Position numbers and translations under genes: made by a program. A stretch of DNA of 64,000 nt from Nonlabens xylanidelens. GTDB taxonomy: Bacteria; Bacteroidota; Bacteroidia; Flavobacteriales; Flavobacteriaceae. The stretch spans positions 806,001 through 870,000 of the forward strand of contig NZ_PTJE01000001.1 in NCBI RefSeq assembly GCF_002934445.1. The letters are read 5' to 3'. Shown in pieces: positions 1 to 64,000 of the stretch. Under the pieces are notes generated by a model. It searched no databases. It was not told the DNA's origin and saw only the letters and a list, made by a program, of their open reading frames with translations. Positions within the stretch are counted from its first letter, which is position 1, and each line of letters begins with the position of its first letter.

Positions 1-33
1 ATTAAATAGTATGCTCGCTTTAAGGGAAAAAAG

Positions 34-41
34 TATCTTTG
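34..41 (+). promoter_or_regulatory. Candidate -7 promoter element for hflX
   Basis: TATCTTTG fits the Bacteroidota primary sigma factor -7 consensus TAnnTTTG and lies 19 nt before the hflX ATG. I see no clear -33 TTTG box at the usual spacing, so the call rests on the -7 element and its position. Confidence 0.45.
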
Positions 42-60
42 TTATAGTCTAAAAATCTTT

Positions 61-1275
61 ATGTTAGAATTAGAAAATCACGAATACGAAAAAGCAATCC
101 TCGTAGGTGTTGTTACTCAACAACAAAATGAAGATAAGCTTAATGAATACATGGATGAGTTAGAGTTTCTAGCTTATACCGCTGGTGCAACCGTTAGTAA
201 ACGTTTTCATCAAAAAATGCAAAAACCCAATCCTAAGACTTTTGTAGGAAAGGGTAAAATGGAAGAAATCGCAGCCTATGTGCAATCACATAATATAGGT
301 ACCATTATTTTTGATGATGAGCTTTCTCCATCTCAGCAAAAGAATATTGAAAAAATTCTCGAGGCAAAAATTATTGATAGAACCTATTTGATTCTAGACA
401 TATTTGCACAACGAGCACAAACCAGTTATGCACGTACTCAAGTAGAACTGGCACAATATGAATACCTCTTACCTCGATTAGTTGGACTATGGACGCACCT
501 TGAAAGACAAAAAGGTGGTATAGGAATGCGTGGTCCTGGAGAAACTGAAATAGAAACCGATAGACGTATTGTACGCGATCGCATCACATTACTTAAGAAA
601 AAACTCCTGACCATCGATAAGCAAATGTCCACACAACGTGGTAATCGTGGTGCATTAGTTCGTGTAGCGTTAGTCGGTTACACAAATGTTGGAAAAAGTA
701 CGTTGATGAATACCGTTGCAAAAAGTGAGGTATTTGCAGAAAATAAACTCTTTGCAACATTAGATACTACGGTACGCAAAGTAGTGCTGCGCAACATGCC
801 TTTTTTATTGACAGATACGGTAGGGTTTATAAGAAAACTGCCTACACAACTGGTAGAGTCTTTTAAATCGACGTTAGATGAAGTCCGAGAATCTGATTTA
901 CTGCTTCATGTTGTAGATATATCCCATGAATCTTTTGAAGATCATATTGCTTCTGTAAATAGAATTTTGGGAGAAATAGACGCGACCGATAAGCCTATGA
1001 TTATGGTTTTTAATAAAATTGATGCTTACAAGGCTCAAGATTATGACGAAACTGATTTAATGGAAGAGCGTACTTCTGCTCATTACTCACTAGAAGAATG
1101 GCGTGAAACATGGATGGCAAAAATGGGTGAAAACGTGATCTTTATTTCAGCTACCGAAAAGGAAAATATGGATGATTTCCGTAAGAAAGTATATGATCGT
1201 GTACGTGAGATTCACGTGAAGCGTTTTCCTTATAACGCATTTTTATATCCTGAATATGTAGAAGAAGAAGAGTAA
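61..1275 (+). CDS. hflX: GTPase HflX (ribosome-splitting/associated GTPase)
   Basis: HflX is a cytoplasmic translational GTPase of the OBG-HflX superfamily that binds the 50S subunit and is linked to rescue or splitting of stalled ribosomes. The 404-aa product has the family's N-terminal domain with a conserved NPKTFVGKGK-type segment near residues 53-65 and a coiled glycine-rich linker (GGIGMRGPGETEIETDRR) near 151-168. The G domain carries G1 (GYTNVGKST, about 207-215), DTTVRK, G3 DTVGF (about 252-256) and G4 NKID (about 318-321). Length is normal and all G motifs are intact. It is monocistronic, followed at once by a strong hairpin terminator. Confidence 0.95.
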   Translation: MLELENHEYEKAILVGVVTQQQNEDKLNEYMDELEFLAYTAGATVSKRFHQKMQKPNPKTFVGKGKMEEIAAYVQSHNIGTIIFDDELSPSQQKNIEKILEAKIIDRTYLILDIFAQRAQTSYARTQVELAQYEYLLPRLVGLWTHLERQKGGIGMRGPGETEIETDRRIVRDRITLLKKKLLTIDKQMSTQRGNRGALVRVALVGYTNVGKSTLMNTVAKSEVFAENKLFATLDTTVRKVVLRNMPFLLTDTVGFIRKLPTQLVESFKSTLDEVRESDLLLHVVDISHESFEDHIASVNRILGEIDATDKPMIMVFNKIDAYKAQDYDETDLMEERTSAHYSLEEWRETWMAKMGENVIFISATEKENMDDFRKKVYDRVREIHVKRFPYNAFLYPEYVEEEE

Positions 1276-1296
1276 AAGAAAATATTGTTTATAATT

Positions 1297-1329
1297 AAAA
1301 AAGGGTGGAGTTAATTCCACCCTTTTTTA
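1297..1329 (+). terminator. Rho-independent terminator after hflX
   Basis: The stem is built from AAAAGGGTGGA and TCCACCCTTTT with a short TTAAT-type loop, followed by a T-run. It starts about 20 nt after the hflX stop. The A-run upstream would also allow it to act on the opposite strand. Confidence 0.85.
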
Positions 1330-1353
1330 TATTTAGGTATTAAAAGTTGCCTT

Positions 1354-1884
1354 ATGAAAAAAGTCATTTTTGCACTAGTTTTACTAGTAACTTTAAGCTC
1401 TTGCCAGCAAAAAGAAACTGCACAAACGTTTATTGGAGAAGAATTGAAAACTATGGAAGATAGAAAAGCATTTCTTCAAGAGGTGTTTGAATCTGACCAA
1501 CAAGTAAGAGAAGGTTTATCTGAAACTGAATTAAGTGAAAAAGCCTACTACGATAGAATGGATGAAGCAGATGACGTTAATTTGTCTAAAATCAAATGGT
1601 ATCTAGATAACTATGATTATCCTAGTAAAAAGGTGTTCAATGAATCTCAATCTATGATTCCTGCCTTAGTGGTTCATCATTCTTTTGAGCCTAATATTAG
1701 AAGAAAAATGTACCCTAAATTCAAGACGGCTTATGATGAAAAAAATCTGGATCCAGATTTTTTTGCTCTTTACCTAGGAAGACTTTTCGAAATTGAAAAC
1801 GATACATATTTTAGAATGCAAAGTCCTTATAGTATTGAAGATCAAATATCGACTCTTATCGATACTTTACAATTAAAAAAATAA
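1354..1884 (+). CDS. DUF6624-like lipoprotein
   Basis: The 176-aa product begins with a lipoprotein signal peptide (MKKVIFALVLLVTLSSC, lipobox LSSC with the modified cysteine at residue 17), so it should be membrane-anchored outside the cytoplasm. The mature part is acidic and helical. The segment WYLDNYDYPSKKVFNESQ followed by ALVVHHS resembles the Gly/Tyr-x-Pro and late QHA/HHS pattern of DUF6624 proteins; that assignment is from memory of the family. No catalytic function is known. It stands alone between hflX and the peptidase gene. Confidence 0.65.
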   Translation: MKKVIFALVLLVTLSSCQQKETAQTFIGEELKTMEDRKAFLQEVFESDQQVREGLSETELSEKAYYDRMDEADDVNLSKIKWYLDNYDYPSKKVFNESQSMIPALVVHHSFEPNIRRKMYPKFKTAYDEKNLDPDFFALYLGRLFEIENDTYFRMQSPYSIEDQISTLIDTLQLKK

Positions 1885-2004
1885 ACTATAAGCTCCTATA
1901 ACAAAGAGGGGTATTCGTTACACCATTTTTGATAAGAGCAATTAATAAAATCATCGTCGTTTTCCTTAACTTTAAAGCCTAGGGGAAATACATAATATAA
2001 TTGA

Positions 2005-3246
2005 ATGACTGACGACGTTGCAATAGATAAAAAGGCACTTTTAGAGCCTTTTCCATACCATAAAAAACTAAGAGACCATTTAAAAAGTCGCAAGAAAACC
2101 TGGCAATGGTTTAAAGACGAGAAGGTTAAAGCACAACAAGTAGAGTCTTTTAAAAAGAATCTGCTTAAAAACACTTACCGTCTAGATCTAGATAGTCATG
2201 CAAATTTATACCGTGTGTCTGACGCTATTTGTAAAGACCTAAATATCGATGCACAAGTCACTTTCTATCAAGAGAACAACAGTCTACAAGTAAATGCAAG
2301 TATTTCTGTAATTGAGAGAGAAGCGCATATTGTTTTTTCTGGTAATGTTTTACAGTTGTTAGATGATAAACAGTTAAAGGCCTTAATAGCTCACGAGCTC
2401 TCGCACTACCTTTTCTTTAAAATAGAAGATGGAGATTATGAGGTGACACAACGTATAGTTCTTGCTCTAGCAAACGACTCTCGTAGTGAGGATAGCATCA
2501 TAGAAACGGCACGTATTTTTCAACTGTACCTCGAACTTTTTTGTGATACAGGTGCTTTTAAATCTTGTAGAGAACACTACACGGTTATACAAATGCTCAT
2601 CAAATTAAATACAGGGCTGGCAGACGTAAATGCACAAAGTTACCTAGACCAGGCCAAAGAAATCATAAGTCAGGAAGATGAATCTACTAACCAGCAAACA
2701 CACCCAGAATCCTACTTGCGCAGTATTGCTCTAGATTTAAAAGCACGCAATTCTAAAGATTATGAAGAAGAACTACACAGGTTAATAGAGGGAAAGTGGG
2801 ATATCAATAGCCTAGATATTTTTGAACAAGAAGAGACTCGAGCATTAACATCTGACTTTATACAGCTTATTTTAAGGCCTCAATGGATCAATTCTAATGC
2901 TGTGATGAATCTAGCACAACAGTTTTTTCCAGACTTTAATAGAAGTGAAAAGATAGATACGAGTTCGCTTTCGCGAAAGCTGAAACACACCACACCTAGT
3001 ACTAAGAGTTATTTATGTTATCTCTTATTGGACTTTGCTAGAATAGATAGCGCACTAGAAAAATTACCGCTCGCGCATACTTTGGAGGTGTCAGAATTAT
3101 TAGAGTTAAAAGAAGATTACGAGCGTATTCTAAGAAAGGAGTTAAAACTGACTATTAGAGATTTCAAGAAATTAAAGGAAGAGGCTATGAATGATTTGAG
3201 CCGTGTAACCGAGAACCCAGATAGCAGTATTTACGACAATGAGTGA
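2005..3246 (+). CDS. M48-like zinc metallopeptidase, coupled to the downstream giant helicase
   Basis: The 413-aa protein carries a zinc peptidase motif HELSH at residues 130-134 (within LIAHELSHYLFF), with ELFCD at 177-181 supplying a plausible third ligand, the arrangement of M48-type peptidases. There is no signal peptide or obvious membrane segment, so it looks cytoplasmic, unlike HtpX. The C-terminal half is helical and charged with no domain I recognise. Its stop overlaps the start of the next gene (ATGAGTGA, 8 nt shared), which implies translational coupling and a shared process with the DUF4011-WGR helicase. A copy of the dispersed palindrome lies in the gene at 2967-2980, read as LSRKL. 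Confidence 0.7.
   Translation: MTDDVAIDKKALLEPFPYHKKLRDHLKSRKKTWQWFKDEKVKAQQVESFKKNLLKNTYRLDLDSHANLYRVSDAICKDLNIDAQVTFYQENNSLQVNASISVIEREAHIVFSGNVLQLLDDKQLKALIAHELSHYLFFKIEDGDYEVTQRIVLALANDSRSEDSIIETARIFQLYLELFCDTGAFKSCREHYTVIQMLIKLNTGLADVNAQSYLDQAKEIISQEDESTNQQTHPESYLRSIALDLKARNSKDYEEELHRLIEGKWDINSLDIFEQEETRALTSDFIQLILRPQWINSNAVMNLAQQFFPDFNRSEKIDTSSLSRKLKHTTPSTKSYLCYLLLDFARIDSALEKLPLAHTLEVSELLELKEDYERILRKELKLTIRDFKKLKEEAMNDLSRVTENPDSSIYDNE
2967..2980. repeat. Dispersed palindrome copy 1 (in M48-like gene)
   Basis: GCTTTCGCGAAAGC, 14 bp of perfect self-complementarity. The next pair is C/T, so the usual outer CG is lost on the right side. Read in frame as LSRKL. Confidence 0.9.
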
Positions 3247-6200
3247 TTATAAAGCAAGTTTTTTCAGTCTGCTAGATGAGGTTAAAGAACATGGAGGCAG
3301 TACGACACCAGATTTTATAGCTAGAGTATTACCACTTTTAGAAAAAGCACATTTTCTTAGAGAGCGCAATCTAGTTTTAGGTATTTATTCTATCGATTCT
3401 ATTGATTATAACGGTCGCGTGCTAGTAACTGAATCTGAGGGAAAAAATTTCACACAGTCTAATAAAGTATTCAAGAAGCCTAAACAACGTTATGCGGTTG
3501 AGGTAAGTGTAAATTATAAAGAGGTAAGTTCTCTTGACCCATTAGATGCTCCAGATGATTATGGTGATAGACTTTATGATCATGACGCGATTCATAAAGA
3601 TCTAGATGTTCCTATTTCAAAACCGGTCTATTTACCGCATTATAAAACTTGGGATTTTGAAACTGGTCATTACGATCCTATTACCGAGATTTTTACATTA
3701 GGTTTTATACTAGCTAGTGTAGCCTATGGTATAGATTTTAGAGATGTAGAAGAGTTAGAGCGTTTTGTAGAAAACAGAGAGCGACTTTATTTTTATAATA
3801 AAAACTTGCACCCTACTATACATCATGTAATTAGGGAGATGACACCACTTTATAGAGAAGGTCGTGCGCCTAGTCTAGAAGAAATAATAGCAAAGCTTAA
3901 AAATTATCGTGATTTTAATCCAGAAAACTATGTAGATCTTACCGATACAGAAGGTTTTAGAAATCTAAATCTGTCGGATCGTGGTAGTTATATTCTAGAT
4001 AAATTAAAACGCAGACTCTTTGATATCTCTAGAAGAAATAAATTACTCTATTTTAATGATCGAGGTGGTTTTTTAAACCTTACAGAGTCCTCTGTACCTA
4101 TGTTGTTGGACTATAAAAATATCAATGAGAAAGATTTAATATTTTGGAATAGTCATATACAGACTCAATTTATAAGCAAGAAAAAGATAAATCTTAACCG
4201 CTATCTAGACATAGATCAAAATAGATTTTTATCTCCAGCACTTAATAAAATACGATTAGAAGCGCGCAAGAGTAAGAACGAATACGGTTTTGACCAGCTG
4301 CGTGTTGTAGTCGCATTTTTACACTGGTATAATTTTAAAGAAAGCGCAGACGAGCGTATAAGTTCGCCACTTTTATTACTGCCAGTTTCTATCACAAAGA
4401 AAAAGGGGATAAAAGATAAGTATGAATTAACGGTAAATGATACAGAGGCCGAGGTGAATCCTGTCTTGAGTTATTACCTCAAGGATCTTTATGACATAGA
4501 TTTGCCAGATTTTGTAGATCTAGAAACGAGTAGCATAGAAGAGCTGGTACAAAGTATAAAAAATCAGATTGCTCTAGGCGGCACAGGAATAGATTTACAA
4601 TGGCGCGATAAGCCTAAAATACAGCTCATACATAAAATTGCAAAACGCAACTTTAAACTTAAAAAGCGTAAACTTAATAACCGTAATTCTGGTTTAAGCA
4701 CTCGTAGTTATGACTATTCTTATGACGCTGAAAATGTGAAGCCGTTAGGTCTCGCAATTTTCAACAATCTAATTGCCAAAAAACACAACCAGTTAGAATA
4801 CATCATTAACGAAGACATTAATCCCTACACAGATCTTGCTGTTGCAGAGCGCAGGCGTAGTTTTTACCATACCGATAACGATGGAAAGGTGAATCCGCTG
4901 GTGTGGGAAGTGGATACTTGCAACATGACTCTAGGTAATTTTAAATACCGTAAAATGAGTCTTGTACGTGATTATTCTGAGATCTTAAAAGCAGATATTA
5001 AAGATGATGTTTTTGATGAGCTCTTCAGCGATCAGCCTAAAAATATTAATCTAGACGCTTATAAAAAAACCAGTCTAGAAGAGCTGTATCCTATTATACA
5101 GTCCGACCCAACACAATCGCAAGCGGTTTTAAAAGCACGATCTGGAGAGAATTATATTATTCAAGGACCACCAGGAACAGGTAAATCACAAACGATTACT
5201 AACCTCATAGCCGACTATGTGGCGAGAGATAAAAAAGTACTTTTCGTTTGTGAAAAGCGTGCAGCGTTAGATGTAGTTTTTCACCGTTTAAAAAATAAAA
5301 AATTAGATGAGTTGTGTTGCTTAATTCACGATTCTCAAACCGATAAAAAAGCTTTTATCATGAACCTCAAAGATACGTATGAGGCTTTCATGAAAAAGAA
5401 TATGAATACGAGCACGCTTTCGCGAAAGCGAGATAAAACCATCCAAGAAATAGAAACACATCTAGGTAAATTAGAAAAGTTTCATATAAATATGCGAGAT
5501 GGTGAGCCGCCTTTATACGATTTATATCAAGTATTGATCGCTTATTATCAAGAAAAGGAAATGCTCTCAGATCAAGAGTTGATTTATGTACCTTTTTATA
5601 AAGAATGGGCAGATAATGAAACGTGGATCACAGAATTTATCTCGCAAGTAAAGCTTAATGACCACGGCAGTTCTATTGCAAACTATGCTTTAAATGGTGT
5701 TGCTGTAGAAATATTACAGGCATCTAATGTAAAAGGAGAGGTGCTTGAGAAGATAGAAAAAGCTACAGATGGATTAGATGCCCTGGTAGAACTGTTAGAT
5801 CAACAAGAAGTTGAGGTAAAAGAACAATCTATAGAGGCGTGGCATCAAGAATTTGATTTTGCAGAGAAAGTAGCGAGAATAGTAGAGCGTGATTCTTTAG
5901 GTATTTTTGATAAAAAAACCATCGCCGCGTCAGAGTTAGATAACCTGAATAGAAAATTAGAGAAACAAAGAAGGCTGCACGAGCGACTTATAGAAGAGAA
6001 TGAAAACTGGACTCAAAAATTTGATGATACAGACGCAAAGACAGCTCTCCAAAAATGGGAGAAGCTAGACGGTAGTTTCTTTAAATTTCTAAATCCGGGC
6101 TGGTATAAATTAAAAGGACAGGTAAAAGCTTCTTATAATTTTAATGCCCACCAGATAAAACCAGAAATAAGCAATGTTCTTAAATCGCTTAATGAAGAAT

Positions 6201-8743
6201 ATGAAGCGTTAGAGCAGTTAGAGGAGCAAAGAGAAGAGGCGGCACAAAGATTTGGTCTTACTAATTTTGTAACAGATTATCATTGGATTCAAGAGCAGCA
6301 AGATAATCCAGATCATATTATCAAAGCATGGACGACTAGAGATCATACTTCTTATGTACGTTCCTTATTAAGTTTTAAATCTCAATTTGATGAGTTGTAT
6401 AATCATCTAGAAGGTCTGTTCTCTAATCATGGAGCGCAGACACTATCGCAAATTGAAGACCAATTGCAGCGTGGAAGAGCCGCTGTACATACCCTAGGTT
6501 TATTTGCTCCTTATATAGAGCAACTTCATGGGTTGAGTCCAGAGATGCAACAGAATCTACGCACCAGAGACTGGCAAACAGATGATATTGCTTTTCACAC
6601 CGCTTATAAATCTGTAAAGGAGGTTTATGAAAAGGATCCTGTGTTTTCTCAATCTAGTGAAGACGGTTTAGGAAATTCTGTGCGTAAAATAAGCTCGCTA
6701 TTAGATAGTTATTACGATTCTAATGTCGCATTTATACGTTCTAAGATTAGAGATAAATTCTTAAATAAAGTGCGTATTACAGAGTCTGTGGCTGCACAGT
6801 TAACAGAAGAAGAGAAAGTTCTTAAAAAGGAATACAATGCATCGCGCAGGATTCTGGAAAATGAATTCGGTAAGAGCATGCGTTATAAATCTATACGTGA
6901 ACTTGCGACTGGAGATGCCCAAGATATTATGACTACACTTAAACCAGTGTGGTTAATGAGTCCGCTTAGTGTTAGTGATTCTATGCCTATTGACACCTCT
7001 ATTTTTGATGTGGTTATTTATGACGAGGCATCTCAAATAACGGTAGAAGAAGGTGTTCCTTCACTTTTCAGAACTCATCAAACTATAATTGTAGGAGATG
7101 AAATGCAAATGCCGCCTACTAACTTTTTCAGTGCAAATGTTACCGATCAAGAAGAAGACGAAGAAGAAACAGAAGAAAAAATAGGTATAAGTCTCGATGC
7201 AGATAGTTTATTAAATCAAGGGGCTCGTAAATTGAGTTCTGTAATGTTAGGCTGGCATTACCGCAGCCGTCGGGAGAGTTTAATAAGTTTTAGTAATGCA
7301 GCATTTTATAAAAGAAACCTACTTACTATACCAGACAGTCGCATACCTAATGCTGGTATTGAGCCACTAGCTCCTATAATAGATCCAGATCAAGAAATCG
7401 ATTATAAAGATGTTTTGAGCCGCAGCATCAGTTATCATTATATGGAAAATGCTATTTACCATAAACGTACTAATAAAGATGAGGCTGCTTATATCGCAAA
7501 CTTGGTACGTACTTTCTTAATGAATGACATTAAAAAAAGTATAGGTATTGTAGCTTTTTCTATGGATCAACAAAGTGAGATAGAGAGTGCTCTCGATAAA
7601 CTAGCGTTAGAAGACCCTCAATTCGGTATACAATTAGAAGAAGAATACCAGCGTACAGAAGAAGATCAATTCATAGGTTTATTTGTCAAAAATCTAGAAA
7701 ATGTTCAGGGTGATGAGCGTGATATAATTATCATGAGTATTTGTTATGGGTTTAATAATCAGGGCAAGATGTTTATGAACTTTGGACCTATTAATAGACG
7801 CGGTGGTGAGAAGAGGCTTAATGTTATCTTTTCAAGAGCAAAGCAAAATATGATGATCGTTTCTTCTATTCAGGCAGAAAATATCAAGAACGATTATAAT
7901 GAAGGAGCAAATTACTTTAAGAAGTTCTTGAAGTACGCAAAACATACATCTGATGGTCAGTTAATGGCGGCCAATTCTGTTCTCGATAATTTACATGCTC
8001 ACGAAGATGAAGCTGAGAAAACCAAACGTCTGCCTATTATTAATCAGTTGAAAGAAAAGCTGGAAGCCAAAGGTTATACGATAGACGATGCCGTTGGGCA
8101 ATCTCATTTTAAATGTGATATCGCTGTGCGCGAAAACGAGGCGACTTCTTACAAACTTGCTATATTAATAGATCGTTCTACTCATTATGCAACTGATAAT
8201 ATCTTGGAGCAATACTGTCAGAAACCAGATGTTCTAAGAGCATTCGGCTGGAAACTGCAACATGTTTATAGCAAAGACTGGTTAGAACAACCAGAACGTG
8301 TGATGGAAAAAATCATGCAAAGGTTAGAAGGTGAACTTGAACTCGAAACGGAACTCGAACTTGAAAATGAACTTGAGAACAAATCTGAAAACGAATTAGA
8401 GACTCCAATTGAAGAGCAGATTTCATCTACTGTAAATGAAGAATTACCAGCTGCAAAACCTCAGGAAAAGAAAGATCTATTAGAACTTGATGAGGATTTG
8501 AAACCTAAAAAAGAAGAAAAATCTAGTAGCAATTTAATCTTTAAACGTTATGAATTCTCAGAAGGTTCTAGTAACAAGTTTTGGGAAATTTCTGTGGATG
8601 GATTTGATATCATTACTAGATATGGTCGCATAGGTAATAAAGCACAAGAAAATAGAAAAACCTTTGAAGATCAAGTATCAGTTCTTAAAGAAGAAATGCG
8701 ATTAATAGGAGTGAAAACTCGTAAGGGGTATAGACCGGTTTAG
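3239..8743 (+). CDS. Giant DUF4011-type superfamily 1 helicase with nuclease-like and WGR domains
   Basis: The 1834-aa protein has a DUF4011 segment (about 248-460, starting ILDKLKRRLFDISRRNKLLYF) and an SF1 helicase core split over a long insertion. Walker A is GPPGTGKS at 643-650, Walker B is DEAS at 1262-1265, followed by the WHYRSRRESLISFSN motif, VQGDERD and FSRAKQN. After the core, about 1605-1700 (GYTIDDAVGQSHFKCDIAV, later LAILID) resembles the PD-(D/E)XK/Vsr-like MTES_1575 endonuclease domain. An acidic ELELE-rich linker (about 1700-1765) leads to a C-terminal WGR domain (about 1765-1834, with TRYGRIG), a nucleic-acid-binding module known from PARPs. Proteins of this architecture recur in candidate antiphage or DNA-repair contexts; here that role is inferred. 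The gene overlaps the M48-like peptidase gene by 8 nt. Confidence 0.8.
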   Translation: MSDYKASFFSLLDEVKEHGGSTTPDFIARVLPLLEKAHFLRERNLVLGIYSIDSIDYNGRVLVTESEGKNFTQSNKVFKKPKQRYAVEVSVNYKEVSSLDPLDAPDDYGDRLYDHDAIHKDLDVPISKPVYLPHYKTWDFETGHYDPITEIFTLGFILASVAYGIDFRDVEELERFVENRERLYFYNKNLHPTIHHVIREMTPLYREGRAPSLEEIIAKLKNYRDFNPENYVDLTDTEGFRNLNLSDRGSYILDKLKRRLFDISRRNKLLYFNDRGGFLNLTESSVPMLLDYKNINEKDLIFWNSHIQTQFISKKKINLNRYLDIDQNRFLSPALNKIRLEARKSKNEYGFDQLRVVVAFLHWYNFKESADERISSPLLLLPVSITKKKGIKDKYELTVNDTEAEVNPVLSYYLKDLYDIDLPDFVDLETSSIEELVQSIKNQIALGGTGIDLQWRDKPKIQLIHKIAKRNFKLKKRKLNNRNSGLSTRSYDYSYDAENVKPLGLAIFNNLIAKKHNQLEYIINEDINPYTDLAVAERRRSFYHTDNDGKVNPLVWEVDTCNMTLGNFKYRKMSLVRDYSEILKADIKDDVFDELFSDQPKNINLDAYKKTSLEELYPIIQSDPTQSQAVLKARSGENYIIQGPPGTGKSQTITNLIADYVARDKKVLFVCEKRAALDVVFHRLKNKKLDELCCLIHDSQTDKKAFIMNLKDTYEAFMKKNMNTSTLSRKRDKTIQEIETHLGKLEKFHINMRDGEPPLYDLYQVLIAYYQEKEMLSDQELIYVPFYKEWADNETWITEFISQVKLNDHGSSIANYALNGVAVEILQASNVKGEVLEKIEKATDGLDALVELLDQQEVEVKEQSIEAWHQEFDFAEKVARIVERDSLGIFDKKTIAASELDNLNRKLEKQRRLHERLIEENENWTQKFDDTDAKTALQKWEKLDGSFFKFLNPGWYKLKGQVKASYNFNAHQIKPEISNVLKSLNEEYEALEQLEEQREEAAQRFGLTNFVTDYHWIQEQQDNPDHIIKAWTTRDHTSYVRSLLSFKSQFDELYNHLEGLFSNHGAQTLSQIEDQLQRGRAAVHTLGLFAPYIEQLHGLSPEMQQNLRTRDWQTDDIAFHTAYKSVKEVYEKDPVFSQSSEDGLGNSVRKISSLLDSYYDSNVAFIRSKIRDKFLNKVRITESVAAQLTEEEKVLKKEYNASRRILENEFGKSMRYKSIRELATGDAQDIMTTLKPVWLMSPLSVSDSMPIDTSIFDVVIYDEASQITVEEGVPSLFRTHQTIIVGDEMQMPPTNFFSANVTDQEEDEEETEEKIGISLDADSLLNQGARKLSSVMLGWHYRSRRESLISFSNAAFYKRNLLTIPDSRIPNAGIEPLAPIIDPDQEIDYKDVLSRSISYHYMENAIYHKRTNKDEAAYIANLVRTFLMNDIKKSIGIVAFSMDQQSEIESALDKLALEDPQFGIQLEEEYQRTEEDQFIGLFVKNLENVQGDERDIIIMSICYGFNNQGKMFMNFGPINRRGGEKRLNVIFSRAKQNMMIVSSIQAENIKNDYNEGANYFKKFLKYAKHTSDGQLMAANSVLDNLHAHEDEAEKTKRLPIINQLKEKLEAKGYTIDDAVGQSHFKCDIAVRENEATSYKLAILIDRSTHYATDNILEQYCQKPDVLRAFGWKLQHVYSKDWLEQPERVMEKIMQRLEGELELETELELENELENKSENELETPIEEQISSTVNEELPAAKPQEKKDLLELDEDLKPKKEEKSSSNLIFKRYEFSEGSSNKFWEISVDGFDIITRYGRIGNKAQENRKTFEDQVSVLKEEMRLIGVKTRKGYRPV
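5415..5430. repeat. Dispersed palindrome copy 2 (in helicase gene)
   Basis: CGCTTTCGCGAAAGCG, exact 16-bp copy, read in frame as LSRKR in a charged region after the Walker A lobe. Confidence 0.95.
8326..8425 (+). repeat. Low-complexity acidic linker repeat inside the helicase gene
   Basis: Imperfect 6-nt units (GAACTT/GAACTC and variants) encode an ELELETELELENELEN-type run, a flexible acidic spacer between the nuclease-like and WGR domains. Short tandem units of this kind can change length by slippage, always in multiples of three here. Confidence 0.7.
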
Positions 8744-8746
8744 TTT

Positions 8747-11203
8747 TTATTCCCACTTAATCTGCATTCTCTTAATACGATCGGCGAGCTTTTCACTAGA
8801 TAACTTTTCGCGTAAGCGGTCTGTAATTATAGGAAATGAAAATGGAGTAGGTTGTTTGCAAGCTTTCCATACTATCGTTTGGTTTTCAATACGTTCAAAA
8901 GCTTCTCGCAAGCGATATTCTTCAATTTCTTGCTCGTAGGTTTCTGTGTATGCCTGACGGTAAAGTAAATTATCAGGTTCATTATCTCTAAATACCTCAA
9001 AGAGCAACTGACTGCTGCTTTGCAGGTGTTTTACTTTTACGGCTTTGTTAGGATAGCCGGTAAATACTAATCCAGAAATAACAGCGATATCTCTAAATTT
9101 TCTTTTGGCAAGCTCAGTGGCATTGACACTGGCTTCTAAATCTTCAAGAATCATGTCTGATGTGATGAGGTTGTTGTCCAGCACATTTTGCATATCAAAT
9201 TCTTGATCACTTAGTATTTCAAAACCGTAATCGTTATAAGCTAGCGTAAAACTGATAGGCTGTAATAAACTCATGCGATAAGCCAGGAGTCCTGCCATAG
9301 CCATGTGAACTAATCGACCTTCAAAAGGGTAAAATACCGAATGGTATCCTTCTCTAGTCTTAAACGTTTCTATCAAGAATTCATGATTCTGTGGTACAAT
9401 GCTTTCTTGCTGTTGTCTATTAATAATGTCTTTGAGCGCTTTTACCTCTGGAGTTCTCTTTTTACCGCTTTGAAAATGCTGCATTTCTTCTCTTAGTAAT
9501 TCACCTAATTGAGAGGTTAATGGCATGCGGCTACCCATCCAGCTGGTAACCTTTGCTTTTTTCTTTGAAGAATTACGCACTTGTGCTACCATTCCCTTTA
9601 AACGTACAAATTCTAGAGTACGACCGGCAAATACAAAAACATCACCACGTGATAATTGACTTATAAAATACTCTTCTATAGAACCTATGTAGCCGCCAGT
9701 AGCATATTTTACAGTAATACTAGTTCCTGTTACTATGGTTCCCATTTGTAAACGATGTCGCATGGCGATACCGCGATCGTTTATAAAATAACGACCATCC
9801 TCATCTATGGAGACCTTTTTATACTCATCATAAGATTCTAATGAAGCACTACCATAAACTATAAAGTGCAAGCACCATTCAAATTCTTCATAAGTAAGTT
9901 CTTGATAACAAAAAGTAGCCTTTACCTCTGGATATATATGATCAGGATAAAAACCTCCAGAAACGGCTAGCGTGCATAAATATTGAATAAGTACATCATA
10001 ACAATTTAGATAAGGCAGTCTGTCCTCAACAGCTTGGGTTTTAACGGCCACCTGTAAAGCGCTCGCTTCTATAAGTTCTAACGCATGTGTAGGTAAAAAG
10101 TAAATAACCGACGTTACTCCAGGTCGGTGACCAGATCTTCCTGCGCGTTGTAAAAAACGAGCTACCCCTTTGGGACTTCCTACTTGAATGATGGTTTCCA
10201 CAGGCGCAAAATCAACTCCTAAATCTAGTGAAGAGGTGCAAATACAAGCTTTTAGAGACTCGTTTCTAATAGCATTTTCTACCCAAATACGTGTTTCTTT
10301 ATTGATGGATCCATGATGCATAGCTACCTCACCAGCAAATTCTGGATGTTTATGCATTAATGCCTGAAACCACAATTCACATTGCGCTCTGGTATTAGTA
10401 AAAATCAGTGTTGATTTACTTTCGTTGATAATCTTTACAACATCTTCAAGGAGATGCAATCCTAAATGACCACGCCATGGAAATTTCTCCATCGTTTCTG
10501 GAATGATGGAGCGTACTTCTATTTCTTTTTTAAGATTTGCTTTGATGAGTACACTATTGTCATAGCGGTAAGAATCCACTCCTAATAAAACCTGTCTAGC
10601 TTGTTCTAGATTTCCTATTGTTGCACTAATTCCCCATATGCGCAGGTTTTTGTTAATTCCTGAGAGTCTAGAGAGGCCCAGTTCCATTTGTACACCACGT
10701 TTGGTGCCTAGTAGTTCGTGCCATTCATCAATAATAATGGCGTTACAATCTTTAAATACATTTACATGATCCTTAGTGGCAAGCAATAAATGCAAGCTCT
10801 CTGGGGTGGTAATTAATAAATCGGGCATGGCTTTTTTTTGCGCAGCCCTTTCTTTTGTGGTGGTGTCACCAGACCTTATTCCTACCGTAAATGGTAAGCC
10901 TATACCGTCCACAAATTTTTGCGAAGTTTGTGCTATTTCTTGAGATAGCGATCTTAAAGGTGTGATCCAGATCGCTTTTAACCCTTTTTTATTTTTGGTT
11001 TTATAATCTGGGTTTGATTTAATATAACTAAGAACTATTCCTACCCAAAGTGCGTATGTTTTACCACTACCAGTAGGTGCGTTGAGCAGTCCGTTTTTAC
11101 CAGATAGAAAAGCATCCCAAGTCTGTTTTTGAAACGGAAAAGCTTTCCAGCCTTGGGTCTCAAAATAGGATTCGGCGATATGGAGTAATTCTTTTTTTGT
11201 CAT
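8747..11203 (-). CDS. Lhr-like DEXH-box DNA helicase (ligase-associated damage-response type)
   Basis: This 818-aa SF2 helicase has motif I APTGSGKT (42-49), motif II DEWH (159-162), SAT-type motif III (193-195) and motif VI QRAGRSGHR (352-360). An Lhr-type winged-helix/C-terminal region follows. Length and motif spelling match the 'ligase-associated DNA damage response DEXH box helicase' family. Relatives are usually encoded beside an ATP-dependent DNA ligase and a metallo-exonuclease; neither gene is next to it here. Its stop lies 3 bp from the convergent stop of the giant helicase, leaving no room for an intergenic terminator. Confidence 0.85.
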   Translation of the reverse strand: MTKKELLHIAESYFETQGWKAFPFQKQTWDAFLSGKNGLLNAPTGSGKTYALWVGIVLSYIKSNPDYKTKNKKGLKAIWITPLRSLSQEIAQTSQKFVDGIGLPFTVGIRSGDTTTKERAAQKKAMPDLLITTPESLHLLLATKDHVNVFKDCNAIIIDEWHELLGTKRGVQMELGLSRLSGINKNLRIWGISATIGNLEQARQVLLGVDSYRYDNSVLIKANLKKEIEVRSIIPETMEKFPWRGHLGLHLLEDVVKIINESKSTLIFTNTRAQCELWFQALMHKHPEFAGEVAMHHGSINKETRIWVENAIRNESLKACICTSSLDLGVDFAPVETIIQVGSPKGVARFLQRAGRSGHRPGVTSVIYFLPTHALELIEASALQVAVKTQAVEDRLPYLNCYDVLIQYLCTLAVSGGFYPDHIYPEVKATFCYQELTYEEFEWCLHFIVYGSASLESYDEYKKVSIDEDGRYFINDRGIAMRHRLQMGTIVTGTSITVKYATGGYIGSIEEYFISQLSRGDVFVFAGRTLEFVRLKGMVAQVRNSSKKKAKVTSWMGSRMPLTSQLGELLREEMQHFQSGKKRTPEVKALKDIINRQQQESIVPQNHEFLIETFKTREGYHSVFYPFEGRLVHMAMAGLLAYRMSLLQPISFTLAYNDYGFEILSDQEFDMQNVLDNNLITSDMILEDLEASVNATELAKRKFRDIAVISGLVFTGYPNKAVKVKHLQSSSQLLFEVFRDNEPDNLLYRQAYTETYEQEIEEYRLREAFERIENQTIVWKACKQPTPFSFPIITDRLREKLSSEKLADRIKRMQIKWE

Positions 11204-11308
11204 GAAACTTTCTGCGTTGCTGGAAGTCTTTTAGTTAGTCGGTCTATTTGCTTCTTTTAAGTGTCTTGAAGGTCCAGTAGAGATCTTGAGATGGATTTTG
11301 TTATTTCT

Positions 11309-11324
11309 CGCTTTCGCGAAAGCG
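11309..11324. repeat. Dispersed palindrome copy 3 (intergenic, between divergent genes)
   Basis: CGCTTTCGCGAAAGCG, exact copy, about 105 bp upstream of the Lhr-like gene and 85 bp upstream of the small unknown gene. The flanking pair is T/T, so it is not extended. Confidence 0.95.
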
Positions 11325-11409
11325 TAAACAAATTATAAATCAAGAATAAGAAATAAAATAATGGACTTGTGTTAGTAACCTATTAAATTTGAATCTTTAA
11401 AGTCAACAT

Positions 11410-11715
11410 ATGTCAGAAAAGCTTACCATTTTACAAGATAAATTAGAAGATAGGCATCATGTTTTTATGGTGTACAAGAGTCAGGTAAATAAAGATTTAC
11501 AGCGATCTGGTTATGAGTCTATAGAAATTAATGAACCTAAGGAATTTCTAGATGCTCTAGTTTCTTTATTAAACGAGGCAATAGAAGATAGTGATCCTAA
11601 ATTGCAACAGTTATATTACCTGGCAGATGTGCAAGAAAAAAACCTAGAACAAGGTATTATTCTAGGTTTCATTATGAGAGAATGGAGTAAAATTCAATTT
11701 AGATTGAGGCAGTAA
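11410..11715 (+). CDS. Small soluble protein of unknown function
   Basis: The 101-aa product is charged, helical and lacks a signal peptide or membrane segment. I do not recognise a domain. It begins at the first ATG after a long stop-rich leader, and codon use resembles its neighbours, so it is probably a real gene. It is divergent from the Lhr-like helicase gene and convergent with the barrel protein gene, so it appears to be transcribed alone. Confidence 0.6.
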   Translation: MSEKLTILQDKLEDRHHVFMVYKSQVNKDLQRSGYESIEINEPKEFLDALVSLLNEAIEDSDPKLQQLYYLADVQEKNLEQGIILGFIMREWSKIQFRLRQ

Positions 11716-11740
11716 CTCCGTATAATTATAAAACAATTCA

Positions 11741-12280
11741 TTAAAACAGCACCCTAACAAATGGTTGTATGCCATTTTGATACACACTTTTACGATCATT
11801 ATATAGGACATCATATCGAGCGCCTATTACAAAATTACCTTGTTGATATCCTGCGCCTAAAAATAAGGCAGGCACCCAGTAGGTGTCATTAAAAGCAGGA
11901 TTATCAAAGTTTCTATTCACATGTAAATATTCAAAATCACCACTAACCTGGAGAAAATCTAGCGGTTGCGCAATAGCTATTAAACTACCACCAGCAATGT
12001 TAGATTTATAACCTTGTACGCTAGAATTATTGTTAGGATCAAATTCTGAATAGCTATAATTGAGACCAGCACCTAGACCAACAAACTGATTTACCTGATA
12101 AATGGCTTGTGGTGCGATTAATATAGATGTGTAGCTATTTCCAAAGTTTGCGCCTACATTTCCTCCAAATCGGACTTTTTTCCAAAATTCGGATTCATTT
12201 TGATTCTGACTGAAAGAAATGCAAGAAAACAGACCGAATAATGATAATATGATAATGTTTTTAAAATAATAGGTTTTCAT
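11741..12280 (-). CDS. Outer-membrane beta-barrel protein
   Basis: The 179-aa product starts with a Sec signal peptide (MKTYYFKNIIILSLFGLFSCISFSQ, cleavage probably after FSQ). Alternating hydrophobic/polar strands with GxxF/GxGxNYS patterns follow, ending in VLF, a C-terminal aromatic typical of outer-membrane barrels. I chose the ATG at 12280: the frame stays open upstream but the added residues are not signal-like and would overlap the sucA start. Homologues beside sucA in flavobacteria are sometimes labelled 'alpha-ketoglutarate decarboxylase', which the sequence does not support. Function unknown. Confidence 0.7.
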   Translation of the reverse strand: MKTYYFKNIIILSLFGLFSCISFSQNQNESEFWKKVRFGGNVGANFGNSYTSILIAPQAIYQVNQFVGLGAGLNYSYSEFDPNNNSSVQGYKSNIAGGSLIAIAQPLDFLQVSGDFEYLHVNRNFDNPAFNDTYWVPALFLGAGYQQGNFVIGARYDVLYNDRKSVYQNGIQPFVRVLF

Positions 12281-12348
12281 GATAGAATGATTAACAAATT
12301 GTAGTGTTATAAATATACAAAACCTTATGCCATGACAACGTATTTCTT

Positions 12349-12356
12349 TATTTTTG
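12349..12356 (+). promoter_or_regulatory. Candidate -7 promoter element for sucAB
   Basis: TATTTTTG matches TAnnTTTG, 39 nt before the sucA start. The -33 box is not clear. Confidence 0.4.
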
Positions 12357-12395
12357 CCATAACAATTGATAAAAAGGATAAATTTCCTTCCATAT

Positions 12396-15140
12396 ATGGA
12401 CAAGTTTTCATTTCTCAATGCAGCTCACACTGCTCAGTTCGCACAACTTTACGACGAATATTTAATTAATCCTGATCAAGTAGAGCCGTCATGGCGTGCT
12501 TTTTTTCAAGGATTTGACTTTGGTATGGAGAGCGCCCACGAGGGTGATCTTATAGTAGAGCACTCAGGAACACCGGTTGCGGTGCCTGAAAATGTGCAAA
12601 AAGAATTTCAAGTAGTTAAATTAATTGATGCCTATCGTACAAGAGGTCATTTGTTTACTAAAACAAATCCTGTAAGAGATAGACGTAATTATGAACCTAA
12701 ACTAGATCTGGTCAACTTCGGTCTTTCTGATAGTGATCTAGATACCGTTTTTGATTCTGGCGAGTTAATAGGCGTAGGTAAAACTACTCTTAGGAACATA
12801 GTCGCTCATTTAACTAAAATCTATTGCGAGAGTATAGGTGTAGAATACATGTATATACGTAAGCCAGATGAGGTGAAGTGGATACAAAACTGGTTGCACA
12901 AAAATGATAACCATCCTACTTTTAATAAGGAAGAGAAAATACAGATTTTAAAGAAACTTAATGAAGCTGTTTCTTTTGAATCATTTCTTCATACTAAATA
13001 TGTAGGACAGAAACGTTTTTCTCTAGAAGGAAACGAGTCTTTAATTCCTGCACTAGATGCGTTGATAGAAAATGCAGCAGATAAAGGTGTGGATCAATTT
13101 GTTTTAGGAATGGCTCACCGTGGTCGTTTAAATGTGTTGACTAACATTTTTGGAAAGCCTGTAAAGGATATCTTTTCAGAATTTGACGGTAAAGACTACG
13201 AGCAAGATATTTTTGATGGTGATGTAAAGTATCACTTAGGATATACAAGTAAAAGAAAAACCGATAATGGTAACGATATCAACATTAATATCGTACCTAA
13301 TCCATCTCACCTAGAAACAGTAGGTGCGGTAGTAGAAGGTATTACACGTGCAAAACAAGATATGCACACGCCTGAGAATTTTTCTAAGGTGTTACCTATT
13401 GTACTACATGGTGATGCAGCAATTGCTGGTCAGGGAATCGTGTATGAAGTAGTGCAAATGGCACAACTAGATGCTTATAAAACTGCAGGTACTATTCACT
13501 TAGTTGTAAATAATCAAGTAGGTTTTACCACTAATTACCTAGACGCAAGATCTAGTACCTATTGTACAGATATTGCAAAAGTGACTCTTTCTCCGGTATT
13601 GCATGTAAATGCAGACGACGCTGAGGCAGTAGTTCATGCGATGAATTTTGCACTAGATTACCGTATGGAATTTGGTCGTGATGTATTTATCGATTTATTA
13701 GGTTATAGAAAATATGGTCATAATGAAGGTGATGAGCCTCGTTTTACACAACCACAATTATATAAAGCGATAGGAAAGCATAAAAATCCACGTGATATTT
13801 ATGCAGACAGATTACTTAAAGAAGGAATTATAAATAATTCTAAAGTAAAAGAATTAGAAAAGCAATATAAAGAACGTCTAGAAGAAGAACTTGCTACTTC
13901 TCGCCAGATGGAAAATACCATCATCACACCATTCATGCAAGATGAGTGGAATGGTTTTGAACAAGCGACGGAAGTGGAAATGATGCAACAGGTAGAAACT
14001 GGTGTAGATCGCAAAATTCTAGAAGAAATAACTGCGACTATTTCTAAGCTGCCAGAAGATCGCAACTTCATTAGAAAAATAAAGAAGATTGTAGAAACAC
14101 GTCAGAAAATGTTTGATGAAGACCGACTAGACTGGGCTATGGGAGAACATCTAGCTTATGGTTCTTTAATGCAAGAAGGTTTTAATGTAAGAATGAGTGG
14201 TCAGGATGTAGAAAGAGGTACTTTTTCTCACCGTCACGCAGTGGTCAAATCAGAGAATAATGAGCATGAGTTTATTTTACACAATAACCTTGATGTAAAA
14301 GGACAGATGTATATTTACAATTCCCACCTTTCAGAGTATGGAGTGGTAGGATTTGAATATGGTTATGCACTGGCACGACCTAAAACTCTTACAATATGGG
14401 AAGCACAATTTGGAGATTTCTCAAATGGTGCACAAATTATGATGGACCAGTACATCAGCGCTGGAGAAGATAAGTGGAAAAACCAGAACGGTCTTGTAAA
14501 GTTATTGCCTCACGGTTATGAAGGTCAAGGAGCAGAGCATTCTAGTGCACGTATAGAAAGATATTTGCAGCTTTGTGCAAAGGATAATATGTTTATGGCA
14601 AACTGTACAACGCCAGCAAATATATTCCACCTGCTACGCAGACAGATGAAGACTAATTACCGTAAACCACTTGTTGTATTCACTCCTAAATCTTTATTGC
14701 GTTACCCTAAAGCGGTAAGCGCGGTGTCAGAATTTGAGAACGGGCATTTTCAAGAAGTTATAGATGTTGATGGTGACGCTTTCGCGAAAGCGGAAACATT
14801 AGTATTCACCTCTGGTAAATTCTATTATGATCTATTAGAATATAGAGAAGAAAATAACTGTACCGATGTGGCGCTGGTAAGACTAGAACAATTGTTCCCA
14901 CTACCAGTAGATCAAATGCAAGAAATTATTAAAAAATACGGTTCTAAAGATGTCGTTTGGGCACAAGAAGAGCCTAGAAATATGGGAGCATATTCCCACT
15001 TGATGTTACACATGCCAGAAACAAGAACATGGCGCGTGTGCTCCAGAAATATGTATGCAACACCTGCTTCAGGAAGTTCTACAAGATCTAAGAGAAGACA
15101 GGCAAGAATAATAGAAGATGTATTTAATACCAATAAATAA
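12396..15140 (+). CDS. sucA: 2-oxoglutarate dehydrogenase E1 component
   Basis: This thiamine-diphosphate enzyme decarboxylates 2-oxoglutarate and passes succinyl to the lipoyl arm of SucB in the TCA cycle. The 914-aa product starts MDKFSFLNAAH, the typical N-terminal E2-binding segment (LYDEYLINPDQVEPSWRAFF). I prefer this ATG over one 30 nt upstream because family members start here. The E1 core shows MAHRGRLNVL, a GDAAIAGQGIVYE ThDP segment and NNQVGFTT; the transketolase-type half follows with HGYEGQGAEHSSAR. Length is normal. sucB follows after 3 bp, so the two are co-transcribed. A palindrome copy at 14777-14792 encodes AFAKA (residues 795-799). Confidence 0.97.
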   Translation: MDKFSFLNAAHTAQFAQLYDEYLINPDQVEPSWRAFFQGFDFGMESAHEGDLIVEHSGTPVAVPENVQKEFQVVKLIDAYRTRGHLFTKTNPVRDRRNYEPKLDLVNFGLSDSDLDTVFDSGELIGVGKTTLRNIVAHLTKIYCESIGVEYMYIRKPDEVKWIQNWLHKNDNHPTFNKEEKIQILKKLNEAVSFESFLHTKYVGQKRFSLEGNESLIPALDALIENAADKGVDQFVLGMAHRGRLNVLTNIFGKPVKDIFSEFDGKDYEQDIFDGDVKYHLGYTSKRKTDNGNDININIVPNPSHLETVGAVVEGITRAKQDMHTPENFSKVLPIVLHGDAAIAGQGIVYEVVQMAQLDAYKTAGTIHLVVNNQVGFTTNYLDARSSTYCTDIAKVTLSPVLHVNADDAEAVVHAMNFALDYRMEFGRDVFIDLLGYRKYGHNEGDEPRFTQPQLYKAIGKHKNPRDIYADRLLKEGIINNSKVKELEKQYKERLEEELATSRQMENTIITPFMQDEWNGFEQATEVEMMQQVETGVDRKILEEITATISKLPEDRNFIRKIKKIVETRQKMFDEDRLDWAMGEHLAYGSLMQEGFNVRMSGQDVERGTFSHRHAVVKSENNEHEFILHNNLDVKGQMYIYNSHLSEYGVVGFEYGYALARPKTLTIWEAQFGDFSNGAQIMMDQYISAGEDKWKNQNGLVKLLPHGYEGQGAEHSSARIERYLQLCAKDNMFMANCTTPANIFHLLRRQMKTNYRKPLVVFTPKSLLRYPKAVSAVSEFENGHFQEVIDVDGDAFAKAETLVFTSGKFYYDLLEYREENNCTDVALVRLEQLFPLPVDQMQEIIKKYGSKDVVWAQEEPRNMGAYSHLMLHMPETRTWRVCSRNMYATPASGSSTRSKRRQARIIEDVFNTNK
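14777..14792. repeat. Dispersed palindrome copy 4 (in sucA)
   Basis: CGCTTTCGCGAAAGCG, exact copy, read in frame as (D)AFAKA near the C-terminal third of SucA. Confidence 0.95.
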
Positions 15141-15143
15141 ATT

Positions 15144-16355
15144 ATGGCTCTAGAAATGAAAGTGCCTTCACCAGGCGAGTCGATTACAGAAGTAGAAATA
15201 GCAGAATGGTTAGTTGCCGATGGTGACTGGGTTGAGAAAGACCAAGCCATAGCAGAGGTAGATAGCGATAAAGCTACCCTAGAATTACCAGCTGAAGCGA
15301 GTGGTATTATTACCCTAAAGGCTGAAGAAGGTGATGCTGTTGCGGTGGGTGCTGTTGTGTGTCATATTGATACAGAAGCTGCAAAGCCAGAAGGTGATGC
15401 TCCCGCTGCCAAAGTAGAGGCTACTCCTGAAGTTAAAGCCACCCCTGCACCACAAGTTGAAAAGACTAAAGAAACTTATGCTAGCGGTACTGCAAGTCCT
15501 GCAGCAAAGAAAATTCTTGATGAAAAAGGTGTAGATACTAAATCTGTTTCTGGTAGCGGTCGTGATGGTCGTATTACTAAGAACGATGCAGTAAATGCAA
15601 AACCTTCTATGGGTACTCCAGGAAATGGATCTCGTGGTGAGTCACGTTCTAAGCTTTCTATGTTGCGTAGAAAAGTAGCAGAGCGTCTAGTAAGTGTTAA
15701 GAATGAAACTGCAATGTTGACTACTTTTAATGAAGTTGACATGAAACCTATCTTTGATTTACGTAAAGATCATAAGGAAGCGTTTAAGTCTAAACACGGT
15801 GTAGGATTAGGATTTATGTCTTTCTTTACCAAAGCTGTAACTAGAGCGCTAGAAATGTATCCAGCGGTTAATTCTATGATCGATGGGAAAGAGATGGTTT
15901 CTTATGATTTTGCAGATATTTCTATCGCGGTTTCTGGCCCTAAAGGATTAATGGTTCCTGTAATTAGAAATGCAGAAAACCTTTCTTTTAGAGGAGTAGA
16001 ACAAGAAGTAAAAAGACTTGCATTAAGAGCAAGAGATGGAAACATCACTATTGATGAGATGACTGGTGGTACGTTTACGATTACTAACGGAGGTGTTTTC
16101 GGTAGTATGATGAGTACACCTATTATCAACCCACCACAGAGTGCAATTTTAGGAATGCACAACATTATAGAACGTCCAGTAGTAGTAGATGGTAATATCG
16201 TAGCACGTCCTATGATGTATCTAGCTGTTTCTTATGACCACCGTATCATCGATGGAAAAGAATCTGTAGGCTTCTTAGTGGCTATTAAAGAAGCTCTAGA
16301 AAATCCAATAGAGATATTGATGGATAATGATGTGAAGAAGGCGTTAGAACTTTAA
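15144..16355 (+). CDS. sucB: 2-oxoglutarate dehydrogenase E2, dihydrolipoamide succinyltransferase
   Basis: The 403-aa product has one N-terminal lipoyl domain (residues 1-80; lipoylated Lys43 in DSDKATLE), an Ala/Pro/Lys-rich hinge, a peripheral-subunit-binding domain (about 112-150, [12 protein letters not shown] to [11 protein letters not shown]), and the catalytic domain. The active-site signature HxxxDG is His366-Asp370-Gly371 (SYDHRIIDG). It forms the core of the 2-oxoglutarate dehydrogenase complex and transfers succinyl to CoA. It sits 3 bp after sucA, ends at a strong terminator, and E3 (lpd) is not in this window. Confidence 0.97.
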
Positions 16356-16393
16356 TTCCTTTTTTAATTAATAATTATTGATTTGCATATATG

Positions 16394-16430
16394 AAATACC
16401 AAGCTAGAAATGGCTTGGTATTTTTTTATG
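16394..16430 (+). terminator. Rho-independent terminator after sucB
   Basis: An 11-bp perfect stem (AAATACCAAGC / GCTTGGTATTT) with an 8-nt loop is followed by a T-run, 38 nt after the sucB stop. Confidence 0.85.
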
Positions 16431-16527
16431 CTGATTTTTATTATTCATTAATTTGGGTTTGAAAATATTTCATCCCCTTTTATGTATGTAAAATGAATAT
16501 CAACTAGTAAACCAACCAGGTGGAGAT

Positions 16528-16845
16528 ATGGGTAGAGCGATTGATGAATTATTTGCGCAAATATTTTCTGGACTCAATTTTGGTGATCCTCAACATTTGT
16601 TGATGGCCAATGCCTTTGTCGAAGCTATTGGAAATTCATTAGAACAATGGCATAATGATCCTAGTGTAAGTAGCATTGAATATGCTAGAATGGCTTGGTC
16701 TGGTGCGATGAAAGCTAGTACAGCCTTTCAAGATCTTGACTTTAATTTTCAAAATGATTCAAATACTAGAAATGCCGTTGAATCTCAAGTTTTTTCACCA
16801 AATCAACAATTTCCATTATTGGGAATAATACCAAATGATTGTTAA
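16528..16845 (+). CDS. Small protein of unknown function, accessory region
   Basis: The 105-aa product is soluble and contains FSGLNFGDPQHLLMANAFVEAIGNSLEQWHNDP. I do not recognise a family. The same frame is open for 12 further codons upstream (back to a TAA at 16489-16491) and reads NEYQLVNQPGGD with no start codon, so this may be the tail of a once longer protein. Its stop is directly followed by the ATG of the next gene (TAAATG), implying coupling. Size, the paired exported protein and the disturbed surroundings are compatible with a toxin/immunity remnant, but there is no domain evidence for that. Confidence 0.45.
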   Translation: MGRAIDELFAQIFSGLNFGDPQHLLMANAFVEAIGNSLEQWHNDPSVSSIEYARMAWSGAMKASTAFQDLDFNFQNDSNTRNAVESQVFSPNQQFPLLGIIPNDC

Positions 16846-17406
16846 ATGAAAACGATTCTTTTTACTTTTTTGCTGTTTGTATTTAACTGTGAAACACAAA
16901 CACAAACATCAGCCTCATACGATAGTGAGGTTTATCGATTGATCAATGCGATTTTTAAATCAAAAAATAACCACAGTCAAAACACTTTAATACCGATTAA
17001 TATTTATCATGATTTAAATCAATCTAGCAAAAATATTGAAGATGAGTTGTTATCGAGATTATTAAATACTGCAAATAATGAAATAGCAATTTCTTTGCCT
17101 GCAAGTATTCTTGAGGCCAAAAATTGGAAATCTACTAATACAGACTTTAAAAGTGATCGTTTTGATCAAAATAAGGTTATCGTTAAAAATGTTGTTTTTT
17201 GCGATCCATCAGATTGTAATCTCGTTAAGAAAAATGACAAAACAAATTTAATTTATACTATAAATGCCATCTTGTTTTTAGATAATTACGCTATAATTTA
17301 AACTACGCATATGTCATCTTTCATTACTGTTTATTTATACAAAAGAGTAGGTGATGATTTTCAAAGACAAGCAATGATTACAGATCCTCCACTAGGATAC
17401 GAGTAA
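16846..17406 (+). pseudogene. Exported protein interrupted by an in-frame TAA (possible 186-aa original)
   Basis: The first 151 codons (16846-17301) encode a signal peptide (MKTILFTFLLFVFNCETQTQ) and a mature part with a Cys pair (CDPSDC) near 124-129. After TAA at 17299-17301 the same frame stays open for 34 codons to a second TAA at 17404-17406, reading TTHMSSFITVYLYKRVGDDFQRQAMITDPPLGYE. This is a protein-like tail that continues the beta-rich character of the C-terminus. I read it as one gene split by a nonsense codon. Alternatives are a genuine 151-aa protein with a tiny 31-aa ORF at 17311-17406, or a sequencing error. It abuts the upstream small gene and ends before the first duplicated terminator. 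Confidence 0.5.
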
Positions 17407-17426
17407 TTTTAAATATTATTTGAAAT

Positions 17427-17474
17427 AAAAAAACCTCCCATGAAAAACGTAGTTTTTCATGGGAGGTTTTTTTT
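17427..17474. terminator. Strong bidirectional hairpin terminator (duplicated copy A)
   Basis: A perfect 15-bp stem CCTCCCATGAAAAAC / GTTTTTCATGGGAGG with a 3-nt loop GTA has an A-run on the left and a T-run on the right, so it can act on both strands. It is a diverged copy of the fabD terminator at 19945-19989. Confidence 0.9.
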
Positions 17475-17664
17475 CTGAGAATGCAATAAACTTTATTCTC
17501 CTTGATCTAATTTCTTACTCGGCAATACTACCTTGACTCACTGTGGTAGAGCGATCTATTTTCTTAATCAAGCCTTGTAATGCTTTTCCTGGACCTACTT
17601 CTATAAATTCTGTAGCGCCGTCTTTAATCATCTCTTGAATAGACTGTGTCCATTTTATTGGTGC
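17434..17664. repeat. Direct repeat copy A: duplicated fabD 3' end plus terminator
   Basis: This block is collinear with 19949-20179 at a constant offset of 2515 bp. It contains the terminator hairpin, the spacer and the last 46 codons of fabD. Over the coding part (17515-17655) I count 3 differences in 141 bp; the spacer shows 4 more. Similarity fades after about 17664, where NHL-like coding remnants begin. Confidence 0.92.
17515..17655 (-). pseudogene. fabD 3' fragment (last 46 codons)
   Basis: The minus strand reads [20 protein letters not shown] and continues to QGSIAE and a stop, matching residues 250-295 of the intact FabD encoded at 20030-20917 with one amino-acid change (Ile for Val near the end). 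There is no start and no catalytic Ser/His, so it cannot make a working transacylase. It is fused in position to the decayed NHL-like gene. Confidence 0.92.
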
Positions 17665-18041
17665 ATCCTTCTATAGTTTCGATCGTTTTAACATTCCCTT
17701 TAGGATCTATTTTTACTAATTTACCTCTCTTCATATTATTGTCTTGTTCACATAGAGGTTTCCTTTACTGTCCATAGCACTGCCCATAGAGTTTTTAAGA
17801 CTTTCTATATACGTGTCGTTTTACCTTTAGAGTTCATTTATAAATGTGTTTCATTTCCAGAATCTATTTCTCAAGTTTCATATTCTGAAATATATACATG
17901 GTCATCTTTTGCAAACTGAATGAAACCGTTTGTAGGAATACCGCTAGTAAGTGTTAAGGTGTTAGGATTTTCTTCTGAAGGCACTGCGGTAAATAACAAT
18001 CCAATAACAACAATGAGTTTAAACGATATAGTTTTTATCAT
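17656..18041 (-). pseudogene. Decayed exported NHL/SMP-30-like beta-propeller gene
   Basis: From ATG at 18041 the minus strand encodes a signal peptide (MIKTISFKLIVVIGLLFTAVPS) and then GIPTNGFIQFAKDDHVYISEYET before a stop at 17871. Further pieces in shifted frames read SLKNSMGSAMDSKGNLYV and [20 protein letters not shown], the spelling of NHL-repeat or gluconolactonase-like propeller blades. At least two frameshifts or stops separate the pieces and the gene ends abruptly at the fabD fragment. It was probably a periplasmic or secreted protein; only about one blade or so remains. Confidence 0.7.
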
Positions 18042-18590
18042 GATATAGATATTAAGTAGGTAAACATCTAGAATTGAAAATATACTCTCGACTCTTTGAG
18101 TACATATGTACAAATATTTATTGGGTGACATAAAGGTTTTATATATTTCATTTAATTGTAAATGGATATAAAATGTAAGTTGAATACTTATCAATGCGCA
18201 CAATTAAATCGATAGTATTACTATAGGTAATGCTGTAAAGACTCGGTTGGAGTTATAAATGAATCCTTTTATTCTGCTTTTAAACAGTATATCCACCTTC
18301 ATGAATAAGCATATGAGGTAATGTGCAAGTTTATGGAATTACCGGCATGCATTAATAGATTTTATCTATTAAAAACCTATTGACAATAGATTTATCACAA
18401 TATCTCATGGTTTGATGATAGGTTGTGATAAACATTTTTTATAAGTTGATATTATCTACTATAAAACGTGATAACATAGGAATATGTTTGTGTCAACAAA
18501 GAAAGGAAATATATCAGTCAATTTAAATGAATCATGAAAACTAACATTTACACTCAAACAAATATTAAACAAATATTAAAAATAAAGTAT
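18042..18590. other. 549-bp AT-rich region without a gene
   Basis: Between the NHL remnant and the orphan lipoprotein I see no convincing coding sequence. It contains an inverted repeat (18391-18432) that may regulate the lipoprotein gene, and otherwise short A/T-rich tracts with stops in all frames. Confidence 0.6.
18391..18432. promoter_or_regulatory. Inverted repeat upstream of orphan lipoprotein
   Basis: TTTATCACAA at 18391-18400 is mirrored by TTGTGATAAA at 18423-18432 with a 22-nt spacer. It lies about 160 bp upstream of the lipoprotein start. It could be an operator pair or a weak stem; there is no T-run. Confidence 0.4.
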
Positions 18591-19862
18591 ATGAAAAACT
18601 TAAGAAACTTTGCGTTAGGAGCGCTAGCTGTTGCCTCTTTAATAGCCTGTAATGATGATGATGATAATCCAGGAATTCCTGATGTTCCAGCACAATCTGA
18701 AGCACAATCTATTTTAACAGCATTTGCTGAAGATGGAGGTACTCCATTTGATGCAGCAACGGCAGTACAATTTTCAAGTGATTATAATGTGTTTATTCCT
18801 TCTACATACGGATTAGACTTAAATTTATTATCTCCGAGCAATCCTTTTGGACCAGTAACACGATTACCTTTATATAAAGGATGGGATCCTAATGGAAACC
18901 CTGTAGATTACATCATTACAGAAGCTTCTGATAGAGAAGTAGCAACAATACTAGGAGTTGTTTATGCGCCTAGGATGGCAGCAGCAGTAGGTAGTAATGG
19001 AGTGCAAAATGTACAAATAGTAGATGGTAGACTAGCTTTTCCAGGTACAGTAGATTTTAGTCCTTCTAGATCAGTAACACCTGGAGATCCTAATATTGCT
19101 GGATCACCTAATGAGGCTACAGGAAGTGCTTTCCCACCTAGTGCTGTATCACCTGGAGCTGTAGGAGATAGTGAATGGTCTTCTTTTGTAGTATTACCTA
19201 GTGGAGTAGTATTAAACGCTCAATTAATGGCAAATAGTACAGGAATACACGATAGAATACCTAAAATACAAGAAGATAACCAGAACAATGTTAACTTAGA
19301 TCGTACAAACAGAGCGGTTGTACTTCAAATTCTTGATGGATGGCATGATGGTGGTAAATACTACTACCACTTAGTAACAGATGCTTCTCAACAAGGGCCA
19401 GCAGCTATTGAGCAAGGTGTGTATGCATCAAAGTTAAATGACCTTCCTACATTCGGTGTTTTCCCTGATGGTTCATTATTAGGATTCTCCCCAGTAGGAA
19501 ATGGAGTAGCAGGCGAACAAGGATTAGATACAACTACATTAGATCAATCTATTGACCCAGTAAATATCTTTCCTATAGACCCAAGTAATGAGTTGTTTTC
19601 TCCTATGTGGGATGCTCATATTAACATGTGGACAGAAGATGCTATAAGTCAAGGATTGCGTCGTGTAATTACAAGTACTGATGATCTTAGAACATTAGTA
19701 GATGGTGGATGGGTAACGTCATTTGTAGGTAATCTACAAGGTCCATCAAATCCATTTATTGCAGGATTAAACCCAACAGGAGCATTAATTAACTGTCCAG
19801 TAATCGCACAGCCTAATGCTTCGGTAATAGGAACAACGGTAGGAACACCATGGAATAACTAG
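18591..19862 (+). CDS. Orphan secreted lipoprotein of unknown function
   Basis: I chose the ATG at 18591, giving 423 aa, because it starts a clear lipoprotein signal peptide (MKNLRNFALGALAVASLIAC) followed by the acidic NDDDDNPG run often seen after the lipidated Cys in exported Bacteroidota lipoproteins. An earlier in-frame ATG at 18534 would bury the signal. The mature protein is rich in Gly, Pro and Asp, has few Cys, and contains LQILDGWHDGGKYYYHLVTDASQ and MWDAHINMW. I do not recognise the domain. It lies between the direct repeats of the fabD 3' end and ends at its own terminator, so it may be a recently moved gene. Confidence 0.7.
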   Translation: MKNLRNFALGALAVASLIACNDDDDNPGIPDVPAQSEAQSILTAFAEDGGTPFDAATAVQFSSDYNVFIPSTYGLDLNLLSPSNPFGPVTRLPLYKGWDPNGNPVDYIITEASDREVATILGVVYAPRMAAAVGSNGVQNVQIVDGRLAFPGTVDFSPSRSVTPGDPNIAGSPNEATGSAFPPSAVSPGAVGDSEWSSFVVLPSGVVLNAQLMANSTGIHDRIPKIQEDNQNNVNLDRTNRAVVLQILDGWHDGGKYYYHLVTDASQQGPAAIEQGVYASKLNDLPTFGVFPDGSLLGFSPVGNGVAGEQGLDTTTLDQSIDPVNIFPIDPSNELFSPMWDAHINMWTEDAISQGLRRVITSTDDLRTLVDGGWVTSFVGNLQGPSNPFIAGLNPTGALINCPVIAQPNASVIGTTVGTPWNN

Positions 19863-19891
19863 TATTCTATTTAGTTTTTTTTTACACGAAG

Positions 19892-19924
19892 ACCCCAGTA
19901 ACGATGCCGTTGCTGGGGTTTTTA
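19892..19924 (+). terminator. Terminator after orphan lipoprotein
   Basis: The stem ACCCCAGTAACG / CGTTGCTGGGGT (one G-U pair) has a 4-nt loop and a T-run, 29 nt after the stop. Confidence 0.85.
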
Positions 19925-19944
19925 TTTGTGTAAAATGTAATATT

Positions 19945-19989
19945 AAAACCACCCATGAAAAACTACGTTTTTCATGGGTGGTTTTTTTT
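19945..19989. terminator. Bidirectional terminator of fabD (copy B)
   Basis: A long stem (ACCACCCATGAAAAAC and its complement) with loop TAC is flanked by A- and T-runs. On the minus strand it ends fabD; on the plus strand it backs up the lipoprotein terminator. The C-C-C versus T-C-C changes relative to copy A keep both stems paired. Confidence 0.9.
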
Positions 19990-20179
19990 CTGAGAATGCA
20001 ATAAACTTTATTCTCTATAATCTAACTTCTTACTCGGCAACACTACCTTGACTTACTGTGGTAGAGCGATCTATTTTTTTAATCAAGCCTTGTAATGCTT
20101 TTCCTGGACCTACTTCTATAAATTCTGTAGCGCCGTCTTTAATCATCTCTTGAATAGACTGTGTCCATTTTACAGGTGC
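19949..20179. repeat. Direct repeat copy B: 3' end of intact fabD plus terminator
   Basis: Partner of 17434-17664; recombination between the two would delete 2515 bp, including the orphan lipoprotein gene and the NHL remnant. Confidence 0.92.
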
Positions 20180-20917
20180 AGTAAGCTGGTAGATAAGATT
20201 GGTTTTAATGTCATCTGTGTTTTCTACGGCAAATGTGGATACATTTTGATAAATAGGACACATAGGTTTATTGAATTCTGTGCTTTCTATTGCTTTAGCA
20301 AGTTCTTCTCTCGCTGGCTCCATTAATGGTGAGTGAAAAGCACCACCTACAGGTAAAATTAAAGCTCTTTTTGCTCCTTTTTCTTTTAAGATTTCGCAAG
20401 CTTTTTCTACTGCAGGAATAGCTCCTGAAATTACTAACTGTCCAGGACAGTTATAATTTGCTGCTACTACAACACCTTCTACATCTTTACAAACTTTCTC
20501 CACGTCTTCGTCTGCCATACCTATAATGGCTGCCATAGTGCTAGCCTGGTGCTCACAAGCTGCTTGCATAGCAAGTGCGCGTTTTGAAACTATTTTTAAC
20601 CCATCTTCAAAGGTTAATGCACCTGCTGCGGTAAGCGCACTTAATTCACCTAGTGAGTGTCCTGCTACCATATCTGGTGCAAAATCATCACCCATCATTT
20701 TTGCAAGAACAACAGAGTGTATGAATATAGCCGGTTGGGTAACTTTAGTTTCTTTTAATTCTTCAGCCGTTCCTTCAAACATTATTTTTGAAATCTCAAA
20801 ACCTAGAATTTCATCTGCTTTTAAGAATAATTCTTTTGCTGCTGGATAAGTATCGTATAAGTCTTTACCCATTCCTGTGAATTGAGCTCCTTGACCTGGA
20901 AAAACGTATGCTTTCAT
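20030..20917 (-). CDS. fabD: Malonyl-CoA:ACP transacylase
   Basis: FabD moves malonyl from CoA to acyl carrier protein at the start of type II fatty acid synthesis in the cytoplasm. The 295-aa product has FPGQGAQ (6-12), the nucleophile elbow GHSLGE with Ser88, and His195 in AFHSPLME. Length is normal for the family and no motif is missing. It is not clustered with other fab genes here. Its last 46 codons and terminator are duplicated 2.5 kb downstream. Confidence 0.97.
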   Translation of the reverse strand: MKAYVFPGQGAQFTGMGKDLYDTYPAAKELFLKADEILGFEISKIMFEGTAEELKETKVTQPAIFIHSVVLAKMMGDDFAPDMVAGHSLGELSALTAAGALTFEDGLKIVSKRALAMQAACEHQASTMAAIIGMADEDVEKVCKDVEGVVVAANYNCPGQLVISGAIPAVEKACEILKEKGAKRALILPVGGAFHSPLMEPAREELAKAIESTEFNKPMCPIYQNVSTFAVENTDDIKTNLIYQLTAPVKWTQSIQEMIKDGATEFIEVGPGKALQGLIKKIDRSTTVSQGSVAE

Positions 20918-20986
20918 TTTATTTGCGTTAGTTAATGTGGTAAAAATAATGTAATAACTATTAATTACTAAAAGAACTGTATAGAA

Positions 20987-21028
20987 GTCTCAGTTTTCAG
21001 TTGCAGTTTGCAATCTTAGTATCAGTTT
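20987..21028. repeat. CAGTTT-rich flank of the four-helix-bundle gene (left)
   Basis: Several CAGTTT/CAGTTG units occur in 42 bp (CTCAGTTTTCAGTTGCAGTT and beyond). On the minus strand they read AACTG-type units like those on the other side of the gene. Confidence 0.6.
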
Positions 21029-21069
21029 TATTTTTCACTTCGTTAAAAAATATGACCAGTTGTATTGAG

Positions 21070-21471
21070 TTACTCTTTTCCTACTCCAAATTTCCCTGGA
21101 TTGTTGATCATATAATTAATTAGTTTCCCAACTTCTTTAGATTTTGCAAGTAAAGGCTCTTGCTGAGATTCGGTAATGTAGTGACAAGCTAGAGCATATT
21201 TTAACCAAACCAAAGTTTCTGAATTTTCTCCATCTGCATCTGTTAGTTTACTTATAAAATGTTTTGGATACCGTCTTTTTCTATAAGCTTCAGCAATATT
21301 AGCATTAACACTCCTAGAAGATCTTCTAATTTGATCGGTTAGACTGTATTTTTCTTCATTTGGAAACGACTTACTTAATTTAAAAATTTCCATTGCATTT
21401 TCAAAAGCCTTTTTGTAAGCTAATAAATCTTCAAAATCCATTGCGTCTATTTTATTAATTGCTAGATTCAA
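21070..21471 (-). CDS. Four-helix bundle protein (23S rRNA IVS-protein family)
   Basis: The 133-aa helical protein has DFEDLLAYKKAFENAMEIF, then YSLTDQIRRSSRSVNANIAEAY and YALACHYITESQ, the pattern of the S23/'four helix bundle' family first found in 23S rRNA intervening sequences and related to Avd of diversity-generating retroelements. The biochemical role is unknown. Family members usually begin near MDFEDL, so the ATG at 21441 is an equally good start. It is flanked by CTG/ACT-type short repeats in opposite orientation, suggesting a small cassette. Confidence 0.85.
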   Translation of the reverse strand: MNLAINKIDAMDFEDLLAYKKAFENAMEIFKLSKSFPNEEKYSLTDQIRRSSRSVNANIAEAYRKRRYPKHFISKLTDADGENSETLVWLKYALACHYITESQQEPLLAKSKEVGKLINYMINNPGKFGVGKE

Positions 21472-21505
21472 TATTTCAAATTAGATAGGAGATCACATTA
21501 TTCAC

Positions 21506-21576
21506 AACTAATTAACTCTGTGACTAAATCTCCATAACTAATTAAACCTGTGACTGAAACCTGCGACTGCGACTAA
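21506..21576. repeat. Tandem and CTG/ACT-type repeats flanking the four-helix-bundle gene (right)
   Basis: AACTAATTAA-nn-CTGTGACT occurs at 21506-21525 and again at 21536-21555 (30-bp period), followed by GACTG/GACT units up to the DHFR stop. The units resemble, in inverted sense, the CAGTTT run at 20987-21028. Confidence 0.65.
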
Positions 21577-21579
21577 AAA

Positions 21580-22482
21580 CTATTTTCTCACCCAAGTTTC
21601 ATAATCAAAACTATAAGCATGCTTCTCATCTGCAGGATGGTGTAGTGATGTTTTTATCTCCCATTTTGTAGTATCTATTTTTGGGAAATACGTGTCTACG
21701 TCAAATGTGCCGTGAACCCTCGTTAGCTCTATCTCATTAGACATAGACATGGCTAGTTTATAAATCTCGCCACCACCTATAATAAAAGGGTTATTATCAC
21801 CAGTAGTAGTTGCAAGAGCTGTTTCCATATCATGAACTACTATACCGCCGTCTGCTCTGTAATTTTTATCTCTAGTTAGTATTACATGGGTACGGTTAGG
21901 TAACGGTTTAGGAAAACTTTCAAAAGTTTTACGTCCCATAATGATGTGATGTCCTGTAGTAAGTGATTTAAATCTCTTAAAATCATCTGGTAAATGCCAT
22001 ACGAGATCGCCATCTTTACCCAGCTCATTATTCATTCCTGCAGCAGCGATCATAGTAATTTTACGATCGGCATTTGGATTATCTATAGATAACGTGGTTT
22101 TAGGAGCTACGTATTCCTTTTGTACTTTCTTTTCTAATTGTGTGATGCGTTCTTTTTGTTTCTGCACCAGTTTTGCATATTGTCTCTTTTCCCATTCAGG
22201 ACCTAGCAGCCTTTTAGTAATAAACACATTGAAAGCGTGGTAACAAAGTAAGAGCAACCATGCAAAAATTACCCATATCCACCATTCTATATCTAGAATG
22301 CGTATAGGTTCTACTTTCATAAGCACTTGACTAATTATAATTAGTCCTACCGCACCTACTAGAAAAACAATAAAATGAGTAAAGAGACCACGCTTTTGCT
22401 TAATGCGTTTTTGCGCATTCTCAATCATTTCTTTTTGCTCTAAATCAATTCCAGGTATATCTTTTTTCTTTCTACCGAACAT
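21580..22482 (-). CDS. folA: 2TM-domain/dihydrofolate reductase fusion
   Basis: The ATG at 22482 gives 300 aa starting MFGRKKKD; an in-frame ATG at 22521 would add 13 residues. The first half has a short basic helix and two hydrophobic segments (THFIVFLVGAVGLIIISQV and WWIWVIFAWLLLLCYHAF), matching the 2TM domain family. After a charged coiled linker, the last 160 residues are a complete dihydrofolate reductase: MIAAAGMNNELGKDGDLVWHLPDDFKRFK, GRKTFESF, GGGEIYKLA. DHFR makes tetrahydrofolate for thymidylate and purine synthesis. The fusion would tether it to the inner face of the membrane. Alternatively two older genes fused; the reading frame is continuous with no internal start bias. Confidence 0.88.
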   Translation of the reverse strand: MFGRKKKDIPGIDLEQKEMIENAQKRIKQKRGLFTHFIVFLVGAVGLIIISQVLMKVEPIRILDIEWWIWVIFAWLLLLCYHAFNVFITKRLLGPEWEKRQYAKLVQKQKERITQLEKKVQKEYVAPKTTLSIDNPNADRKITMIAAAGMNNELGKDGDLVWHLPDDFKRFKSLTTGHHIIMGRKTFESFPKPLPNRTHVILTRDKNYRADGGIVVHDMETALATTTGDNNPFIIGGGEIYKLAMSMSNEIELTRVHGTFDVDTYFPKIDTTKWEIKTSLHHPADEKHAYSFDYETWVRK

Positions 22483-22547
22483 TCTAGTTATTTTTATACT
22501 CAAATTTACGCTATTATCCACATAGACGTTCTTAGCAATTGTATAAA

Positions 22548-23612
22548 ATGATCGATCAATTTCCTATTCTTAAAGAATATACTTATCTCAATACGGCAAA
22601 CCATGGCTTACTGTCTCAAGATATAGTGGACTATCGCGCTTCTCTAGATTTAAAAATGCGAGACCAGGCTTCTCTTTTTACTAATAATCGCCATGTGTTT
22701 ATAGAAGAAGTAAGAAATACGGTAGCAAATTTCATGGACGCCGATCCTGATTTTACAGCCGTGATTCCTAATTTTTCTACCGCTTTTAATACCTTAATTA
22801 ACGGTTTTGACTCTGCAAGTAGTTTTTTACTTTTAAAAGATGACTATCCATCAGTTAATAATCCTGTAGACGCTCGAGGGTTTAATACACATTATGTGGT
22901 TATTGATGAGCAAATGGAGCAAAATATTATGGCAGTTTGTGAGAAGGAGCAGCCAGATTTCTTCTGTTTTTCTATGGTTCAATACATATCTGGTATTAAG
23001 ATGGACTTAGATTTCTTGAACGATCTAAAAAAACGATTTCCTAAAACAACTCTCATTGCAGATTTTACTCAGTATGTAGGTTTTGAAGAATTCCGCTTTC
23101 GCGAAAGCGGAATAGACATCATCCTCGCGTCCTGTTATAAATGGTTGCATGCAGGAGATGGAAATGGTTTTATATGCGTGAAAGAAGAGGTACAGGAATC
23201 TATTTTTCCTATTGAGAAATTAGATGGTAATGCAAATAGTGGCATAAAGTCTAACGTAAATTTTATAAGCACTTTTGAACCTGGTCACCAAGATATGATG
23301 GCTTTTGGGACGCTGCAACAAGCTATTATTAAAGCACATGAATTGGGGTGGAAAACAATTAGTGAACCTATAAAGGAACTGGCGCTTAAGGCAAAACTAG
23401 CTTTTCAAGAACGAGAATTACTTTCTACCGTCGTTTGTGCTAGAAAAAATCATTCTTCTATTTTCAATATAAAAGGAGATCAAGAGTTATATGACAAATT
23501 ACTACAACATAAAATTATTACCTCCTTGCGAGGCGATGGGCTTAGAATAAGTTTCTCTTATTTTAATACAGAAGAGGACTTGATTAAGTTGTTGGAAGTC
23601 TTAGATTTGTAG
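22548..23612 (+). CDS. Class V aminotransferase (PLP-dependent)
   Basis: The 354-aa product starts MIDQFPILKEYTYLNTANHG, typical of the CsdA/SufS-like class V fold; an upstream TTG at 22539 is possible but less likely. PLP contacts visible are Asp172 (LIADFTQYVG) and Lys198 in CYKWLHAG, the Schiff-base lysine. There is no cysteine-loop characteristic of SufS, and no iron-sulfur genes are nearby, so it is more likely an aminotransferase or lyase of unknown substrate. A 24-bp palindrome copy encodes EFRFRESG at 181-188, between two secondary-structure elements. Confidence 0.82.
   Translation: MIDQFPILKEYTYLNTANHGLLSQDIVDYRASLDLKMRDQASLFTNNRHVFIEEVRNTVANFMDADPDFTAVIPNFSTAFNTLINGFDSASSFLLLKDDYPSVNNPVDARGFNTHYVVIDEQMEQNIMAVCEKEQPDFFCFSMVQYISGIKMDLDFLNDLKKRFPKTTLIADFTQYVGFEEFRFRESGIDIILASCYKWLHAGDGNGFICVKEEVQESIFPIEKLDGNANSGIKSNVNFISTFEPGHQDMMAFGTLQQAIIKAHELGWKTISEPIKELALKAKLAFQERELLSTVVCARKNHSSIFNIKGDQELYDKLLQHKIITSLRGDGLRISFSYFNTEEDLIKLLEVLDL
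23090..23113. repeat. Dispersed palindrome copy 5, extended to 24 bp (in aminotransferase gene)
   Basis: The 16-bp core has four further complementary pairs on each side (ATTC...GAAT). It is the longest copy inside a gene, read in frame as FRFRES. Confidence 0.95.
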
Positions 23613-23628
23613 TGCTATGATCACATTT

Positions 23629-25716
23629 ATGAAAAAGTTCCTTGTACTTTGCCTAATTTTATTTTCACAATTCGGTTTTTCTCAAAATCCGAACGACTGT
23701 ATAGACGCCATTTTACTTTGTGGTGATACAGATCTAGGAATAATTCCCTCAGGTATAGGTAGAAACGAGTTTGCACAATTCGGTAATCCAGTGCCGAGTT
23801 GTTTTAATTTTCAGACAGATCAAGCCTGGTTTAGGGTAGAAATAGAGACTACAGGAACTTTTAGTTTTGCATTAACACCTGACGCACCTCAGGCCGATTA
23901 TGATTTTGCGGTTTTCGGACCGGTAATAAATTGTGATAATCTAGGGCCTGCCATACGTTGCTCTAGTACTAATCCATCTGATGCTGGCGTTACAGGTGAT
24001 ACAGGTCTTAATGACACAGAGGTGGATTTAACTGAAGGTCCTGGGCCTAATGGAAACGGTTTTTTACAGGAAATAACCGTTACGGCAGGAGATGTATATT
24101 ATATAGTTATAGGTCTAGCAGTAGGTAATGGTGGTTTTTCACTATCTACTAGCGGTAGTGCTACATTACCACCATCACCTACGGCAAATGTTGTTGCAGA
24201 TCTAGATGTTTGTGATAATTTAGGAGTACAAGATGGTTTTAGAGAATTTGATTTCACACCACTCGATGCAGATGTCCTTCTCGGACAAGCTAATACAACA
24301 GTGACTTATCATGAATCACTTAATGATGCTAACATAGGTATTAACGCACTTACTTTTCCTTATACTAATGTTTCAAATCCACAGGAGATATTTGTGCGTG
24401 TTATAAGAAATGATTCTAACTGTACCGATTTTACACAGTTTACTGTAGAGGTAGACGATACTAACGTGGCGACAGATGTAGATCCTTTTATTATATGTTC
24501 TGATAATGCTACAGAAGTTTTTGATTACAATACGGTAATTGATACACTGGTTCCTAATAATGCCAACTTAAACATTTCTTACCATCTTACTACTGCAGAC
24601 GCTAGTAGTGATACCAACCCACAAGGCTCTACATTTACTGCCACTACTACCGAAGAGTTTTACTTTATTAAAGTAATAGACCCAACAGGATTAGCGTGTG
24701 AATACATTTTAAACACTTCTCTTTTTGTTGCAAACCCACCATTGATCGCTACGCCTAACGATCTTGTATTGTGTGATGACGATTTTGATGGTTTTTTAAA
24801 TGTCACCTTAAGTAGTCAAAATACTGATATTTTAAATGGTCTAGACCCAGCTTTACATCAGGTACGATTTTATGCGACACCTGCTGACCGTAGTCAGGAG
24901 CAAAGCGCATTAGGTAATACGTATACCACAACTCAAAATCCGCAACGTATTTATGCACGAGTTACAGAAACGAGAACCTTGTGCTTTGCAGACGTAGAAT
25001 TTGATATAACCATTAATCCTAGACCAGTACTTGCAGCCCAAGATGATATTATTGTTTGTGTAGATGCTGTTAATTCAACGAGAATAAGTGTGGAGACAGG
25101 TTTTGATCGTTATGAGTGGAGTACCGGAGAGATGGGTGCTACTTTAAACAGTATCGAGATAGATCAACCTGGAGATTATACAGTGACGGTAACTAATAAT
25201 TTTGGCTGTCAGAGTTCATTAACTATTACCGCTCTACCGTCGGATATAGCTGTGATAGATGATATTATTACACAAGATTTTAGAAACGGAGATAATACAG
25301 CACAATTTATCGTTTCAGGCCCTGGAGATTATGAATTTTCTGTAGATAATGGCGCTTTTCAAGACTCTAATTTCTTTTCTGGGCTCTACAAAGGGTTTCA
25401 TACAGTTAGAATACGCGATAAAAATGGTTGTGGTACGCTAACTCAAGAATTTGTGGTATTAGATTATCAGCGCTTCTTCACACCTAATAATGATGGTTTT
25501 CATGATTATTGGACACTAGACGGCATCACTACTTCGCCAGAAGCTGTGATTTTTATTTATGACCGATACGGCAAGTTGTTGCATCAAATGGCACCGCTAG
25601 GTCCAGGATGGGACGGTACTTATTTAAATACACCGTTACCTTCTAGCACTTACTGGTTTACGTTACAAATACCCAATAAGCCATTGGTTAAAGGTTATTT
25701 TGCTTTGAAAAGATAG
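23629..25716 (+). CDS. Secreted surface protein with type IX secretion (type B) C-terminal domain
   Basis: The ATG at 23629 starts a signal peptide (MKKFLVLCLILFSQFGFSQ); an ATG 12 nt upstream only adds four residues. The 695-aa protein has a long beta-rich region with repeated CDN/CDDDFDG-type segments. It ends in RFFTPNNDGFHDYWTLDGI, then IFIYDRYGKLL and WDGTY, the gliding-motility-associated/type B C-terminal sorting domain used by the type IX secretion system. It should be exported to and anchored on the cell surface. The ligand is unknown. The aminotransferase gene ends 16 bp upstream. Confidence 0.88.
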   Translation: MKKFLVLCLILFSQFGFSQNPNDCIDAILLCGDTDLGIIPSGIGRNEFAQFGNPVPSCFNFQTDQAWFRVEIETTGTFSFALTPDAPQADYDFAVFGPVINCDNLGPAIRCSSTNPSDAGVTGDTGLNDTEVDLTEGPGPNGNGFLQEITVTAGDVYYIVIGLAVGNGGFSLSTSGSATLPPSPTANVVADLDVCDNLGVQDGFREFDFTPLDADVLLGQANTTVTYHESLNDANIGINALTFPYTNVSNPQEIFVRVIRNDSNCTDFTQFTVEVDDTNVATDVDPFIICSDNATEVFDYNTVIDTLVPNNANLNISYHLTTADASSDTNPQGSTFTATTTEEFYFIKVIDPTGLACEYILNTSLFVANPPLIATPNDLVLCDDDFDGFLNVTLSSQNTDILNGLDPALHQVRFYATPADRSQEQSALGNTYTTTQNPQRIYARVTETRTLCFADVEFDITINPRPVLAAQDDIIVCVDAVNSTRISVETGFDRYEWSTGEMGATLNSIEIDQPGDYTVTVTNNFGCQSSLTITALPSDIAVIDDIITQDFRNGDNTAQFIVSGPGDYEFSVDNGAFQDSNFFSGLYKGFHTVRIRDKNGCGTLTQEFVVLDYQRFFTPNNDGFHDYWTLDGITTSPEAVIFIYDRYGKLLHQMAPLGPGWDGTYLNTPLPSSTYWFTLQIPNKPLVKGYFALKR

Positions 25717-25723
25717 ATTTTCT

Positions 25724-25747
25724 TTCTCGCTTTCGCGAAAGCGAGAA
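25724..25747. repeat. Dispersed palindrome copy 6, extended to 24 bp (intergenic)
   Basis: The core CGCTTTCGCGAAAGCG is extended by four complementary pairs (TTCT...AGAA), 8 bp after the stop of the surface-protein gene. Could fold into a strong RNA stem but has no T-run. Confidence 0.95.
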
Positions 25748-25857
25748 CAGTATTCCAATTTTATTCTTACTGTTAGCTTTTTTAACAGATAATTATTAAT
25801 GATAAGGTTACTAATATTTAGATACTATAACTTAAAAAGCTTAAATAGATGTCGTTA

Positions 25858-25886
25858 ATCGATAAATAACTATGTAGTTTATCGAT
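25858..25886. promoter_or_regulatory. Inverted repeat in the 283-bp gap before the tail-fibre-like gene
   Basis: ATCGATAAA (25858-25866) and TTTATCGAT (25878-25886) form a 9-bp inverted repeat with an 11-nt spacer, about 115 bp upstream of the gene at 26000. Possible operator; I know of no matching regulator. Confidence 0.4.
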
Positions 25887-25999
25887 AGCAGCCTCTCTTA
25901 ATCCTTTAAATCAGTATTTAGTCGATAATAAATTTTTGCATCTTTGATAAATTCATTTTATTTCTATACTCATTTATTTTGCAGTTATAACCTGGTATT

Positions 26000-26809
26000 A
26001 TGAAGTTTACAAAATTAATTGCGACCCTGACTTTTTTATTAACTGTTACTATGACTACTGCTCAGGTAGGAATAGGTGTTGCGCAACCGGAAGCAGCATT
26101 AGACATTAACTCAACCGACTCTGGTGTTTTGATGCCTAGGATAGGTTTGCTCTCTGCAACAGACGCAACGACTGTTGTTAATCCGGATGGTGGTGCGTTG
26201 GTAAATGGAACCATGATATGGAATACAGGAGATGCTGGTTTAACACCAGCCGGATATTATTTTCATGAAGATGGTGTGTGGTATGAAGTAGCTAGAGGTA
26301 CTACTCCTCAAGTGTTTTTTGGTAAACTTATTATAAGCGCCAAAGGATCACTGAATATTACAGACGTTCCATTTAAACCAGAATCTATAGAATTCCTTGC
26401 CGTAAATAGAGTTCAAGATTATGATGAAACTTATAGATCTGACACTAACAATTCTAATGATATAAGAATGGCTGGTGGACAGACTATGGGATATGCTCAA
26501 ACAGTAGGTGCAGGTATAGATCAACAGGTGATTTCTAGTGCAGCAAGTGGCTCAAGTCTTAATAATATAGGAACTTATTCTTCAGACAGTCACTGTATAG
26601 CAGCGTTTTTTGTAAATAACAATGGTGAGCCTATACATGATAATGGAACGGCAACTGGCGGTACAGATGCAGAAGGCGGATTAATATCTGCATCATTACA
26701 ATCTTTTGATGCCTCTGGTTTTACTCTTAATGTAGATAATTACTTAGGAGAGTCTTCTACTGGAGTGAGAACAAATCAAATAGTGGTTATTTACAAAGCA
26801 TATAGATAA
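26000..26809 (+). CDS. Exported surface protein with 'VGIG..P..ALDINS' N-terminal module
   Basis: The 269-aa product has a signal peptide (MKFTKLIATLTFLLTVTMTTAQ) followed by VGIGVAQPEAALDINSTDSGVLMPRIG, the widespread Bacteroidota surface/tail-fibre-like motif, and WNTGDAGLTPAGYYFHEDGVW, a short stretch typical of the same proteins. The C-terminal part is Gly/Ser/Asn-rich and beta-like, with no recognised sorting domain. It is probably secreted or surface-attached. It is convergent with polA and shares its terminator. Confidence 0.75.
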   Translation: MKFTKLIATLTFLLTVTMTTAQVGIGVAQPEAALDINSTDSGVLMPRIGLLSATDATTVVNPDGGALVNGTMIWNTGDAGLTPAGYYFHEDGVWYEVARGTTPQVFFGKLIISAKGSLNITDVPFKPESIEFLAVNRVQDYDETYRSDTNNSNDIRMAGGQTMGYAQTVGAGIDQQVISSAASGSSLNNIGTYSSDSHCIAAFFVNNNGEPIHDNGTATGGTDAEGGLISASLQSFDASGFTLNVDNYLGESSTGVRTNQIVVIYKAYR

Positions 26810-26845
26810 TTAGTAAGTATTGTAAACGAACAACTTCTTAATATA

Positions 26846-26878
26846 AAAAAAAAGACCTTCGATAGCAGGTCTTTTTTT
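26846..26878. terminator. Bidirectional terminator between surface gene and polA
   Basis: AAAAAAAGACCT / AGGTCTTTTTTT with an 8-nt loop, placed between two convergent stops. Confidence 0.88.
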
Positions 26879-26883
26879 ATAGT

Positions 26884-29709
26884 TTAATGCGCCTCTAACC
26901 AATTCATCCCAATTCCAACTTCTACATCAAGAGGAACACTCATTTTATAAGCGTTTTGCATCTCGTCTTGAATAAGCTTTTTCATATCTTCTAACTCGTC
27001 GTTATGAATGTCAAAAACCAATTCATCATGAACTTGTAACAACATTTTAGACTTGCAATTCATATCTTCAAACTTCTTGTGTATGTTGATCATGGCAATT
27101 TTAATAATGTCTGCTGCGCTACCTTGTATCGGTGCGTTTACTGCATTACGTTCTGCTGCGCCACGTACGATACCGTTAGAGCTATTGATATTATTTAAAT
27201 AACGACGTCTTCCTAAAATCGTTTCTACATAACCATTCTCACGAGCAAAATCCACTTGGTCCTGCATGTAAGTTTTAAGTTTAGGATAAGTAGCATAATA
27301 GGTGTCGATCAATTCTTTTGCTTCTGCACGAGTAAGATCGGTTTGATTACTTAAACCAAAGGCACTTACACCGTATATAATCCCAAAATTCACCGTTTTC
27401 GCATTGCTACGTTGTTCTCTAGTCACATCTTCTAGTGCTACATTAAAAACTTTGGCAGCTGTAGAGGCGTGAATATCTTCACCGCTTTGGAATGCAGCGA
27501 TCATGTTTTCTTCTTCACTTAACGCAGCAATAATTCTTAATTCTATTTGAGAATAATCGGCAGCGAGTAGTGTGTAGTTTTCATCTCTTGGGACAAATGC
27601 TTTACGCACCTGACGACCACGCTCTGTACGTATAGGTATATTTTGTAGGTTAGGATCTGTAGAACTTAATCTTCCCGTCGCAGCTACCGTTTGCATGTAA
27701 TTAGTGTGTATGCGTTTTGTATGAGCATTTACTTGTAGCGGTAATGCATCTACATAAGTAGATTTTAATTTGCTTAAACCTCTATAATCAAGAACATTTT
27801 GAATAATCGCGTGATCCTTTGCGAGGTAACTCAGTACGTCTTCTGCAGTAGAGTATTGACCAGTTTTAGTCTTTTTAGGTTTTTCAACCAGGTTTAATTT
27901 TTCAAATAGAATAATTCCTAACTGTTTAGGAGAACCTATATTGAATTCTTCTCCAGCAACTTCATAAATATCTTTTTCTAGTTGTGCAATATCAGTTTCT
28001 AGATCACCAGAAAGGGAGTTTAAAAATTCTTCGTCTAGATTAATACCTTCTATTTCCATAGCAGCCAGTACATCTAGTAAAGGCATTTCTATATCGTTAA
28101 AAAGTTTATCGGTTCCTGCGCTAGCCAATTCTGGGGTAAAATGTTCTTTTAATTGTAATGTTATATCGGCATCTTCTACCGCATATTCTTTTTGTTTTTC
28201 TAGATCTACATCACGCATAGAAAGTTGGTTCTTCCCTTTCTTACCTATCAGTTCTACTATAGATTGCGGTGTGTAGTTCAAATAAGTTTCTGCCAGCACG
28301 TCCATATTGTGACGCATATCTGGATTAATAAGGTAATGAGCCAGCATGGTGTCGAACATAGGTCCTTTTACATCGACTCCATATTTGTCTAATACTTTGA
28401 TATCGTACTTTAAATTCTGACCTATTTTTTCAATGCTTTTGCTTTCAAAAAATGGTTTTAATTCATCTACTATAGTTTGTGCAGCATCACGATCTTCTGG
28501 AATAGGTAAGTAAAAACCTTTTCCTTGTTCCCAAGAAAAAGCAATTCCTACTAACTCGGCAGCAAGAGCGTCTAGACCTGTGGTCTCTGTGTCAAAACAA
28601 ACGCTAGATTGTTTCATTAAAGACTGTAAGAACAATTTAGTTCCCATTCCTTCTTCTACTAACTGGTATAAGTGATCACTGCTAGCAAGACTATTGCGTC
28701 CTGTAGATTGTGCTTCTGTAGTGGTGCCAGAACCTGGAGCGTCAAATAAAGAGAACTGTCCAGCGCCAGCGTCGTCAGTTTTAGTGCTTTTAGTTTTAGT
28801 CTCTGGTAATTCTTTAGAAAATATTTTTGCTAGCGTTTCCTTTGCACGACGAAATTCTAACTCGTCAAAAATGTCGTGAACCTCTTCTACGTTAGGGTCG
28901 TCCAGTTCGTATTTTTTGGCATCAAAGGTTACCGGGCAGTCCAGTCTTATGGTGGCAAGTTTTTTAGAAAGAAGACCTAACTCTGCATTAGCGATTACTT
29001 TTTCTTTCATTTTACCCTTAAGCTGGTCGGTATTTTCTAGTAAACCTTCCATAGAACCGTACGCAGCGATAAATTTCTTAGCTGTTTTATCACCTACGCC
29101 AGGTAATCCTGGGATGTTATCACTCGCATCACCCATCATTCCTAGGTAATCGATTACTTGTTCAGGTCGCTCTACTTCAAATTTCTTTTGTACCTCAGGA
29201 ATTCCCCATATCTCAATTCCATTACCCATACGGGCAGGTTTGTACATAAAAATGTTTTCAGACACTAGTTGTGCATAATCCTTATCTGGTGTTACCATGT
29301 AAGTAGTAAAGCCTTCCTTTTCAGCTTGTTTTGCTAGGGTTCCTATCAGGTCATCTGCCTCAATTCCTTCTACTACCTCTATAGGAATGTGCATTGCTTT
29401 AAGAATACGCATTATATAAGGAACCGCTATTTTGATAGCTTCGGGCGTTTCATCACGGTTTGCTTTGTAATCTTCGTACATCTCCACACGGTCTGCACTA
29501 CCACCTTTATCAAATGCAACGGCTAGATATTCTGGTTTCTCACGTCTAATTACATCAAAAAGCGAATTTGTAAACCCCATAATGGCACTGGTATCCATAC
29601 CGGCACTATTGATTCTAGGGTTCTTAATAAGTGCATAATAACCTCTAAATATCAAGGCGTAAGCATCTAGGAGAAATAATCTTTTATCGTTTGTACCGTC
29701 GTTAGTCAT
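26884..29709 (-). CDS. polA: DNA polymerase I
   Basis: PolA fills gaps and removes RNA primers in replication and repair. The 941-aa product has the N-terminal 5' nuclease domain (LFLLDAYALIFRGYYAL, EADDLIGTLA, DASDNIPGLPGVGDKTA), a 3'-5' exonuclease domain with DTETTGLD (about residues 370-377), and the family A polymerase domain with DYSQIELRI, RSNAKTVNFGIIYG and QVHDELVFD. All three activities look intact, including proofreading. A variable Ser/Thr/Gly-rich linker lies between nuclease and exonuclease domains. It is transcribed alone; the MFS gene lies upstream on the same strand with a palindrome between. Confidence 0.97.
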   Translation of the reverse strand: MTNDGTNDKRLFLLDAYALIFRGYYALIKNPRINSAGMDTSAIMGFTNSLFDVIRREKPEYLAVAFDKGGSADRVEMYEDYKANRDETPEAIKIAVPYIMRILKAMHIPIEVVEGIEADDLIGTLAKQAEKEGFTTYMVTPDKDYAQLVSENIFMYKPARMGNGIEIWGIPEVQKKFEVERPEQVIDYLGMMGDASDNIPGLPGVGDKTAKKFIAAYGSMEGLLENTDQLKGKMKEKVIANAELGLLSKKLATIRLDCPVTFDAKKYELDDPNVEEVHDIFDELEFRRAKETLAKIFSKELPETKTKSTKTDDAGAGQFSLFDAPGSGTTTEAQSTGRNSLASSDHLYQLVEEGMGTKLFLQSLMKQSSVCFDTETTGLDALAAELVGIAFSWEQGKGFYLPIPEDRDAAQTIVDELKPFFESKSIEKIGQNLKYDIKVLDKYGVDVKGPMFDTMLAHYLINPDMRHNMDVLAETYLNYTPQSIVELIGKKGKNQLSMRDVDLEKQKEYAVEDADITLQLKEHFTPELASAGTDKLFNDIEMPLLDVLAAMEIEGINLDEEFLNSLSGDLETDIAQLEKDIYEVAGEEFNIGSPKQLGIILFEKLNLVEKPKKTKTGQYSTAEDVLSYLAKDHAIIQNVLDYRGLSKLKSTYVDALPLQVNAHTKRIHTNYMQTVAATGRLSSTDPNLQNIPIRTERGRQVRKAFVPRDENYTLLAADYSQIELRIIAALSEEENMIAAFQSGEDIHASTAAKVFNVALEDVTREQRSNAKTVNFGIIYGVSAFGLSNQTDLTRAEAKELIDTYYATYPKLKTYMQDQVDFARENGYVETILGRRRYLNNINSSNGIVRGAAERNAVNAPIQGSAADIIKIAMINIHKKFEDMNCKSKMLLQVHDELVFDIHNDELEDMKKLIQDEMQNAYKMSVPLDVEVGIGMNWLEAH

Positions 29710-29845
29710 CGTGAAATTTTATGGACGCTAAAGATAAAAAACGAACCTAGGAAAATAAGAAATCTATAAGGCAATTATGACTTTTTATACACAAGGATGA
29801 CCTGTGTAAAAAGCTATTTCTGTAAGAATGGATGGATAGGTGTTC

Positions 29846-29861
29846 CGCTTTCGCGAAAGCG
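29846..29861. repeat. Dispersed palindrome copy 7 (intergenic, MFS/polA)
   Basis: CGCTTTCGCGAAAGCG, exact copy, 20 bp downstream of the MFS stop and 137 bp upstream of the polA start. Not extended (C/A). Confidence 0.95.
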
Positions 29862-29880
29862 AGATCAGAACAATTATTTT

Positions 29881-31158
29881 CTATAATGATGGCTCATCGA
29901 TACTACTATCCTTAAAATCTTCTCTCAGATCTAAATTTCTAAAAGTAGGAGAGACCACTGCTGTAGTGATTACAGTAATTAATGTCATCGTACCACCGAA
30001 TACCACGGCAGTTACTGTTCCCATTAATTTTGCAGTAACACCACTTTCAAAAGAACCCAGCTCATTTGAAGAACCGATAAACATGGAGTTCACTGATGCC
30101 ACACGACCACGCATATGATCTGGGGTTTTGAGTTGGAGTATAGTCTGTCTTATAACCATAGAAACGCCGTCTGTCACACCGCTGAAGAATAAGGCGACTA
30201 CAGAAACCCAAAAAGAAGTAGATAAACCGAAAATGATAATACAAACTCCAAATCCAAAAATGGCTGTAAGCAATTTCATACCAGCATTTTTACTGATGGG
30301 TATATAAGCGGTAGCAATCATGGTTAATATGGCACCTACAGACGGTGCGGCTCTCAAAATGCCAAAACCCTCACTACCTACACATAAAATATCCTGTGCA
30401 AAAATAGGTAGTAAAATCACCGCACCACCGAATAGAACAGAGATCATATCTAGTGTTAGTGCGCCTAGAATAGCTTTGGTATTAAATACAAAACTTAAAC
30501 CTTCTTTTAAACTTTGTAAAATAGGCTCGTTGACTTTGGTATTTAAGATGGGCTTTTTAGAAATAAGGAAAACGGTAAAAAATGATAACACGACTAGACT
30601 GAAAACAATACATAATGACCAGTGTACGCCGAACCAGTTAATCGCAAAACCGGAAAAAGCAAGTCCTACTACAGATGCTATTTGCCAGGCAGAACTGCTC
30701 CAAGTAGCTGCGTTAGGATAGACTTTTTTAGGTACGATAAGAGCAATCAAAGAAAATAGAATAGGACCGAAAAACGATCTTAAAAAACCGCCAAAAAATA
30801 CCAAGGCATAAATACTATAAAGAATAGTACTGGTAGACCAGTCGCTTACTATTTCTGGCCACGTAAGAAGAAATAATCCTAAACTAATTAGAGAAAATGC
30901 GGCAATACATAGCGCTAGGAGATTGCGTTTTTCTTTTTGATCTACTATGTGACCTGCAAATAATGCCATAGAGAACGCCGGTACAAATTCCATCAAACCT
31001 ATTAATGCTAGCGACCATGGATCTTTAGTTAAAGAGTATACCTGCCACTCGATAACTATAAATTGCATGGACCAACCGAATACTAGGAGAAATCGCATTA
31101 ACAAAAACGTGTTGAACTCCTTAATTCTTAATGCTGCGTATGGATCGTTTTTTGTCAA
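29881..31158 (-). CDS. MFS transporter (EntS-like exporter family)
   Basis: This 425-aa polytopic protein has about 12 hydrophobic segments and MFS features such as AGHIVDQKEKRNLLAL after TM2 and RGRVASVNSMFIGSSNELG in the second half, as in the MFS_3/enterobactin-exporter-like group. It sits in the inner membrane and probably exports a small molecule; the substrate cannot be read. It is transcribed alone, upstream of polA and divergent from the metallophosphoesterase. Confidence 0.85.
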   Translation of the reverse strand: MTKNDPYAALRIKEFNTFLLMRFLLVFGWSMQFIVIEWQVYSLTKDPWSLALIGLMEFVPAFSMALFAGHIVDQKEKRNLLALCIAAFSLISLGLFLLTWPEIVSDWSTSTILYSIYALVFFGGFLRSFFGPILFSLIALIVPKKVYPNAATWSSSAWQIASVVGLAFSGFAINWFGVHWSLCIVFSLVVLSFFTVFLISKKPILNTKVNEPILQSLKEGLSFVFNTKAILGALTLDMISVLFGGAVILLPIFAQDILCVGSEGFGILRAAPSVGAILTMIATAYIPISKNAGMKLLTAIFGFGVCIIIFGLSTSFWVSVVALFFSGVTDGVSMVIRQTILQLKTPDHMRGRVASVNSMFIGSSNELGSFESGVTAKLMGTVTAVVFGGTMTLITVITTAVVSPTFRNLDLREDFKDSSIDEPSL

Positions 31159-31332
31159 AATAATAGAATGAGGTATTGAGAGTGTAAAATTAAAGTATGT
31201 CTACGGTATAAATTTTACTTTTTAAGTAAAAACACCGAGGTTTTTGCTGGTAAATTATTTTGAATGATTTTCATTTTCAGTCTTTAACGATATTTGAACA
31301 TTTTAAAACCCAAAAGACAGTAATTTAGCATT

Positions 31333-32556
31333 ATGATTAGACTACTTATTGTTCTCGCGGTTTTTATCGCTCTTGAGTTTTATTCCTTTCAGTTAATACG
31401 CACCTTATCTAGAGGTCACTGGTGGAAATGGGTGTACCTAGCAGTTTCTGTTTTAGTTATTCTCAATGTGTTTTTACAGTTTTATTTAAATCCAGATCGC
31501 AGTCAGATATCTGCTTCTAGAGATGTGGCTATCACTATTACATTAGCATTTTTCACTTTGAAATTAGTGTTTGTCTTATTTATGTTCGGTGAGGATATTT
31601 ATAGAAGTATAGAGGGTTTGATAAGCACGCTTTCGCGAAAGCGAGAATCAGATCAATCTTTTTTACCTAGTAGAAGGGCTTTTCTGGCTAAAGTAGGTCT
31701 TGCCGTTGCCGCATTACCATTCGGTGCTATTTTATACGGTGCATGGCGTGGTAAATATGATTATCAAGTAAGAGAATACGAATTAACCTTTGACGATTTA
31801 CCAGACGCGTTTGATGGGTATAAAATCACACAGTTAAGTGATATTCATGTAGGTAGTTTTGATGATAAGGAAGAAGTGAAGTATGCTATTGATCTAGCAA
31901 ATGAACAACAAAGTGATTTGATCTTATTTACTGGTGATCTAGTTAATAACGAAGCCAAAGAAATGCATGGTTGGGAAAGTATATTCGGTTCTTTAAAAGC
32001 AAAGGATGGAGTGTACTCTGTTCTAGGAAACCATGATTATGGAGATTATGTGCAATGGGATACTGACGAGGCTAAAGAAGAAAATATGCAGCACCTCTAT
32101 AAAATCCAGAAAGATATGGGGTGGAGATTAATGCTCGATGAAAATGAGAAAATCACTCGTGGTACGGACTCTATTTCTCTAGTAGGTGTGCAAAATTGGG
32201 GTGGCGGCCGTTTTCCTAAGTATGGAGATTTAGAAAAAGCATCTCAAGGATTAAGTAAGGAAGAGTTTAAAGTTCTTTTAAGTCATGATCCTACGCATTG
32301 GGATTTACAAGTTAAAGACGACGATAAGAAATACCACTTAACTTTGAGTGGTCATACACATGGTATGCAGTTCGGTATAGAAATCCCTGGTTTTATTAAA
32401 TTAAGTCCAGCATGGTTTGTTTATAAAAAATGGGCTGGAATTTATAAAGAAGCAGGTCAATTCTTGAATGTGAATAGAGGTTTTGGTTTCTTAGGTTACT
32501 CTGGACGTGCGGGAATATGGCCAGAAATCACTGTGATCACTTTGAAAAAGGGTTAA
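31333..32556 (+). CDS. Membrane-anchored metallophosphoesterase
   Basis: The 407-aa protein has three N-terminal hydrophobic segments (about 1-20, 33-51, 65-85), a fourth near 122-138, then a calcineurin-like domain. The metal-binding motifs are in order: DIHVGS, GDLVN, GNHDYG, LSHDPTH and GHTHGMQ. Relatives of the YkuE/YaeI type remove headgroups or cleave phosphodiesters such as UDP-diacylglucosamine; the exact substrate here is unknown. The catalytic domain probably faces the periplasm. A palindrome copy encodes LSRKR between TM3 and TM4. Confidence 0.88.
   Translation: MIRLLIVLAVFIALEFYSFQLIRTLSRGHWWKWVYLAVSVLVILNVFLQFYLNPDRSQISASRDVAITITLAFFTLKLVFVLFMFGEDIYRSIEGLISTLSRKRESDQSFLPSRRAFLAKVGLAVAALPFGAILYGAWRGKYDYQVREYELTFDDLPDAFDGYKITQLSDIHVGSFDDKEEVKYAIDLANEQQSDLILFTGDLVNNEAKEMHGWESIFGSLKAKDGVYSVLGNHDYGDYVQWDTDEAKEENMQHLYKIQKDMGWRLMLDENEKITRGTDSISLVGVQNWGGGRFPKYGDLEKASQGLSKEEFKVLLSHDPTHWDLQVKDDDKKYHLTLSGHTHGMQFGIEIPGFIKLSPAWFVYKKWAGIYKEAGQFLNVNRGFGFLGYSGRAGIWPEITVITLKKG
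31628..31643. repeat. Dispersed palindrome copy 8 (in metallophosphoesterase gene)
   Basis: CGCTTTCGCGAAAGCG, exact copy, read as LSRKR in a positively charged loop between membrane segments. Confidence 0.95.
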
Positions 32557-32662
32557 AATCATAGATTTCTCAAATTATTTTATGGCTGTTACTGTCTTGT
32601 TAAGAATAGTTTATGTTTTGTTTTGACGATTTTATGTACATTTGGTAGTATAATTTGTGATT

Positions 32663-32959
32663 ATGTCAAAGTTCGGCGAGCTTATTAGTGCAAATGTTCC
32701 AGTATTGTTTAACTTTTTTACTAACTGGAATGAAGATACCGTTGCTATGAATGCAGTGTTACGTAATGTAGCTGCAGCTCTAGGTGATAAGGCCAAGGTT
32801 ATTAAAATAGATGTAGAGAAAAATCAAGAGCTCTCTGAAGCGCTTAGGATAAAAGGTGTTCCTACCTTTATTATCTATCAAGGTGGTGAGATGAAATGGA
32901 GGCAAAGTGGTGTGCAAGATGATAATACCTTGATACATCAATTAAAACAACTGCGTTAA
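32663..32959 (+). CDS. Thioredoxin-fold protein lacking the CXXC active site
   Basis: The ATG at 32663 gives 98 aa (an in-frame GTG lies 6 nt upstream). The fold signature is clear: PVLFNFFTNWN, then KAKVIKIDVEKNQEL, GVPTFIIYQGGEMKWRQSG with the cis-Pro. The usual WCGPC is replaced by WNEDTV: both cysteines are absent. It therefore cannot be a dithiol oxidoreductase and more likely serves as a binding or chaperone-like protein. Close relatives without cysteines are, to my knowledge, common in flavobacteria. Its stop overlaps the convergent deacetylase stop by 4 bp. Confidence 0.85.
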   Translation: MSKFGELISANVPVLFNFFTNWNEDTVAMNAVLRNVAAALGDKAKVIKIDVEKNQELSEALRIKGVPTFIIYQGGEMKWRQSGVQDDNTLIHQLKQLR

Positions 32960-33549
32960 ATAGATTTGGGTTGTGAAATAGACTTACTATTCCATCCTTT
33001 TTCTTTTAGAAATGCCAGGTATTCTGGTAATATTACTTTTAATTTTTCAAAAGATTTATCGCTATCGTGAAAGACGATGATACTGCCGTTGCGCGTATTT
33101 TTCTTTAAGTTTTTAAGGCAAGATTCTGATGTTCTACTTTGATCAAAGTCGCCTGATAAGACATCCCAAAGAACAATTTTATATCCTTTTTTAATCAACC
33201 TTTGGGTGACGGCACTAGTTATACGACCGTATGGTGGTCTAAATAGTTTTGTCTCTACCACTTTGCTGCACTCGTCAATATTATCGAGATACCTATTTTT
33301 TTTAGTGGTCCAGGCATTGAGATGGTGGTAAGTATGGTTGCCTATTTGATGATTTTCGTTTTTTAGAAGCCTATAAGTTTCTGGATAACGATTTACTTTA
33401 TCTCCTATACAGAAGAAAGTTGCTTTAAATCCGTATTGAGATAAAAGGTTTATGACGTAGTCGGTAACCAGTGGAGTAGGACCGTCATCAAAAGTTAGAT
33501 AGACTGTTTTTTCTCCACGGTTACCGTGCCAATAATAATTTTTAAACAA
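32956..33549 (-). CDS. Polysaccharide deacetylase (NodB family)
   Basis: The 197-aa protein contains the NodB motifs TFDDGP (motif 1, residues 19-24), GNHTYHH (motif 2 with metal-binding His), RPPYGR (motif 3) and LWDVLSGDF (motif 4). These enzymes remove acetyl groups from N-acetylglucosamine polymers such as peptidoglycan. No signal peptide is evident, so it may act in the cytoplasm or be exported by another route. It starts 37 bp after the DUF2723 gene on the same strand and is probably in one operon with it. Confidence 0.88.
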   Translation of the reverse strand: MFKNYYWHGNRGEKTVYLTFDDGPTPLVTDYVINLLSQYGFKATFFCIGDKVNRYPETYRLLKNENHQIGNHTYHHLNAWTTKKNRYLDNIDECSKVVETKLFRPPYGRITSAVTQRLIKKGYKIVLWDVLSGDFDQSRTSESCLKNLKKNTRNGSIIVFHDSDKSFEKLKVILPEYLAFLKEKGWNSKSISQPKSI

Positions 33550-33586
33550 GTTAGAGAACTTGTCTGATATGTGATCTGGGTATAAT

Positions 33587-36500
33587 TTAATCTTGTTCTA
33601 ATGTATCTACTACAGTCTCTTGTTGAGAAGTAGTAACGTTATCTACAGAGTTATCTAGAAGTTCTCTTAATTCCATCGCTTCAGCAGAGTCTGGGAATGA
33701 TTCTTCTGGGCTTTCTCCTTTTATTCTGATGTAATAAGCGTCATTCATAAATCTTATAAACGGCTCAAAGTACCCATTATAAGTATCTACATGTTTATCG
33801 ATCATTTCTTGATCTTCATAAAATACTGGAACCTCGGCAATAGAATTATATCTAGAAATCGCTGTTGCAATTCTTAGATAATTATTGTCTTGTTCCTCTA
33901 GACTCAATTGGTTGTAATGATCCAATTCATCTTGGTATTTTGCAATGACTTTATTTAATAAATCCCTTGCCTTTTCTTGCTTGTTAAGTTCATAATATCC
34001 GGATATGAAAGGTTCTAGCATCGAGTAATTGCCGTAATGTTCTAAAGGCATATGTTTCATTCCTAAGTCTAAAATTTCTTCAGCCTTAGTTAGTTGCCCA
34101 TCTTTCATCAATGCCTCTGCAGCACGAGTAATGTTGCTTCTGTAACCTACACTATTACGTCTAGTCTCTACATCATGATATATGTCTGAAGAACCACCGT
34201 TACCCCAGTCCCATTTCTTGATTACTTGATATGCATAATCAGGATCTACTCTACCCATGTCAAATGGATCGCGTGGATCTTCTGGTGTGGTTTTAATAGG
34301 TAGTAATCTGTAGGCGCAACCATCTAGTTGCAGGTAGTCCTTCATCCAGATATAATCTTCGTCACTAAAAGCGCCGCCAGAGAAATAAATAGGACGTTCC
34401 CAGTTATTTGCATTGATGATGTCTAGCATAAACATTCTGTTTTTATAAACTGCATTGCTTTTTATGTTGATGACTATTTCTTCTACGATTTTATCAGCAT
34501 CTTTTTGAGGTACAACACCGTTTTTAAGAACAGCTTCTTTATTTACAGGAATAGAGATAAACTTTGTTGGGAATGTGTGCTCAAAGTGCTCGTTTCTCAT
34601 TTGTTCTTGAGTGACTTTGTTATCGCTAGCTACCCATTGCATCCATTGATCTAATTGCATCGTATCAGGATAAACATAATTTGGATCTTGATTTAAATCC
34701 TGCATGCGTTGTTGAATACGTTCTTTATCTGAATAATACAGAGCATCTCGAGTACCGTATTTATATTTGCTATGAGTTAAAGTGCTAGGTACAGGCTCGC
34801 TATCCCATGCTTTCTTTTTCATATCATCCATGTACCAGTCTGTACTTAATAGAGAAGTACATACGACACGCACGTCTGTACGATAACCTTCTACCTCTTG
34901 TGCATACCATAATGGAAATGTATCATTATCTCCTATAGTAAAGATCAACGCATTAGGTAAACAGCTATCTAGATATTTCTTAGCACTTGCTAGAGCGGTG
35001 TATTTATCTGACCTGTCATGGTCGTCCCAGTTTTGATATCCCATAAGTAATGGTGCAGCTGCAAAACATGCTGTCAAAGATATTATTTGTGCAATCCTAG
35101 ACTTCATGAGATCGCGCAGCATTTCATAAATGGCATAAACGCCCATTCCTACCCACATGCTGAATACCAGAAAAGATCCTACATATGCATAGTCACGCTC
35201 TCGTACTTGAAACATAGATTGATTAAGGTACACAAGTATGGCTAGCCCTGTAAAAAGGAAGAGCACTAGAGTAACATAAAAGGATTTTAAATCTTTGCGC
35301 GCATGGAAAACAGCACCTAATATCCCTAAAATCAATGGTAAGAAAAAGTAAGTATTGCGTCCTTTGTTATTAAGCATGTCATCACTTAGTTCATCTTGTG
35401 TACCTAGGTGTGCCTCATCTATAAAGCTAATACCGCTTAACCAGTTACCATCATAAGAATCCCATTCTCCTTGTACGTCATTTTGTTTACCGACAAAGTT
35501 CCACATGAAATAACGCATGTACATATAGCTTATCTGATAGTTTGCCATGTATTTCATGTTGTTAGCAAAACTAGGTTTGTCTATTTCTACAGCTTCCCTT
35601 AAAGACATTAATACGTCTATATATTCTTCGGTATCAATTGTCCCGCGTTGCAACCTACGTTCATAATCGTCTAGAACAGAAAGTAGTTCTTGATTGTTTT
35701 CAAAGCCTTCCTTTATAGTGTAGTCTAGGCCGCCCATAAATTCTATGTAATTAGATGCTCTAGATGGGTCTGTCATACGTGGAAAAAATCCTTTATGACT
35801 GTCATTAGTATTAGGTATCGCGTCCTTGTAATTATTAACTATTACGTACTTACCTAATTTATAGTCTTTTTCATATTTAGGTTTTTCGTCTTTAAAAGCT
35901 TCATTTTCCTCAGTAGTAGGATCGTCTTCGTTATATCCTGCGTACATGTCTGTAAATGATTCACCAAAGAAAAGTCCAGGTGATGGGTATTGTTCACGGT
36001 TATAATAAGCTAACAAAGAACGAGCGTCTTCCGGAGCGTTTTCATTAATAGGTGTACCAGCATTTGCTCTTATAGGTAGCATGGTCCAAGAAGAAAAACC
36101 TACTAATACAAACATGATGCATAAAGTAATCGTGTTTAATAGAGGTAGGTTACGCTTTCGCGAAAGCGAGATTAAAAAAGCAAATAATCCAATTATAAGT
36201 AAGAGTACGATAATGGTACCAGAGTTGAACGGTAAACCTATGTCGTTAACAAAGAATACTTCTAAGTATCCAAATATGCTTAATGTATAAGGTAATAATA
36301 GTTTGAAAACGAATAGTAATACAGCTACTACTGCTATGTTAGCAACAATAAAGTTGAGAACGGTTATTTTTTTATAGTGTTTAAAATACCATAACAATCC
36401 TATAGCAGGTATAGTAAGGATACCCATAAAGTGAATACCAAATGATAGTCCTACTATAAAAGAAATCAGTATTAACCAGCGGTTGCCGCGTGGTAATAGC

Positions 36501-36991
36501 ATGTCACGTTCCCATAACAAGCCTATGTAAAACATAAGACTCATGAGTAATGTTGCTGGTGCATAAACTTCTGCTTCTACAGCGTTAAACCAGAAACTGT
36601 CAGAAACCGCAAAGGTTAATGAGCCTATGGCTGCTGCTCCTAAAATCATCAGGTCGTTTGCATGATCTTTTAATATATGTCTCTTTAAAAGTAAAGTAAG
36701 CGACCAGAACATAAATAAAATAGTGAATGCACTAGAGAAAACTGCTAGTAAATTAACCGTGTATGCTATGTCTGTTGCGTCTAGAGCAAATACAGAAAAA
36801 GCGGCACCCATCATCTGGTAGAGCGGTGCTCCTGGTGGGTGGCCTACTTCAAGTTTTGAAGATGTGGCGATATATTCTCCAGCATCCCAGTAACTTACCG
36901 TAGGTTCTACAGTGCTCCAGAATATAAAAAGTGCTGCTGCAAAGACTGTCCAGCCTATGATTTTATTTAATTGTGCGTAGTTCAATTTCAT
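33587..36991 (-). CDS. DUF2723 integral membrane protein (glycosyltransferase-like)
   Basis: The 1134-aa protein starts with a TM segment and the conserved FWSTVEPTVSYWDAGEYIATSSKLEVGHPPGAPLYQMMG segment, whose acidic residues resemble the first loop of GT-C/PMT-type mannosyltransferases. About a dozen TM segments follow in the first 640 residues, and a soluble C-terminal part includes TPR-like helices (about 960-1060). DUF2723 proteins are typical of Bacteroidota and are thought to glycosylate surface or secreted proteins; this is family knowledge, not shown here. A palindrome copy encodes LSRKR in a loop after a TM segment. Confidence 0.9.
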   Translation of the reverse strand: MKLNYAQLNKIIGWTVFAAALFIFWSTVEPTVSYWDAGEYIATSSKLEVGHPPGAPLYQMMGAAFSVFALDATDIAYTVNLLAVFSSAFTILFMFWSLTLLLKRHILKDHANDLMILGAAAIGSLTFAVSDSFWFNAVEAEVYAPATLLMSLMFYIGLLWERDMLLPRGNRWLILISFIVGLSFGIHFMGILTIPAIGLLWYFKHYKKITVLNFIVANIAVVAVLLFVFKLLLPYTLSIFGYLEVFFVNDIGLPFNSGTIIVLLLIIGLFAFLISLSRKRNLPLLNTITLCIMFVLVGFSSWTMLPIRANAGTPINENAPEDARSLLAYYNREQYPSPGLFFGESFTDMYAGYNEDDPTTEENEAFKDEKPKYEKDYKLGKYVIVNNYKDAIPNTNDSHKGFFPRMTDPSRASNYIEFMGGLDYTIKEGFENNQELLSVLDDYERRLQRGTIDTEEYIDVLMSLREAVEIDKPSFANNMKYMANYQISYMYMRYFMWNFVGKQNDVQGEWDSYDGNWLSGISFIDEAHLGTQDELSDDMLNNKGRNTYFFLPLILGILGAVFHARKDLKSFYVTLVLFLFTGLAILVYLNQSMFQVRERDYAYVGSFLVFSMWVGMGVYAIYEMLRDLMKSRIAQIISLTACFAAAPLLMGYQNWDDHDRSDKYTALASAKKYLDSCLPNALIFTIGDNDTFPLWYAQEVEGYRTDVRVVCTSLLSTDWYMDDMKKKAWDSEPVPSTLTHSKYKYGTRDALYYSDKERIQQRMQDLNQDPNYVYPDTMQLDQWMQWVASDNKVTQEQMRNEHFEHTFPTKFISIPVNKEAVLKNGVVPQKDADKIVEEIVINIKSNAVYKNRMFMLDIINANNWERPIYFSGGAFSDEDYIWMKDYLQLDGCAYRLLPIKTTPEDPRDPFDMGRVDPDYAYQVIKKWDWGNGGSSDIYHDVETRRNSVGYRSNITRAAEALMKDGQLTKAEEILDLGMKHMPLEHYGNYSMLEPFISGYYELNKQEKARDLLNKVIAKYQDELDHYNQLSLEEQDNNYLRIATAISRYNSIAEVPVFYEDQEMIDKHVDTYNGYFEPFIRFMNDAYYIRIKGESPEESFPDSAEAMELRELLDNSVDNVTTSQQETVVDTLEQD
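36153..36168. repeat. Dispersed palindrome copy 9 (in DUF2723 gene)
   Basis: CGCTTTCGCGAAAGCG, exact copy, read on the minus strand as LSRKR in a cytoplasmic-type basic loop. Confidence 0.95.
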
Positions 36992-37188
36992 AATGATGGT
37001 TAACTCTGGCGAAAATAAGATTTTATGGCCTTATTAACCATATAAACGTCTAAGAGAAAATTACAGTATGTGAGGTGTTGTTGATTTTTATTTAATTATT
37101 TTCAATCATATTTTTCTAATAATTATGGGCTGTTCAAGAGATTTGATATATCCTATCGGAAGATTAATTTAAATTTTCATGATTTTTT

Positions 37189-37219
37189 TTTGCAAGATTT
37201 AAGAAATGTTATAAATTTG
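37189..37219 (+). promoter_or_regulatory. Promoter of tRNA-Gln
   Basis: TTTG at 37189-37192 and TAAATTTG at 37212-37219, separated by 19 nt, match the Bacteroidota -33/-7 consensus. The -7 box ends 10 nt before the tRNA. Confidence 0.8.
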
Positions 37220-37229
37220 CACTCGATTT

Positions 37230-37300
37230 TGTCCCATGGTGTAATGGTAACACTCCGGTTTTTGGTACCGTCATTCAAGGTTCGAGTCCTTGTGGGACAA
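37230..37300 (+). tRNA. tRNA-Gln (anticodon TTG)
   Basis: The 71-nt sequence folds as a cloverleaf. The acceptor stem TGTCCCA pairs with TGGGACA, and the anticodon arm CCGGTTTTGGTACCGG-like segment exposes TTG. The T arm is AGGTTCGAGTCCT. The discriminator base is A and CCA is not encoded. Confidence 0.93.
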
Positions 37301-37305
37301 CAAGT

Positions 37306-37339
37306 AAATCCTGATTCTTAATTGAATCAGGATTTTTTA
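37306..37339 (+). terminator. Terminator after tRNA-Gln
   Basis: A perfect 12-bp stem AAATCCTGATTC / GAATCAGGATTT with a 6-nt loop is followed by T-rich sequence. Confidence 0.88.
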
Positions 37340-37349
37340 GTTTTAATAG

Positions 37350-37371
37350 TTTCGCTTTCGCGAAAGCGAAA
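37350..37371. repeat. Dispersed palindrome copy 10, extended to 22 bp (intergenic)
   Basis: The core is extended by three complementary pairs (TTT...AAA). It begins 2 bp beyond the stop of the universal stress protein gene and lies just past the tRNA terminator. Confidence 0.95.
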
Positions 37372-37373
37372 TA

Positions 37374-38195
37374 CTACTTAATTCTAAACGTAACTACAGG
37401 TAGGCTAGAGTGGTTTACGATGTCTTCACTAACGCTGCCGTTGAAAAAATGTGAGAGTCCGCGGCGACCATGAGTTGCCATACCTATTAAGTCTCCTTTT
37501 ACGTCTTTAGTGTAGTTAAATACACCTTCTTCTACAGAGTTGTCATTATATATAACATAGTCAGCAGGTTGAACGTTTACATCTTTTAGGTATTTAGTAA
37601 CCTTTTCTTCTGCCTGTCTAGTGCTTAGAAATTGAGATGGAGTGTTTACGTATAATAAATGGAGGTTACATTTAGTCTTTGTAGCAAATGTTGCTGCCTC
37701 TTTTAACGCGCTAGTAGATTTGGGATCTAGATCTGTTGCAAATACAAATTCATTCACATCTAGTCTGTTTTTTCTGTCTTTTACGACAAGAACTGGGACT
37801 TCAGAATTGCGTACTACTTTTTCTGCATTAGAGCCTAAGAACATATTTTTTATACCGTCAGCGCCATGACTACCCATTACTATAAGGTCTGCACTGTGTC
37901 TTTTTACGGTATCCATAATTCCACTGAATGCGCCTCCTGTTTCCACGTCACCATGAATGGTAACGCCTTCTAGAAAGTCTGCATTTAGTAGGTTATCAAA
38001 TTTTTCTTTGGCAAGCTTCATGAAAAATACAGCCTCTGGTAAGTTTGAGCTACCGTTATTTGCAAGGTGTAATGGTAGGTCTAATAGGTGAAGTAAAAAT
38101 AATTCTCCGTTATTCTCTCGGGCTATGTCAGCTGCTACTCTAAGTGCGTTTTCTGCCTGTATAGAGAAGTCTGTAGGTACGATGATCTTTTTCAT
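37374..38195 (-). CDS. Universal stress protein, tandem UspA domains
   Basis: The 273-aa cytoplasmic protein has two UspA domains. The first (about 1-145) starts MKKIIVPTDFS and ends GSHGADGIKNMFLGSNAEKVVRNSEVPVLVV, containing the G-2x-G-9x-G-S/N ATP-binding pattern. The second (about 150-273) ends ATHGRRGLSHFFNGSVSEDIVNHSSLPVV with the same pattern. Such proteins bind ATP or act in stress survival, but a specific role cannot be read. It is monocistronic, divergent from rimP. Confidence 0.92.
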   Translation of the reverse strand: MKKIIVPTDFSIQAENALRVAADIARENNGELFLLHLLDLPLHLANNGSSNLPEAVFFMKLAKEKFDNLLNADFLEGVTIHGDVETGGAFSGIMDTVKRHSADLIVMGSHGADGIKNMFLGSNAEKVVRNSEVPVLVVKDRKNRLDVNEFVFATDLDPKSTSALKEAATFATKTKCNLHLLYVNTPSQFLSTRQAEEKVTKYLKDVNVQPADYVIYNDNSVEEGVFNYTKDVKGDLIGMATHGRRGLSHFFNGSVSEDIVNHSSLPVVTFRIK

Positions 38196-38263
38196 AATGG
38201 TTGTTTTTTATATCACTTAAAGATACAAAAAAATAGCATGTTTATCACTCTGTTTTTTAAGGC

Positions 38264-38294
38264 TTTGGAAATGCTTAAAAAAACAGTATATTTG
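38264..38294 (+). promoter_or_regulatory. Promoter of the rimP-nusA-infB operon
   Basis: TTTG at 38264-38267 and TATATTTG at 38287-38294 with a 19-nt spacer match the Bacteroidota promoter consensus, giving a transcript that starts near 38300. Confidence 0.75.
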
Positions 38295-38314
38295 CAAAGT
38301 ATTTAAACAAGTAT

Positions 38315-38339
38315 GAGGGGACTAGAGTCCCCTCTTTTT
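38315..38339 (+). promoter_or_regulatory. Leader hairpin with T-run ahead of rimP (possible attenuator)
   Basis: GAGGGGAC (38315-38322) pairs with GTCCCCTC (38327-38334) with a 4-nt loop, followed immediately by TTTTT. It looks like an intrinsic terminator but lies between the promoter and the rimP start (38346). It could attenuate transcription of an operon that encodes the elongation factor NusA. Confidence 0.65.
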
Positions 38340-38345
38340 ATAAAT

Positions 38346-38813
38346 ATGTTGAAAGATAAAGTAGAAAAATTATTAAACGAAGCGTTTGAAGAGCGTCCAG
38401 ATATCTTTTTGATTGATTTCAAAATGGGTGCTGGGAACGAGATCAAAGTCATTATAGATGGCGATGATGGTGTAAAACTGTCTGATTGTATGTTTTTTTC
38501 TAGAGCGGTAGAGCATAATTTAGATCGAGAAGAATATGATTTTTCTATAGAAGTTCTAAGTGCAGGTGCTTCTTCCCCTTTAAGTTCTCCTAGGCAGTTT
38601 GTTAAAAATATCGGTAGAGATATTCAAATAACAGATAGAGAGAAGAGAACTGAAACTGGTTTGTTAAAAAAGGCAGATGAGGAAGAAGTTACTATTACAT
38701 GGAAAGCTCGTGAGCCTAAACCGATAGGTAAAGGGAAAGTTACTGTTGAAAAAGAGTGGACTTTGAACTATGAAGACGTGAAGCAAGCAAAAGTTGTTAT
38801 AAAATTTAATTAA
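38346..38813 (+). CDS. rimP: Ribosome maturation factor RimP
   Basis: RimP assists 30S subunit assembly. I chose ATG at 38346 (MLKDKVEKLLNEAF, 155 aa) because an upstream in-frame ATG at 38313 lies within the leader hairpin region. The N-terminal alpha/beta domain has IDFKMGAGNEIKVIIDGDDGVKLSDC and EDYDFSIEVLSAGASSPL-type segment (residues about 60-82). The C-terminal SH3-like domain follows. It is first in the conserved rimP-nusA-infB operon, with 8 bp to nusA. Confidence 0.93.
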   Translation: MLKDKVEKLLNEAFEERPDIFLIDFKMGAGNEIKVIIDGDDGVKLSDCMFFSRAVEHNLDREEYDFSIEVLSAGASSPLSSPRQFVKNIGRDIQITDREKRTETGLLKKADEEEVTITWKAREPKPIGKGKVTVEKEWTLNYEDVKQAKVVIKFN

Positions 38814-38821
38814 GAAGTAGT

Positions 38822-40054
38822 ATGGAAAATCTCGCATTGATCGAGTCTTTTTCTGAGTTTAAAGATGATAAAATGATAGATCGTGTCACGTTGATGGCGA
38901 TCTTAGAAGATGTGTTTAGAGCCGCTTTAAAAAGAAAGTATGGTGAAGATGACAACTTTGATATTATTATCAATCCTGATAAAGGGGATTTAGAGATATG
39001 GCGTAATCGTGTTGTTGTGGCTGATGATGAAGTTGAAGATGATAATTCTGAGATTTCATTAACAGAAGCTCAGAAAATCGAGCCTGATTATGAGGTTGGT
39101 GAGGACGTTGCAGAAGAAGTAAAGCTTATTCAATTAGGACGTAGAGCTATTCTTGCTTTAAGACAAAATCTTATTGCTAAGATTCATGAACATGACAATA
39201 CTAATGTCTTTAAACATTTTAAAGAATTAGAAGGTCAACTTTATAGTGCTGAAGTTCATCATATTAGACATAGAGCAATTATATTGTTAGATGACGATGG
39301 TAATGAAATTATCATGCCTAAAGATAGACAGATTCCATCTGACTTCTTTAGAAAGGGTGAAAACGTGCGTGGCGTTATAGAAAGTGTTGAGTTAAGGGGT
39401 AATAAGCCTAATATCATATTATCAAGAACCTCTCCTAAGTTTTTAGAGAAGCTTTTTGAACAAGAGATTCCAGAAGTTTTTGACGGTGTTATATCGGTAA
39501 AAGCTGTTGTTAGGGAGCCAGGTGAGAAAGCTAAGGTTGCTGTAGATAGTTATGATGATCGTATAGATCCTGTAGGTGCTTGTGTAGGTGTGAAAGGTTC
39601 TCGTATTCATGGAATAGTTCGTGAATTAGGAAATGAAAACATTGATGTAATTAACTTTACAACAAATACACAACTTTATATTGCTAGAGCATTAAGTCCT
39701 GCAAAGATTGTCTCAATGGTAATCAATGAGGAGACAAAGAAGGCTGAAGTGCGTTTGAGTCCTGAAGAGGTTTCTAAAGCAATAGGTCGAAGAGGTCATA
39801 ACATTAGATTAGCCGGTAAGTTAACTGGTTATGATATTGATGTGATTAGAGAAGGTGCTGAAGAAGATGTGGAATTAACTGAGTTCACCGATGTTATCGA
39901 TGGATGGGTTATTGAAGAATTAAGTAAGATAGGATTGGACACTGCCAAAAGTGTTCTAGAGCAAGACGTTGCTGACTTAATAAAACGTACAGATCTTGAG
40001 GAGGAAACCGTTTTAGACGTAGTTAGAATCCTGAGAGCAGAATTTGAAGATTAG
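38822..40054 (+). CDS. nusA: Transcription termination/antitermination factor NusA
   Basis: NusA binds RNA polymerase and nascent RNA, modulating pausing, termination and antitermination. The 410-aa product has the N-terminal polymerase-binding domain (1-125), an S1 domain (about 130-200), and two KH domains with GACVGVKGSRIHGIVREL and SPEEVSKAIGRRGHNIRLAGKLTGYDIDVI. The C-terminal acidic repeat domains of E. coli NusA are absent apart from a short helical tail, as is usual outside proteobacteria. It lies between rimP and infB. Confidence 0.96.
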   Translation: MENLALIESFSEFKDDKMIDRVTLMAILEDVFRAALKRKYGEDDNFDIIINPDKGDLEIWRNRVVVADDEVEDDNSEISLTEAQKIEPDYEVGEDVAEEVKLIQLGRRAILALRQNLIAKIHEHDNTNVFKHFKELEGQLYSAEVHHIRHRAIILLDDDGNEIIMPKDRQIPSDFFRKGENVRGVIESVELRGNKPNIILSRTSPKFLEKLFEQEIPEVFDGVISVKAVVREPGEKAKVAVDSYDDRIDPVGACVGVKGSRIHGIVRELGNENIDVINFTTNTQLYIARALSPAKIVSMVINEETKKAEVRLSPEEVSKAIGRRGHNIRLAGKLTGYDIDVIREGAEEDVELTEFTDVIDGWVIEELSKIGLDTAKSVLEQDVADLIKRTDLEEETVLDVVRILRAEFED

Positions 40055-40086
40055 ATTAGAAATTAAAGTCAATCCTGAACCATTTT

Positions 40087-42981
40087 ATGGCCGAAGTAAA
40101 AAACATGAGACTCAACAAAGTTCTAAGAGAATTTAATATTTCTCTAGACCGTGCTGTGGAGTATCTTAATTCTAAAGGAATTGAGATAGAGGCTCGCCCT
40201 ACCACAAAAATAGATGCTAGCGTCTATAAAGCACTTGCTGATGAGTTTCAAACTGACAAGAGCAAAAAAGTAGCCTCAAAGGAAGTAGGTGCTGAACGTC
40301 GCAAGGAACAAGAAGAATTGCGATTGCAGCGAGAAAAAGAACTTGAGGAAAAACAAAAGAGACAACAAGAGGTTATAAAAGCTAAGGCTTCTATAGGTGG
40401 TCCTAAACAAGTAGGTAAAGTTGATCTGGATGCTGGTAAGAAAGCAGAAAAGTCGACTAAAGAGCCTGAAAAGGCTTCTGAAGCTGTTGTTAAGGAAGAG
40501 TCTCCTAAGGTTGAGAAAACTACTGTTGCTCCTCCCAAAGAAAAAACCGATTCTGAAGAGTCTAAAGAAATCACACAGGTTTCTAATAGACCTAAAGCAA
40601 TGGGTACTACCTTAAAAGGTAAAATCGATTTAGATGCAAATAAGAGATCTAAACCTAAAAAGAAGCCAGAGGCTGCAAAAAAGGTTGAGGTTTCTAAAAA
40701 AGAAGCTAAGCCTAAGGTAGAAGCTGTTGCGCCTAAAGCAAAATCTAAAGTAGAAGAAGTAGCTAAAGAGGCTAAGCAGCCTAAACCTGCTACTAAGTCT
40801 GTTGATGGTTCTAAGACTGAAGCAGCTGAGCCTGTGGTTAATTCTGAGCCAGAAGTTATTAAGACCGAGTATAAGAAATTAGGTGGTCTTAAAGTTACTG
40901 GTAAAAAAATTGACCTTTCTCAATTTGCTAAGCCGAAGAAAAAAGCTGCAGATACTAATAGAGGTAAACGTAAGCGTATTTCAAAACCTGGAGGTTCTGG
41001 AGGTGGTAATCGCTCTAATAATAGACGTGGTGGTAACAATAATAACACTGGTCGTAAAAATATTGTTAAAGAAGAGCCTACTGATGAAGAAATTCAAAAG
41101 CAGGTAAGGGAGACTCTTGAGAAATTACAAGGTAAGTCTTCTAAATCTAAAGCGGCTAGATACCGTAGGGATAAGAGAGAAAGTCACCGTGATAAAGTTG
41201 ATGCTGCAGAGCAAGCTCAAGCAGAGGATAAGTCATTACAAGTAACGGAATTTGTTACTGTAAGTGATCTTTCTATTATGATGGATGTTCCTGTAAATAA
41301 AGTTATCGGTGCATGTATGTCTCTAGGGATGATGGTAACGATGAATCAAAGACTTGATGCTGAAACGATGTCTATCGTGGCTGAAGAGTTTGGCTTTGAT
41401 GTAGAGTTTGTAAACGCTGATATCGAAGAGAGTGTTGCTGAAGTTTTAGACAATGAAGAAGATTTAGTTTCTCGTGCTCCTATCGTTACTGTAATGGGTC
41501 ACGTAGATCATGGTAAAACATCTCTTCTAGATTATATTAGAAAAGAAAATGTTATTGCTGGCGAGAGTGGTGGTATCACACAGCATATTGGTGCTTATGG
41601 TGTTGAGCTTGAAAATGGTCAGAAAATAGCATTTTTAGATACGCCTGGTCACGAAGCTTTTACAGCGATGCGTGCTCGTGGTGCTCAAGTTACTGATATT
41701 GCAATTATTGTTGCTGCAGCAGATGATGATATCATGCCGCAGACTAAAGAGGCTATTTCTCACGCGCAAGCAGCTGGAGTACCTATAGTATTTGCAATTA
41801 ACAAGATCGATAAGCCACACGCTAATCCTGAAAAGATAAAAGAAGGTCTTGCGCAAATGAATTTACTTGTAGAAGATTGGGGTGGTAAAATTCAATCTCA
41901 TGATATCTCTGCAAAAGTAGGTACAGGTGTTAAAGAATTACTTGAAAAAGTTTTACTTGAGGCTGAGTTACTAGATTTAAAAGCTAATCCTGACAAACCG
42001 GCAACTGGTACAGTAGTCGAGGCGTTCCTTGATAAAGGTCGTGGATATGTTTCTACTATACTTGTTCAAGCTGGTACATTAAAAGTAGGAGATTATGTTC
42101 TTGCTGGTCCTAGACATGGTAAGATTAAGGCGATGCAAGATGAGCGTGGTCATGATGTTCAAGAAGCTGGTCCTTCTACTCCTGTTTCTATATTAGGTTT
42201 AGATGGTGCTCCACAAGCTGGTGATAAGTTTAACGTATTCCAAGATGAGCGTGAAGCTAAATCTATAGCAGCAAAACGTACACAATTACAACGTGAGCAA
42301 TCTGTTCGTACTCAGAAGACATTATCTCTTGATGAAATCGGTCGTCGTATTGCGTTAGGAGACTTTAAAGAGCTTAACTTGATCCTTAAAGGTGATGTTG
42401 ATGGATCTGTAGAGGCGTTAACTGATTCATTCCAGAAATTATCAACTGAAGAAATTCAGGTGAATATCATACACAAGGCTGTAGGTGCAATTACTGAAAG
42501 TGATGTGTTACTTGCGACTGCATCTGATGCGATAATAATCGGATTTAATGTACGACCACAAGGTAATGCAAGAGTTGTTGCAGATAGAGAAGAAGTAGAT
42601 ATCCGTACTTATTCAATTATATACGATGCGATCAATGATCTTAAGGACGCGATGGAAGGAATGCTTTCTCCAGAGCTTAAAGAAGAGATTACTGGTAATG
42701 CAGAAGTTAGACAGACATTTAAAATATCTAAAGTTGGTACCATTGCAGGATGTATGGTTACAGACGGTAAGATATTTAGAAATGGTGGTGTAAGATTGAT
42801 TAGAGATGGAGTAGTTGTTTACACAGGAGAACTAGTTGCTCTTAAGCGTTTCAAAGATGACGTTAAAGAAGTTGCTAAAGGTTATGAATGTGGTATGCAG
42901 ATTAAGAACTATAATGACTTGCAAGAGGGTGATGTTTTAGAATCCTTCCATGAAGTAGAGGTAAAGAAAACTTTGAAATAA
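40087..42981 (+). CDS. infB: Translation initiation factor IF-2
   Basis: IF-2 is the GTPase that brings fMet-tRNA to the 30S subunit and promotes subunit joining. The 964-aa product has an N-terminal winged-helix-like segment (MRLNKVLREFNISLDRAVEYLNSKG), a long Lys/Glu/Pro/Ala-rich disordered region (about 60-370), and a Gly/Asn/Arg-rich patch (about 300-325). The G domain follows with GHVDHGKTSLLD, DTPGHEAFTAMRARGAQVTDI and NKIDK. Domains II-IV complete the protein. Length is typical for Bacteroidota. It ends the operon at a strong terminator. Confidence 0.97.
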   Translation: MAEVKNMRLNKVLREFNISLDRAVEYLNSKGIEIEARPTTKIDASVYKALADEFQTDKSKKVASKEVGAERRKEQEELRLQREKELEEKQKRQQEVIKAKASIGGPKQVGKVDLDAGKKAEKSTKEPEKASEAVVKEESPKVEKTTVAPPKEKTDSEESKEITQVSNRPKAMGTTLKGKIDLDANKRSKPKKKPEAAKKVEVSKKEAKPKVEAVAPKAKSKVEEVAKEAKQPKPATKSVDGSKTEAAEPVVNSEPEVIKTEYKKLGGLKVTGKKIDLSQFAKPKKKAADTNRGKRKRISKPGGSGGGNRSNNRRGGNNNNTGRKNIVKEEPTDEEIQKQVRETLEKLQGKSSKSKAARYRRDKRESHRDKVDAAEQAQAEDKSLQVTEFVTVSDLSIMMDVPVNKVIGACMSLGMMVTMNQRLDAETMSIVAEEFGFDVEFVNADIEESVAEVLDNEEDLVSRAPIVTVMGHVDHGKTSLLDYIRKENVIAGESGGITQHIGAYGVELENGQKIAFLDTPGHEAFTAMRARGAQVTDIAIIVAAADDDIMPQTKEAISHAQAAGVPIVFAINKIDKPHANPEKIKEGLAQMNLLVEDWGGKIQSHDISAKVGTGVKELLEKVLLEAELLDLKANPDKPATGTVVEAFLDKGRGYVSTILVQAGTLKVGDYVLAGPRHGKIKAMQDERGHDVQEAGPSTPVSILGLDGAPQAGDKFNVFQDEREAKSIAAKRTQLQREQSVRTQKTLSLDEIGRRIALGDFKELNLILKGDVDGSVEALTDSFQKLSTEEIQVNIIHKAVGAITESDVLLATASDAIIIGFNVRPQGNARVVADREEVDIRTYSIIYDAINDLKDAMEGMLSPELKEEITGNAEVRQTFKISKVGTIAGCMVTDGKIFRNGGVRLIRDGVVVYTGELVALKRFKDDVKEVAKGYECGMQIKNYNDLQEGDVLESFHEVEVKKTLK

Positions 42982-43001
42982 TAAGTTATACCTTAATAAA
43001 T

Positions 43002-43038
43002 AAAAAGCGCCTTCATGAAAATGAAGGCGCTTTTTTTA
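43002..43038 (+). terminator. Terminator of rimP-nusA-infB operon
   Basis: A perfect 15-bp stem AAAAAGCGCCTTCAT / ATGAAGGCGCTTTTT with a 4-nt loop is followed by T's, about 20 nt after the infB stop. Confidence 0.92.
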
Positions 43039-43660
43039 TGTGTTAAGTTAGTTTGAAAAATCAATTGGTAAGATTCTTCTCGAGCCTATTTAGTTATCTA
43101 AATGACTAATTGGAAGTTGTTATAAAGTTAACTTGTTATTGAAAGATTGCATTGTTCATCTTGTTCCGAGGTAAATATTTTTTCAGGGTTTTAAATTTTC
43201 AAAATGTTGAATTGAATTTGAATGTCAATTCTGTTTGTTTGATAAGCTGTTGGAGTTTGTGGTTTTGGTTTTACAGAGGGTTATTGATTTTCTTGTATAG
43301 TTAGAATCATGTTGTTTCTGTTTTACTAAGCTACTCCAATTGGTGGTTGTATTGTGGTTGCAATAGAAATTGAGCTTTGCTTGTTTAAAAGGCCGATGAA
43401 TGGTTTAGCGTTATGTTTCTGCTTCGATTTTAAATGATGTTTTGTATTTTAATTGTTATGTGTACGAATCCAATTTTGGTTTAGTTTCAAATATGTTATG
43501 TAGAATTTTATTCCGTTGTCTGGATTCTTTTAAAGCTTGGAATTTATAAGTGATAAGGGCGATGGTGTTGATTGTAGGATGTGTTTTGATTTTACCGTAT
43601 TTGGATCCGATTTTTGAGGTTTTGTTGTGTGAATTGATTTTTTATATATTGATATAAATA
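43039..43660. other. Approximately 620-bp region without a recognised gene
   Basis: The plus strand is strongly enriched in T and G over A and C, with many TTG/GTT/TTTT runs. Stops occur in all frames and I see no start with a convincing product, no tRNA and no familiar RNA fold. It could be decayed coding sequence or an unrecognised RNA. Confidence 0.5.
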
Positions 43661-43696
43661 AAAAAAAGCTTAATGATATTGTTATCATTAAGCTTT
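43661..43696 (-). terminator. Terminator of the SPOR-domain gene (minus strand)
   Basis: A perfect 14-bp stem AAAGCTTAATGATA / TATCATTAAGCTTT with loop TTGT has an A-run on its left, which is a T-run when read on the minus strand. It lies 60 bp past the stop of the gene at 43756-44130. Confidence 0.85.
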
Positions 43697-43755
43697 GAGT
43701 TGATATTTGATAATTCACAATAATTATCAAATATTAAAGAGTTATTCCAGTTGAT

Positions 43756-44130
43756 TTATGGTTTTAAGATAAGCGCATTGGAATACTTTTCTTTTATTTT
43801 AATTAGGGCTCTTTCTGCTTCTAATCTGCTTCTGTAAGTTCCTACACATATTTTGTGATAAGGGTGTTCCCATGTTAATTCTGATTTCCATTTGTGATCT
43901 AAGGCATCATATTGACGTTTTGTGGCGATGGCTTTGTTCCGTTCACCGTAAAAAATTTGTATGGTATAGTGTTCTTTAAAGTCACCAGATTTGTCCATGG
44001 CGATTTTTGTAGAAACTAAGGCATCCAATTTTTGCTTATCAATTTGCTTTGATTCTTGTGCAATTCCTTGAAATGCAACACCGAACATGGTTAAGCTTAC
44101 CATTAAAATTTGTATTTTTTTTCTAGACAT
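43756..44130 (-). CDS. Exported SPOR-domain-like protein
   Basis: The 124-aa product has a signal peptide (MSRKKIQILMVSLTMFGVAFQGIAQ) and a single C-terminal module reading YTIQIFYGERNKAIATKRQYDAL and then YHKICVGTYRSRLEAERALIKIKEKYSNALILKP, the pattern of SPOR domains that bind denuded peptidoglycan glycans. It is likely periplasmic and may have a role at the septum or envelope. It is divergent from the respiratory operon. A 20-bp palindrome lies 19 bp upstream of the start codon, where it would be in the 5' leader or promoter. Confidence 0.75.
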   Translation of the reverse strand: MSRKKIQILMVSLTMFGVAFQGIAQESKQIDKQKLDALVSTKIAMDKSGDFKEHYTIQIFYGERNKAIATKRQYDALDHKWKSELTWEHPYHKICVGTYRSRLEAERALIKIKEKYSNALILKP

Positions 44131-44149
44131 AGCGTGTGTTCTCTTATTG

Positions 44150-44169
44150 TTAGCTTTCGCGAAAGCTAA
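44150..44169. repeat. Dispersed palindrome copy 11, variant arms, 20 bp (intergenic)
   Basis: The inner 14 bp GCTTTCGCGAAAGC is conserved but the usual outer C/G pair is replaced on both sides by A/T, keeping self-complementarity through TTA...TAA. It lies 19 bp upstream of the SPOR gene start. Confidence 0.93.
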
Positions 44170-44237
44170 TCTATTTAGAATAGTTATAAATTATTTTCTT
44201 CATTTTATTCACGGGCAAAAATAAACGATTTATGACC

Positions 44238-44245
44238 TATTTTTG
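44238..44245 (+). promoter_or_regulatory. Candidate -7 element of the respiratory operon
   Basis: TATTTTTG matches TAnnTTTG, 72 nt before actA. The -33 box is unclear. Confidence 0.5.
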
Positions 44246-44260
44246 CGGAAGCATTTACGA

Positions 44261-44277
44261 TACGGTAAAATACCGTA
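44261..44277. promoter_or_regulatory. Operator-like palindrome before actA
   Basis: TACGGTA-AAA-TACCGTA is a 7-bp inverted repeat around 3 nt, starting 16 nt downstream of the -7 box. That position, just after the expected transcription start, suits a repressor site. Confidence 0.5.
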
Positions 44278-44316
44278 ATTATTGTGCCAAAGTTATAGTA
44301 ATATTCATTAAGCGAG

Positions 44317-45651
44317 ATGATAAATAGGAAATTACATTTTTCCGCATGGCAGTTCATGCTAGCGTTTGTTTTCGTAACACTAGGTTCTATTAGTGTTTAC
44401 GGACAGGATGCTACCACCTCAGATGGTGAGCCAGCGGCGCCTGTAGAAGCTACTAGTGGTGGAGACGCTGCTTTAGGAGAGGCTCTTTTTAAAGCTAATT
44501 GTGCATCGTGTCACAAATTGTACAAAAAAGCCGTCGGTCCGGCGCTTTTTCAGGTAAGTCAGCGTCACGATAGAGAGTGGCTTTACAGTTGGGTTAAAAA
44601 CTCAACGGCATTAATTGCTACAGGAGATGCTGAAGCAGTTGCTATTTACAACGAGTATAATCAGTCTAACATGAATGCTTTTCCACAGCTTTCTAATACT
44701 GATATTGATAACATCATTGCTTATACAGATACTGAGAAGCCTAAACCTACTGGTCCAGTTGTTGATGCGGCTAGTACTGGTTCTGCTACTGGTGGTTCTT
44801 CAATCTCTAATAATATTATATTAGGTGCGCTAGCGGTAGTTTTGTTACTGTTAGTAGTGTTGTTGATAGTAGTAAATAAGACGCTAAAGAGATTTGCTCA
44901 GGCAAATGGAATTCAGACTGAATTTGAAGAAGAAGAGCGCACTCCTATTTGGAAAGCGTTTGTTCAAAATCAGTTTTTAGTATTAGTTACTTCTGTATTC
45001 TTGTTACTAGCAAGTGCTTATTTTGCATATGGTGCATTAATGAGTGTAGGTGTTGATCAAGGTTATGCGCCGGTACAACCTATTCATTACTCTCACAGAA
45101 TACACGCTGGTTCTAATGAGATAGATTGTAAGTATTGTCACTCTAGTGCTCGTGAGTCTAAGCATTCTGGTATTCCTTCTTTAAATGTTTGTATGAATTG
45201 CCATAAGTCTATCGGTGAGGTAGCAGATGCTACTTATCAAGAAGGTATCGATGAGTATGGAATTGATTATAATAAGGAGATTCAGAAACTATATGCAGCT
45301 ACAGGTTGGGATAGTGATGAGCAGAAGTTTGTAGGTGAAGAGAGTCCTGTAAGATGGGTTCGTATTCATAACTTACCAGATCTTGCTTACTTTAATCACG
45401 CACAACACGTTACTGCTGGTAAGATTGCTTGTCAGACTTGTCACGGTCCTGTTGAAGAAATGGAAGTGATGTATCAATATTCACCATTAACTATGGGATG
45501 GTGTATCAACTGTCACCGTGAAACTAATGTAGATCTTCAGGGTAACGGATATTATGAACAAATTCACAAAGAACTTTCTGAAGCTCGTGGTGGTCGTCAA
45601 TTGACTATCGCAGATTTAGGAGGACTTGAATGTGGTAAATGCCACTATTAA
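44317..45651 (+). CDS. actA: Alternative Complex III subunit ActA (multiheme cytochrome c)
   Basis: ActA is the periplasmic multiheme subunit of Alternative Complex III, the menaquinol:electron-acceptor oxidoreductase that replaces bc1. The 444-aa product has a signal/TM segment, a monoheme cytochrome c domain with CASCH (about residues 61-65), a TM segment (about 165-186), a second TM (about 218-242), and a C-terminal multiheme domain. The latter holds five further CXXCH motifs: CKYCH, CMNCH, CQTCH, CINCH and CGKCH, six in all. It heads the operon actABCDEF-coxBA. Confidence 0.93.
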   Translation: MINRKLHFSAWQFMLAFVFVTLGSISVYGQDATTSDGEPAAPVEATSGGDAALGEALFKANCASCHKLYKKAVGPALFQVSQRHDREWLYSWVKNSTALIATGDAEAVAIYNEYNQSNMNAFPQLSNTDIDNIIAYTDTEKPKPTGPVVDAASTGSATGGSSISNNIILGALAVVLLLLVVLLIVVNKTLKRFAQANGIQTEFEEEERTPIWKAFVQNQFLVLVTSVFLLLASAYFAYGALMSVGVDQGYAPVQPIHYSHRIHAGSNEIDCKYCHSSARESKHSGIPSLNVCMNCHKSIGEVADATYQEGIDEYGIDYNKEIQKLYAATGWDSDEQKFVGEESPVRWVRIHNLPDLAYFNHAQHVTAGKIACQTCHGPVEEMEVMYQYSPLTMGWCINCHRETNVDLQGNGYYEQIHKELSEARGGRQLTIADLGGLECGKCHY

Positions 45652-45671
45652 TAACATAGTTTTAGATATTT

Positions 45672-48600
45672 ATGGCTACTACTAAGAAATACTGGAAAAG
45701 CACTGCGCAACTTGATGACAGCAATGAGATTGTAAAAAATCTTGAGCAGAATGAGTTCGCGAGTCCTATTCCTTCTGATGAGTTTTTAGGAAATGATGAG
45801 GCGATGGAGTCTTCTAGCACTTCACGACGTGATTTTCTAAAGTATGTTGGTTTCAGTACTGCGGCAGCATCGCTTGCGGCATGTGAAGGACCAGTAATAT
45901 ACTCGGTACCTTACGTTAATCAACCAGAGCAAATCATTCCTGGAATGGCTAACTATTATGCGACAACTATCGCAAATGGTTATGATTTTGCTAGTATATT
46001 GGTTAAAACTCGTGAAGGTCGACCTATTAAGATAGAGAGTAATAAAGAGGCAATGTATCGTGGTCATGCAAATGCTCGTGTTCATGCTTCTGTGTTATCT
46101 TTATATGATAATAACAGATTGAAAACTCCTATGATTAAAGGAGTTGAATCTAATTGGGAAGAGTTTGATAAGCAAGTTGGGGATCAACTTTCTTCTTTAA
46201 ATGGAAAAGAACTAGTTGTGTTAGCGCAAACTTTTGCTAGTCCATCAATGAATAAAATCTTTTCACAGTTAAAAGCTAGGTATTCTAATGTGCGTGTCGT
46301 TACTTATGACGCTGTTGGTGAAGATGCTGCTCTTGCTGCTTTTGAAGCTAGATATGGCTCTAGAGCATTAGCTGATTATGATTTTACCGATGCAGAGACT
46401 ATTGTTTCTATAGGAGCTGATTTTGTAGGTGACTGGCAAGGTGGAGGATTTGATAAGGGTTATGCAAAGTCTCGTGTTCCTAAGAATGGTAAAATGTCTC
46501 AGCATATCCAATATGAGGCAAACTTATCTTTATCTGGTTCTAATGCTGATAGACGTTATCCTGTAACGCCTACTGAGCAAAAAAATATCATTGCTGCATT
46601 ATATAGTAAAATAGTAGGTGGAGGAGCAAATGTCTCTCTATCTGATAAAGTTGCTAAATCTGTTGAGCAAACGGCTATAAGTCTTAAGCGCGCAGGTAGT
46701 AAGGCTGTTGTTCTTTGTGGTGTTCCTGATCAAGCAGCACATCAATTAACTATTGCAATAAATGAAGCGCTAAGATCAACTATAGTTGATACAGTTTCTC
46801 CTATCATGACTCGTCAGGGTAATCGTAAGTCTGTTGATGCTTTGGTTAAAGATATGAATGCAGGAAAGGTAGGTGCTATTTTTATAGCAGGTGTTGATCC
46901 TGTATATAGTTATAATGATAGTGACGCTTTCGCGAAAGCGTTAGAAAAAGTGTCGCTTAGAGTGTCTTTTGCTTCTTCAATGAATGCAACAGCTGAAAAG
47001 TGTAATTATGTTGCTACTACTCCTCATTTCCTTGAGTCTTGGGGTGATACTGAAATAAAGAAAGGGCATGTGTATTTAACGCAGCCTACTATAAATCCAA
47101 TTTTTAAGACAAGACAATTACAAGACACTTTATTAAAATGGTCTGGTAGTTCTCAATCTTTTAAAGATTTCCTAAAAGAAACTTCTAAAGCGTCAGGTTC
47201 TAGTTGGAATCAATCATTACAGGATGGTTTTTATAAAACATCTGTTGTAGTTAACGATTCTGAAGAGGAAGTTGAGCGCGAAGTGATAAGTAACTCTGCT
47301 GCGTTAAGTGCTATGGCTAGCGCCAAGAAGCCTTCTGGCTATGAGCTTACTTTATATACTAAAACTGGTCTAGGTGATGGTGTTATGGCAAATAACCCAT
47401 GGTTACAAGAATTGCCAGATCCTATTACTAGAACGACTTGGGATAATTACGTAACTATTTCTCAAGCAGATGCGGAGAAGCTAGGTGTTGTTAATGAAAA
47501 TGTAGCTAACGGTGCTCTTGATGGAACATATGTAACGGTAACGTTAGATGGTGTGCAAAGAAAATTACCTGCTCTTATTCAACCAGGACAGGCTGCTGGA
47601 ACAATCGGTATAGCTTTAGGTTATGGGCAGACAGCTGCTATTCAAGAAGAAATGCAGACTGGTGTAAATGCATATCCTTTCTATAAGAACGGTGTTGCAG
47701 TACAAACTGTTTCTGTGAAGGATGCAGGTGGTACACATGAGTTTGCTTGTACTCAATTACAAAACACTATGATGGGTCGCGATATTATACGTGAGACCGA
47801 TCTAGAAACATATAGAACTGGTAATAAGGATAATTTCAATCCTATGCCTGAGGTTTCTTTGAACCATGTTGAAACTCCGGTTACTTCTCCAGATGTAGAT
47901 CTTTGGGAAAGTTTTGATAGATCTGTAGGTCATCATTTCAATATGTCTATCGATTTAAATGCATGTACTGGTTGTGGTGCTTGTGTTATTGCTTGTCATG
48001 CAGAGAACAATGTTCCTGTTGTTGGTAAGACTGAGGTTAGAAAATCTCGTGATATGCACTGGTTGCGTATAGATAGATATTACTCTTCTGAAGATAGTTT
48101 TGAGGCAGATGAAGCTAAGAAAGATGGCTTCGATGGATTATTCGGTGATAATGGTTCGTTAGGTGGTTTTGGAGAGTTGGAAGTCCCAGCTGATAATCCA
48201 CAAGTGGCTTTCCAGCCAGTGATGTGTCAGCACTGTAATCACGCACCTTGTGAAACTGTATGTCCAGTGGCTGCATCTTCTCATGGTCGTCAGGGTCAAA
48301 ATCACATGGCTTATAACCGTTGTGTAGGTACTCGTTATTGTGCAAACAACTGTCCTTACAAGGTTCGTAGATTTAACTGGTTCTTGTATAATGGTAACGA
48401 TGAGTTTGATTATCATATGAACAACGATTTAGGTCGTATGGTTATTAATCCAGATGTTACTGTAAGAAGTCGTGGTGTAATGGAGAAATGTTCTCTATGT
48501 ATGCAAATGACTCAAATGACTATTCTTGAAGCTAAGAAAGACGGTCGCATGATTAAAGATGGTGAATTTGCTACGGCATGTTCTAATGCTTGTTCAAGCG

Positions 48601-48740
48601 GTGCGATTACTTTCGGTGATATCAACGATAAGGAATCTGAGATTTTTAAAGTGAAACAACAAGACCGTATGTATCACCTATTAGAAGAAGTGGGAACTGA
48701 ACCTAATGTGATGTATCAGGTTAAAGTGAGAAACGTATAA
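45672..48740 (+). CDS. actB: Alternative Complex III subunit ActB (molybdopterin-like/iron-sulfur)
   Basis: ActB is the large periplasmic iron-sulfur subunit. The 1022-aa product has a twin-arginine motif SRRDFLKYVGF followed by a lipobox-like SLAAC, so Tat export is expected. A molybdopterin-oxidoreductase-like region (about 80-680) lacks an obvious cofactor cysteine, as in other ActB. The C-terminal region has ferredoxin cysteines: CTGCGACVIAC, CQHCNHAPCETVC, CVGTRYCANNC and CSLC...CSNAC, consistent with three 4Fe-4S and one 3Fe-4S cluster. A palindrome copy encodes AFAKA in the middle of the protein. Confidence 0.93.
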   Translation: MATTKKYWKSTAQLDDSNEIVKNLEQNEFASPIPSDEFLGNDEAMESSSTSRRDFLKYVGFSTAAASLAACEGPVIYSVPYVNQPEQIIPGMANYYATTIANGYDFASILVKTREGRPIKIESNKEAMYRGHANARVHASVLSLYDNNRLKTPMIKGVESNWEEFDKQVGDQLSSLNGKELVVLAQTFASPSMNKIFSQLKARYSNVRVVTYDAVGEDAALAAFEARYGSRALADYDFTDAETIVSIGADFVGDWQGGGFDKGYAKSRVPKNGKMSQHIQYEANLSLSGSNADRRYPVTPTEQKNIIAALYSKIVGGGANVSLSDKVAKSVEQTAISLKRAGSKAVVLCGVPDQAAHQLTIAINEALRSTIVDTVSPIMTRQGNRKSVDALVKDMNAGKVGAIFIAGVDPVYSYNDSDAFAKALEKVSLRVSFASSMNATAEKCNYVATTPHFLESWGDTEIKKGHVYLTQPTINPIFKTRQLQDTLLKWSGSSQSFKDFLKETSKASGSSWNQSLQDGFYKTSVVVNDSEEEVEREVISNSAALSAMASAKKPSGYELTLYTKTGLGDGVMANNPWLQELPDPITRTTWDNYVTISQADAEKLGVVNENVANGALDGTYVTVTLDGVQRKLPALIQPGQAAGTIGIALGYGQTAAIQEEMQTGVNAYPFYKNGVAVQTVSVKDAGGTHEFACTQLQNTMMGRDIIRETDLETYRTGNKDNFNPMPEVSLNHVETPVTSPDVDLWESFDRSVGHHFNMSIDLNACTGCGACVIACHAENNVPVVGKTEVRKSRDMHWLRIDRYYSSEDSFEADEAKKDGFDGLFGDNGSLGGFGELEVPADNPQVAFQPVMCQHCNHAPCETVCPVAASSHGRQGQNHMAYNRCVGTRYCANNCPYKVRRFNWFLYNGNDEFDYHMNNDLGRMVINPDVTVRSRGVMEKCSLCMQMTQMTILEAKKDGRMIKDGEFATACSNACSSGAITFGDINDKESEIFKVKQQDRMYHLLEEVGTEPNVMYQVKVRNV
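46924..46941. repeat. Dispersed palindrome copy 12, 18 bp (in actB)
   Basis: The core is extended by one A/T pair on each side and read in frame as (D)AFAKA. Confidence 0.95.
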
Positions 48741-48767
48741 TTAACTAGCAAAACTAATCAAGATATT

Positions 48768-50204
48768 ATGGCTCATTATGAAGCGTCCATAAGAAGACCT
48801 CTCGTTACAGGAGATAAAACATATTCTGATGTAACAAGGGATATCGCGGCACCAGTAGAAGGTGTTGCAAATAAGCAATGGTGGATTGTGTTTACAATCG
48901 CTCTTATTGCATTTCTTTATGGATTAGGATGTATTACTTATACGATCTCTACTGGTATTGGAGTATGGGGATTGAACAAGACCATAGGATGGGCTTGGGA
49001 TATTACTAACTTTGTATGGTGGGTAGGAATCGGTCACGCAGGAACATTAATTTCTGCAGTACTTTTATTATTTCGCCAGAAATGGAGAATGGCTATTAAC
49101 CGCTCTGCAGAGGCGATGACTATCTTCTCTGTAATTCAAGCAGGTTTATTCCCTATTATTCACATGGGACGTCCATGGTTAGCTTATTGGGTATTACCTA
49201 TTCCTAATCAATTTGGTTCTTTATGGGTTAACTTTAACTCGCCATTACTTTGGGATGTATTTGCAATTTCAACTTACTTATCTGTATCGTTAGTATTTTG
49301 GTGGACTGGTTTGCTTCCTGATTTTGCAATGATCCGTGATAGAGCTATAACACCTTTTAATAAGAAGATATACGGAATACTTTCTTTTGGTTGGTCTGGT
49401 CGTGCAAAAGACTGGCAACGTTTTGAAGAGGTATCTTTAGTTCTTGCAGGTCTAGCAACTCCATTAGTACTTTCAGTTCACACTATTGTATCTTTTGACT
49501 TTGCAACATCAGTAATACCTGGATGGCATACAACAATTTTCCCTCCTTACTTTGTTGCTGGAGCAATCTTCTCTGGTTTTGCAATGGTAAATACTCTTCT
49601 TATTATTATGAGAAAAGTATGTCACTTGGAGAACTACATAACTATTCAGCATATCGAATTGATGAACATTGTAATTATGATTACTGGTTCTATAGTTGGT
49701 GTCGCTTATATCACTGAATTGTTCGTAGCTTGGTACTCAGGTGTTGAGTATGAACAGTATGCTTTCTTGAATAGGGCTACTGGTCCTTATTGGTGGGCTT
49801 ACTGGTCTATGATGACTTGTAACGTATTCTCTCCTCAGTTCATGTGGTTCAAGAAATTAAGAACTAGTATTATGTTCTCTTTCTTTATATCGATTGTTGT
49901 AAATATTGGTATGTGGTTTGAACGTTTTGTTATTATTGTAACTTCTTTACATAGAGATTACCTTCCGTCTTCTTGGACTATGTTTTCTCCTACCTTTGTA
50001 GACATAGGTATCTTTATAGGTACTATTGGGTTCTTCTTTGTACTTTTCTTATTGTACTCTAGAACATTCCCAGTAATAGCACAAGCAGAAGTGAAATCTA
50101 TACTTAAAGCTAGTGGAAGTAAGTACAAGACTTTAAGAGAAAATAAAATGACGTCTAACGCAGGAGCTTCTTCAGGAGATCCTATCGCTCACCCAGGCGA
50201 GTAG
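48768..50204 (+). CDS. actC: Alternative Complex III subunit ActC (NrfD-like, quinol site)
   Basis: This 478-aa NrfD/PsrC-family protein has about ten hydrophobic segments and is the membrane subunit that carries the quinol-binding site and probably ion translocation. Characteristic parts are WWVGIGHAGTLISAVLLLFRQKWR, IHMGRPWLAYW and LHRDYLPSSWTMFSPT. It follows actB after 27 bp. The short C-terminal tail is polar and variable. Confidence 0.93.
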   Translation: MAHYEASIRRPLVTGDKTYSDVTRDIAAPVEGVANKQWWIVFTIALIAFLYGLGCITYTISTGIGVWGLNKTIGWAWDITNFVWWVGIGHAGTLISAVLLLFRQKWRMAINRSAEAMTIFSVIQAGLFPIIHMGRPWLAYWVLPIPNQFGSLWVNFNSPLLWDVFAISTYLSVSLVFWWTGLLPDFAMIRDRAITPFNKKIYGILSFGWSGRAKDWQRFEEVSLVLAGLATPLVLSVHTIVSFDFATSVIPGWHTTIFPPYFVAGAIFSGFAMVNTLLIIMRKVCHLENYITIQHIELMNIVIMITGSIVGVAYITELFVAWYSGVEYEQYAFLNRATGPYWWAYWSMMTCNVFSPQFMWFKKLRTSIMFSFFISIVVNIGMWFERFVIIVTSLHRDYLPSSWTMFSPTFVDIGIFIGTIGFFFVLFLLYSRTFPVIAQAEVKSILKASGSKYKTLRENKMTSNAGASSGDPIAHPGE

Positions 50205-50216
50205 AACTAAGATATT

Positions 50217-50750
50217 ATGTCAACAAAAATTATACACGCTTTATATACTGACGACGATGTTTTACTGCAAGCGGTGAAACAAGTTAGAGATAAGCATTAC
50301 CATATTGATGAAATATTCACACCGTTCCCGGTGCATGGTCTAGAAAAAGCTATGGGAATTGCAGATACTCGCCTTGCGATTAATGCTTTCTTATATGGAA
50401 TAGTAGGTTTGTGTGTAGCAACTGCTATGATGAATTATATAATGATAGAAGACTGGCCACAGAATATAGGTGGTAAGCCTAGTTTTTCGTATTTAGAAAA
50501 CTTGCCAGCTTTTGTACCTATCATGTTTGAGTTAACAGTATTTTTTGCAGCCCACTTAATGGTTATTACTTTTTATATGAGAAGTAGATTGTGGCCATTT
50601 AAAAAAGCTGAAAATCCTGATGTAAGAACGACTGATGATCATTTCCTTATGGAAATTGATACACATGGTGCTGATGTTGAAGAAGCGACAAAGTTTCTTT
50701 ATGACACTGGTGCAGTAGAGATAAAATTAATTGACAAAGAAGCGCACTAA
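50217..50750 (+). CDS. actD: Alternative Complex III subunit ActD (DUF3341)
   Basis: The 177-aa protein has an N-terminal soluble alpha/beta part (IIHALYTDDDVLLQAVKQVR, FPVHGLEKAMG), then two TM segments (about 60-80 and 97-118) and a short cytoplasmic tail. DUF3341 proteins are the standard ActD of the complex, with a structural role. Its stop shares bases with the next start (CACTAATGAA), coupling actD and actE. Confidence 0.92.
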   Translation: MSTKIIHALYTDDDVLLQAVKQVRDKHYHIDEIFTPFPVHGLEKAMGIADTRLAINAFLYGIVGLCVATAMMNYIMIEDWPQNIGGKPSFSYLENLPAFVPIMFELTVFFAAHLMVITFYMRSRLWPFKKAENPDVRTTDDHFLMEIDTHGADVEEATKFLYDTGAVEIKLIDKEAH

Positions 50751-51454
50751 TGAATAGATCTGTAAAAACGTTCTTGTTTGCATTTGCTTCAATTCTTGTT
50801 GTTTCCTGTGGAGGAGATGATAAGTCGACAGCAACTGATTCAAATAGAAGTGTTCAGTATTTCCCTAACATGTATGAGTCTGCAGGTTATGAGGCTTATC
50901 AAGAAGGAGAGATATTTCCTGGAAATGTAGAAGCTCAATTACCTGTTGAAGGTACGGTTTCTAAAGGGTGGATGCCATATGATTATGATGATACTAATGA
51001 TGGTTACGCTTCCGCGAAAGCGAACTTAAAAAATCCTCTTCCATATACTGAAGCTAATTTAACTAATGGTGAGGCTCTTTTTGGAATTTACTGTGCCATA
51101 TGTCACGGTAAAAAAGGTGATGGTCAAGGTACTCTAGTTAAATCTGAAAAGATATTAGGTGTACCTAGTTATGATGCTCGTGATATTTCACAAGGTTCTA
51201 TTTATCATGTTATGTATTACGGTATAAATTACATGGGTTCTTATGCTGCTCAAACTTCTATAGAAGAGAGATGGCAAATAGCTCATCATGTAGATGCTTT
51301 AACTAGAGATTTGAAAGGTCAGGCTCGTCAAGAGTTTGTTACCGAGGTTTCTAATGAAGATGAAACGGCGATGATGGATGTACACCACGATGAGGAGACT
51401 CATAGTGTTGATGATCACGTTACAGAAAATGAACCAACAACTGAAGGGCATTAA
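50750..51454 (+). CDS. actE: Alternative Complex III subunit ActE (monoheme cytochrome c lipoprotein)
   Basis: The 234-aa product starts with a lipoprotein signal peptide (ending VVSC, Cys at about residue 20) and has one heme site CAICHGKKGDGQG with a distal Met-rich segment. It passes electrons from the complex to an acceptor. The C-terminal tail is rich in His, Asp and Glu (MMDVHHDEETHSVDDH). A one-mismatch palindrome at 51007-51022 encodes ASAKA. Confidence 0.92.
   Translation: MNRSVKTFLFAFASILVVSCGGDDKSTATDSNRSVQYFPNMYESAGYEAYQEGEIFPGNVEAQLPVEGTVSKGWMPYDYDDTNDGYASAKANLKNPLPYTEANLTNGEALFGIYCAICHGKKGDGQGTLVKSEKILGVPSYDARDISQGSIYHVMYYGINYMGSYAAQTSIEERWQIAHHVDALTRDLKGQARQEFVTEVSNEDETAMMDVHHDEETHSVDDHVTENEPTTEGH
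51007..51022. repeat. Dispersed palindrome copy 13, one mismatch (in actE)
   Basis: CGCTTCCGCGAAAGCG differs from the core at one base (T to C), changing the encoded Phe to Ser (ASAKA rather than AFAKA). It looks like a decaying copy. Confidence 0.75.
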
Positions 51455-51475
51455 GCCCTAGTAGATATTGTATAT

Positions 51476-52873
51476 ATGTATAAGGTAACAAGCAAATTAA
51501 AGATTGTAGCATTCTCTCTTATTATTTTAGGAGCACTGCTAACTGCGGTAGGATTTTGGCAAGTACCAGCTTCTCAAGATGCAGTTAAAGAAATGCTTGC
51601 AAATGAAGCAGCGCACGGAGGTGGGCATGCTATAGAAAGTAACGAACATCATGATGTTGCAACTGTATCTCATGGTGATGCAAGTCATGAGACTTCCGTT
51701 TCGGGAGAGCATCATGGAGAATCTGCTCATGGTGTTAGTCATGAAGATGAGCATGCAGAGCATGTTTATCATCAACTAAAAAATAGACCGTGGTCAGCTG
51801 TTTATGTAGCAGCTTTCTTCTTCTTTATGATAGGATTAGGTGCTCTTGCTTTTCATGCAGTTCAAAAGGCAGCACAAGCAGGTTGGTCACCAGTACTATT
51901 CAGGGTAATGGAAGGTGTTAGTAGTTATATTTTGCCAGGTGGTATTATAATGTTTCTTCTTCTTTTAGCTACTGGATTAGGTGCTAACCATATTTTTATA
52001 TGGATGAATGAAGGTGTAGATGTTGTAGGTCATGAGAATTATGATGCAATTGTTGCTGGAAAAACAGGCTTCTTGAATGTTCCTTTCTGGTTATTCAGAG
52101 CTGGTGCTTTTCTTGTAGGTTGGAATATTTATAGATGGAATATTAGAAAATTTGGTTTAAAGCAGGATGAAGCTGAGGATGGTGACATAGCTTGGTATAA
52201 AAAAGGCTTTAAGCACAGTGCTATGTTCTTGGTGTTTTTCATCGTAACTGAATCTATCATGTCTTGGGACTGGATTATGAGTTTTGATCCTCACTGGTTC
52301 TCAACTTTATTCGGTTGGTATGTATTTGCAAGTATGTTTGTATCTGCTATTACTGCGATTGCTCTGGTTACTATTTTCTTAAAATCTAAAGGTTATTTAG
52401 AATTTGTAAATGATTCTCATATTCATGATTTAGCTAAGTTCATGTTTGGTATTAGTATCTTTTGGACGTATTTATGGTTCTCACAATTCATGTTGATTTG
52501 GTATTCTAATATTCCTGAAGAAGTAACTTACTTTGTTACTCGTATAGAAGATTATAATATTGTATTCTTCGGTATGGTTGCTATCAACTTCTTGTTCCCA
52601 TTATTGATTCTTATGAATTCTGACTTTAAACGTATCAACTGGTTCGTAGTAACTGCTGGTTTGTTTATAATTGTAGGTCACTATTTAGATATTTATGTTA
52701 TGGTTATGCCTTCTACGGTAGGTGAATCTTGGTTCATAGGTTTCCCGGAAATAGGTTCGTTCTTATTTTTTGCTGGTCTATTTATCTTTTATGTATTCCA
52801 TACGATATCAAAAGCTCCTTTATTAGTTAAAGGTGATCCTTATGTAGGAGAGAGTAAACATTTCCATTATTAA
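51476..52873 (+). CDS. actF: Alternative Complex III subunit ActF (NrfD-like)
   Basis: This 465-aa polytopic membrane protein is a second NrfD-like subunit with about ten hydrophobic segments. Residues about 42-100 form an unusual loop with a high density of histidine (HGGGHAIESNEHHD, HGDASHETS, EHHGESAHGVSHEDEHAEHVYHQ) between TM1 and TM2. Conserved membrane parts include WDWIMSFDPHWFSTLFGWYVF. It is followed by coxB after 21 bp. Confidence 0.92.
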   Translation: MYKVTSKLKIVAFSLIILGALLTAVGFWQVPASQDAVKEMLANEAAHGGGHAIESNEHHDVATVSHGDASHETSVSGEHHGESAHGVSHEDEHAEHVYHQLKNRPWSAVYVAAFFFFMIGLGALAFHAVQKAAQAGWSPVLFRVMEGVSSYILPGGIIMFLLLLATGLGANHIFIWMNEGVDVVGHENYDAIVAGKTGFLNVPFWLFRAGAFLVGWNIYRWNIRKFGLKQDEAEDGDIAWYKKGFKHSAMFLVFFIVTESIMSWDWIMSFDPHWFSTLFGWYVFASMFVSAITAIALVTIFLKSKGYLEFVNDSHIHDLAKFMFGISIFWTYLWFSQFMLIWYSNIPEEVTYFVTRIEDYNIVFFGMVAINFLFPLLILMNSDFKRINWFVVTAGLFIIVGHYLDIYVMVMPSTVGESWFIGFPEIGSFLFFAGLFIFYVFHTISKAPLLVKGDPYVGESKHFHY

Positions 52874-52894
52874 AACCCATAGAAAACAACTGTA

Positions 52895-53971
52895 ATGACA
52901 GCATTTCTAATCATATTTATAGCAGCCCTTTTTGCGATCTCTGTATGGCAAATATCTAAAATCGTTAATTTAGGTAAATCTCCTGAACACGATGTTGAAG
53001 CAGCGGAAGTAGCAAACGACTCTGATAATAAACGTCAAGGTCAAATGATGCTTGTTTTTGTAATAGCCATGTACATCATGATGATTGCATGTTTCGTAGG
53101 GTATCAAGATTATTTCCTTCCTGATGCAGCATCTGCACATGGAGCAGATTATGATAACTTATTACTTCTAACAACCGTAGTTATTATGGTTGTACAAGTT
53201 TTAACGCAAGGTCTACTTCACTTTTTCTCATATAAATATCACGGTAGAAAAGGTCAAAAGGCTTTGTTCTATGCAGATAACGATAGACTTGAGTTTATTT
53301 GGACAGCGATTCCAGTTGTTGTATTAGCTGGTTTAATTCTTTGGGGATTATTCTCTTGGAATGATATCATGGATGCAAACACTGATGATGATCCATTAAT
53401 AGTGGAAGTATATGCTTATCAATTCGGTTGGAAAGTAAGATACAGTGGTGCAGATAATACTCTAGGAGATGCAAATGTACGTTTCATCGAAGGTCAAAAT
53501 GTTATCGGTATTGATCCTACGGATAAGGACGGTATGGATGACAAAGTAGGTTCTGAATTACATTTACCTGTTAACAGACCTGTTATTTTCAAATTCAGAA
53601 GTCAGGATGTTTTACATTCAGCTTATATGCCTCATTTTAGAGCTCAAATGAATGTGGTGCCAGGAATGGTAACTCAGTTTAAATTCACTCCTTCAGTTAC
53701 TTCTGAAGACTATAAGTCGACTGAATTTATGACTGAAAAAGTTCGTAAGATTAATGAAATTAGACGACAAAAAAGTAAAGAGTTAGTAGCTGAAGGTGAT
53801 GTGGCTTTAGATCCATATGAATTTGAATACTACCTTCTTTGTAATAAAATTTGTGGAGCTTCTCATTACAACATGCAAATGAAGATCGTTGTAGAAAGTG
53901 AAGAAGACTACAATGAGTGGTTAGAAACACAACAAACTTTTGAAAAAACTTTAGCTAACGCTGAAAACTAG
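52895..53971 (+). CDS. coxB: Cytochrome c oxidase subunit II
   Basis: Subunit II takes electrons from cytochrome c through the CuA centre. The 358-aa protein has hydrophobic segments near 1-20, 52-70, 83-102 and 133-153, with WTAIPVVVLAGLILWG before the periplasmic domain. The CuA ligands are visible as CNKICGASHYNM (CxxxCxxxHxxM) near the C-terminus and an upstream His in LHSAYMPHFRAQMNVVPGM. There is no fused cytochrome c domain. It is 4 bp before coxA. Confidence 0.93.
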   Translation: MTAFLIIFIAALFAISVWQISKIVNLGKSPEHDVEAAEVANDSDNKRQGQMMLVFVIAMYIMMIACFVGYQDYFLPDAASAHGADYDNLLLLTTVVIMVVQVLTQGLLHFFSYKYHGRKGQKALFYADNDRLEFIWTAIPVVVLAGLILWGLFSWNDIMDANTDDDPLIVEVYAYQFGWKVRYSGADNTLGDANVRFIEGQNVIGIDPTDKDGMDDKVGSELHLPVNRPVIFKFRSQDVLHSAYMPHFRAQMNVVPGMVTQFKFTPSVTSEDYKSTEFMTEKVRKINEIRRQKSKELVAEGDVALDPYEFEYYLLCNKICGASHYNMQMKIVVESEEDYNEWLETQQTFEKTLANAEN

Positions 53972-53975
53972 AAAT

Positions 53976-55796
53976 ATGGCACAATCAATAGCTGTTACTG
54001 CAGATCAGGGACATGATGAAGAACACCACCATCATAAGCAAACTTTTGTAACTAAATATATTTTCTCTACAGATCATAAGATGATTGCTAAGCAATATCT
54101 TATTACTGGTCTTATCATGGGTGCGATAGGTATCGCGATGTCTGTGTTAATGAGATTACAACTGGCTAATCCAGGTGAGCCAAATATGGTATTTGAAGCA
54201 TTGTTAGGTAAGTGGGCTCCTGATGGAGTGATGGATCCTAATATGTATCTTGCTTTAGTTACTATACACGGTACTATAATGGTATTTTTTGTACTTACTG
54301 CTGGTCTAAGTGGTACGTTCTCTAACTTCTTGATTCCATTGCAAATCGGTGCCCGAGATATGGCATCTGGATTTATGAATATGGTTTCTTATTGGTTGTT
54401 TTTCCTTTCGGCTGCGATTATGATAGGTTCTCTTTTTGTAGAATTAGGGCCTGCTGCTGCTGGTTGGACTATTTATCCTCCATTAAGTGCGCTACCTGAG
54501 GCTATGGGTGGATCTGGTTTAGGTATGACTTTATGGTTAGTTTCTATGGCCATTTTCATTGCATCTTCTCTTTTGGGTTCTCTTAACTATATTGTAACTG
54601 TTATAAATTTAAGAACAAAGGGAATGTCTATGACGCGTCTTCCTTTGACTATCTGGGCATTTTTCGTTACTGCTATTATTGGTGTTGTTTCATTTCCAGT
54701 TTTATTTGCCGCTGCGTTACTGCTTATAATGGATAGAAGTTTTGGTACTTCTTTCTTCTTATCAGATATTTATATTAAAGGTGAAGTTCTTGCGCATCAA
54801 GGTGGTTCTCCTGTATTGTTTGAGCACCTTTTCTGGTTCTTAGGTCACCCAGAGGTTTATATTGTATTGCTTCCAGCATTAGGTATTACTTCTGAAATTA
54901 TTGCAACTAATTCACGTAAACCTATCTTTGGTTATAGAGCGATGATAGCATCTATTCTTGCTATTGCATTCCTTTCTACTATCGTATGGGGTCACCACAT
55001 GTTTGTATCTGGTATGAATCCTTTCTTAGGTTCTGTATTTACATTCACAACTTTACTTATCGCTATTCCTTCAGCGGTTAAATCTTTTAATTACATAACC
55101 ACATTGTGGAAAGGTAATTTACAGATGAATCCTGGTATGTTGTTTTCTATAGGTTTGGTATCTACTTTTATTACTGGTGGTCTTACAGGTATTATATTAG
55201 GTGATAGTACTCTAGATATTAATGTGCACGATACATATTTCGTAGTTGCTCACTTTCACTTAGTAATGGGTATATCTGCATTATATGGTTTATTTGCTGG
55301 GGTTTACCACTGGTTCCCTAAAATGTTTAACCGCATGATGAATAAAAACTTAGGTTATGTACACTTCTGGTTAACTGCAATTGGTGCGTACGGAGTATTT
55401 TTCCCAATGCACTTTGTTGGTATGGCTGGTTTACCTAGACGTTATTATACAAATACTAACTTCCCGTATTTTGATGATTTAGCTGATACTAATAAGTTGA
55501 TTACGTATTTCGCAGTCGCTACAGCCTTTGCTCAATTATTCTTTGTATATAATTTTGTTAAATCTATCTTCTTTGGTAAGAAAGCTCCTGCTAATCCATG
55601 GAAATCTAATACATTAGAATGGACTACTGGAGATACTCATATTCACGGTAACTGGGCTGGTCCTATTCCTACTGTTTATAGATGGCCTTATGACTATAGT
55701 AAAGTTAATGAAGAAGGTGAGTATGTAATCGCAGGTCAAGATTATGCACCGCAACACATTCCTATGCAAGATGGTGAGGAAGAAATGAATCACTAA
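53976..55796 (+). CDS. coxA: Cytochrome c oxidase subunit I
   Basis: CoxA is the haem-copper catalytic subunit that reduces O2 and pumps protons. The 606-aa protein has 12 TM segments. Metal and haem ligands visible are His in HGTIMVFFV, the His-Tyr pair in GHPEVYIVLLPALG, HH in WGHHMF, and two His in VVAHFHLVMG. The Glu of GHPEVY marks an A1-type D-channel. The N-terminus has an EEHHHH run. Subunits III and IV are not in the window, as is often the case in flavobacteria. It ends at a strong terminator. Confidence 0.95.
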   Translation: MAQSIAVTADQGHDEEHHHHKQTFVTKYIFSTDHKMIAKQYLITGLIMGAIGIAMSVLMRLQLANPGEPNMVFEALLGKWAPDGVMDPNMYLALVTIHGTIMVFFVLTAGLSGTFSNFLIPLQIGARDMASGFMNMVSYWLFFLSAAIMIGSLFVELGPAAAGWTIYPPLSALPEAMGGSGLGMTLWLVSMAIFIASSLLGSLNYIVTVINLRTKGMSMTRLPLTIWAFFVTAIIGVVSFPVLFAAALLLIMDRSFGTSFFLSDIYIKGEVLAHQGGSPVLFEHLFWFLGHPEVYIVLLPALGITSEIIATNSRKPIFGYRAMIASILAIAFLSTIVWGHHMFVSGMNPFLGSVFTFTTLLIAIPSAVKSFNYITTLWKGNLQMNPGMLFSIGLVSTFITGGLTGIILGDSTLDINVHDTYFVVAHFHLVMGISALYGLFAGVYHWFPKMFNRMMNKNLGYVHFWLTAIGAYGVFFPMHFVGMAGLPRRYYTNTNFPYFDDLADTNKLITYFAVATAFAQLFFVYNFVKSIFFGKKAPANPWKSNTLEWTTGDTHIHGNWAGPIPTVYRWPYDYSKVNEEGEYVIAGQDYAPQHIPMQDGEEEMNH

Positions 55797-55814
55797 TTCC
55801 TACAGATTATAAAT

Positions 55815-55848
55815 AAAAATAGCCGCTCTAAGAGCGGCTATTTTTATT
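55815..55848. terminator. Bidirectional terminator after coxA
   Basis: AAAAATAGCCGCTCT / AGAGCGGCTATTTTT forms a very stable stem with A- and T-runs, serving both coxA and the convergent peroxiredoxin-like gene. Confidence 0.92.
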
Positions 55849-55868
55849 TGCAGTTATTTTATTTTGAT

Positions 55869-56375
55869 TTAATCTTCACCTCTAGCAGGGTAATTTTTCT
55901 CTTCTACAAAGTCTACAGCTTTAATAACTGCGTCTATTCTTGGTCTTGTGAACGGCATGGTTTGTACTGATGAGAAGTATAAAGTTCCATCTGCTTTTAT
56001 TAAAAACATTCCTGGTTCTGAAAATAGATCTGGCTCCTTATCGCTTATTCCTTTAGAAAAGTATAGTCCCCATTGTTCAGCTGTTTCTCTCTTTAATCCA
56101 TAACCGATAGGTAGTTTCTCTACATTCCAGCTGGACCCTGCCTTTTTAGCTCTTTTCTCGCTGTCCATGCTTACAGCTATAACGTTTATTCCTCTTTCCT
56201 CTAACTCATCCAGATGTTTGGTAACGTTTTCTAATTGTTTTTTACATACCGGACAGTGTAATCCTCTATAAAATATAACTAATGTATATTTTTCAGGATG
56301 TTGTTTGTCTAATGACCATGTAGTGTCGTTTATTAAATTAATTTCTAGGTTTGGTGTTTGTTGAGTAGGTTTCAT
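55869..56375 (-). CDS. Peroxiredoxin-like (AhpC/TSA-fold) protein
   Basis: The 168-aa thioredoxin-fold protein has VIFYRGLHCPVCKKQLENVTKHLDEL with a CXXC at Cys41/Cys44, and AVSMDSEKRAKKAG, as in the 'peroxiredoxin-like' AhpC/TSA group. It probably reduces peroxides or disulfides in the cytoplasm, as it has no signal peptide. Convergent with coxA; divergent from ruvB. Confidence 0.85.
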   Translation of the reverse strand: MKPTQQTPNLEINLINDTTWSLDKQHPEKYTLVIFYRGLHCPVCKKQLENVTKHLDELEERGINVIAVSMDSEKRAKKAGSSWNVEKLPIGYGLKRETAEQWGLYFSKGISDKEPDLFSEPGMFLIKADGTLYFSSVQTMPFTRPRIDAVIKAVDFVEEKNYPARGED

Positions 56376-56449
56376 TTTTTTATTTCAATATACACATTAG
56401 TAGTGTTCAGTATTGCTAAGTTATTATTAAATCAAGTTAAGCTTATGTT

Positions 56450-56473
56450 ATACCGCTTTCGCGAAAGCGGTAT
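56450..56473. repeat. Dispersed palindrome copy 14, extended to 24 bp (intergenic)
   Basis: The core is extended by ATAC...GTAT, a flank not used by other copies yet fully complementary. It lies between the divergent peroxiredoxin-like and ruvB genes. Confidence 0.95.
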
Positions 56474-56537
56474 CCCTTCATCCTTTTTATTACTATAATT
56501 AACAGTGTTACTTTAATAAAGGCTGCGCAATGAGTAG

Positions 56538-56545
56538 TATCTTTG
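56538..56545 (+). promoter_or_regulatory. Candidate -7 element of ruvB
   Basis: TATCTTTG ends 4 nt before the ruvB ATG. If used, transcription would start at or next to the start codon, giving a leaderless or near-leaderless mRNA. Confidence 0.5.
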
Positions 56546-56549
56546 AGAT

Positions 56550-57575
56550 ATGAACGAAAATCTAGATCCTAACGGCGGCCATTTTTCTAATGAAGAACAT
56601 GATGTAGATAGAGCACTACGTCCTTTATCCTTTGATGATTTTGCAGGGCAAGATCAAGTATTGGAAAATTTGAAAATATTTGTTGCTGCTGCAAATGGGC
56701 GTGAAGAAGCGTTAGATCACACTCTTTTTCATGGACCTCCAGGATTAGGTAAGACTACTCTTGCTCATATTCTAGCAAATGAGTTAGGTGTAGGTATTAA
56801 GGTTACCTCTGGTCCGGTGTTAGATAAACCTGGTGATCTCGCTGGCTTACTTACTAATCTTGATGAGCGTGATGTGCTGTTTATTGACGAGATTCATAGG
56901 TTAAGTCCTATTGTAGAAGAATATCTCTACAGTGCGATGGAGGATTATAAGATCGATATCATGATCGAGACAGGTCCTAATGCGCGTACAGTACAAATTA
57001 ACCTTGCTCCATTTACTTTAATAGGTGCAACGACTAGGTCCGGTCTTCTTACTGCTCCTATGCGAGCAAGATTTGGTATTGCATCTAGATTACAATATTA
57101 TACTACAGAGCTTTTATCTACTATCGTAATACGTAGTGCCGAAATTTTAAATATGCCTATCGATCACGATGCAGCTATTGAGATCGCAGGGCGCAGTCGC
57201 GGTACTCCTCGTATCGCAAATGCCTTGTTACGTAGGGTGCGTGATTTTGCGCAAATTAAAGGTGATGGTAAAATAGATATGAAGATCGCAAAGTATGCTC
57301 TAGAAGCACTTAATGTAGATGCTCATGGTCTGGATGAAATGGATAATAAGATTCTTACCACTATTATTGATAAATTTAAAGGTGGTCCAGTAGGTATTAC
57401 TACATTGTCCACTGCGGTCTCTGAGAGTGCTGAAACTATAGAAGAGGTTTACGAGCCGTTTCTTATACAACAAGGCTTTATTATTAGAACACCTAGAGGT
57501 CGGGAAGTTACAGAAAATGCTTACAAGCATTTGGGACGTGTTAAAGCCAATAATTTAGGCGGTTTATTTGAATAA
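56550..57575 (+). CDS. ruvB: Holliday junction branch migration helicase RuvB
   Basis: RuvB is the AAA+ motor that drives branch migration with RuvA. The 341-aa product has [18 protein letters not shown], Walker [10 protein letters not shown], Walker [28 protein letters not shown] (sensor/arginine region) and the C-terminal winged helix with [16 protein letters not shown]. Length is normal. The P450 gene follows after 3 bp, so the two are co-transcribed; ruvA lies 4 kb downstream, separated by the P450 and maeB. Confidence 0.97.
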
Positions 57576-57578
57576 TAT

Positions 57579-58931
57579 ATGAGAGAGATTGAACAAATAC
57601 CGGCGCTTACTTTTCTATCTAAATCTATAGAGATTTACAAAGATCCATTACCATTTCATAGAGCTAACTTTTCTAAATACGGTAATACTTTTAAGTTAAG
57701 TCCTAAGCCAGGTCTTATGATTCATTTCACTTGTGATGAAAAAATTACGCAACACATACTTCAAAAAAATCAAAAAAACTTTCATAAGTCATCTTTACAA
57801 ACAGATGATTTAGGAAAATATATAGGTCATGGTTTACTTACTGAAAATGGTGAAAAATGGAAGGCCAACAGAAAGCTAATACAACCTGCGTTTTATAAAA
57901 AATCTATTGCGATGCTTATGCAGACTATGGATCAGGTGATCACGGAAGAGTTAGACGGTATTGAGTTAGATAAGGTAACTGATGTGTTTTCCATATTTAA
58001 CGATCTTGCATTTAAAGTGGTTGCTCGTAGCCTCTTTGATCTGGCAGATATCGAGGACTTAGATAAGAAGATTAATCGCCTACAAGAGATCACAGAACAT
58101 GCGCAAAAAATGCTTATTAAAGAATTGCGTATACCGTGGATGAAATGGTATTTTGACCGAGAATGGTTATCTGGGCAAAACAGTATTCCTCATGCCTTGT
58201 CAGGAATTGAAGAGGCACGGGATTTATTACTAACTATAATTAAGAATAGACGCCTTAGTGATAAAGAACCTGGAGATTTACTTGACATGCTGCTCCATAG
58301 TACTTATGAAGACGGCACTTACATGCAGGACGATCAGCTAGTAGACGAGATTCTCGTATTATTTGTAGCCGGTCATGAAACTACGGCAAATGCGTTGAGC
58401 TTTGCAGCGCAATTGCTTGCTCATCATCCAGAGACTATTACAAAAGCGAGATTAGAATTGGGTAATCTTGATACGGAAAACCTCATGTCTGGACTTATGA
58501 AAATGCCGTATGTAAAGCAATGTGTAGAAGAGACATTACGTCTCTACCCACCGGCATATGTGACAGACCGTGTTGCTTTAGAGTCAGATGAGTGTGAAGA
58601 TATAGCCATAGAAAAGGGCAGTATCTGGCTGGTTTCTTTTTATGAAATGCACCGTCGCAAGGATTTATGGGATGCTCCAGATCAATTTGATCCAGATCGT
58701 TTTGCTCCCGAAAAATCAAAAAAGTATAGGGATTTTTATTTTCCATTTGGTGCGGGACCTCGCATGTGCGTGGGAAACAATTTTGCAATGTTTGAAATGA
58801 TGCTTGTTATTGCTAGAATGCTAGAGCGTTTTGAAATAACACCAGTTAATGGAACTGTTGAATACCATCCTTTAATTACATTAAAACCTAAAAACGCTCT
58901 TCTTACATTTAGTAAAAGGTCAGGAAATTAA
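57579..58931 (+). CDS. Cytochrome P450
   Basis: The 450-aa protein has the I-helix AGHETTANAL, the K-helix EETLRLYPP, the PDQFDPDRFAPEKS segment and the haem-ligand loop FPFGAGPRMCVGNNFAMFE with the axial Cys. There is no membrane anchor, so it is a soluble class needing ferredoxin partners, which are not in the window. The substrate is unknown; fatty-acid or terpenoid hydroxylation are plausible from similarity to CYP102/CYP4-like sequences. It starts 3 bp after ruvB. Confidence 0.92.
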   Translation: MREIEQIPALTFLSKSIEIYKDPLPFHRANFSKYGNTFKLSPKPGLMIHFTCDEKITQHILQKNQKNFHKSSLQTDDLGKYIGHGLLTENGEKWKANRKLIQPAFYKKSIAMLMQTMDQVITEELDGIELDKVTDVFSIFNDLAFKVVARSLFDLADIEDLDKKINRLQEITEHAQKMLIKELRIPWMKWYFDREWLSGQNSIPHALSGIEEARDLLLTIIKNRRLSDKEPGDLLDMLLHSTYEDGTYMQDDQLVDEILVLFVAGHETTANALSFAAQLLAHHPETITKARLELGNLDTENLMSGLMKMPYVKQCVEETLRLYPPAYVTDRVALESDECEDIAIEKGSIWLVSFYEMHRRKDLWDAPDQFDPDRFAPEKSKKYRDFYFPFGAGPRMCVGNNFAMFEMMLVIARMLERFEITPVNGTVEYHPLITLKPKNALLTFSKRSGN

Positions 58932-58950
58932 AAAGATGTTTTATAAGATT

Positions 58951-58968
58951 TCGCTTTCGCGAAAGCGA
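58951..58968. repeat. Dispersed palindrome copy 15, 18 bp (intergenic)
   Basis: The core is extended by one T/A pair, 19 bp after the P450 stop. Confidence 0.95.
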
Positions 58969-59061
58969 GAAAATAACCCATCCTTTATACAATACAGTTA
59001 AAGTCTAATAGGGGTGACTCAATATTTACTACTTCTCAAATGCATAATGAAACATAAGCGC

Positions 59062-59069
59062 TATCTTTG
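59062..59069 (+). promoter_or_regulatory. Candidate -7 element of maeB
   Basis: TATCTTTG lies 25 nt before the maeB start. No clear -33 box. Confidence 0.5.
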
Positions 59070-59094
59070 ATTTACGAAAAATTCTATCGGATTT

Positions 59095-61383
59095 ATGAGT
59101 GAAGAAAGTAAGAGAAGAGAGGCGTTAGTATATCATGCAAAGCCTACACCGGGAAAAATAAAAGTAGTTCCTACTAAAAAATATAGCAGTCAGAGAGATC
59201 TAGCGCTAGCTTATAGTCCTGGAGTGGCAGAGCCTTGTCTAGAGATAGCAAAGGATAAAGCAAACGTTTATAAATACACGACAAAGGGAAATCTAGTTGC
59301 TGTAATTTCTAACGGTACAGCTGTTTTAGGTCTAGGAGATATAGGTCCAGAGGCTTCTAAGCCAGTAATGGAAGGAAAAGGATTGCTTTTTAAAATATTT
59401 GCAGATCTTGATTGCTTTGATATAGAGGTAGATACTAAGAATGTAGAAGAGTTTATTCAAACGGTTAAAAATATCGCACCTACTTTTGGTGGGATTAATC
59501 TGGAAGATATAAAAGCTCCAGAAGCCTTTGAAATAGAAAGAAGATTAAAGGAAGAGCTGGATATTCCTGTAATGCACGATGACCAGCATGGTACAGCTAT
59601 AATTTCTAGTGCGGCACTTTTAAATGCATTAGAACTAGCTGACAAGAAAATAGAAGAAGTAAAAATTGTTATTTCTGGTGCTGGTAGTGCAGCTATTTCA
59701 TGTACTAGTTTATATGTAACGCTAGGTGCTAGAAAAGAAAACATCATGATGTTTGATGTAGATGGCCTTATTACAAAGGATAGGACAAATCTAGGAAAAG
59801 AGCAAATGCAGTTTGCTACTGATAATCCTAAGGTAGATTTAAGAGAGGCTCTTAAAGATGCTGATGTTTTTCTAGGTCTTTCTGTAGGTAATATCGTAGA
59901 TGGAGATATGTTAAGGTCTATGAGTGAATCGCCTATTGTGTTTGCAATGGCAAATCCTACTCCAGAGATAGATTATGATCTCGCTATGGCATCTCGAGAA
60001 GATATCATTATGGCTACCGGTAGGAGTGACCATCCTAACCAAGTAAATAATGTTTTAGGTTTTCCGTTCATTTTTAGAGGTGCGCTAGATGTTAGAGCTA
60101 CTAAAATTAATGAAGAGATGAAAATGGCAGCTACTAAAGCCATAGCTCAACTAGCTAAAGAGCCTGTTCCAGAACAAGTGAATATCGCTTATGGTGAGTT
60201 GAAAATTGCCTTTGGTAGAGATTATATAATTCCTAAACCATTTGATCCTAGATTGATAGCTACTATACCGCCTGCAGTTGCTAGAGCAGCTATGGAAAGT
60301 GGAGTAGCAAAAGAACCTATTACAGACTGGGATAAGTATGAAGAACAATTGCTTAGCCGCATGGGGTCTGATAATAAGCTGGTACGTTTATTACTTAATC
60401 GTGCGAGAATTAATCCTAAAAGAGTCGTATTTGCCGAGGCAGATAATATAGATGTTCTTAAAGCTGCACAAATCGTACTTGAAGAAGGTATCGCTACTCC
60501 TATTCTTTTAGGACGTCGTGATATGATTGAGGAGCTTATGGAAGACATAGGCTTTGATCAGCCTTGTTTAATTATAGACCCTAAGTCTGACGAAGAAAAA
60601 GCACGTAGAGATCGATATGCTCAAGAGTTTTGGAAACTGAGACTAAGAAAAGGAACCACAGAATTTGATGCTGGTAAAACTGTAAGGCAGCGCAATTACT
60701 TTGCTGCAATGATGGTGAAATTGGGTGATGCAGATGCGTTGATAACAGGTGTTGCGCAGTCTTATCCTATATCGGTAAGACCTATGATGGAAATTATAGG
60801 AAAAGCACCTGGTGTAGATAAGATAGCAACGACTAACTTAATGATTACCGCCAGAGGTCCATTATTTGTGTCAGATACTTCTATAAATATTAGTCCAGAT
60901 GCATTAGAACTTGCAAAAATTGCTCAAATGACTGGGCGTACAGCAAATATGTTTGGTATATCGCCTGTAATAGCGATGACTTCTTATGCTAACTTTGGAT
61001 CTTCTTCACATCCACATGCGACTAAAGTTACAGAGGCCGTTAAATATTTACATCAATACTATCCAGATTTAGTGGTAGATGGAGAGTTGCAAACAGATTT
61101 TGCACTCAATGCAGATTTGTTGCAAAGCAAGTTCCCATTTTCTAAACTAGCTGGTAAAAAAGTAAATACGCTTATTTTTCCTAACCTAGAAAGTGCAAAC
61201 AGTACTTATAAAATGCTTAAAGAACTTAATAACATCGATTCTATAGGTCCTATAATGATGGGTATGGAAAAACCAGTTCATATACTTCAGTTAGGAGCAA
61301 GTGTAGATGAAATTGTAAATATGACTGCTGTTGCAGTTATTGATGCACAGCAAAAAGAAAAACACGCTAATAGGAAAGAGTAA
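59095..61383 (+). CDS. maeB: NADP-dependent malic enzyme with phosphotransacetylase-like domain
   Basis: MaeB converts malate to pyruvate and CO2 with NADP. The 762-aa protein has the malic enzyme domain (1-430: AYSPGVAEPC, GDIGPEASKPVMEGKG, MHDDQHGTAI, ISGAGSAAISC nucleotide-binding loop) and a C-terminal domain (about 430-762) resembling phosphate acetyltransferase, which in MaeB is regulatory. Length is that of the hybrid MaeB type. It starts 163 bp after the P450, with its own -7 element. Confidence 0.95.
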   Translation: MSEESKRREALVYHAKPTPGKIKVVPTKKYSSQRDLALAYSPGVAEPCLEIAKDKANVYKYTTKGNLVAVISNGTAVLGLGDIGPEASKPVMEGKGLLFKIFADLDCFDIEVDTKNVEEFIQTVKNIAPTFGGINLEDIKAPEAFEIERRLKEELDIPVMHDDQHGTAIISSAALLNALELADKKIEEVKIVISGAGSAAISCTSLYVTLGARKENIMMFDVDGLITKDRTNLGKEQMQFATDNPKVDLREALKDADVFLGLSVGNIVDGDMLRSMSESPIVFAMANPTPEIDYDLAMASREDIIMATGRSDHPNQVNNVLGFPFIFRGALDVRATKINEEMKMAATKAIAQLAKEPVPEQVNIAYGELKIAFGRDYIIPKPFDPRLIATIPPAVARAAMESGVAKEPITDWDKYEEQLLSRMGSDNKLVRLLLNRARINPKRVVFAEADNIDVLKAAQIVLEEGIATPILLGRRDMIEELMEDIGFDQPCLIIDPKSDEEKARRDRYAQEFWKLRLRKGTTEFDAGKTVRQRNYFAAMMVKLGDADALITGVAQSYPISVRPMMEIIGKAPGVDKIATTNLMITARGPLFVSDTSINISPDALELAKIAQMTGRTANMFGISPVIAMTSYANFGSSSHPHATKVTEAVKYLHQYYPDLVVDGELQTDFALNADLLQSKFPFSKLAGKKVNTLIFPNLESANSTYKMLKELNNIDSIGPIMMGMEKPVHILQLGASVDEIVNMTAVAVIDAQQKEKHANRKE

Positions 61384-61441
61384 CCACCCAATTTAGTAGG
61401 TTATAATTTATTACATTTGAGTTCTTAAAAACTGTTAATTA

Positions 61442-62023
61442 ATGATTGCGCAACTTCAAGGAAAACTGGTGGAAAAGAATATGACCGATGTGGTTATAGA
61501 CTGTGGTGGAGTAGGTTATCTAGTAGAGATATCCCTTCATACTTATTCTTTAATTCCAGAAGGAGAACTAATTAAATTGTTTACTTATCAATTAATTAGA
61601 GAAGATGCGCACCGTTTGTTCGGTTTTATAGAAAAAACAGAGAGAGAGGTTTTTAAATTATTGCTCTCTGTTTCTGGTATTGGGGCAAATACGGCTAGAA
61701 CAATGTTGTCTAGTTTAGACCCTAACCAAATTGCACAGGCTATTGCATCTGGAGATGTGAAAACTATTCAAAGCGTTAAGGGAATAGGTGCAAAAGGTGC
61801 TCAAAGAGTAATTTTAGATTTAAAAGATAAAATCCTACAAGTCCTCGATAATCCACAATTAACAGTCGTGGCAAGCAATACTGGAAGGGATGAAGCGTTA
61901 TCTGCTTTAGAAACCTTGGGATATATGCGTAAACAAGCACAAAAAGTGGTTGATAAAATCCTATCGAGTCAGCCAGATGCTAGTACAGAACAGCTTATAA
62001 AACAAGCACTTAAACAATTATAG
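61442..62023 (+). CDS. ruvA: Holliday junction DNA-binding protein RuvA
   Basis: RuvA binds the four-way junction and loads RuvB. The 193-aa product has the N-terminal OB fold (GKLVEKNMTDVVIDCGGVGYLVEIS), two helix-hairpin-helix motifs (LLSVSGIGANTARTML, IQSVKGIGAKGAQRVILDL) and the C-terminal RuvB-binding domain (DEALSALETLGYMRKQAQKVV). Length is normal. sprA begins 3 bp after its TAG stop in the same frame. Confidence 0.96.
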   Translation: MIAQLQGKLVEKNMTDVVIDCGGVGYLVEISLHTYSLIPEGELIKLFTYQLIREDAHRLFGFIEKTEREVFKLLLSVSGIGANTARTMLSSLDPNQIAQAIASGDVKTIQSVKGIGAKGAQRVILDLKDKILQVLDNPQLTVVASNTGRDEALSALETLGYMRKQAQKVVDKILSSQPDASTEQLIKQALKQL

Positions 62024-62026
62024 GAT

Positions 62027-64000
62027 TTGAGATACAGTAATAATAACCTAAGGGCTTTTGTCTTTCTTTTGTCTTTATTTGTTTTCGCTTTCGCGAAAGC
62101 GCAACAACCAACAACTACTCCGCAAGATTCTGTCAGAACAGGTGCAAGAATAGGTAGGGTAAGTTTACCTAATCCACCCAGTATAGTTACTCTGTACACT
62201 TATGATGCAAATCTAGATCGCTATGTGTATTCCAGTAGTTTTAATGGGTATAACATAGATTTTCCATTTATACTTACTAGAGAGCAGTATCTAGACCGTG
62301 TTCTTAAAGAACAAATGTCAAATTATTTTAAGGAAAAAGCTGCAGCCATTGCTGGTAGAACAGAAGAAGATAAAGAAAAGCAAAAAGATTTATTACCTAA
62401 TTTTTATGTAAATTCTGAGTTGTTTGCGTCCATTTTTGGAGGTACAGAAATCGATGTGGATCCACAAGGGTCTGTAGAAGTGGATTTAGGATTGCTTTTC
62501 AATAGGTCAGATAATCCTAGTTTTTCTCCAAGAAATAGGCAGAATTTAACCTTTGATTTTAATCAACGTATTAATTTAAGTCTGGTAGGTAAAGTCGGTA
62601 CAAGATTACAGGTAAATGCAAATTATGATACTCAAAGTACGTTTAACTTTCAGAATCAAATTAAGTTAGATTATACACCTACAGAAGATGATATACTACA
62701 AAGTATTGAGGTAGGTAACGTGTCTATGCCGCTTAACTCTCAATTGATACGTGGGGCTCAAAGCCTTTTTGGTATTAAGACAGAGTTGCAATTCGGTAAA
62801 ACTAGAATAACTGCTGTGTTTTCAGAACAGCAGTCAGAATCCACTACGGTACAGGCCGCTGGTGGTGCGACAATTAATGATTTTGACTTTTTCTCATTAG
62901 ATTATGATGAGAATAGGCATTACTTCTTATCTCATTATTTTAGAGATAATTATGATACTTCTTTGGAGAATTATCCTTTCATTAATAATAACATCCAGAT
63001 TACACGTGCTGAAGTATGGATTACAAATAGAGGTAATAGTACTCAAGATGTACGTAATCTAGTCGCAATACAAGATATAGGAGAGGCAAATCCTGATAAT
63101 ATAGGTCTAGGCACACAGCCAGGAGGTTTTATTAATGTAGCTGCAAATAGCTTTCCTGATAATGAAAATAACGATTTTAATCCAGAAGGAATTAATGGTG
63201 GTGGGCAAACGATTTTAAATTCTCAAATAAGGGAAATAGCAACTGTTCAAGCAGGTTTTGGTAGTGCTACGGTTAATGAGGGTTTTGATTATGTGACCTT
63301 GGAAAATGCACGTAAACTTACCGCTCAAGAATATACTTTAAATACCCAACTAGGTTATATCTCATTAAGACAGCGTTTAAATAATGACGAAGTTCTTGCA
63401 GTTGCGTTTCAATATACTGTAGGTGGTCAGGTATATCAAGTCGGTGAATTTGCAAATGACGGTGTTGTAGCTACAGATGTTGTGGTAAATGCAAATCCTA
63501 ATCAACCAGCTGTAAATAATCAAAGTCTAGTTGTTAAACTTCTTAAAAGTAACCTTACTAACGTTAGTCAACCTATCTGGGATTTAATGATGAAAAACGT
63601 CTATAATTTAGGCGGTTTTCAATTAACTCAAGAAGATTTTAAATTAAATATTTTTTATCAATATCCGCCAGAGTTAAATTACATCACGGCTGCCGAGGGA
63701 ACCTTAACTAATCCTGCTGTTCCATTACCAGGAGATGTTGATCAAACCACATTAATACGAGTATTTAATCTGGATAGATTGAATCAGCAAGGAGATCCAC
63801 AGCCAGCAGGTGATGGTTTTTTTGATTACCTACCTGGTATAACTATCGATCCGGAAAATGGTAGAATTATTTTTACAACGGTAGAGCCTTTTGGTAGTCA
63901 TTTATTTGATAAGTTGAATACTGGTTCAGGTACTGAAGATTATGAAGTTCCTAGTACCTATAATGCTAACCAAGAGCAGTACGTATATCGCGATATGTAT
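62027..64000 (+). CDS. sprA: Gliding motility/type IX secretion protein SprA (5' part, runs off the window)
   Basis: SprA is the giant outer-membrane beta-barrel translocon of the type IX secretion system, needed for gliding and for export of surface adhesins. The only usable start is TTG at 62027: an in-frame TAG (ruvA stop) lies 6 nt upstream and no ATG occurs before the signal peptide. The product begins with a signal peptide of the form RAFVFLLSLFVFAFAKA followed by QQPTTTPQ, then conserved SprA segments such as LPNPPSIVTLYTYDANLDRYVYS, NLTFDFNQRINLSLVGKVG and ANYDTQSTFNFQNQIKLDY. 658 codons are present; the C-terminus is missing. Confidence 0.93.
   Translation, partial: MRYSNNNLRAFVFLLSLFVFAFAKAQQPTTTPQDSVRTGARIGRVSLPNPPSIVTLYTYDANLDRYVYSSSFNGYNIDFPFILTREQYLDRVLKEQMSNYFKEKAAAIAGRTEEDKEKQKDLLPNFYVNSELFASIFGGTEIDVDPQGSVEVDLGLLFNRSDNPSFSPRNRQNLTFDFNQRINLSLVGKVGTRLQVNANYDTQSTFNFQNQIKLDYTPTEDDILQSIEVGNVSMPLNSQLIRGAQSLFGIKTELQFGKTRITAVFSEQQSESTTVQAAGGATINDFDFFSLDYDENRHYFLSHYFRDNYDTSLENYPFINNNIQITRAEVWITNRGNSTQDVRNLVAIQDIGEANPDNIGLGTQPGGFINVAANSFPDNENNDFNPEGINGGGQTILNSQIREIATVQAGFGSATVNEGFDYVTLENARKLTAQEYTLNTQLGYISLRQRLNNDEVLAVAFQYTVGGQVYQVGEFANDGVVATDVVVNANPNQPAVNNQSLVVKLLKSNLTNVSQPIWDLMMKNVYNLGGFQLTQEDFKLNIFYQYPPELNYITAAEGTLTNPAVPLPGDVDQTTLIRVFNLDRLNQQGDPQPAGDGFFDYLPGITIDPENGRIIFTTVEPFGSHLFDKLNTGSGTEDYEVPSTYNANQEQYVYRDMY
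62086..62101. repeat. Dispersed palindrome copy 16 (in the sprA signal peptide)
   Basis: CGCTTTCGCGAAAGCG, exact copy, encoding the AFAKA at the signal peptidase site of SprA. Confidence 0.95.

Follow-up and report, generated by a model that had tools for sequence, protein, structure and literature searches.

The window, a 64-kb stretch of DNA from Nonlabens xylanidelens, contains 16 copies of a 16-bp palindrome, of which 13 are exact, two (at 2966 and 51007) differ in one base and one (at 44152, AGCTTTCGCGAAAGCT) differs in two bases. In 100 dinucleotide-preserving shuffles of the window, copies with up to three mismatches occurred 0.06 times on average and at most once. A sequence-only reading had listed 16 places. 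All of them do carry a copy, eight at the number given there and eight shifted by 1-4 bases, e.g. 23094 instead of 23090 and 56454 instead of 56450. The copies are located as follows (no strand is assigned):

2966-2981, copy with one mismatch, within the open reading frame (ORF) 2005-3246
5415-5430, exact copy, within a large helicase/nuclease gene (3239-8743)
11309-11324, exact copy, not in any ORF of at least 150 aa
14777-14792, exact copy, in the 2-oxoglutarate dehydrogenase E1 gene; 5 of 7 Nonlabens genomes aligned here have the identical 16-mer
23094-23109, exact copy, in an aminotransferase gene; of 18 Nonlabens genomes aligned here, 14 have the identical 16-mer and the others differ in at most two bases
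25728-25743, exact copy, intergenic; a stop codon lies 11 bases before it
29846-29861, exact copy, intergenic; adjoins the DNA polymerase I gene
31628-31643, exact copy, in a metallophosphatase gene; 6 of 13 Nonlabens genomes aligned here have the identical 16-mer
36153-36168, exact copy, in a 1134-aa TMEM260-like gene; 12 of 16 Nonlabens genomes aligned here have the identical 16-mer
37353-37368, exact copy, intergenic; flanked by tRNA-Gln and a Usp gene
44152-44167, copy with two mismatches but still a perfect palindrome, not in any ORF of at least 150 aa; several relatives have the full consensus here
46925-46940, exact copy, within a 1022-aa ORF
51007-51022, copy with one mismatch, in an ORF; the same change is present in 5 of 5 relatives compared
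56454-56469, exact copy, not in any ORF of at least 150 aa
58952-58967, exact copy, intergenic; a stop codon lies 20 bases before it
62086-62101, exact copy, close to the beginning of an ORF (putatively SprA) that follows ruvA, within an apparent signal peptide (FAFAKAQQ)

Abundance, spacing and range of the palindrome

A genome-wide count, proposed by the sequence-only reading as a check, finds the exact 16-mer 579 times in the 3.28-Mb genome and the reversed pattern not once; the copies are thus not confined to the window, a possibility which that reading had also raised. On average, neighboring copies are 3.8 kb apart, i.e. roughly one per 4 kb, and their spacing is remarkably even: for 104 sites in 400 kb the coefficient of variation (CV) is 0.46, compared to 0.99 for random placement, and none of 10 000 random placements was as even, nor were any of 5000 placements in the same 400 kb that preserved the split between coding and intergenic sites. 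Seven other Nonlabens genomes (60 kb each, 83 gaps) gave a CV of 0.45. In the single contig of genome G004 (3.9 Mb) a subset of 61 sites occupies all eight 0.5-Mb bins with 5-9 sites each, a hand count of one site subtype that is coarse enough to hide a weaker gradient. Genome G001 contains one 20-kb stretch without a site, in which secretion and RHS genes are found, so such a gap is tolerated.

About half of the copies are intergenic (50 of 104 in 400 kb; 54 of 107 in 464 kb, a number that includes the actually coding copy at 62086), with intergenic DNA accounting for ~11% of the sequence according to the simple gene calls made in this analysis. The earlier statement that the palindrome is tied to no single gene type or strand is broadly right and is refined by this share. 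No clear association with a type of intergenic region was observed in the 464 kb, and gaps between convergent genes are not enriched (8 of 46 in 400 kb, matching the expectation from bases); 16 of 50 intergenic sites lie at most 25 bp past a stop codon, compared to 194 of 1367 random intergenic places.

The inner 14-mer is present in 288-857 copies in each of the 23 Nonlabens genomes searched. Dokdonia and one further genome are likewise site-rich; the remaining sampled relatives contain 0-19 copies. The site-rich bacterial groups are marine. The same half-sites with a different spacer were not found in related genera, and at loci around DNA polymerase I in eight other genera (2-12 loci each) no 10- or 12-mer was comparably enriched: the most frequent words occurred about once per locus, as for shared coding or tRNA sequence. 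A few of these words did occur more than once per locus. A half-site-like word in Leeuwenhoekiella was discarded, as it mostly occupies the same place in several species. Genome G097 harbors a site-rich island that encodes a JetABCD-like set.

The site is also present in two phage groups that are unrelated to each other, one with an integrase and the other with a Mu-like relative, and their sister groups lack it; in one of the two it recurs about every 4-6 kb. The hosts of these phage contigs are presumed from the presence of the site. Two named Nonlabens phages that we examined are site-free; both encode their own Erf and exonuclease, and one has base-modification genes. Comparing the 34-nt site consensus with known phages and plasmids returned two weak matches for each (E 0.9-4), which are uninformative.

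Site structure and conservation

Symmetric, G-poor arms flank the palindrome and together with it make up a larger site of ~50 bp: G depletion reaches ~27 bp from the center (214 half-sites), with arms of nearly 20 bp per side. In the site-rich genome G211 the arms are weaker. The two halves vary independently: across 107 sites, left and right do not covary (z = -0.9), and a hairpin or cruciform is ruled out on these grounds. The flanks are T-rich before the stem and A-rich after it, the opposite of a terminator. Outside the sites, TCGCGA is not enriched (38 occurrences, compared to 47 expected from base composition or 37.8 from a maximal-order Markov model), TTCGCGAA occurs twice (4.9 and 0.3 expected, respectively) and CGCG is not enriched either. 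An inner methylation core was rejected, since neither TCGCGA nor CGCG is enriched beyond the sites.

In Nonlabens alignments, 63 of 102 orthologous 16-mers are identical to those of the window, compared to 15 of 380 adjacent 16-mers, counts from related and hence non-independent genomes. Sites lie in frame within conserved genes, their loss is mostly due to point changes, and alignments with relatives showed no inserted unit.

Candidate binders and known systems

ParB_N was the only family tested as a binder, and no binder was found. A single ParB_N protein is present in eight of nine site-rich genomes, and a second one, of 616 aa, in genome G006 alone; five aligned Nonlabens ParB proteins retain parS-type residues (GKSR, GHGRA) at the specificity positions, as matched by eye. 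Lacking an extra lineage-wide ParB_N protein and with the aligned ParB proteins keeping parS-type residues, ParB/Noc was dismissed as the binder. On the site-rich island of genome G097, no candidate for a sequence-specific binder emerged among the 19 proteins searched.

For HIP1, uptake sequences, Chi, parS/Noc and mobile repeats alike, at least one tested hallmark is missing from the Nonlabens site. Noc/NBS and ParB/parS consist of a 14-16-bp palindrome bound by a dimeric chromosome protein, and the Nonlabens site is a palindrome of such length, but it has hundreds of copies chromosome-wide and a different half-site offset, judged by eye against the known consensus. No paralogue of new specificity shared by the nine site-rich genomes was found, and the bin count in genome G004 showed neither an origin-confined distribution nor a large site-free terminus domain. 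The sites of the nucleoid-organising proteins SlmA and MatP are also palindromes (cf. review PMC3116907). These factors are, however, macrodomain-specific, whereas the Nonlabens-type site is present in every 0.5-Mb bin of genome G004.

A DNA-uptake signal, as suggested by the sequence-only reading, would imply that Nonlabens and Dokdonia are competent and that a surface receptor prefers the site, which would accumulate by recombination drive; we consider this improbable, though it is the strongest of the rival explanations. USS and DUS are not perfect palindromes, unlike the core described here. They share with it the high copy number, the spacing and the stringent conservation at permissive positions, and even spacing together with conservation within shared genes is indeed what we observe. 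The accessible text on Neisseria DUS links their spacing to recombination fragments and describes stringent conservation (PMC2397512), and according to that on Haemophilus USS, AT-rich arms, which the Nonlabens site has as well, contribute there (PMC7811141). The site-free stretch in genome G001 with its secretion and RHS genes would also fit. Secretin, which according to the same text forms the pore in the outer membrane through which Haemophilus takes up DNA (PMC7811141), was found in N. xylanidelens and genome G001, but in just these 2 of 9 site-rich genomes. Judged by secretin, a lineage-wide type IV pilus machine with this pore is not apparent, and secretin-based uptake was rejected. Moreover, phages bear the site, whereas DUS are said in the accessible text to be missing from recently acquired genes (PMC2397512). 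Somewhat less probable still is a Chi-like tag by which a nuclease or recombination enzyme would recognise DNA as self. Site-free DNA would be degraded further, and by this degradation the chromosome and its resident phages would retain a site every few kilobases. The density of one per 4-5 kb is close to that of Chi, of which 200 kb of E. coli K-12 contain 39; all 24 genomes encode PDDEXK_1 proteins of AddAB-like size, and both the site-bearing phages and the two site-free ones, which bring their own Erf and exonuclease, would agree with a tag. Yet the nuclease is family-wide and the site restricted to a lineage, the 20-kb gap is tolerated, and RecC was found in none of the 24 genomes, on which grounds a RecBCD reading was rejected. 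Chi is also short and one-sided, compared to a palindromic 16-mer with arms, and unevenly spaced, with CVs of 1.56 and 0.93 for two E. coli K-12 segments of 100 kb each and 1.27 pooled, compared to 0.46.

The sequence-only reading had likened the palindrome in its behavior to the highly iterated palindrome of cyanobacteria (HIP1, GCGATCGC), and as to abundance and scatter through genes the likeness holds: both are perfect palindromes with very many genic and intergenic copies (for HIP1 partly from general knowledge), and species differ by point changes. A by-product of an orphan methyltransferase or a repair bias acting on an inner core is nevertheless quite unlikely, given that no such core is enriched elsewhere, that spacing is even and that HIP1 comprises 8 bp, compared to 16 bp with long G-poor arms and positions kept across the genus. 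The accessible text of Elhai 2015 on HIPs (PMC4390886) holds no match for Bacteroidetes, Flavobacteri, noncyanobacteri, other bacteria, spacing or phage. The sites close behind stop codons might hint at an ordinary regulatory or terminator element, but with half of the sites genic, convergent gaps not enriched and the flanks reversed relative to the stem and T run of an intrinsic terminator placed after genes, such a role is very improbable; a promoter was discarded along with the terminator. A selfish or mobile repeat of the REP type would account for many short, near-identical copies and seems the least probable of all: a mobile, inserted intergenic unit with a stem-loop, as in REP/BIME, is not what we see, the sites being in frame in conserved genes, at orthologous positions, mostly lost by point change and free of stem-loop covariation. 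The self-spreading repeat considered by the sequence-only reading is thus not supported.

A predicted replicon-wide site

We favor, with a probability of roughly 0.4, the interpretation that a predicted lineage-specific homodimeric protein, acting replicon-wide, binds a ~50-bp symmetric site with the palindrome at its core. The abundance, the symmetry with half-sites that vary independently, the even spacing, the conservation at orthologous positions, the distribution along an entire chromosome and the occurrence in phages are observed, whereas binding by a protein, its dimeric state and its architectural role are inferred. This interpretation agrees with the chromosome-organising protein suggested from sequence alone, the protein itself not having turned up in our search. 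The likeliest action of the protein would be anchoring or spacing nucleoid domains of ~4 kb. Selection or drive would oppose both the loss and the crowding of sites, and thus one site would be kept per few kilobases; sites would be gained and decay via point change where the sequence permits it, e.g. in linkers, in signal peptides and just past stops, and phages resident in these chromosomes would be subject to the same spacing rule. Several observations speak against this interpretation: phages need not care about the shape of the host chromosome, even spacing and conservation fit an uptake signal too, and there are the site-free 20 kb in genome G001 and the weaker arms in genome G211.

More tentatively, the sites may form a metric address system with one site per ~4 kb on every long-resident replicon, phages included, and a predicted dimeric reader, which would set loop size or mark DNA as resident. 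Two phage groups would then have adopted the signal, and the two site-free Nonlabens phages would live without it.

Our literature search found no paper describing this palindrome, and for the Bacteroidota, a major phylum, no genome-wide signal of the nucleoid or self-DNA kind is known to us. The site could serve as a tracer, with site-rich islands in otherwise site-poor genera pointing to transfer from the Nonlabens/Dokdonia lineage. With ~600 evenly spaced, genus-conserved and phage-shared 16-bp sites, the old question of what keeps dispersed palindromes spaced becomes directly testable, and an address system, if true, would constitute a previously undescribed class of genome-wide signal.

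Copy number and architecture of the site

The sequence-only reading had described a 16-bp palindrome repeated throughout the window, and indeed CGCTTTCGCGAAAGCG or a near copy of it lies at 16 places (13 exact, two with one mismatch and one with two), compared with a mean of 0.06 in shuffled sequences when up to three mismatches are allowed. The excess is genome-wide: the whole genome (3.28 Mb in 21 contigs) contains 579 exact 16-mers, far over background, and the reversed control is absent from it. Across 464 kb of the genome we counted 88, 23, 7, 2 and 8 places with 0, 1, 2, 3 and 4 mismatches, respectively; the corresponding means for 60 control palindromes (half-composition as in the site, three or four CpG) were 0, 0, 0.02, 2.0 and 10.7. 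The largest control values were 0, 0, 1, 55 and 95, the high maxima reflecting controls that share much of their motif with the site and pick up its copies. Thus, copies of the site are nearly all-or-none.

Outward of the core follow arms rich in A and C, spanning positions 11 to about 27 as counted from the centre, with A peaks at positions 11 and 17, in which G is rare (frequency 0.01–0.12 versus a background of 0.17; 214 half-sites of the same genome). The arms are alike in 280 half-sites of other Nonlabens, 22 of Dokdonia and 54 of G227, a site-rich genome of the family. The two arms of one site resemble each other no better than arms taken from different sites (107 sites, z = -0.9), which fits two half-sites that are read separately and does not fit a hairpin.

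Distribution, conservation and gene context

All 23 Nonlabens genomes searched, including that of the window, carry 288–857 copies of the 14-mer GCTTTCGCGAAAGC (control: 0). The wider searches were samples that partly overlap in their genomes. In the family, 61 of 299 genomes match the 14-mer, and apart from three Nonlabens genomes only G211 (408 copies) and G227 (857) are rich, the remaining 56 holding 1–19 copies each; in the order 32 of 395 genomes match, none outside the family with more than two copies, and in the phylum the exact 16-mer is found in 9 of 296 genomes, once or twice each except in the genome of the window. In 80 named loci (up to about 23 kb) surrounding the gene for DNA polymerase I, two or more copies of the 14-mer are confined to three loci of Nonlabens and three of Dokdonia, and a Leeuwenhoekiella locus has a single copy. 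Nonlabens ulvanivorans and N. tegetincola are among the named species whose polymerase best matches that of the window. A tree of this enzyme with 101 proteins groups G227 with Dokdonia and places G211 beside Leeuwenhoekiella; on it the site-rich label has to change three times, and starred branches force two of these changes. The site may have been gained once, early, with later losses, or gained more than once. G211 (stretches L109, L250 and L257–L260) has weaker arms (42 half-sites) and more mismatches despite its 408 14-mers, and may represent a decaying or early form of the system.

For conservation, we aligned 102 orthologous instances of the 16 window sites from 18 other Nonlabens genomes with fetched stretches (no alignable instance for the sites at 2966, 5415 and 58952; five genomes outside the genus excluded). 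All 16 bases are as in the window in 63 of the 102 instances, which are not independent as the genomes are related; for adjacent 16-mers the figure is 15 of 380, and for all windows it is 4.7%. Base identity is 94% versus 75–77% for the comparison. As the site itself may anchor the alignment where it is intergenic, more weight belongs to the coding sites: those at 23094 and 36153 are unchanged in 14 of 18 and 12 of 16 Nonlabens, those at 31628 and 46925 less well kept (6 of 13 and 3 of 7). Genomes that lack a site often differ from it by a few point changes in the aligned stretch, and sometimes by many. Simple gene calling places half of the sites within genes, in all three frames, most commonly the one reading Ala-Phe-Ala-Lys-Ala (25 of 53); the copy at 62086 falls within an apparent signal peptide. 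Intergenic sites are somewhat enriched directly after stop codons (16 of 50 versus 194 of 1367 random places). Also in the window, at 3239-11203, an 1834-aa protein (DUF4011, AAA helicase, MTES_1575 nuclease, WGR) lies tail to tail with an Lhr-type helicase.

Islands and phages

In several site-poor genera the few copies cluster within 10–60 kb. The genome G097, with 16 exact 14-mers in total, has 18 near copies in 60 kb (L252–L254, G097:C3:25000-84999), beside efflux genes and a multicopper oxidase in an island that also encodes a Fic protein; the simple reading of such islands is transfer out of the site-rich lineage. At 35737-41793 of the joined G097 stretch lie four consecutive genes (432, 227, 1056 and 313 aa), the second matching MksE, in a JetABCD/Wadjet-like order. 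Judged by eye, a 14-mer within an apparent TolC-type signal peptide (Ala-Phe-Ala-Lys-Ala) recurs, with a further copy 933 bp away, in several genera of the family (L050–L063), possibly marking horizontal transfer of efflux genes. A 20-kb stretch of the genome G001 (L256, G001:C4:332500-352499) has no copy of the site; it encodes secretin and a T2SSE ATPase next to two giant proteins, of which one has an RHS repeat.

A scan of viral contigs gave 41 stretches with an exact match. Part of these, in GC-rich contigs, look like chance; several other site-bearing contigs are true phages with portal, capsid, terminase or tail genes (partly by eye). Two phage groups were then collected by their capsid or terminase gene. 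As these searches were seeded from site-bearing contigs, presence is partly chosen, whereas absence in sister groups is not. In the first group (20 loci via the capsid gene), the site, exact or nearly so, is present in all 11 loci at 62–100% identity and in none of the nine sisters at 44–47%. Neighbouring sites in this group are separated by about 4.3–6.1 kb. Three sites keep their position with respect to the capsid gene even between phages with capsids only 62% alike, and one contig carries an integrase. In the second group (via terminase), five loci at 74–100% identity have the site and one at 34% lacks it. This group would be temperate, judging by a Mu-like relative; no transposase was found on its contigs. 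No site is present in Cellulophaga phage phi39:1 or in the Mu-like Winogradskyella phage Peternella_1, which are the closest relatives with a name. The Nonlabens phages P12024S and P12024L, the two named ones that were fetched, also lack it; both are annotated with their own Erf and exonuclease. At 16409-18674 of P12024L (L232), a 2OGFeDO oxygenase, a glucosyltransferase and a methyltransferase are annotated consecutively, a row that suggests hypermodified bases; P12024S has other genes there.

Spacing and possible roles

Across 400 kb of the window's genome, the gaps between the 104 sites average 3.82 kb with a CV of 0.46, versus 0.99 for random placement; none of 10 000 random trials was as even, and none of 5000 when the coding/intergenic split of 54/50 was kept. 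Seven other Nonlabens genomes (60 kb each) gave CVs of 0.31–0.56 (pooled 0.45 over 83 gaps). In contrast, the Chi sites of E. coli K-12, at similar density, gave CVs of 1.56 and 0.93 for two parts of 100 kb each and 1.27 when pooled. The genome G004 consists of a single contig; by hand count, one subtype of the site (61 copies) occupies all eight half-megabase bins along it, with 5–9 each and a largest gap of about 244 kb.

The site had also been likened in behaviour to the highly iterated palindrome of cyanobacteria (HIP1), which, according to PMC4390886, is linked to orphan methyltransferases reading inner palindrome sequences. The likeness holds for abundance far above chance in genes and intergenic DNA alike, but does not extend to the inner core, TCGCGA and CGCG not being enriched outside the sites in the window's genome. 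In spacing and conservation the site matches the Neisseria DUS, which is reported missing from recently acquired genes (PMC2397512). A DNA uptake signal and a self tag or Chi-like role are both live but less probable readings, uptake slightly ahead of the other; the site-bearing phages speak more for the self tag. In Haemophilus, incoming DNA is drawn through a secretin pore (PMC7811141), and among 24 chosen genomes (nine site-rich, 15 not) we found a secretin in three, two of them site-rich, including that of the window. As to a Chi-like role, RecC is absent from all 24 genomes, and PDDEXK_1 proteins, present in all 24, would allow an AddAB-type nuclease in a Chi-like role, yet leave the confinement of the site to one lineage unexplained. 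ParB_N proteins also occur in all 24, a second one among the site-rich only in G006, and five aligned Nonlabens ParB proteins retain the residues reported for parS binding (PMC7383237). In the literature the 12-mer and 14-mer appear in no paper retrieved, and the ten papers with the 10-mer are, by title or beginning of abstract, not on such a repeat; searches on palindromes or uptake sequences in Nonlabens, Dokdonia, Flavobacteria or Bacteroidetes, which leave out all bioRxiv preprints and most subscription articles, show nothing on the site.

Taken together, the length and symmetry of the site, the independence of its halves and its regular spacing are best accounted for, with a probability of roughly 0.4, by a putative dimeric protein that would read the two half-sites and have an architectural role.
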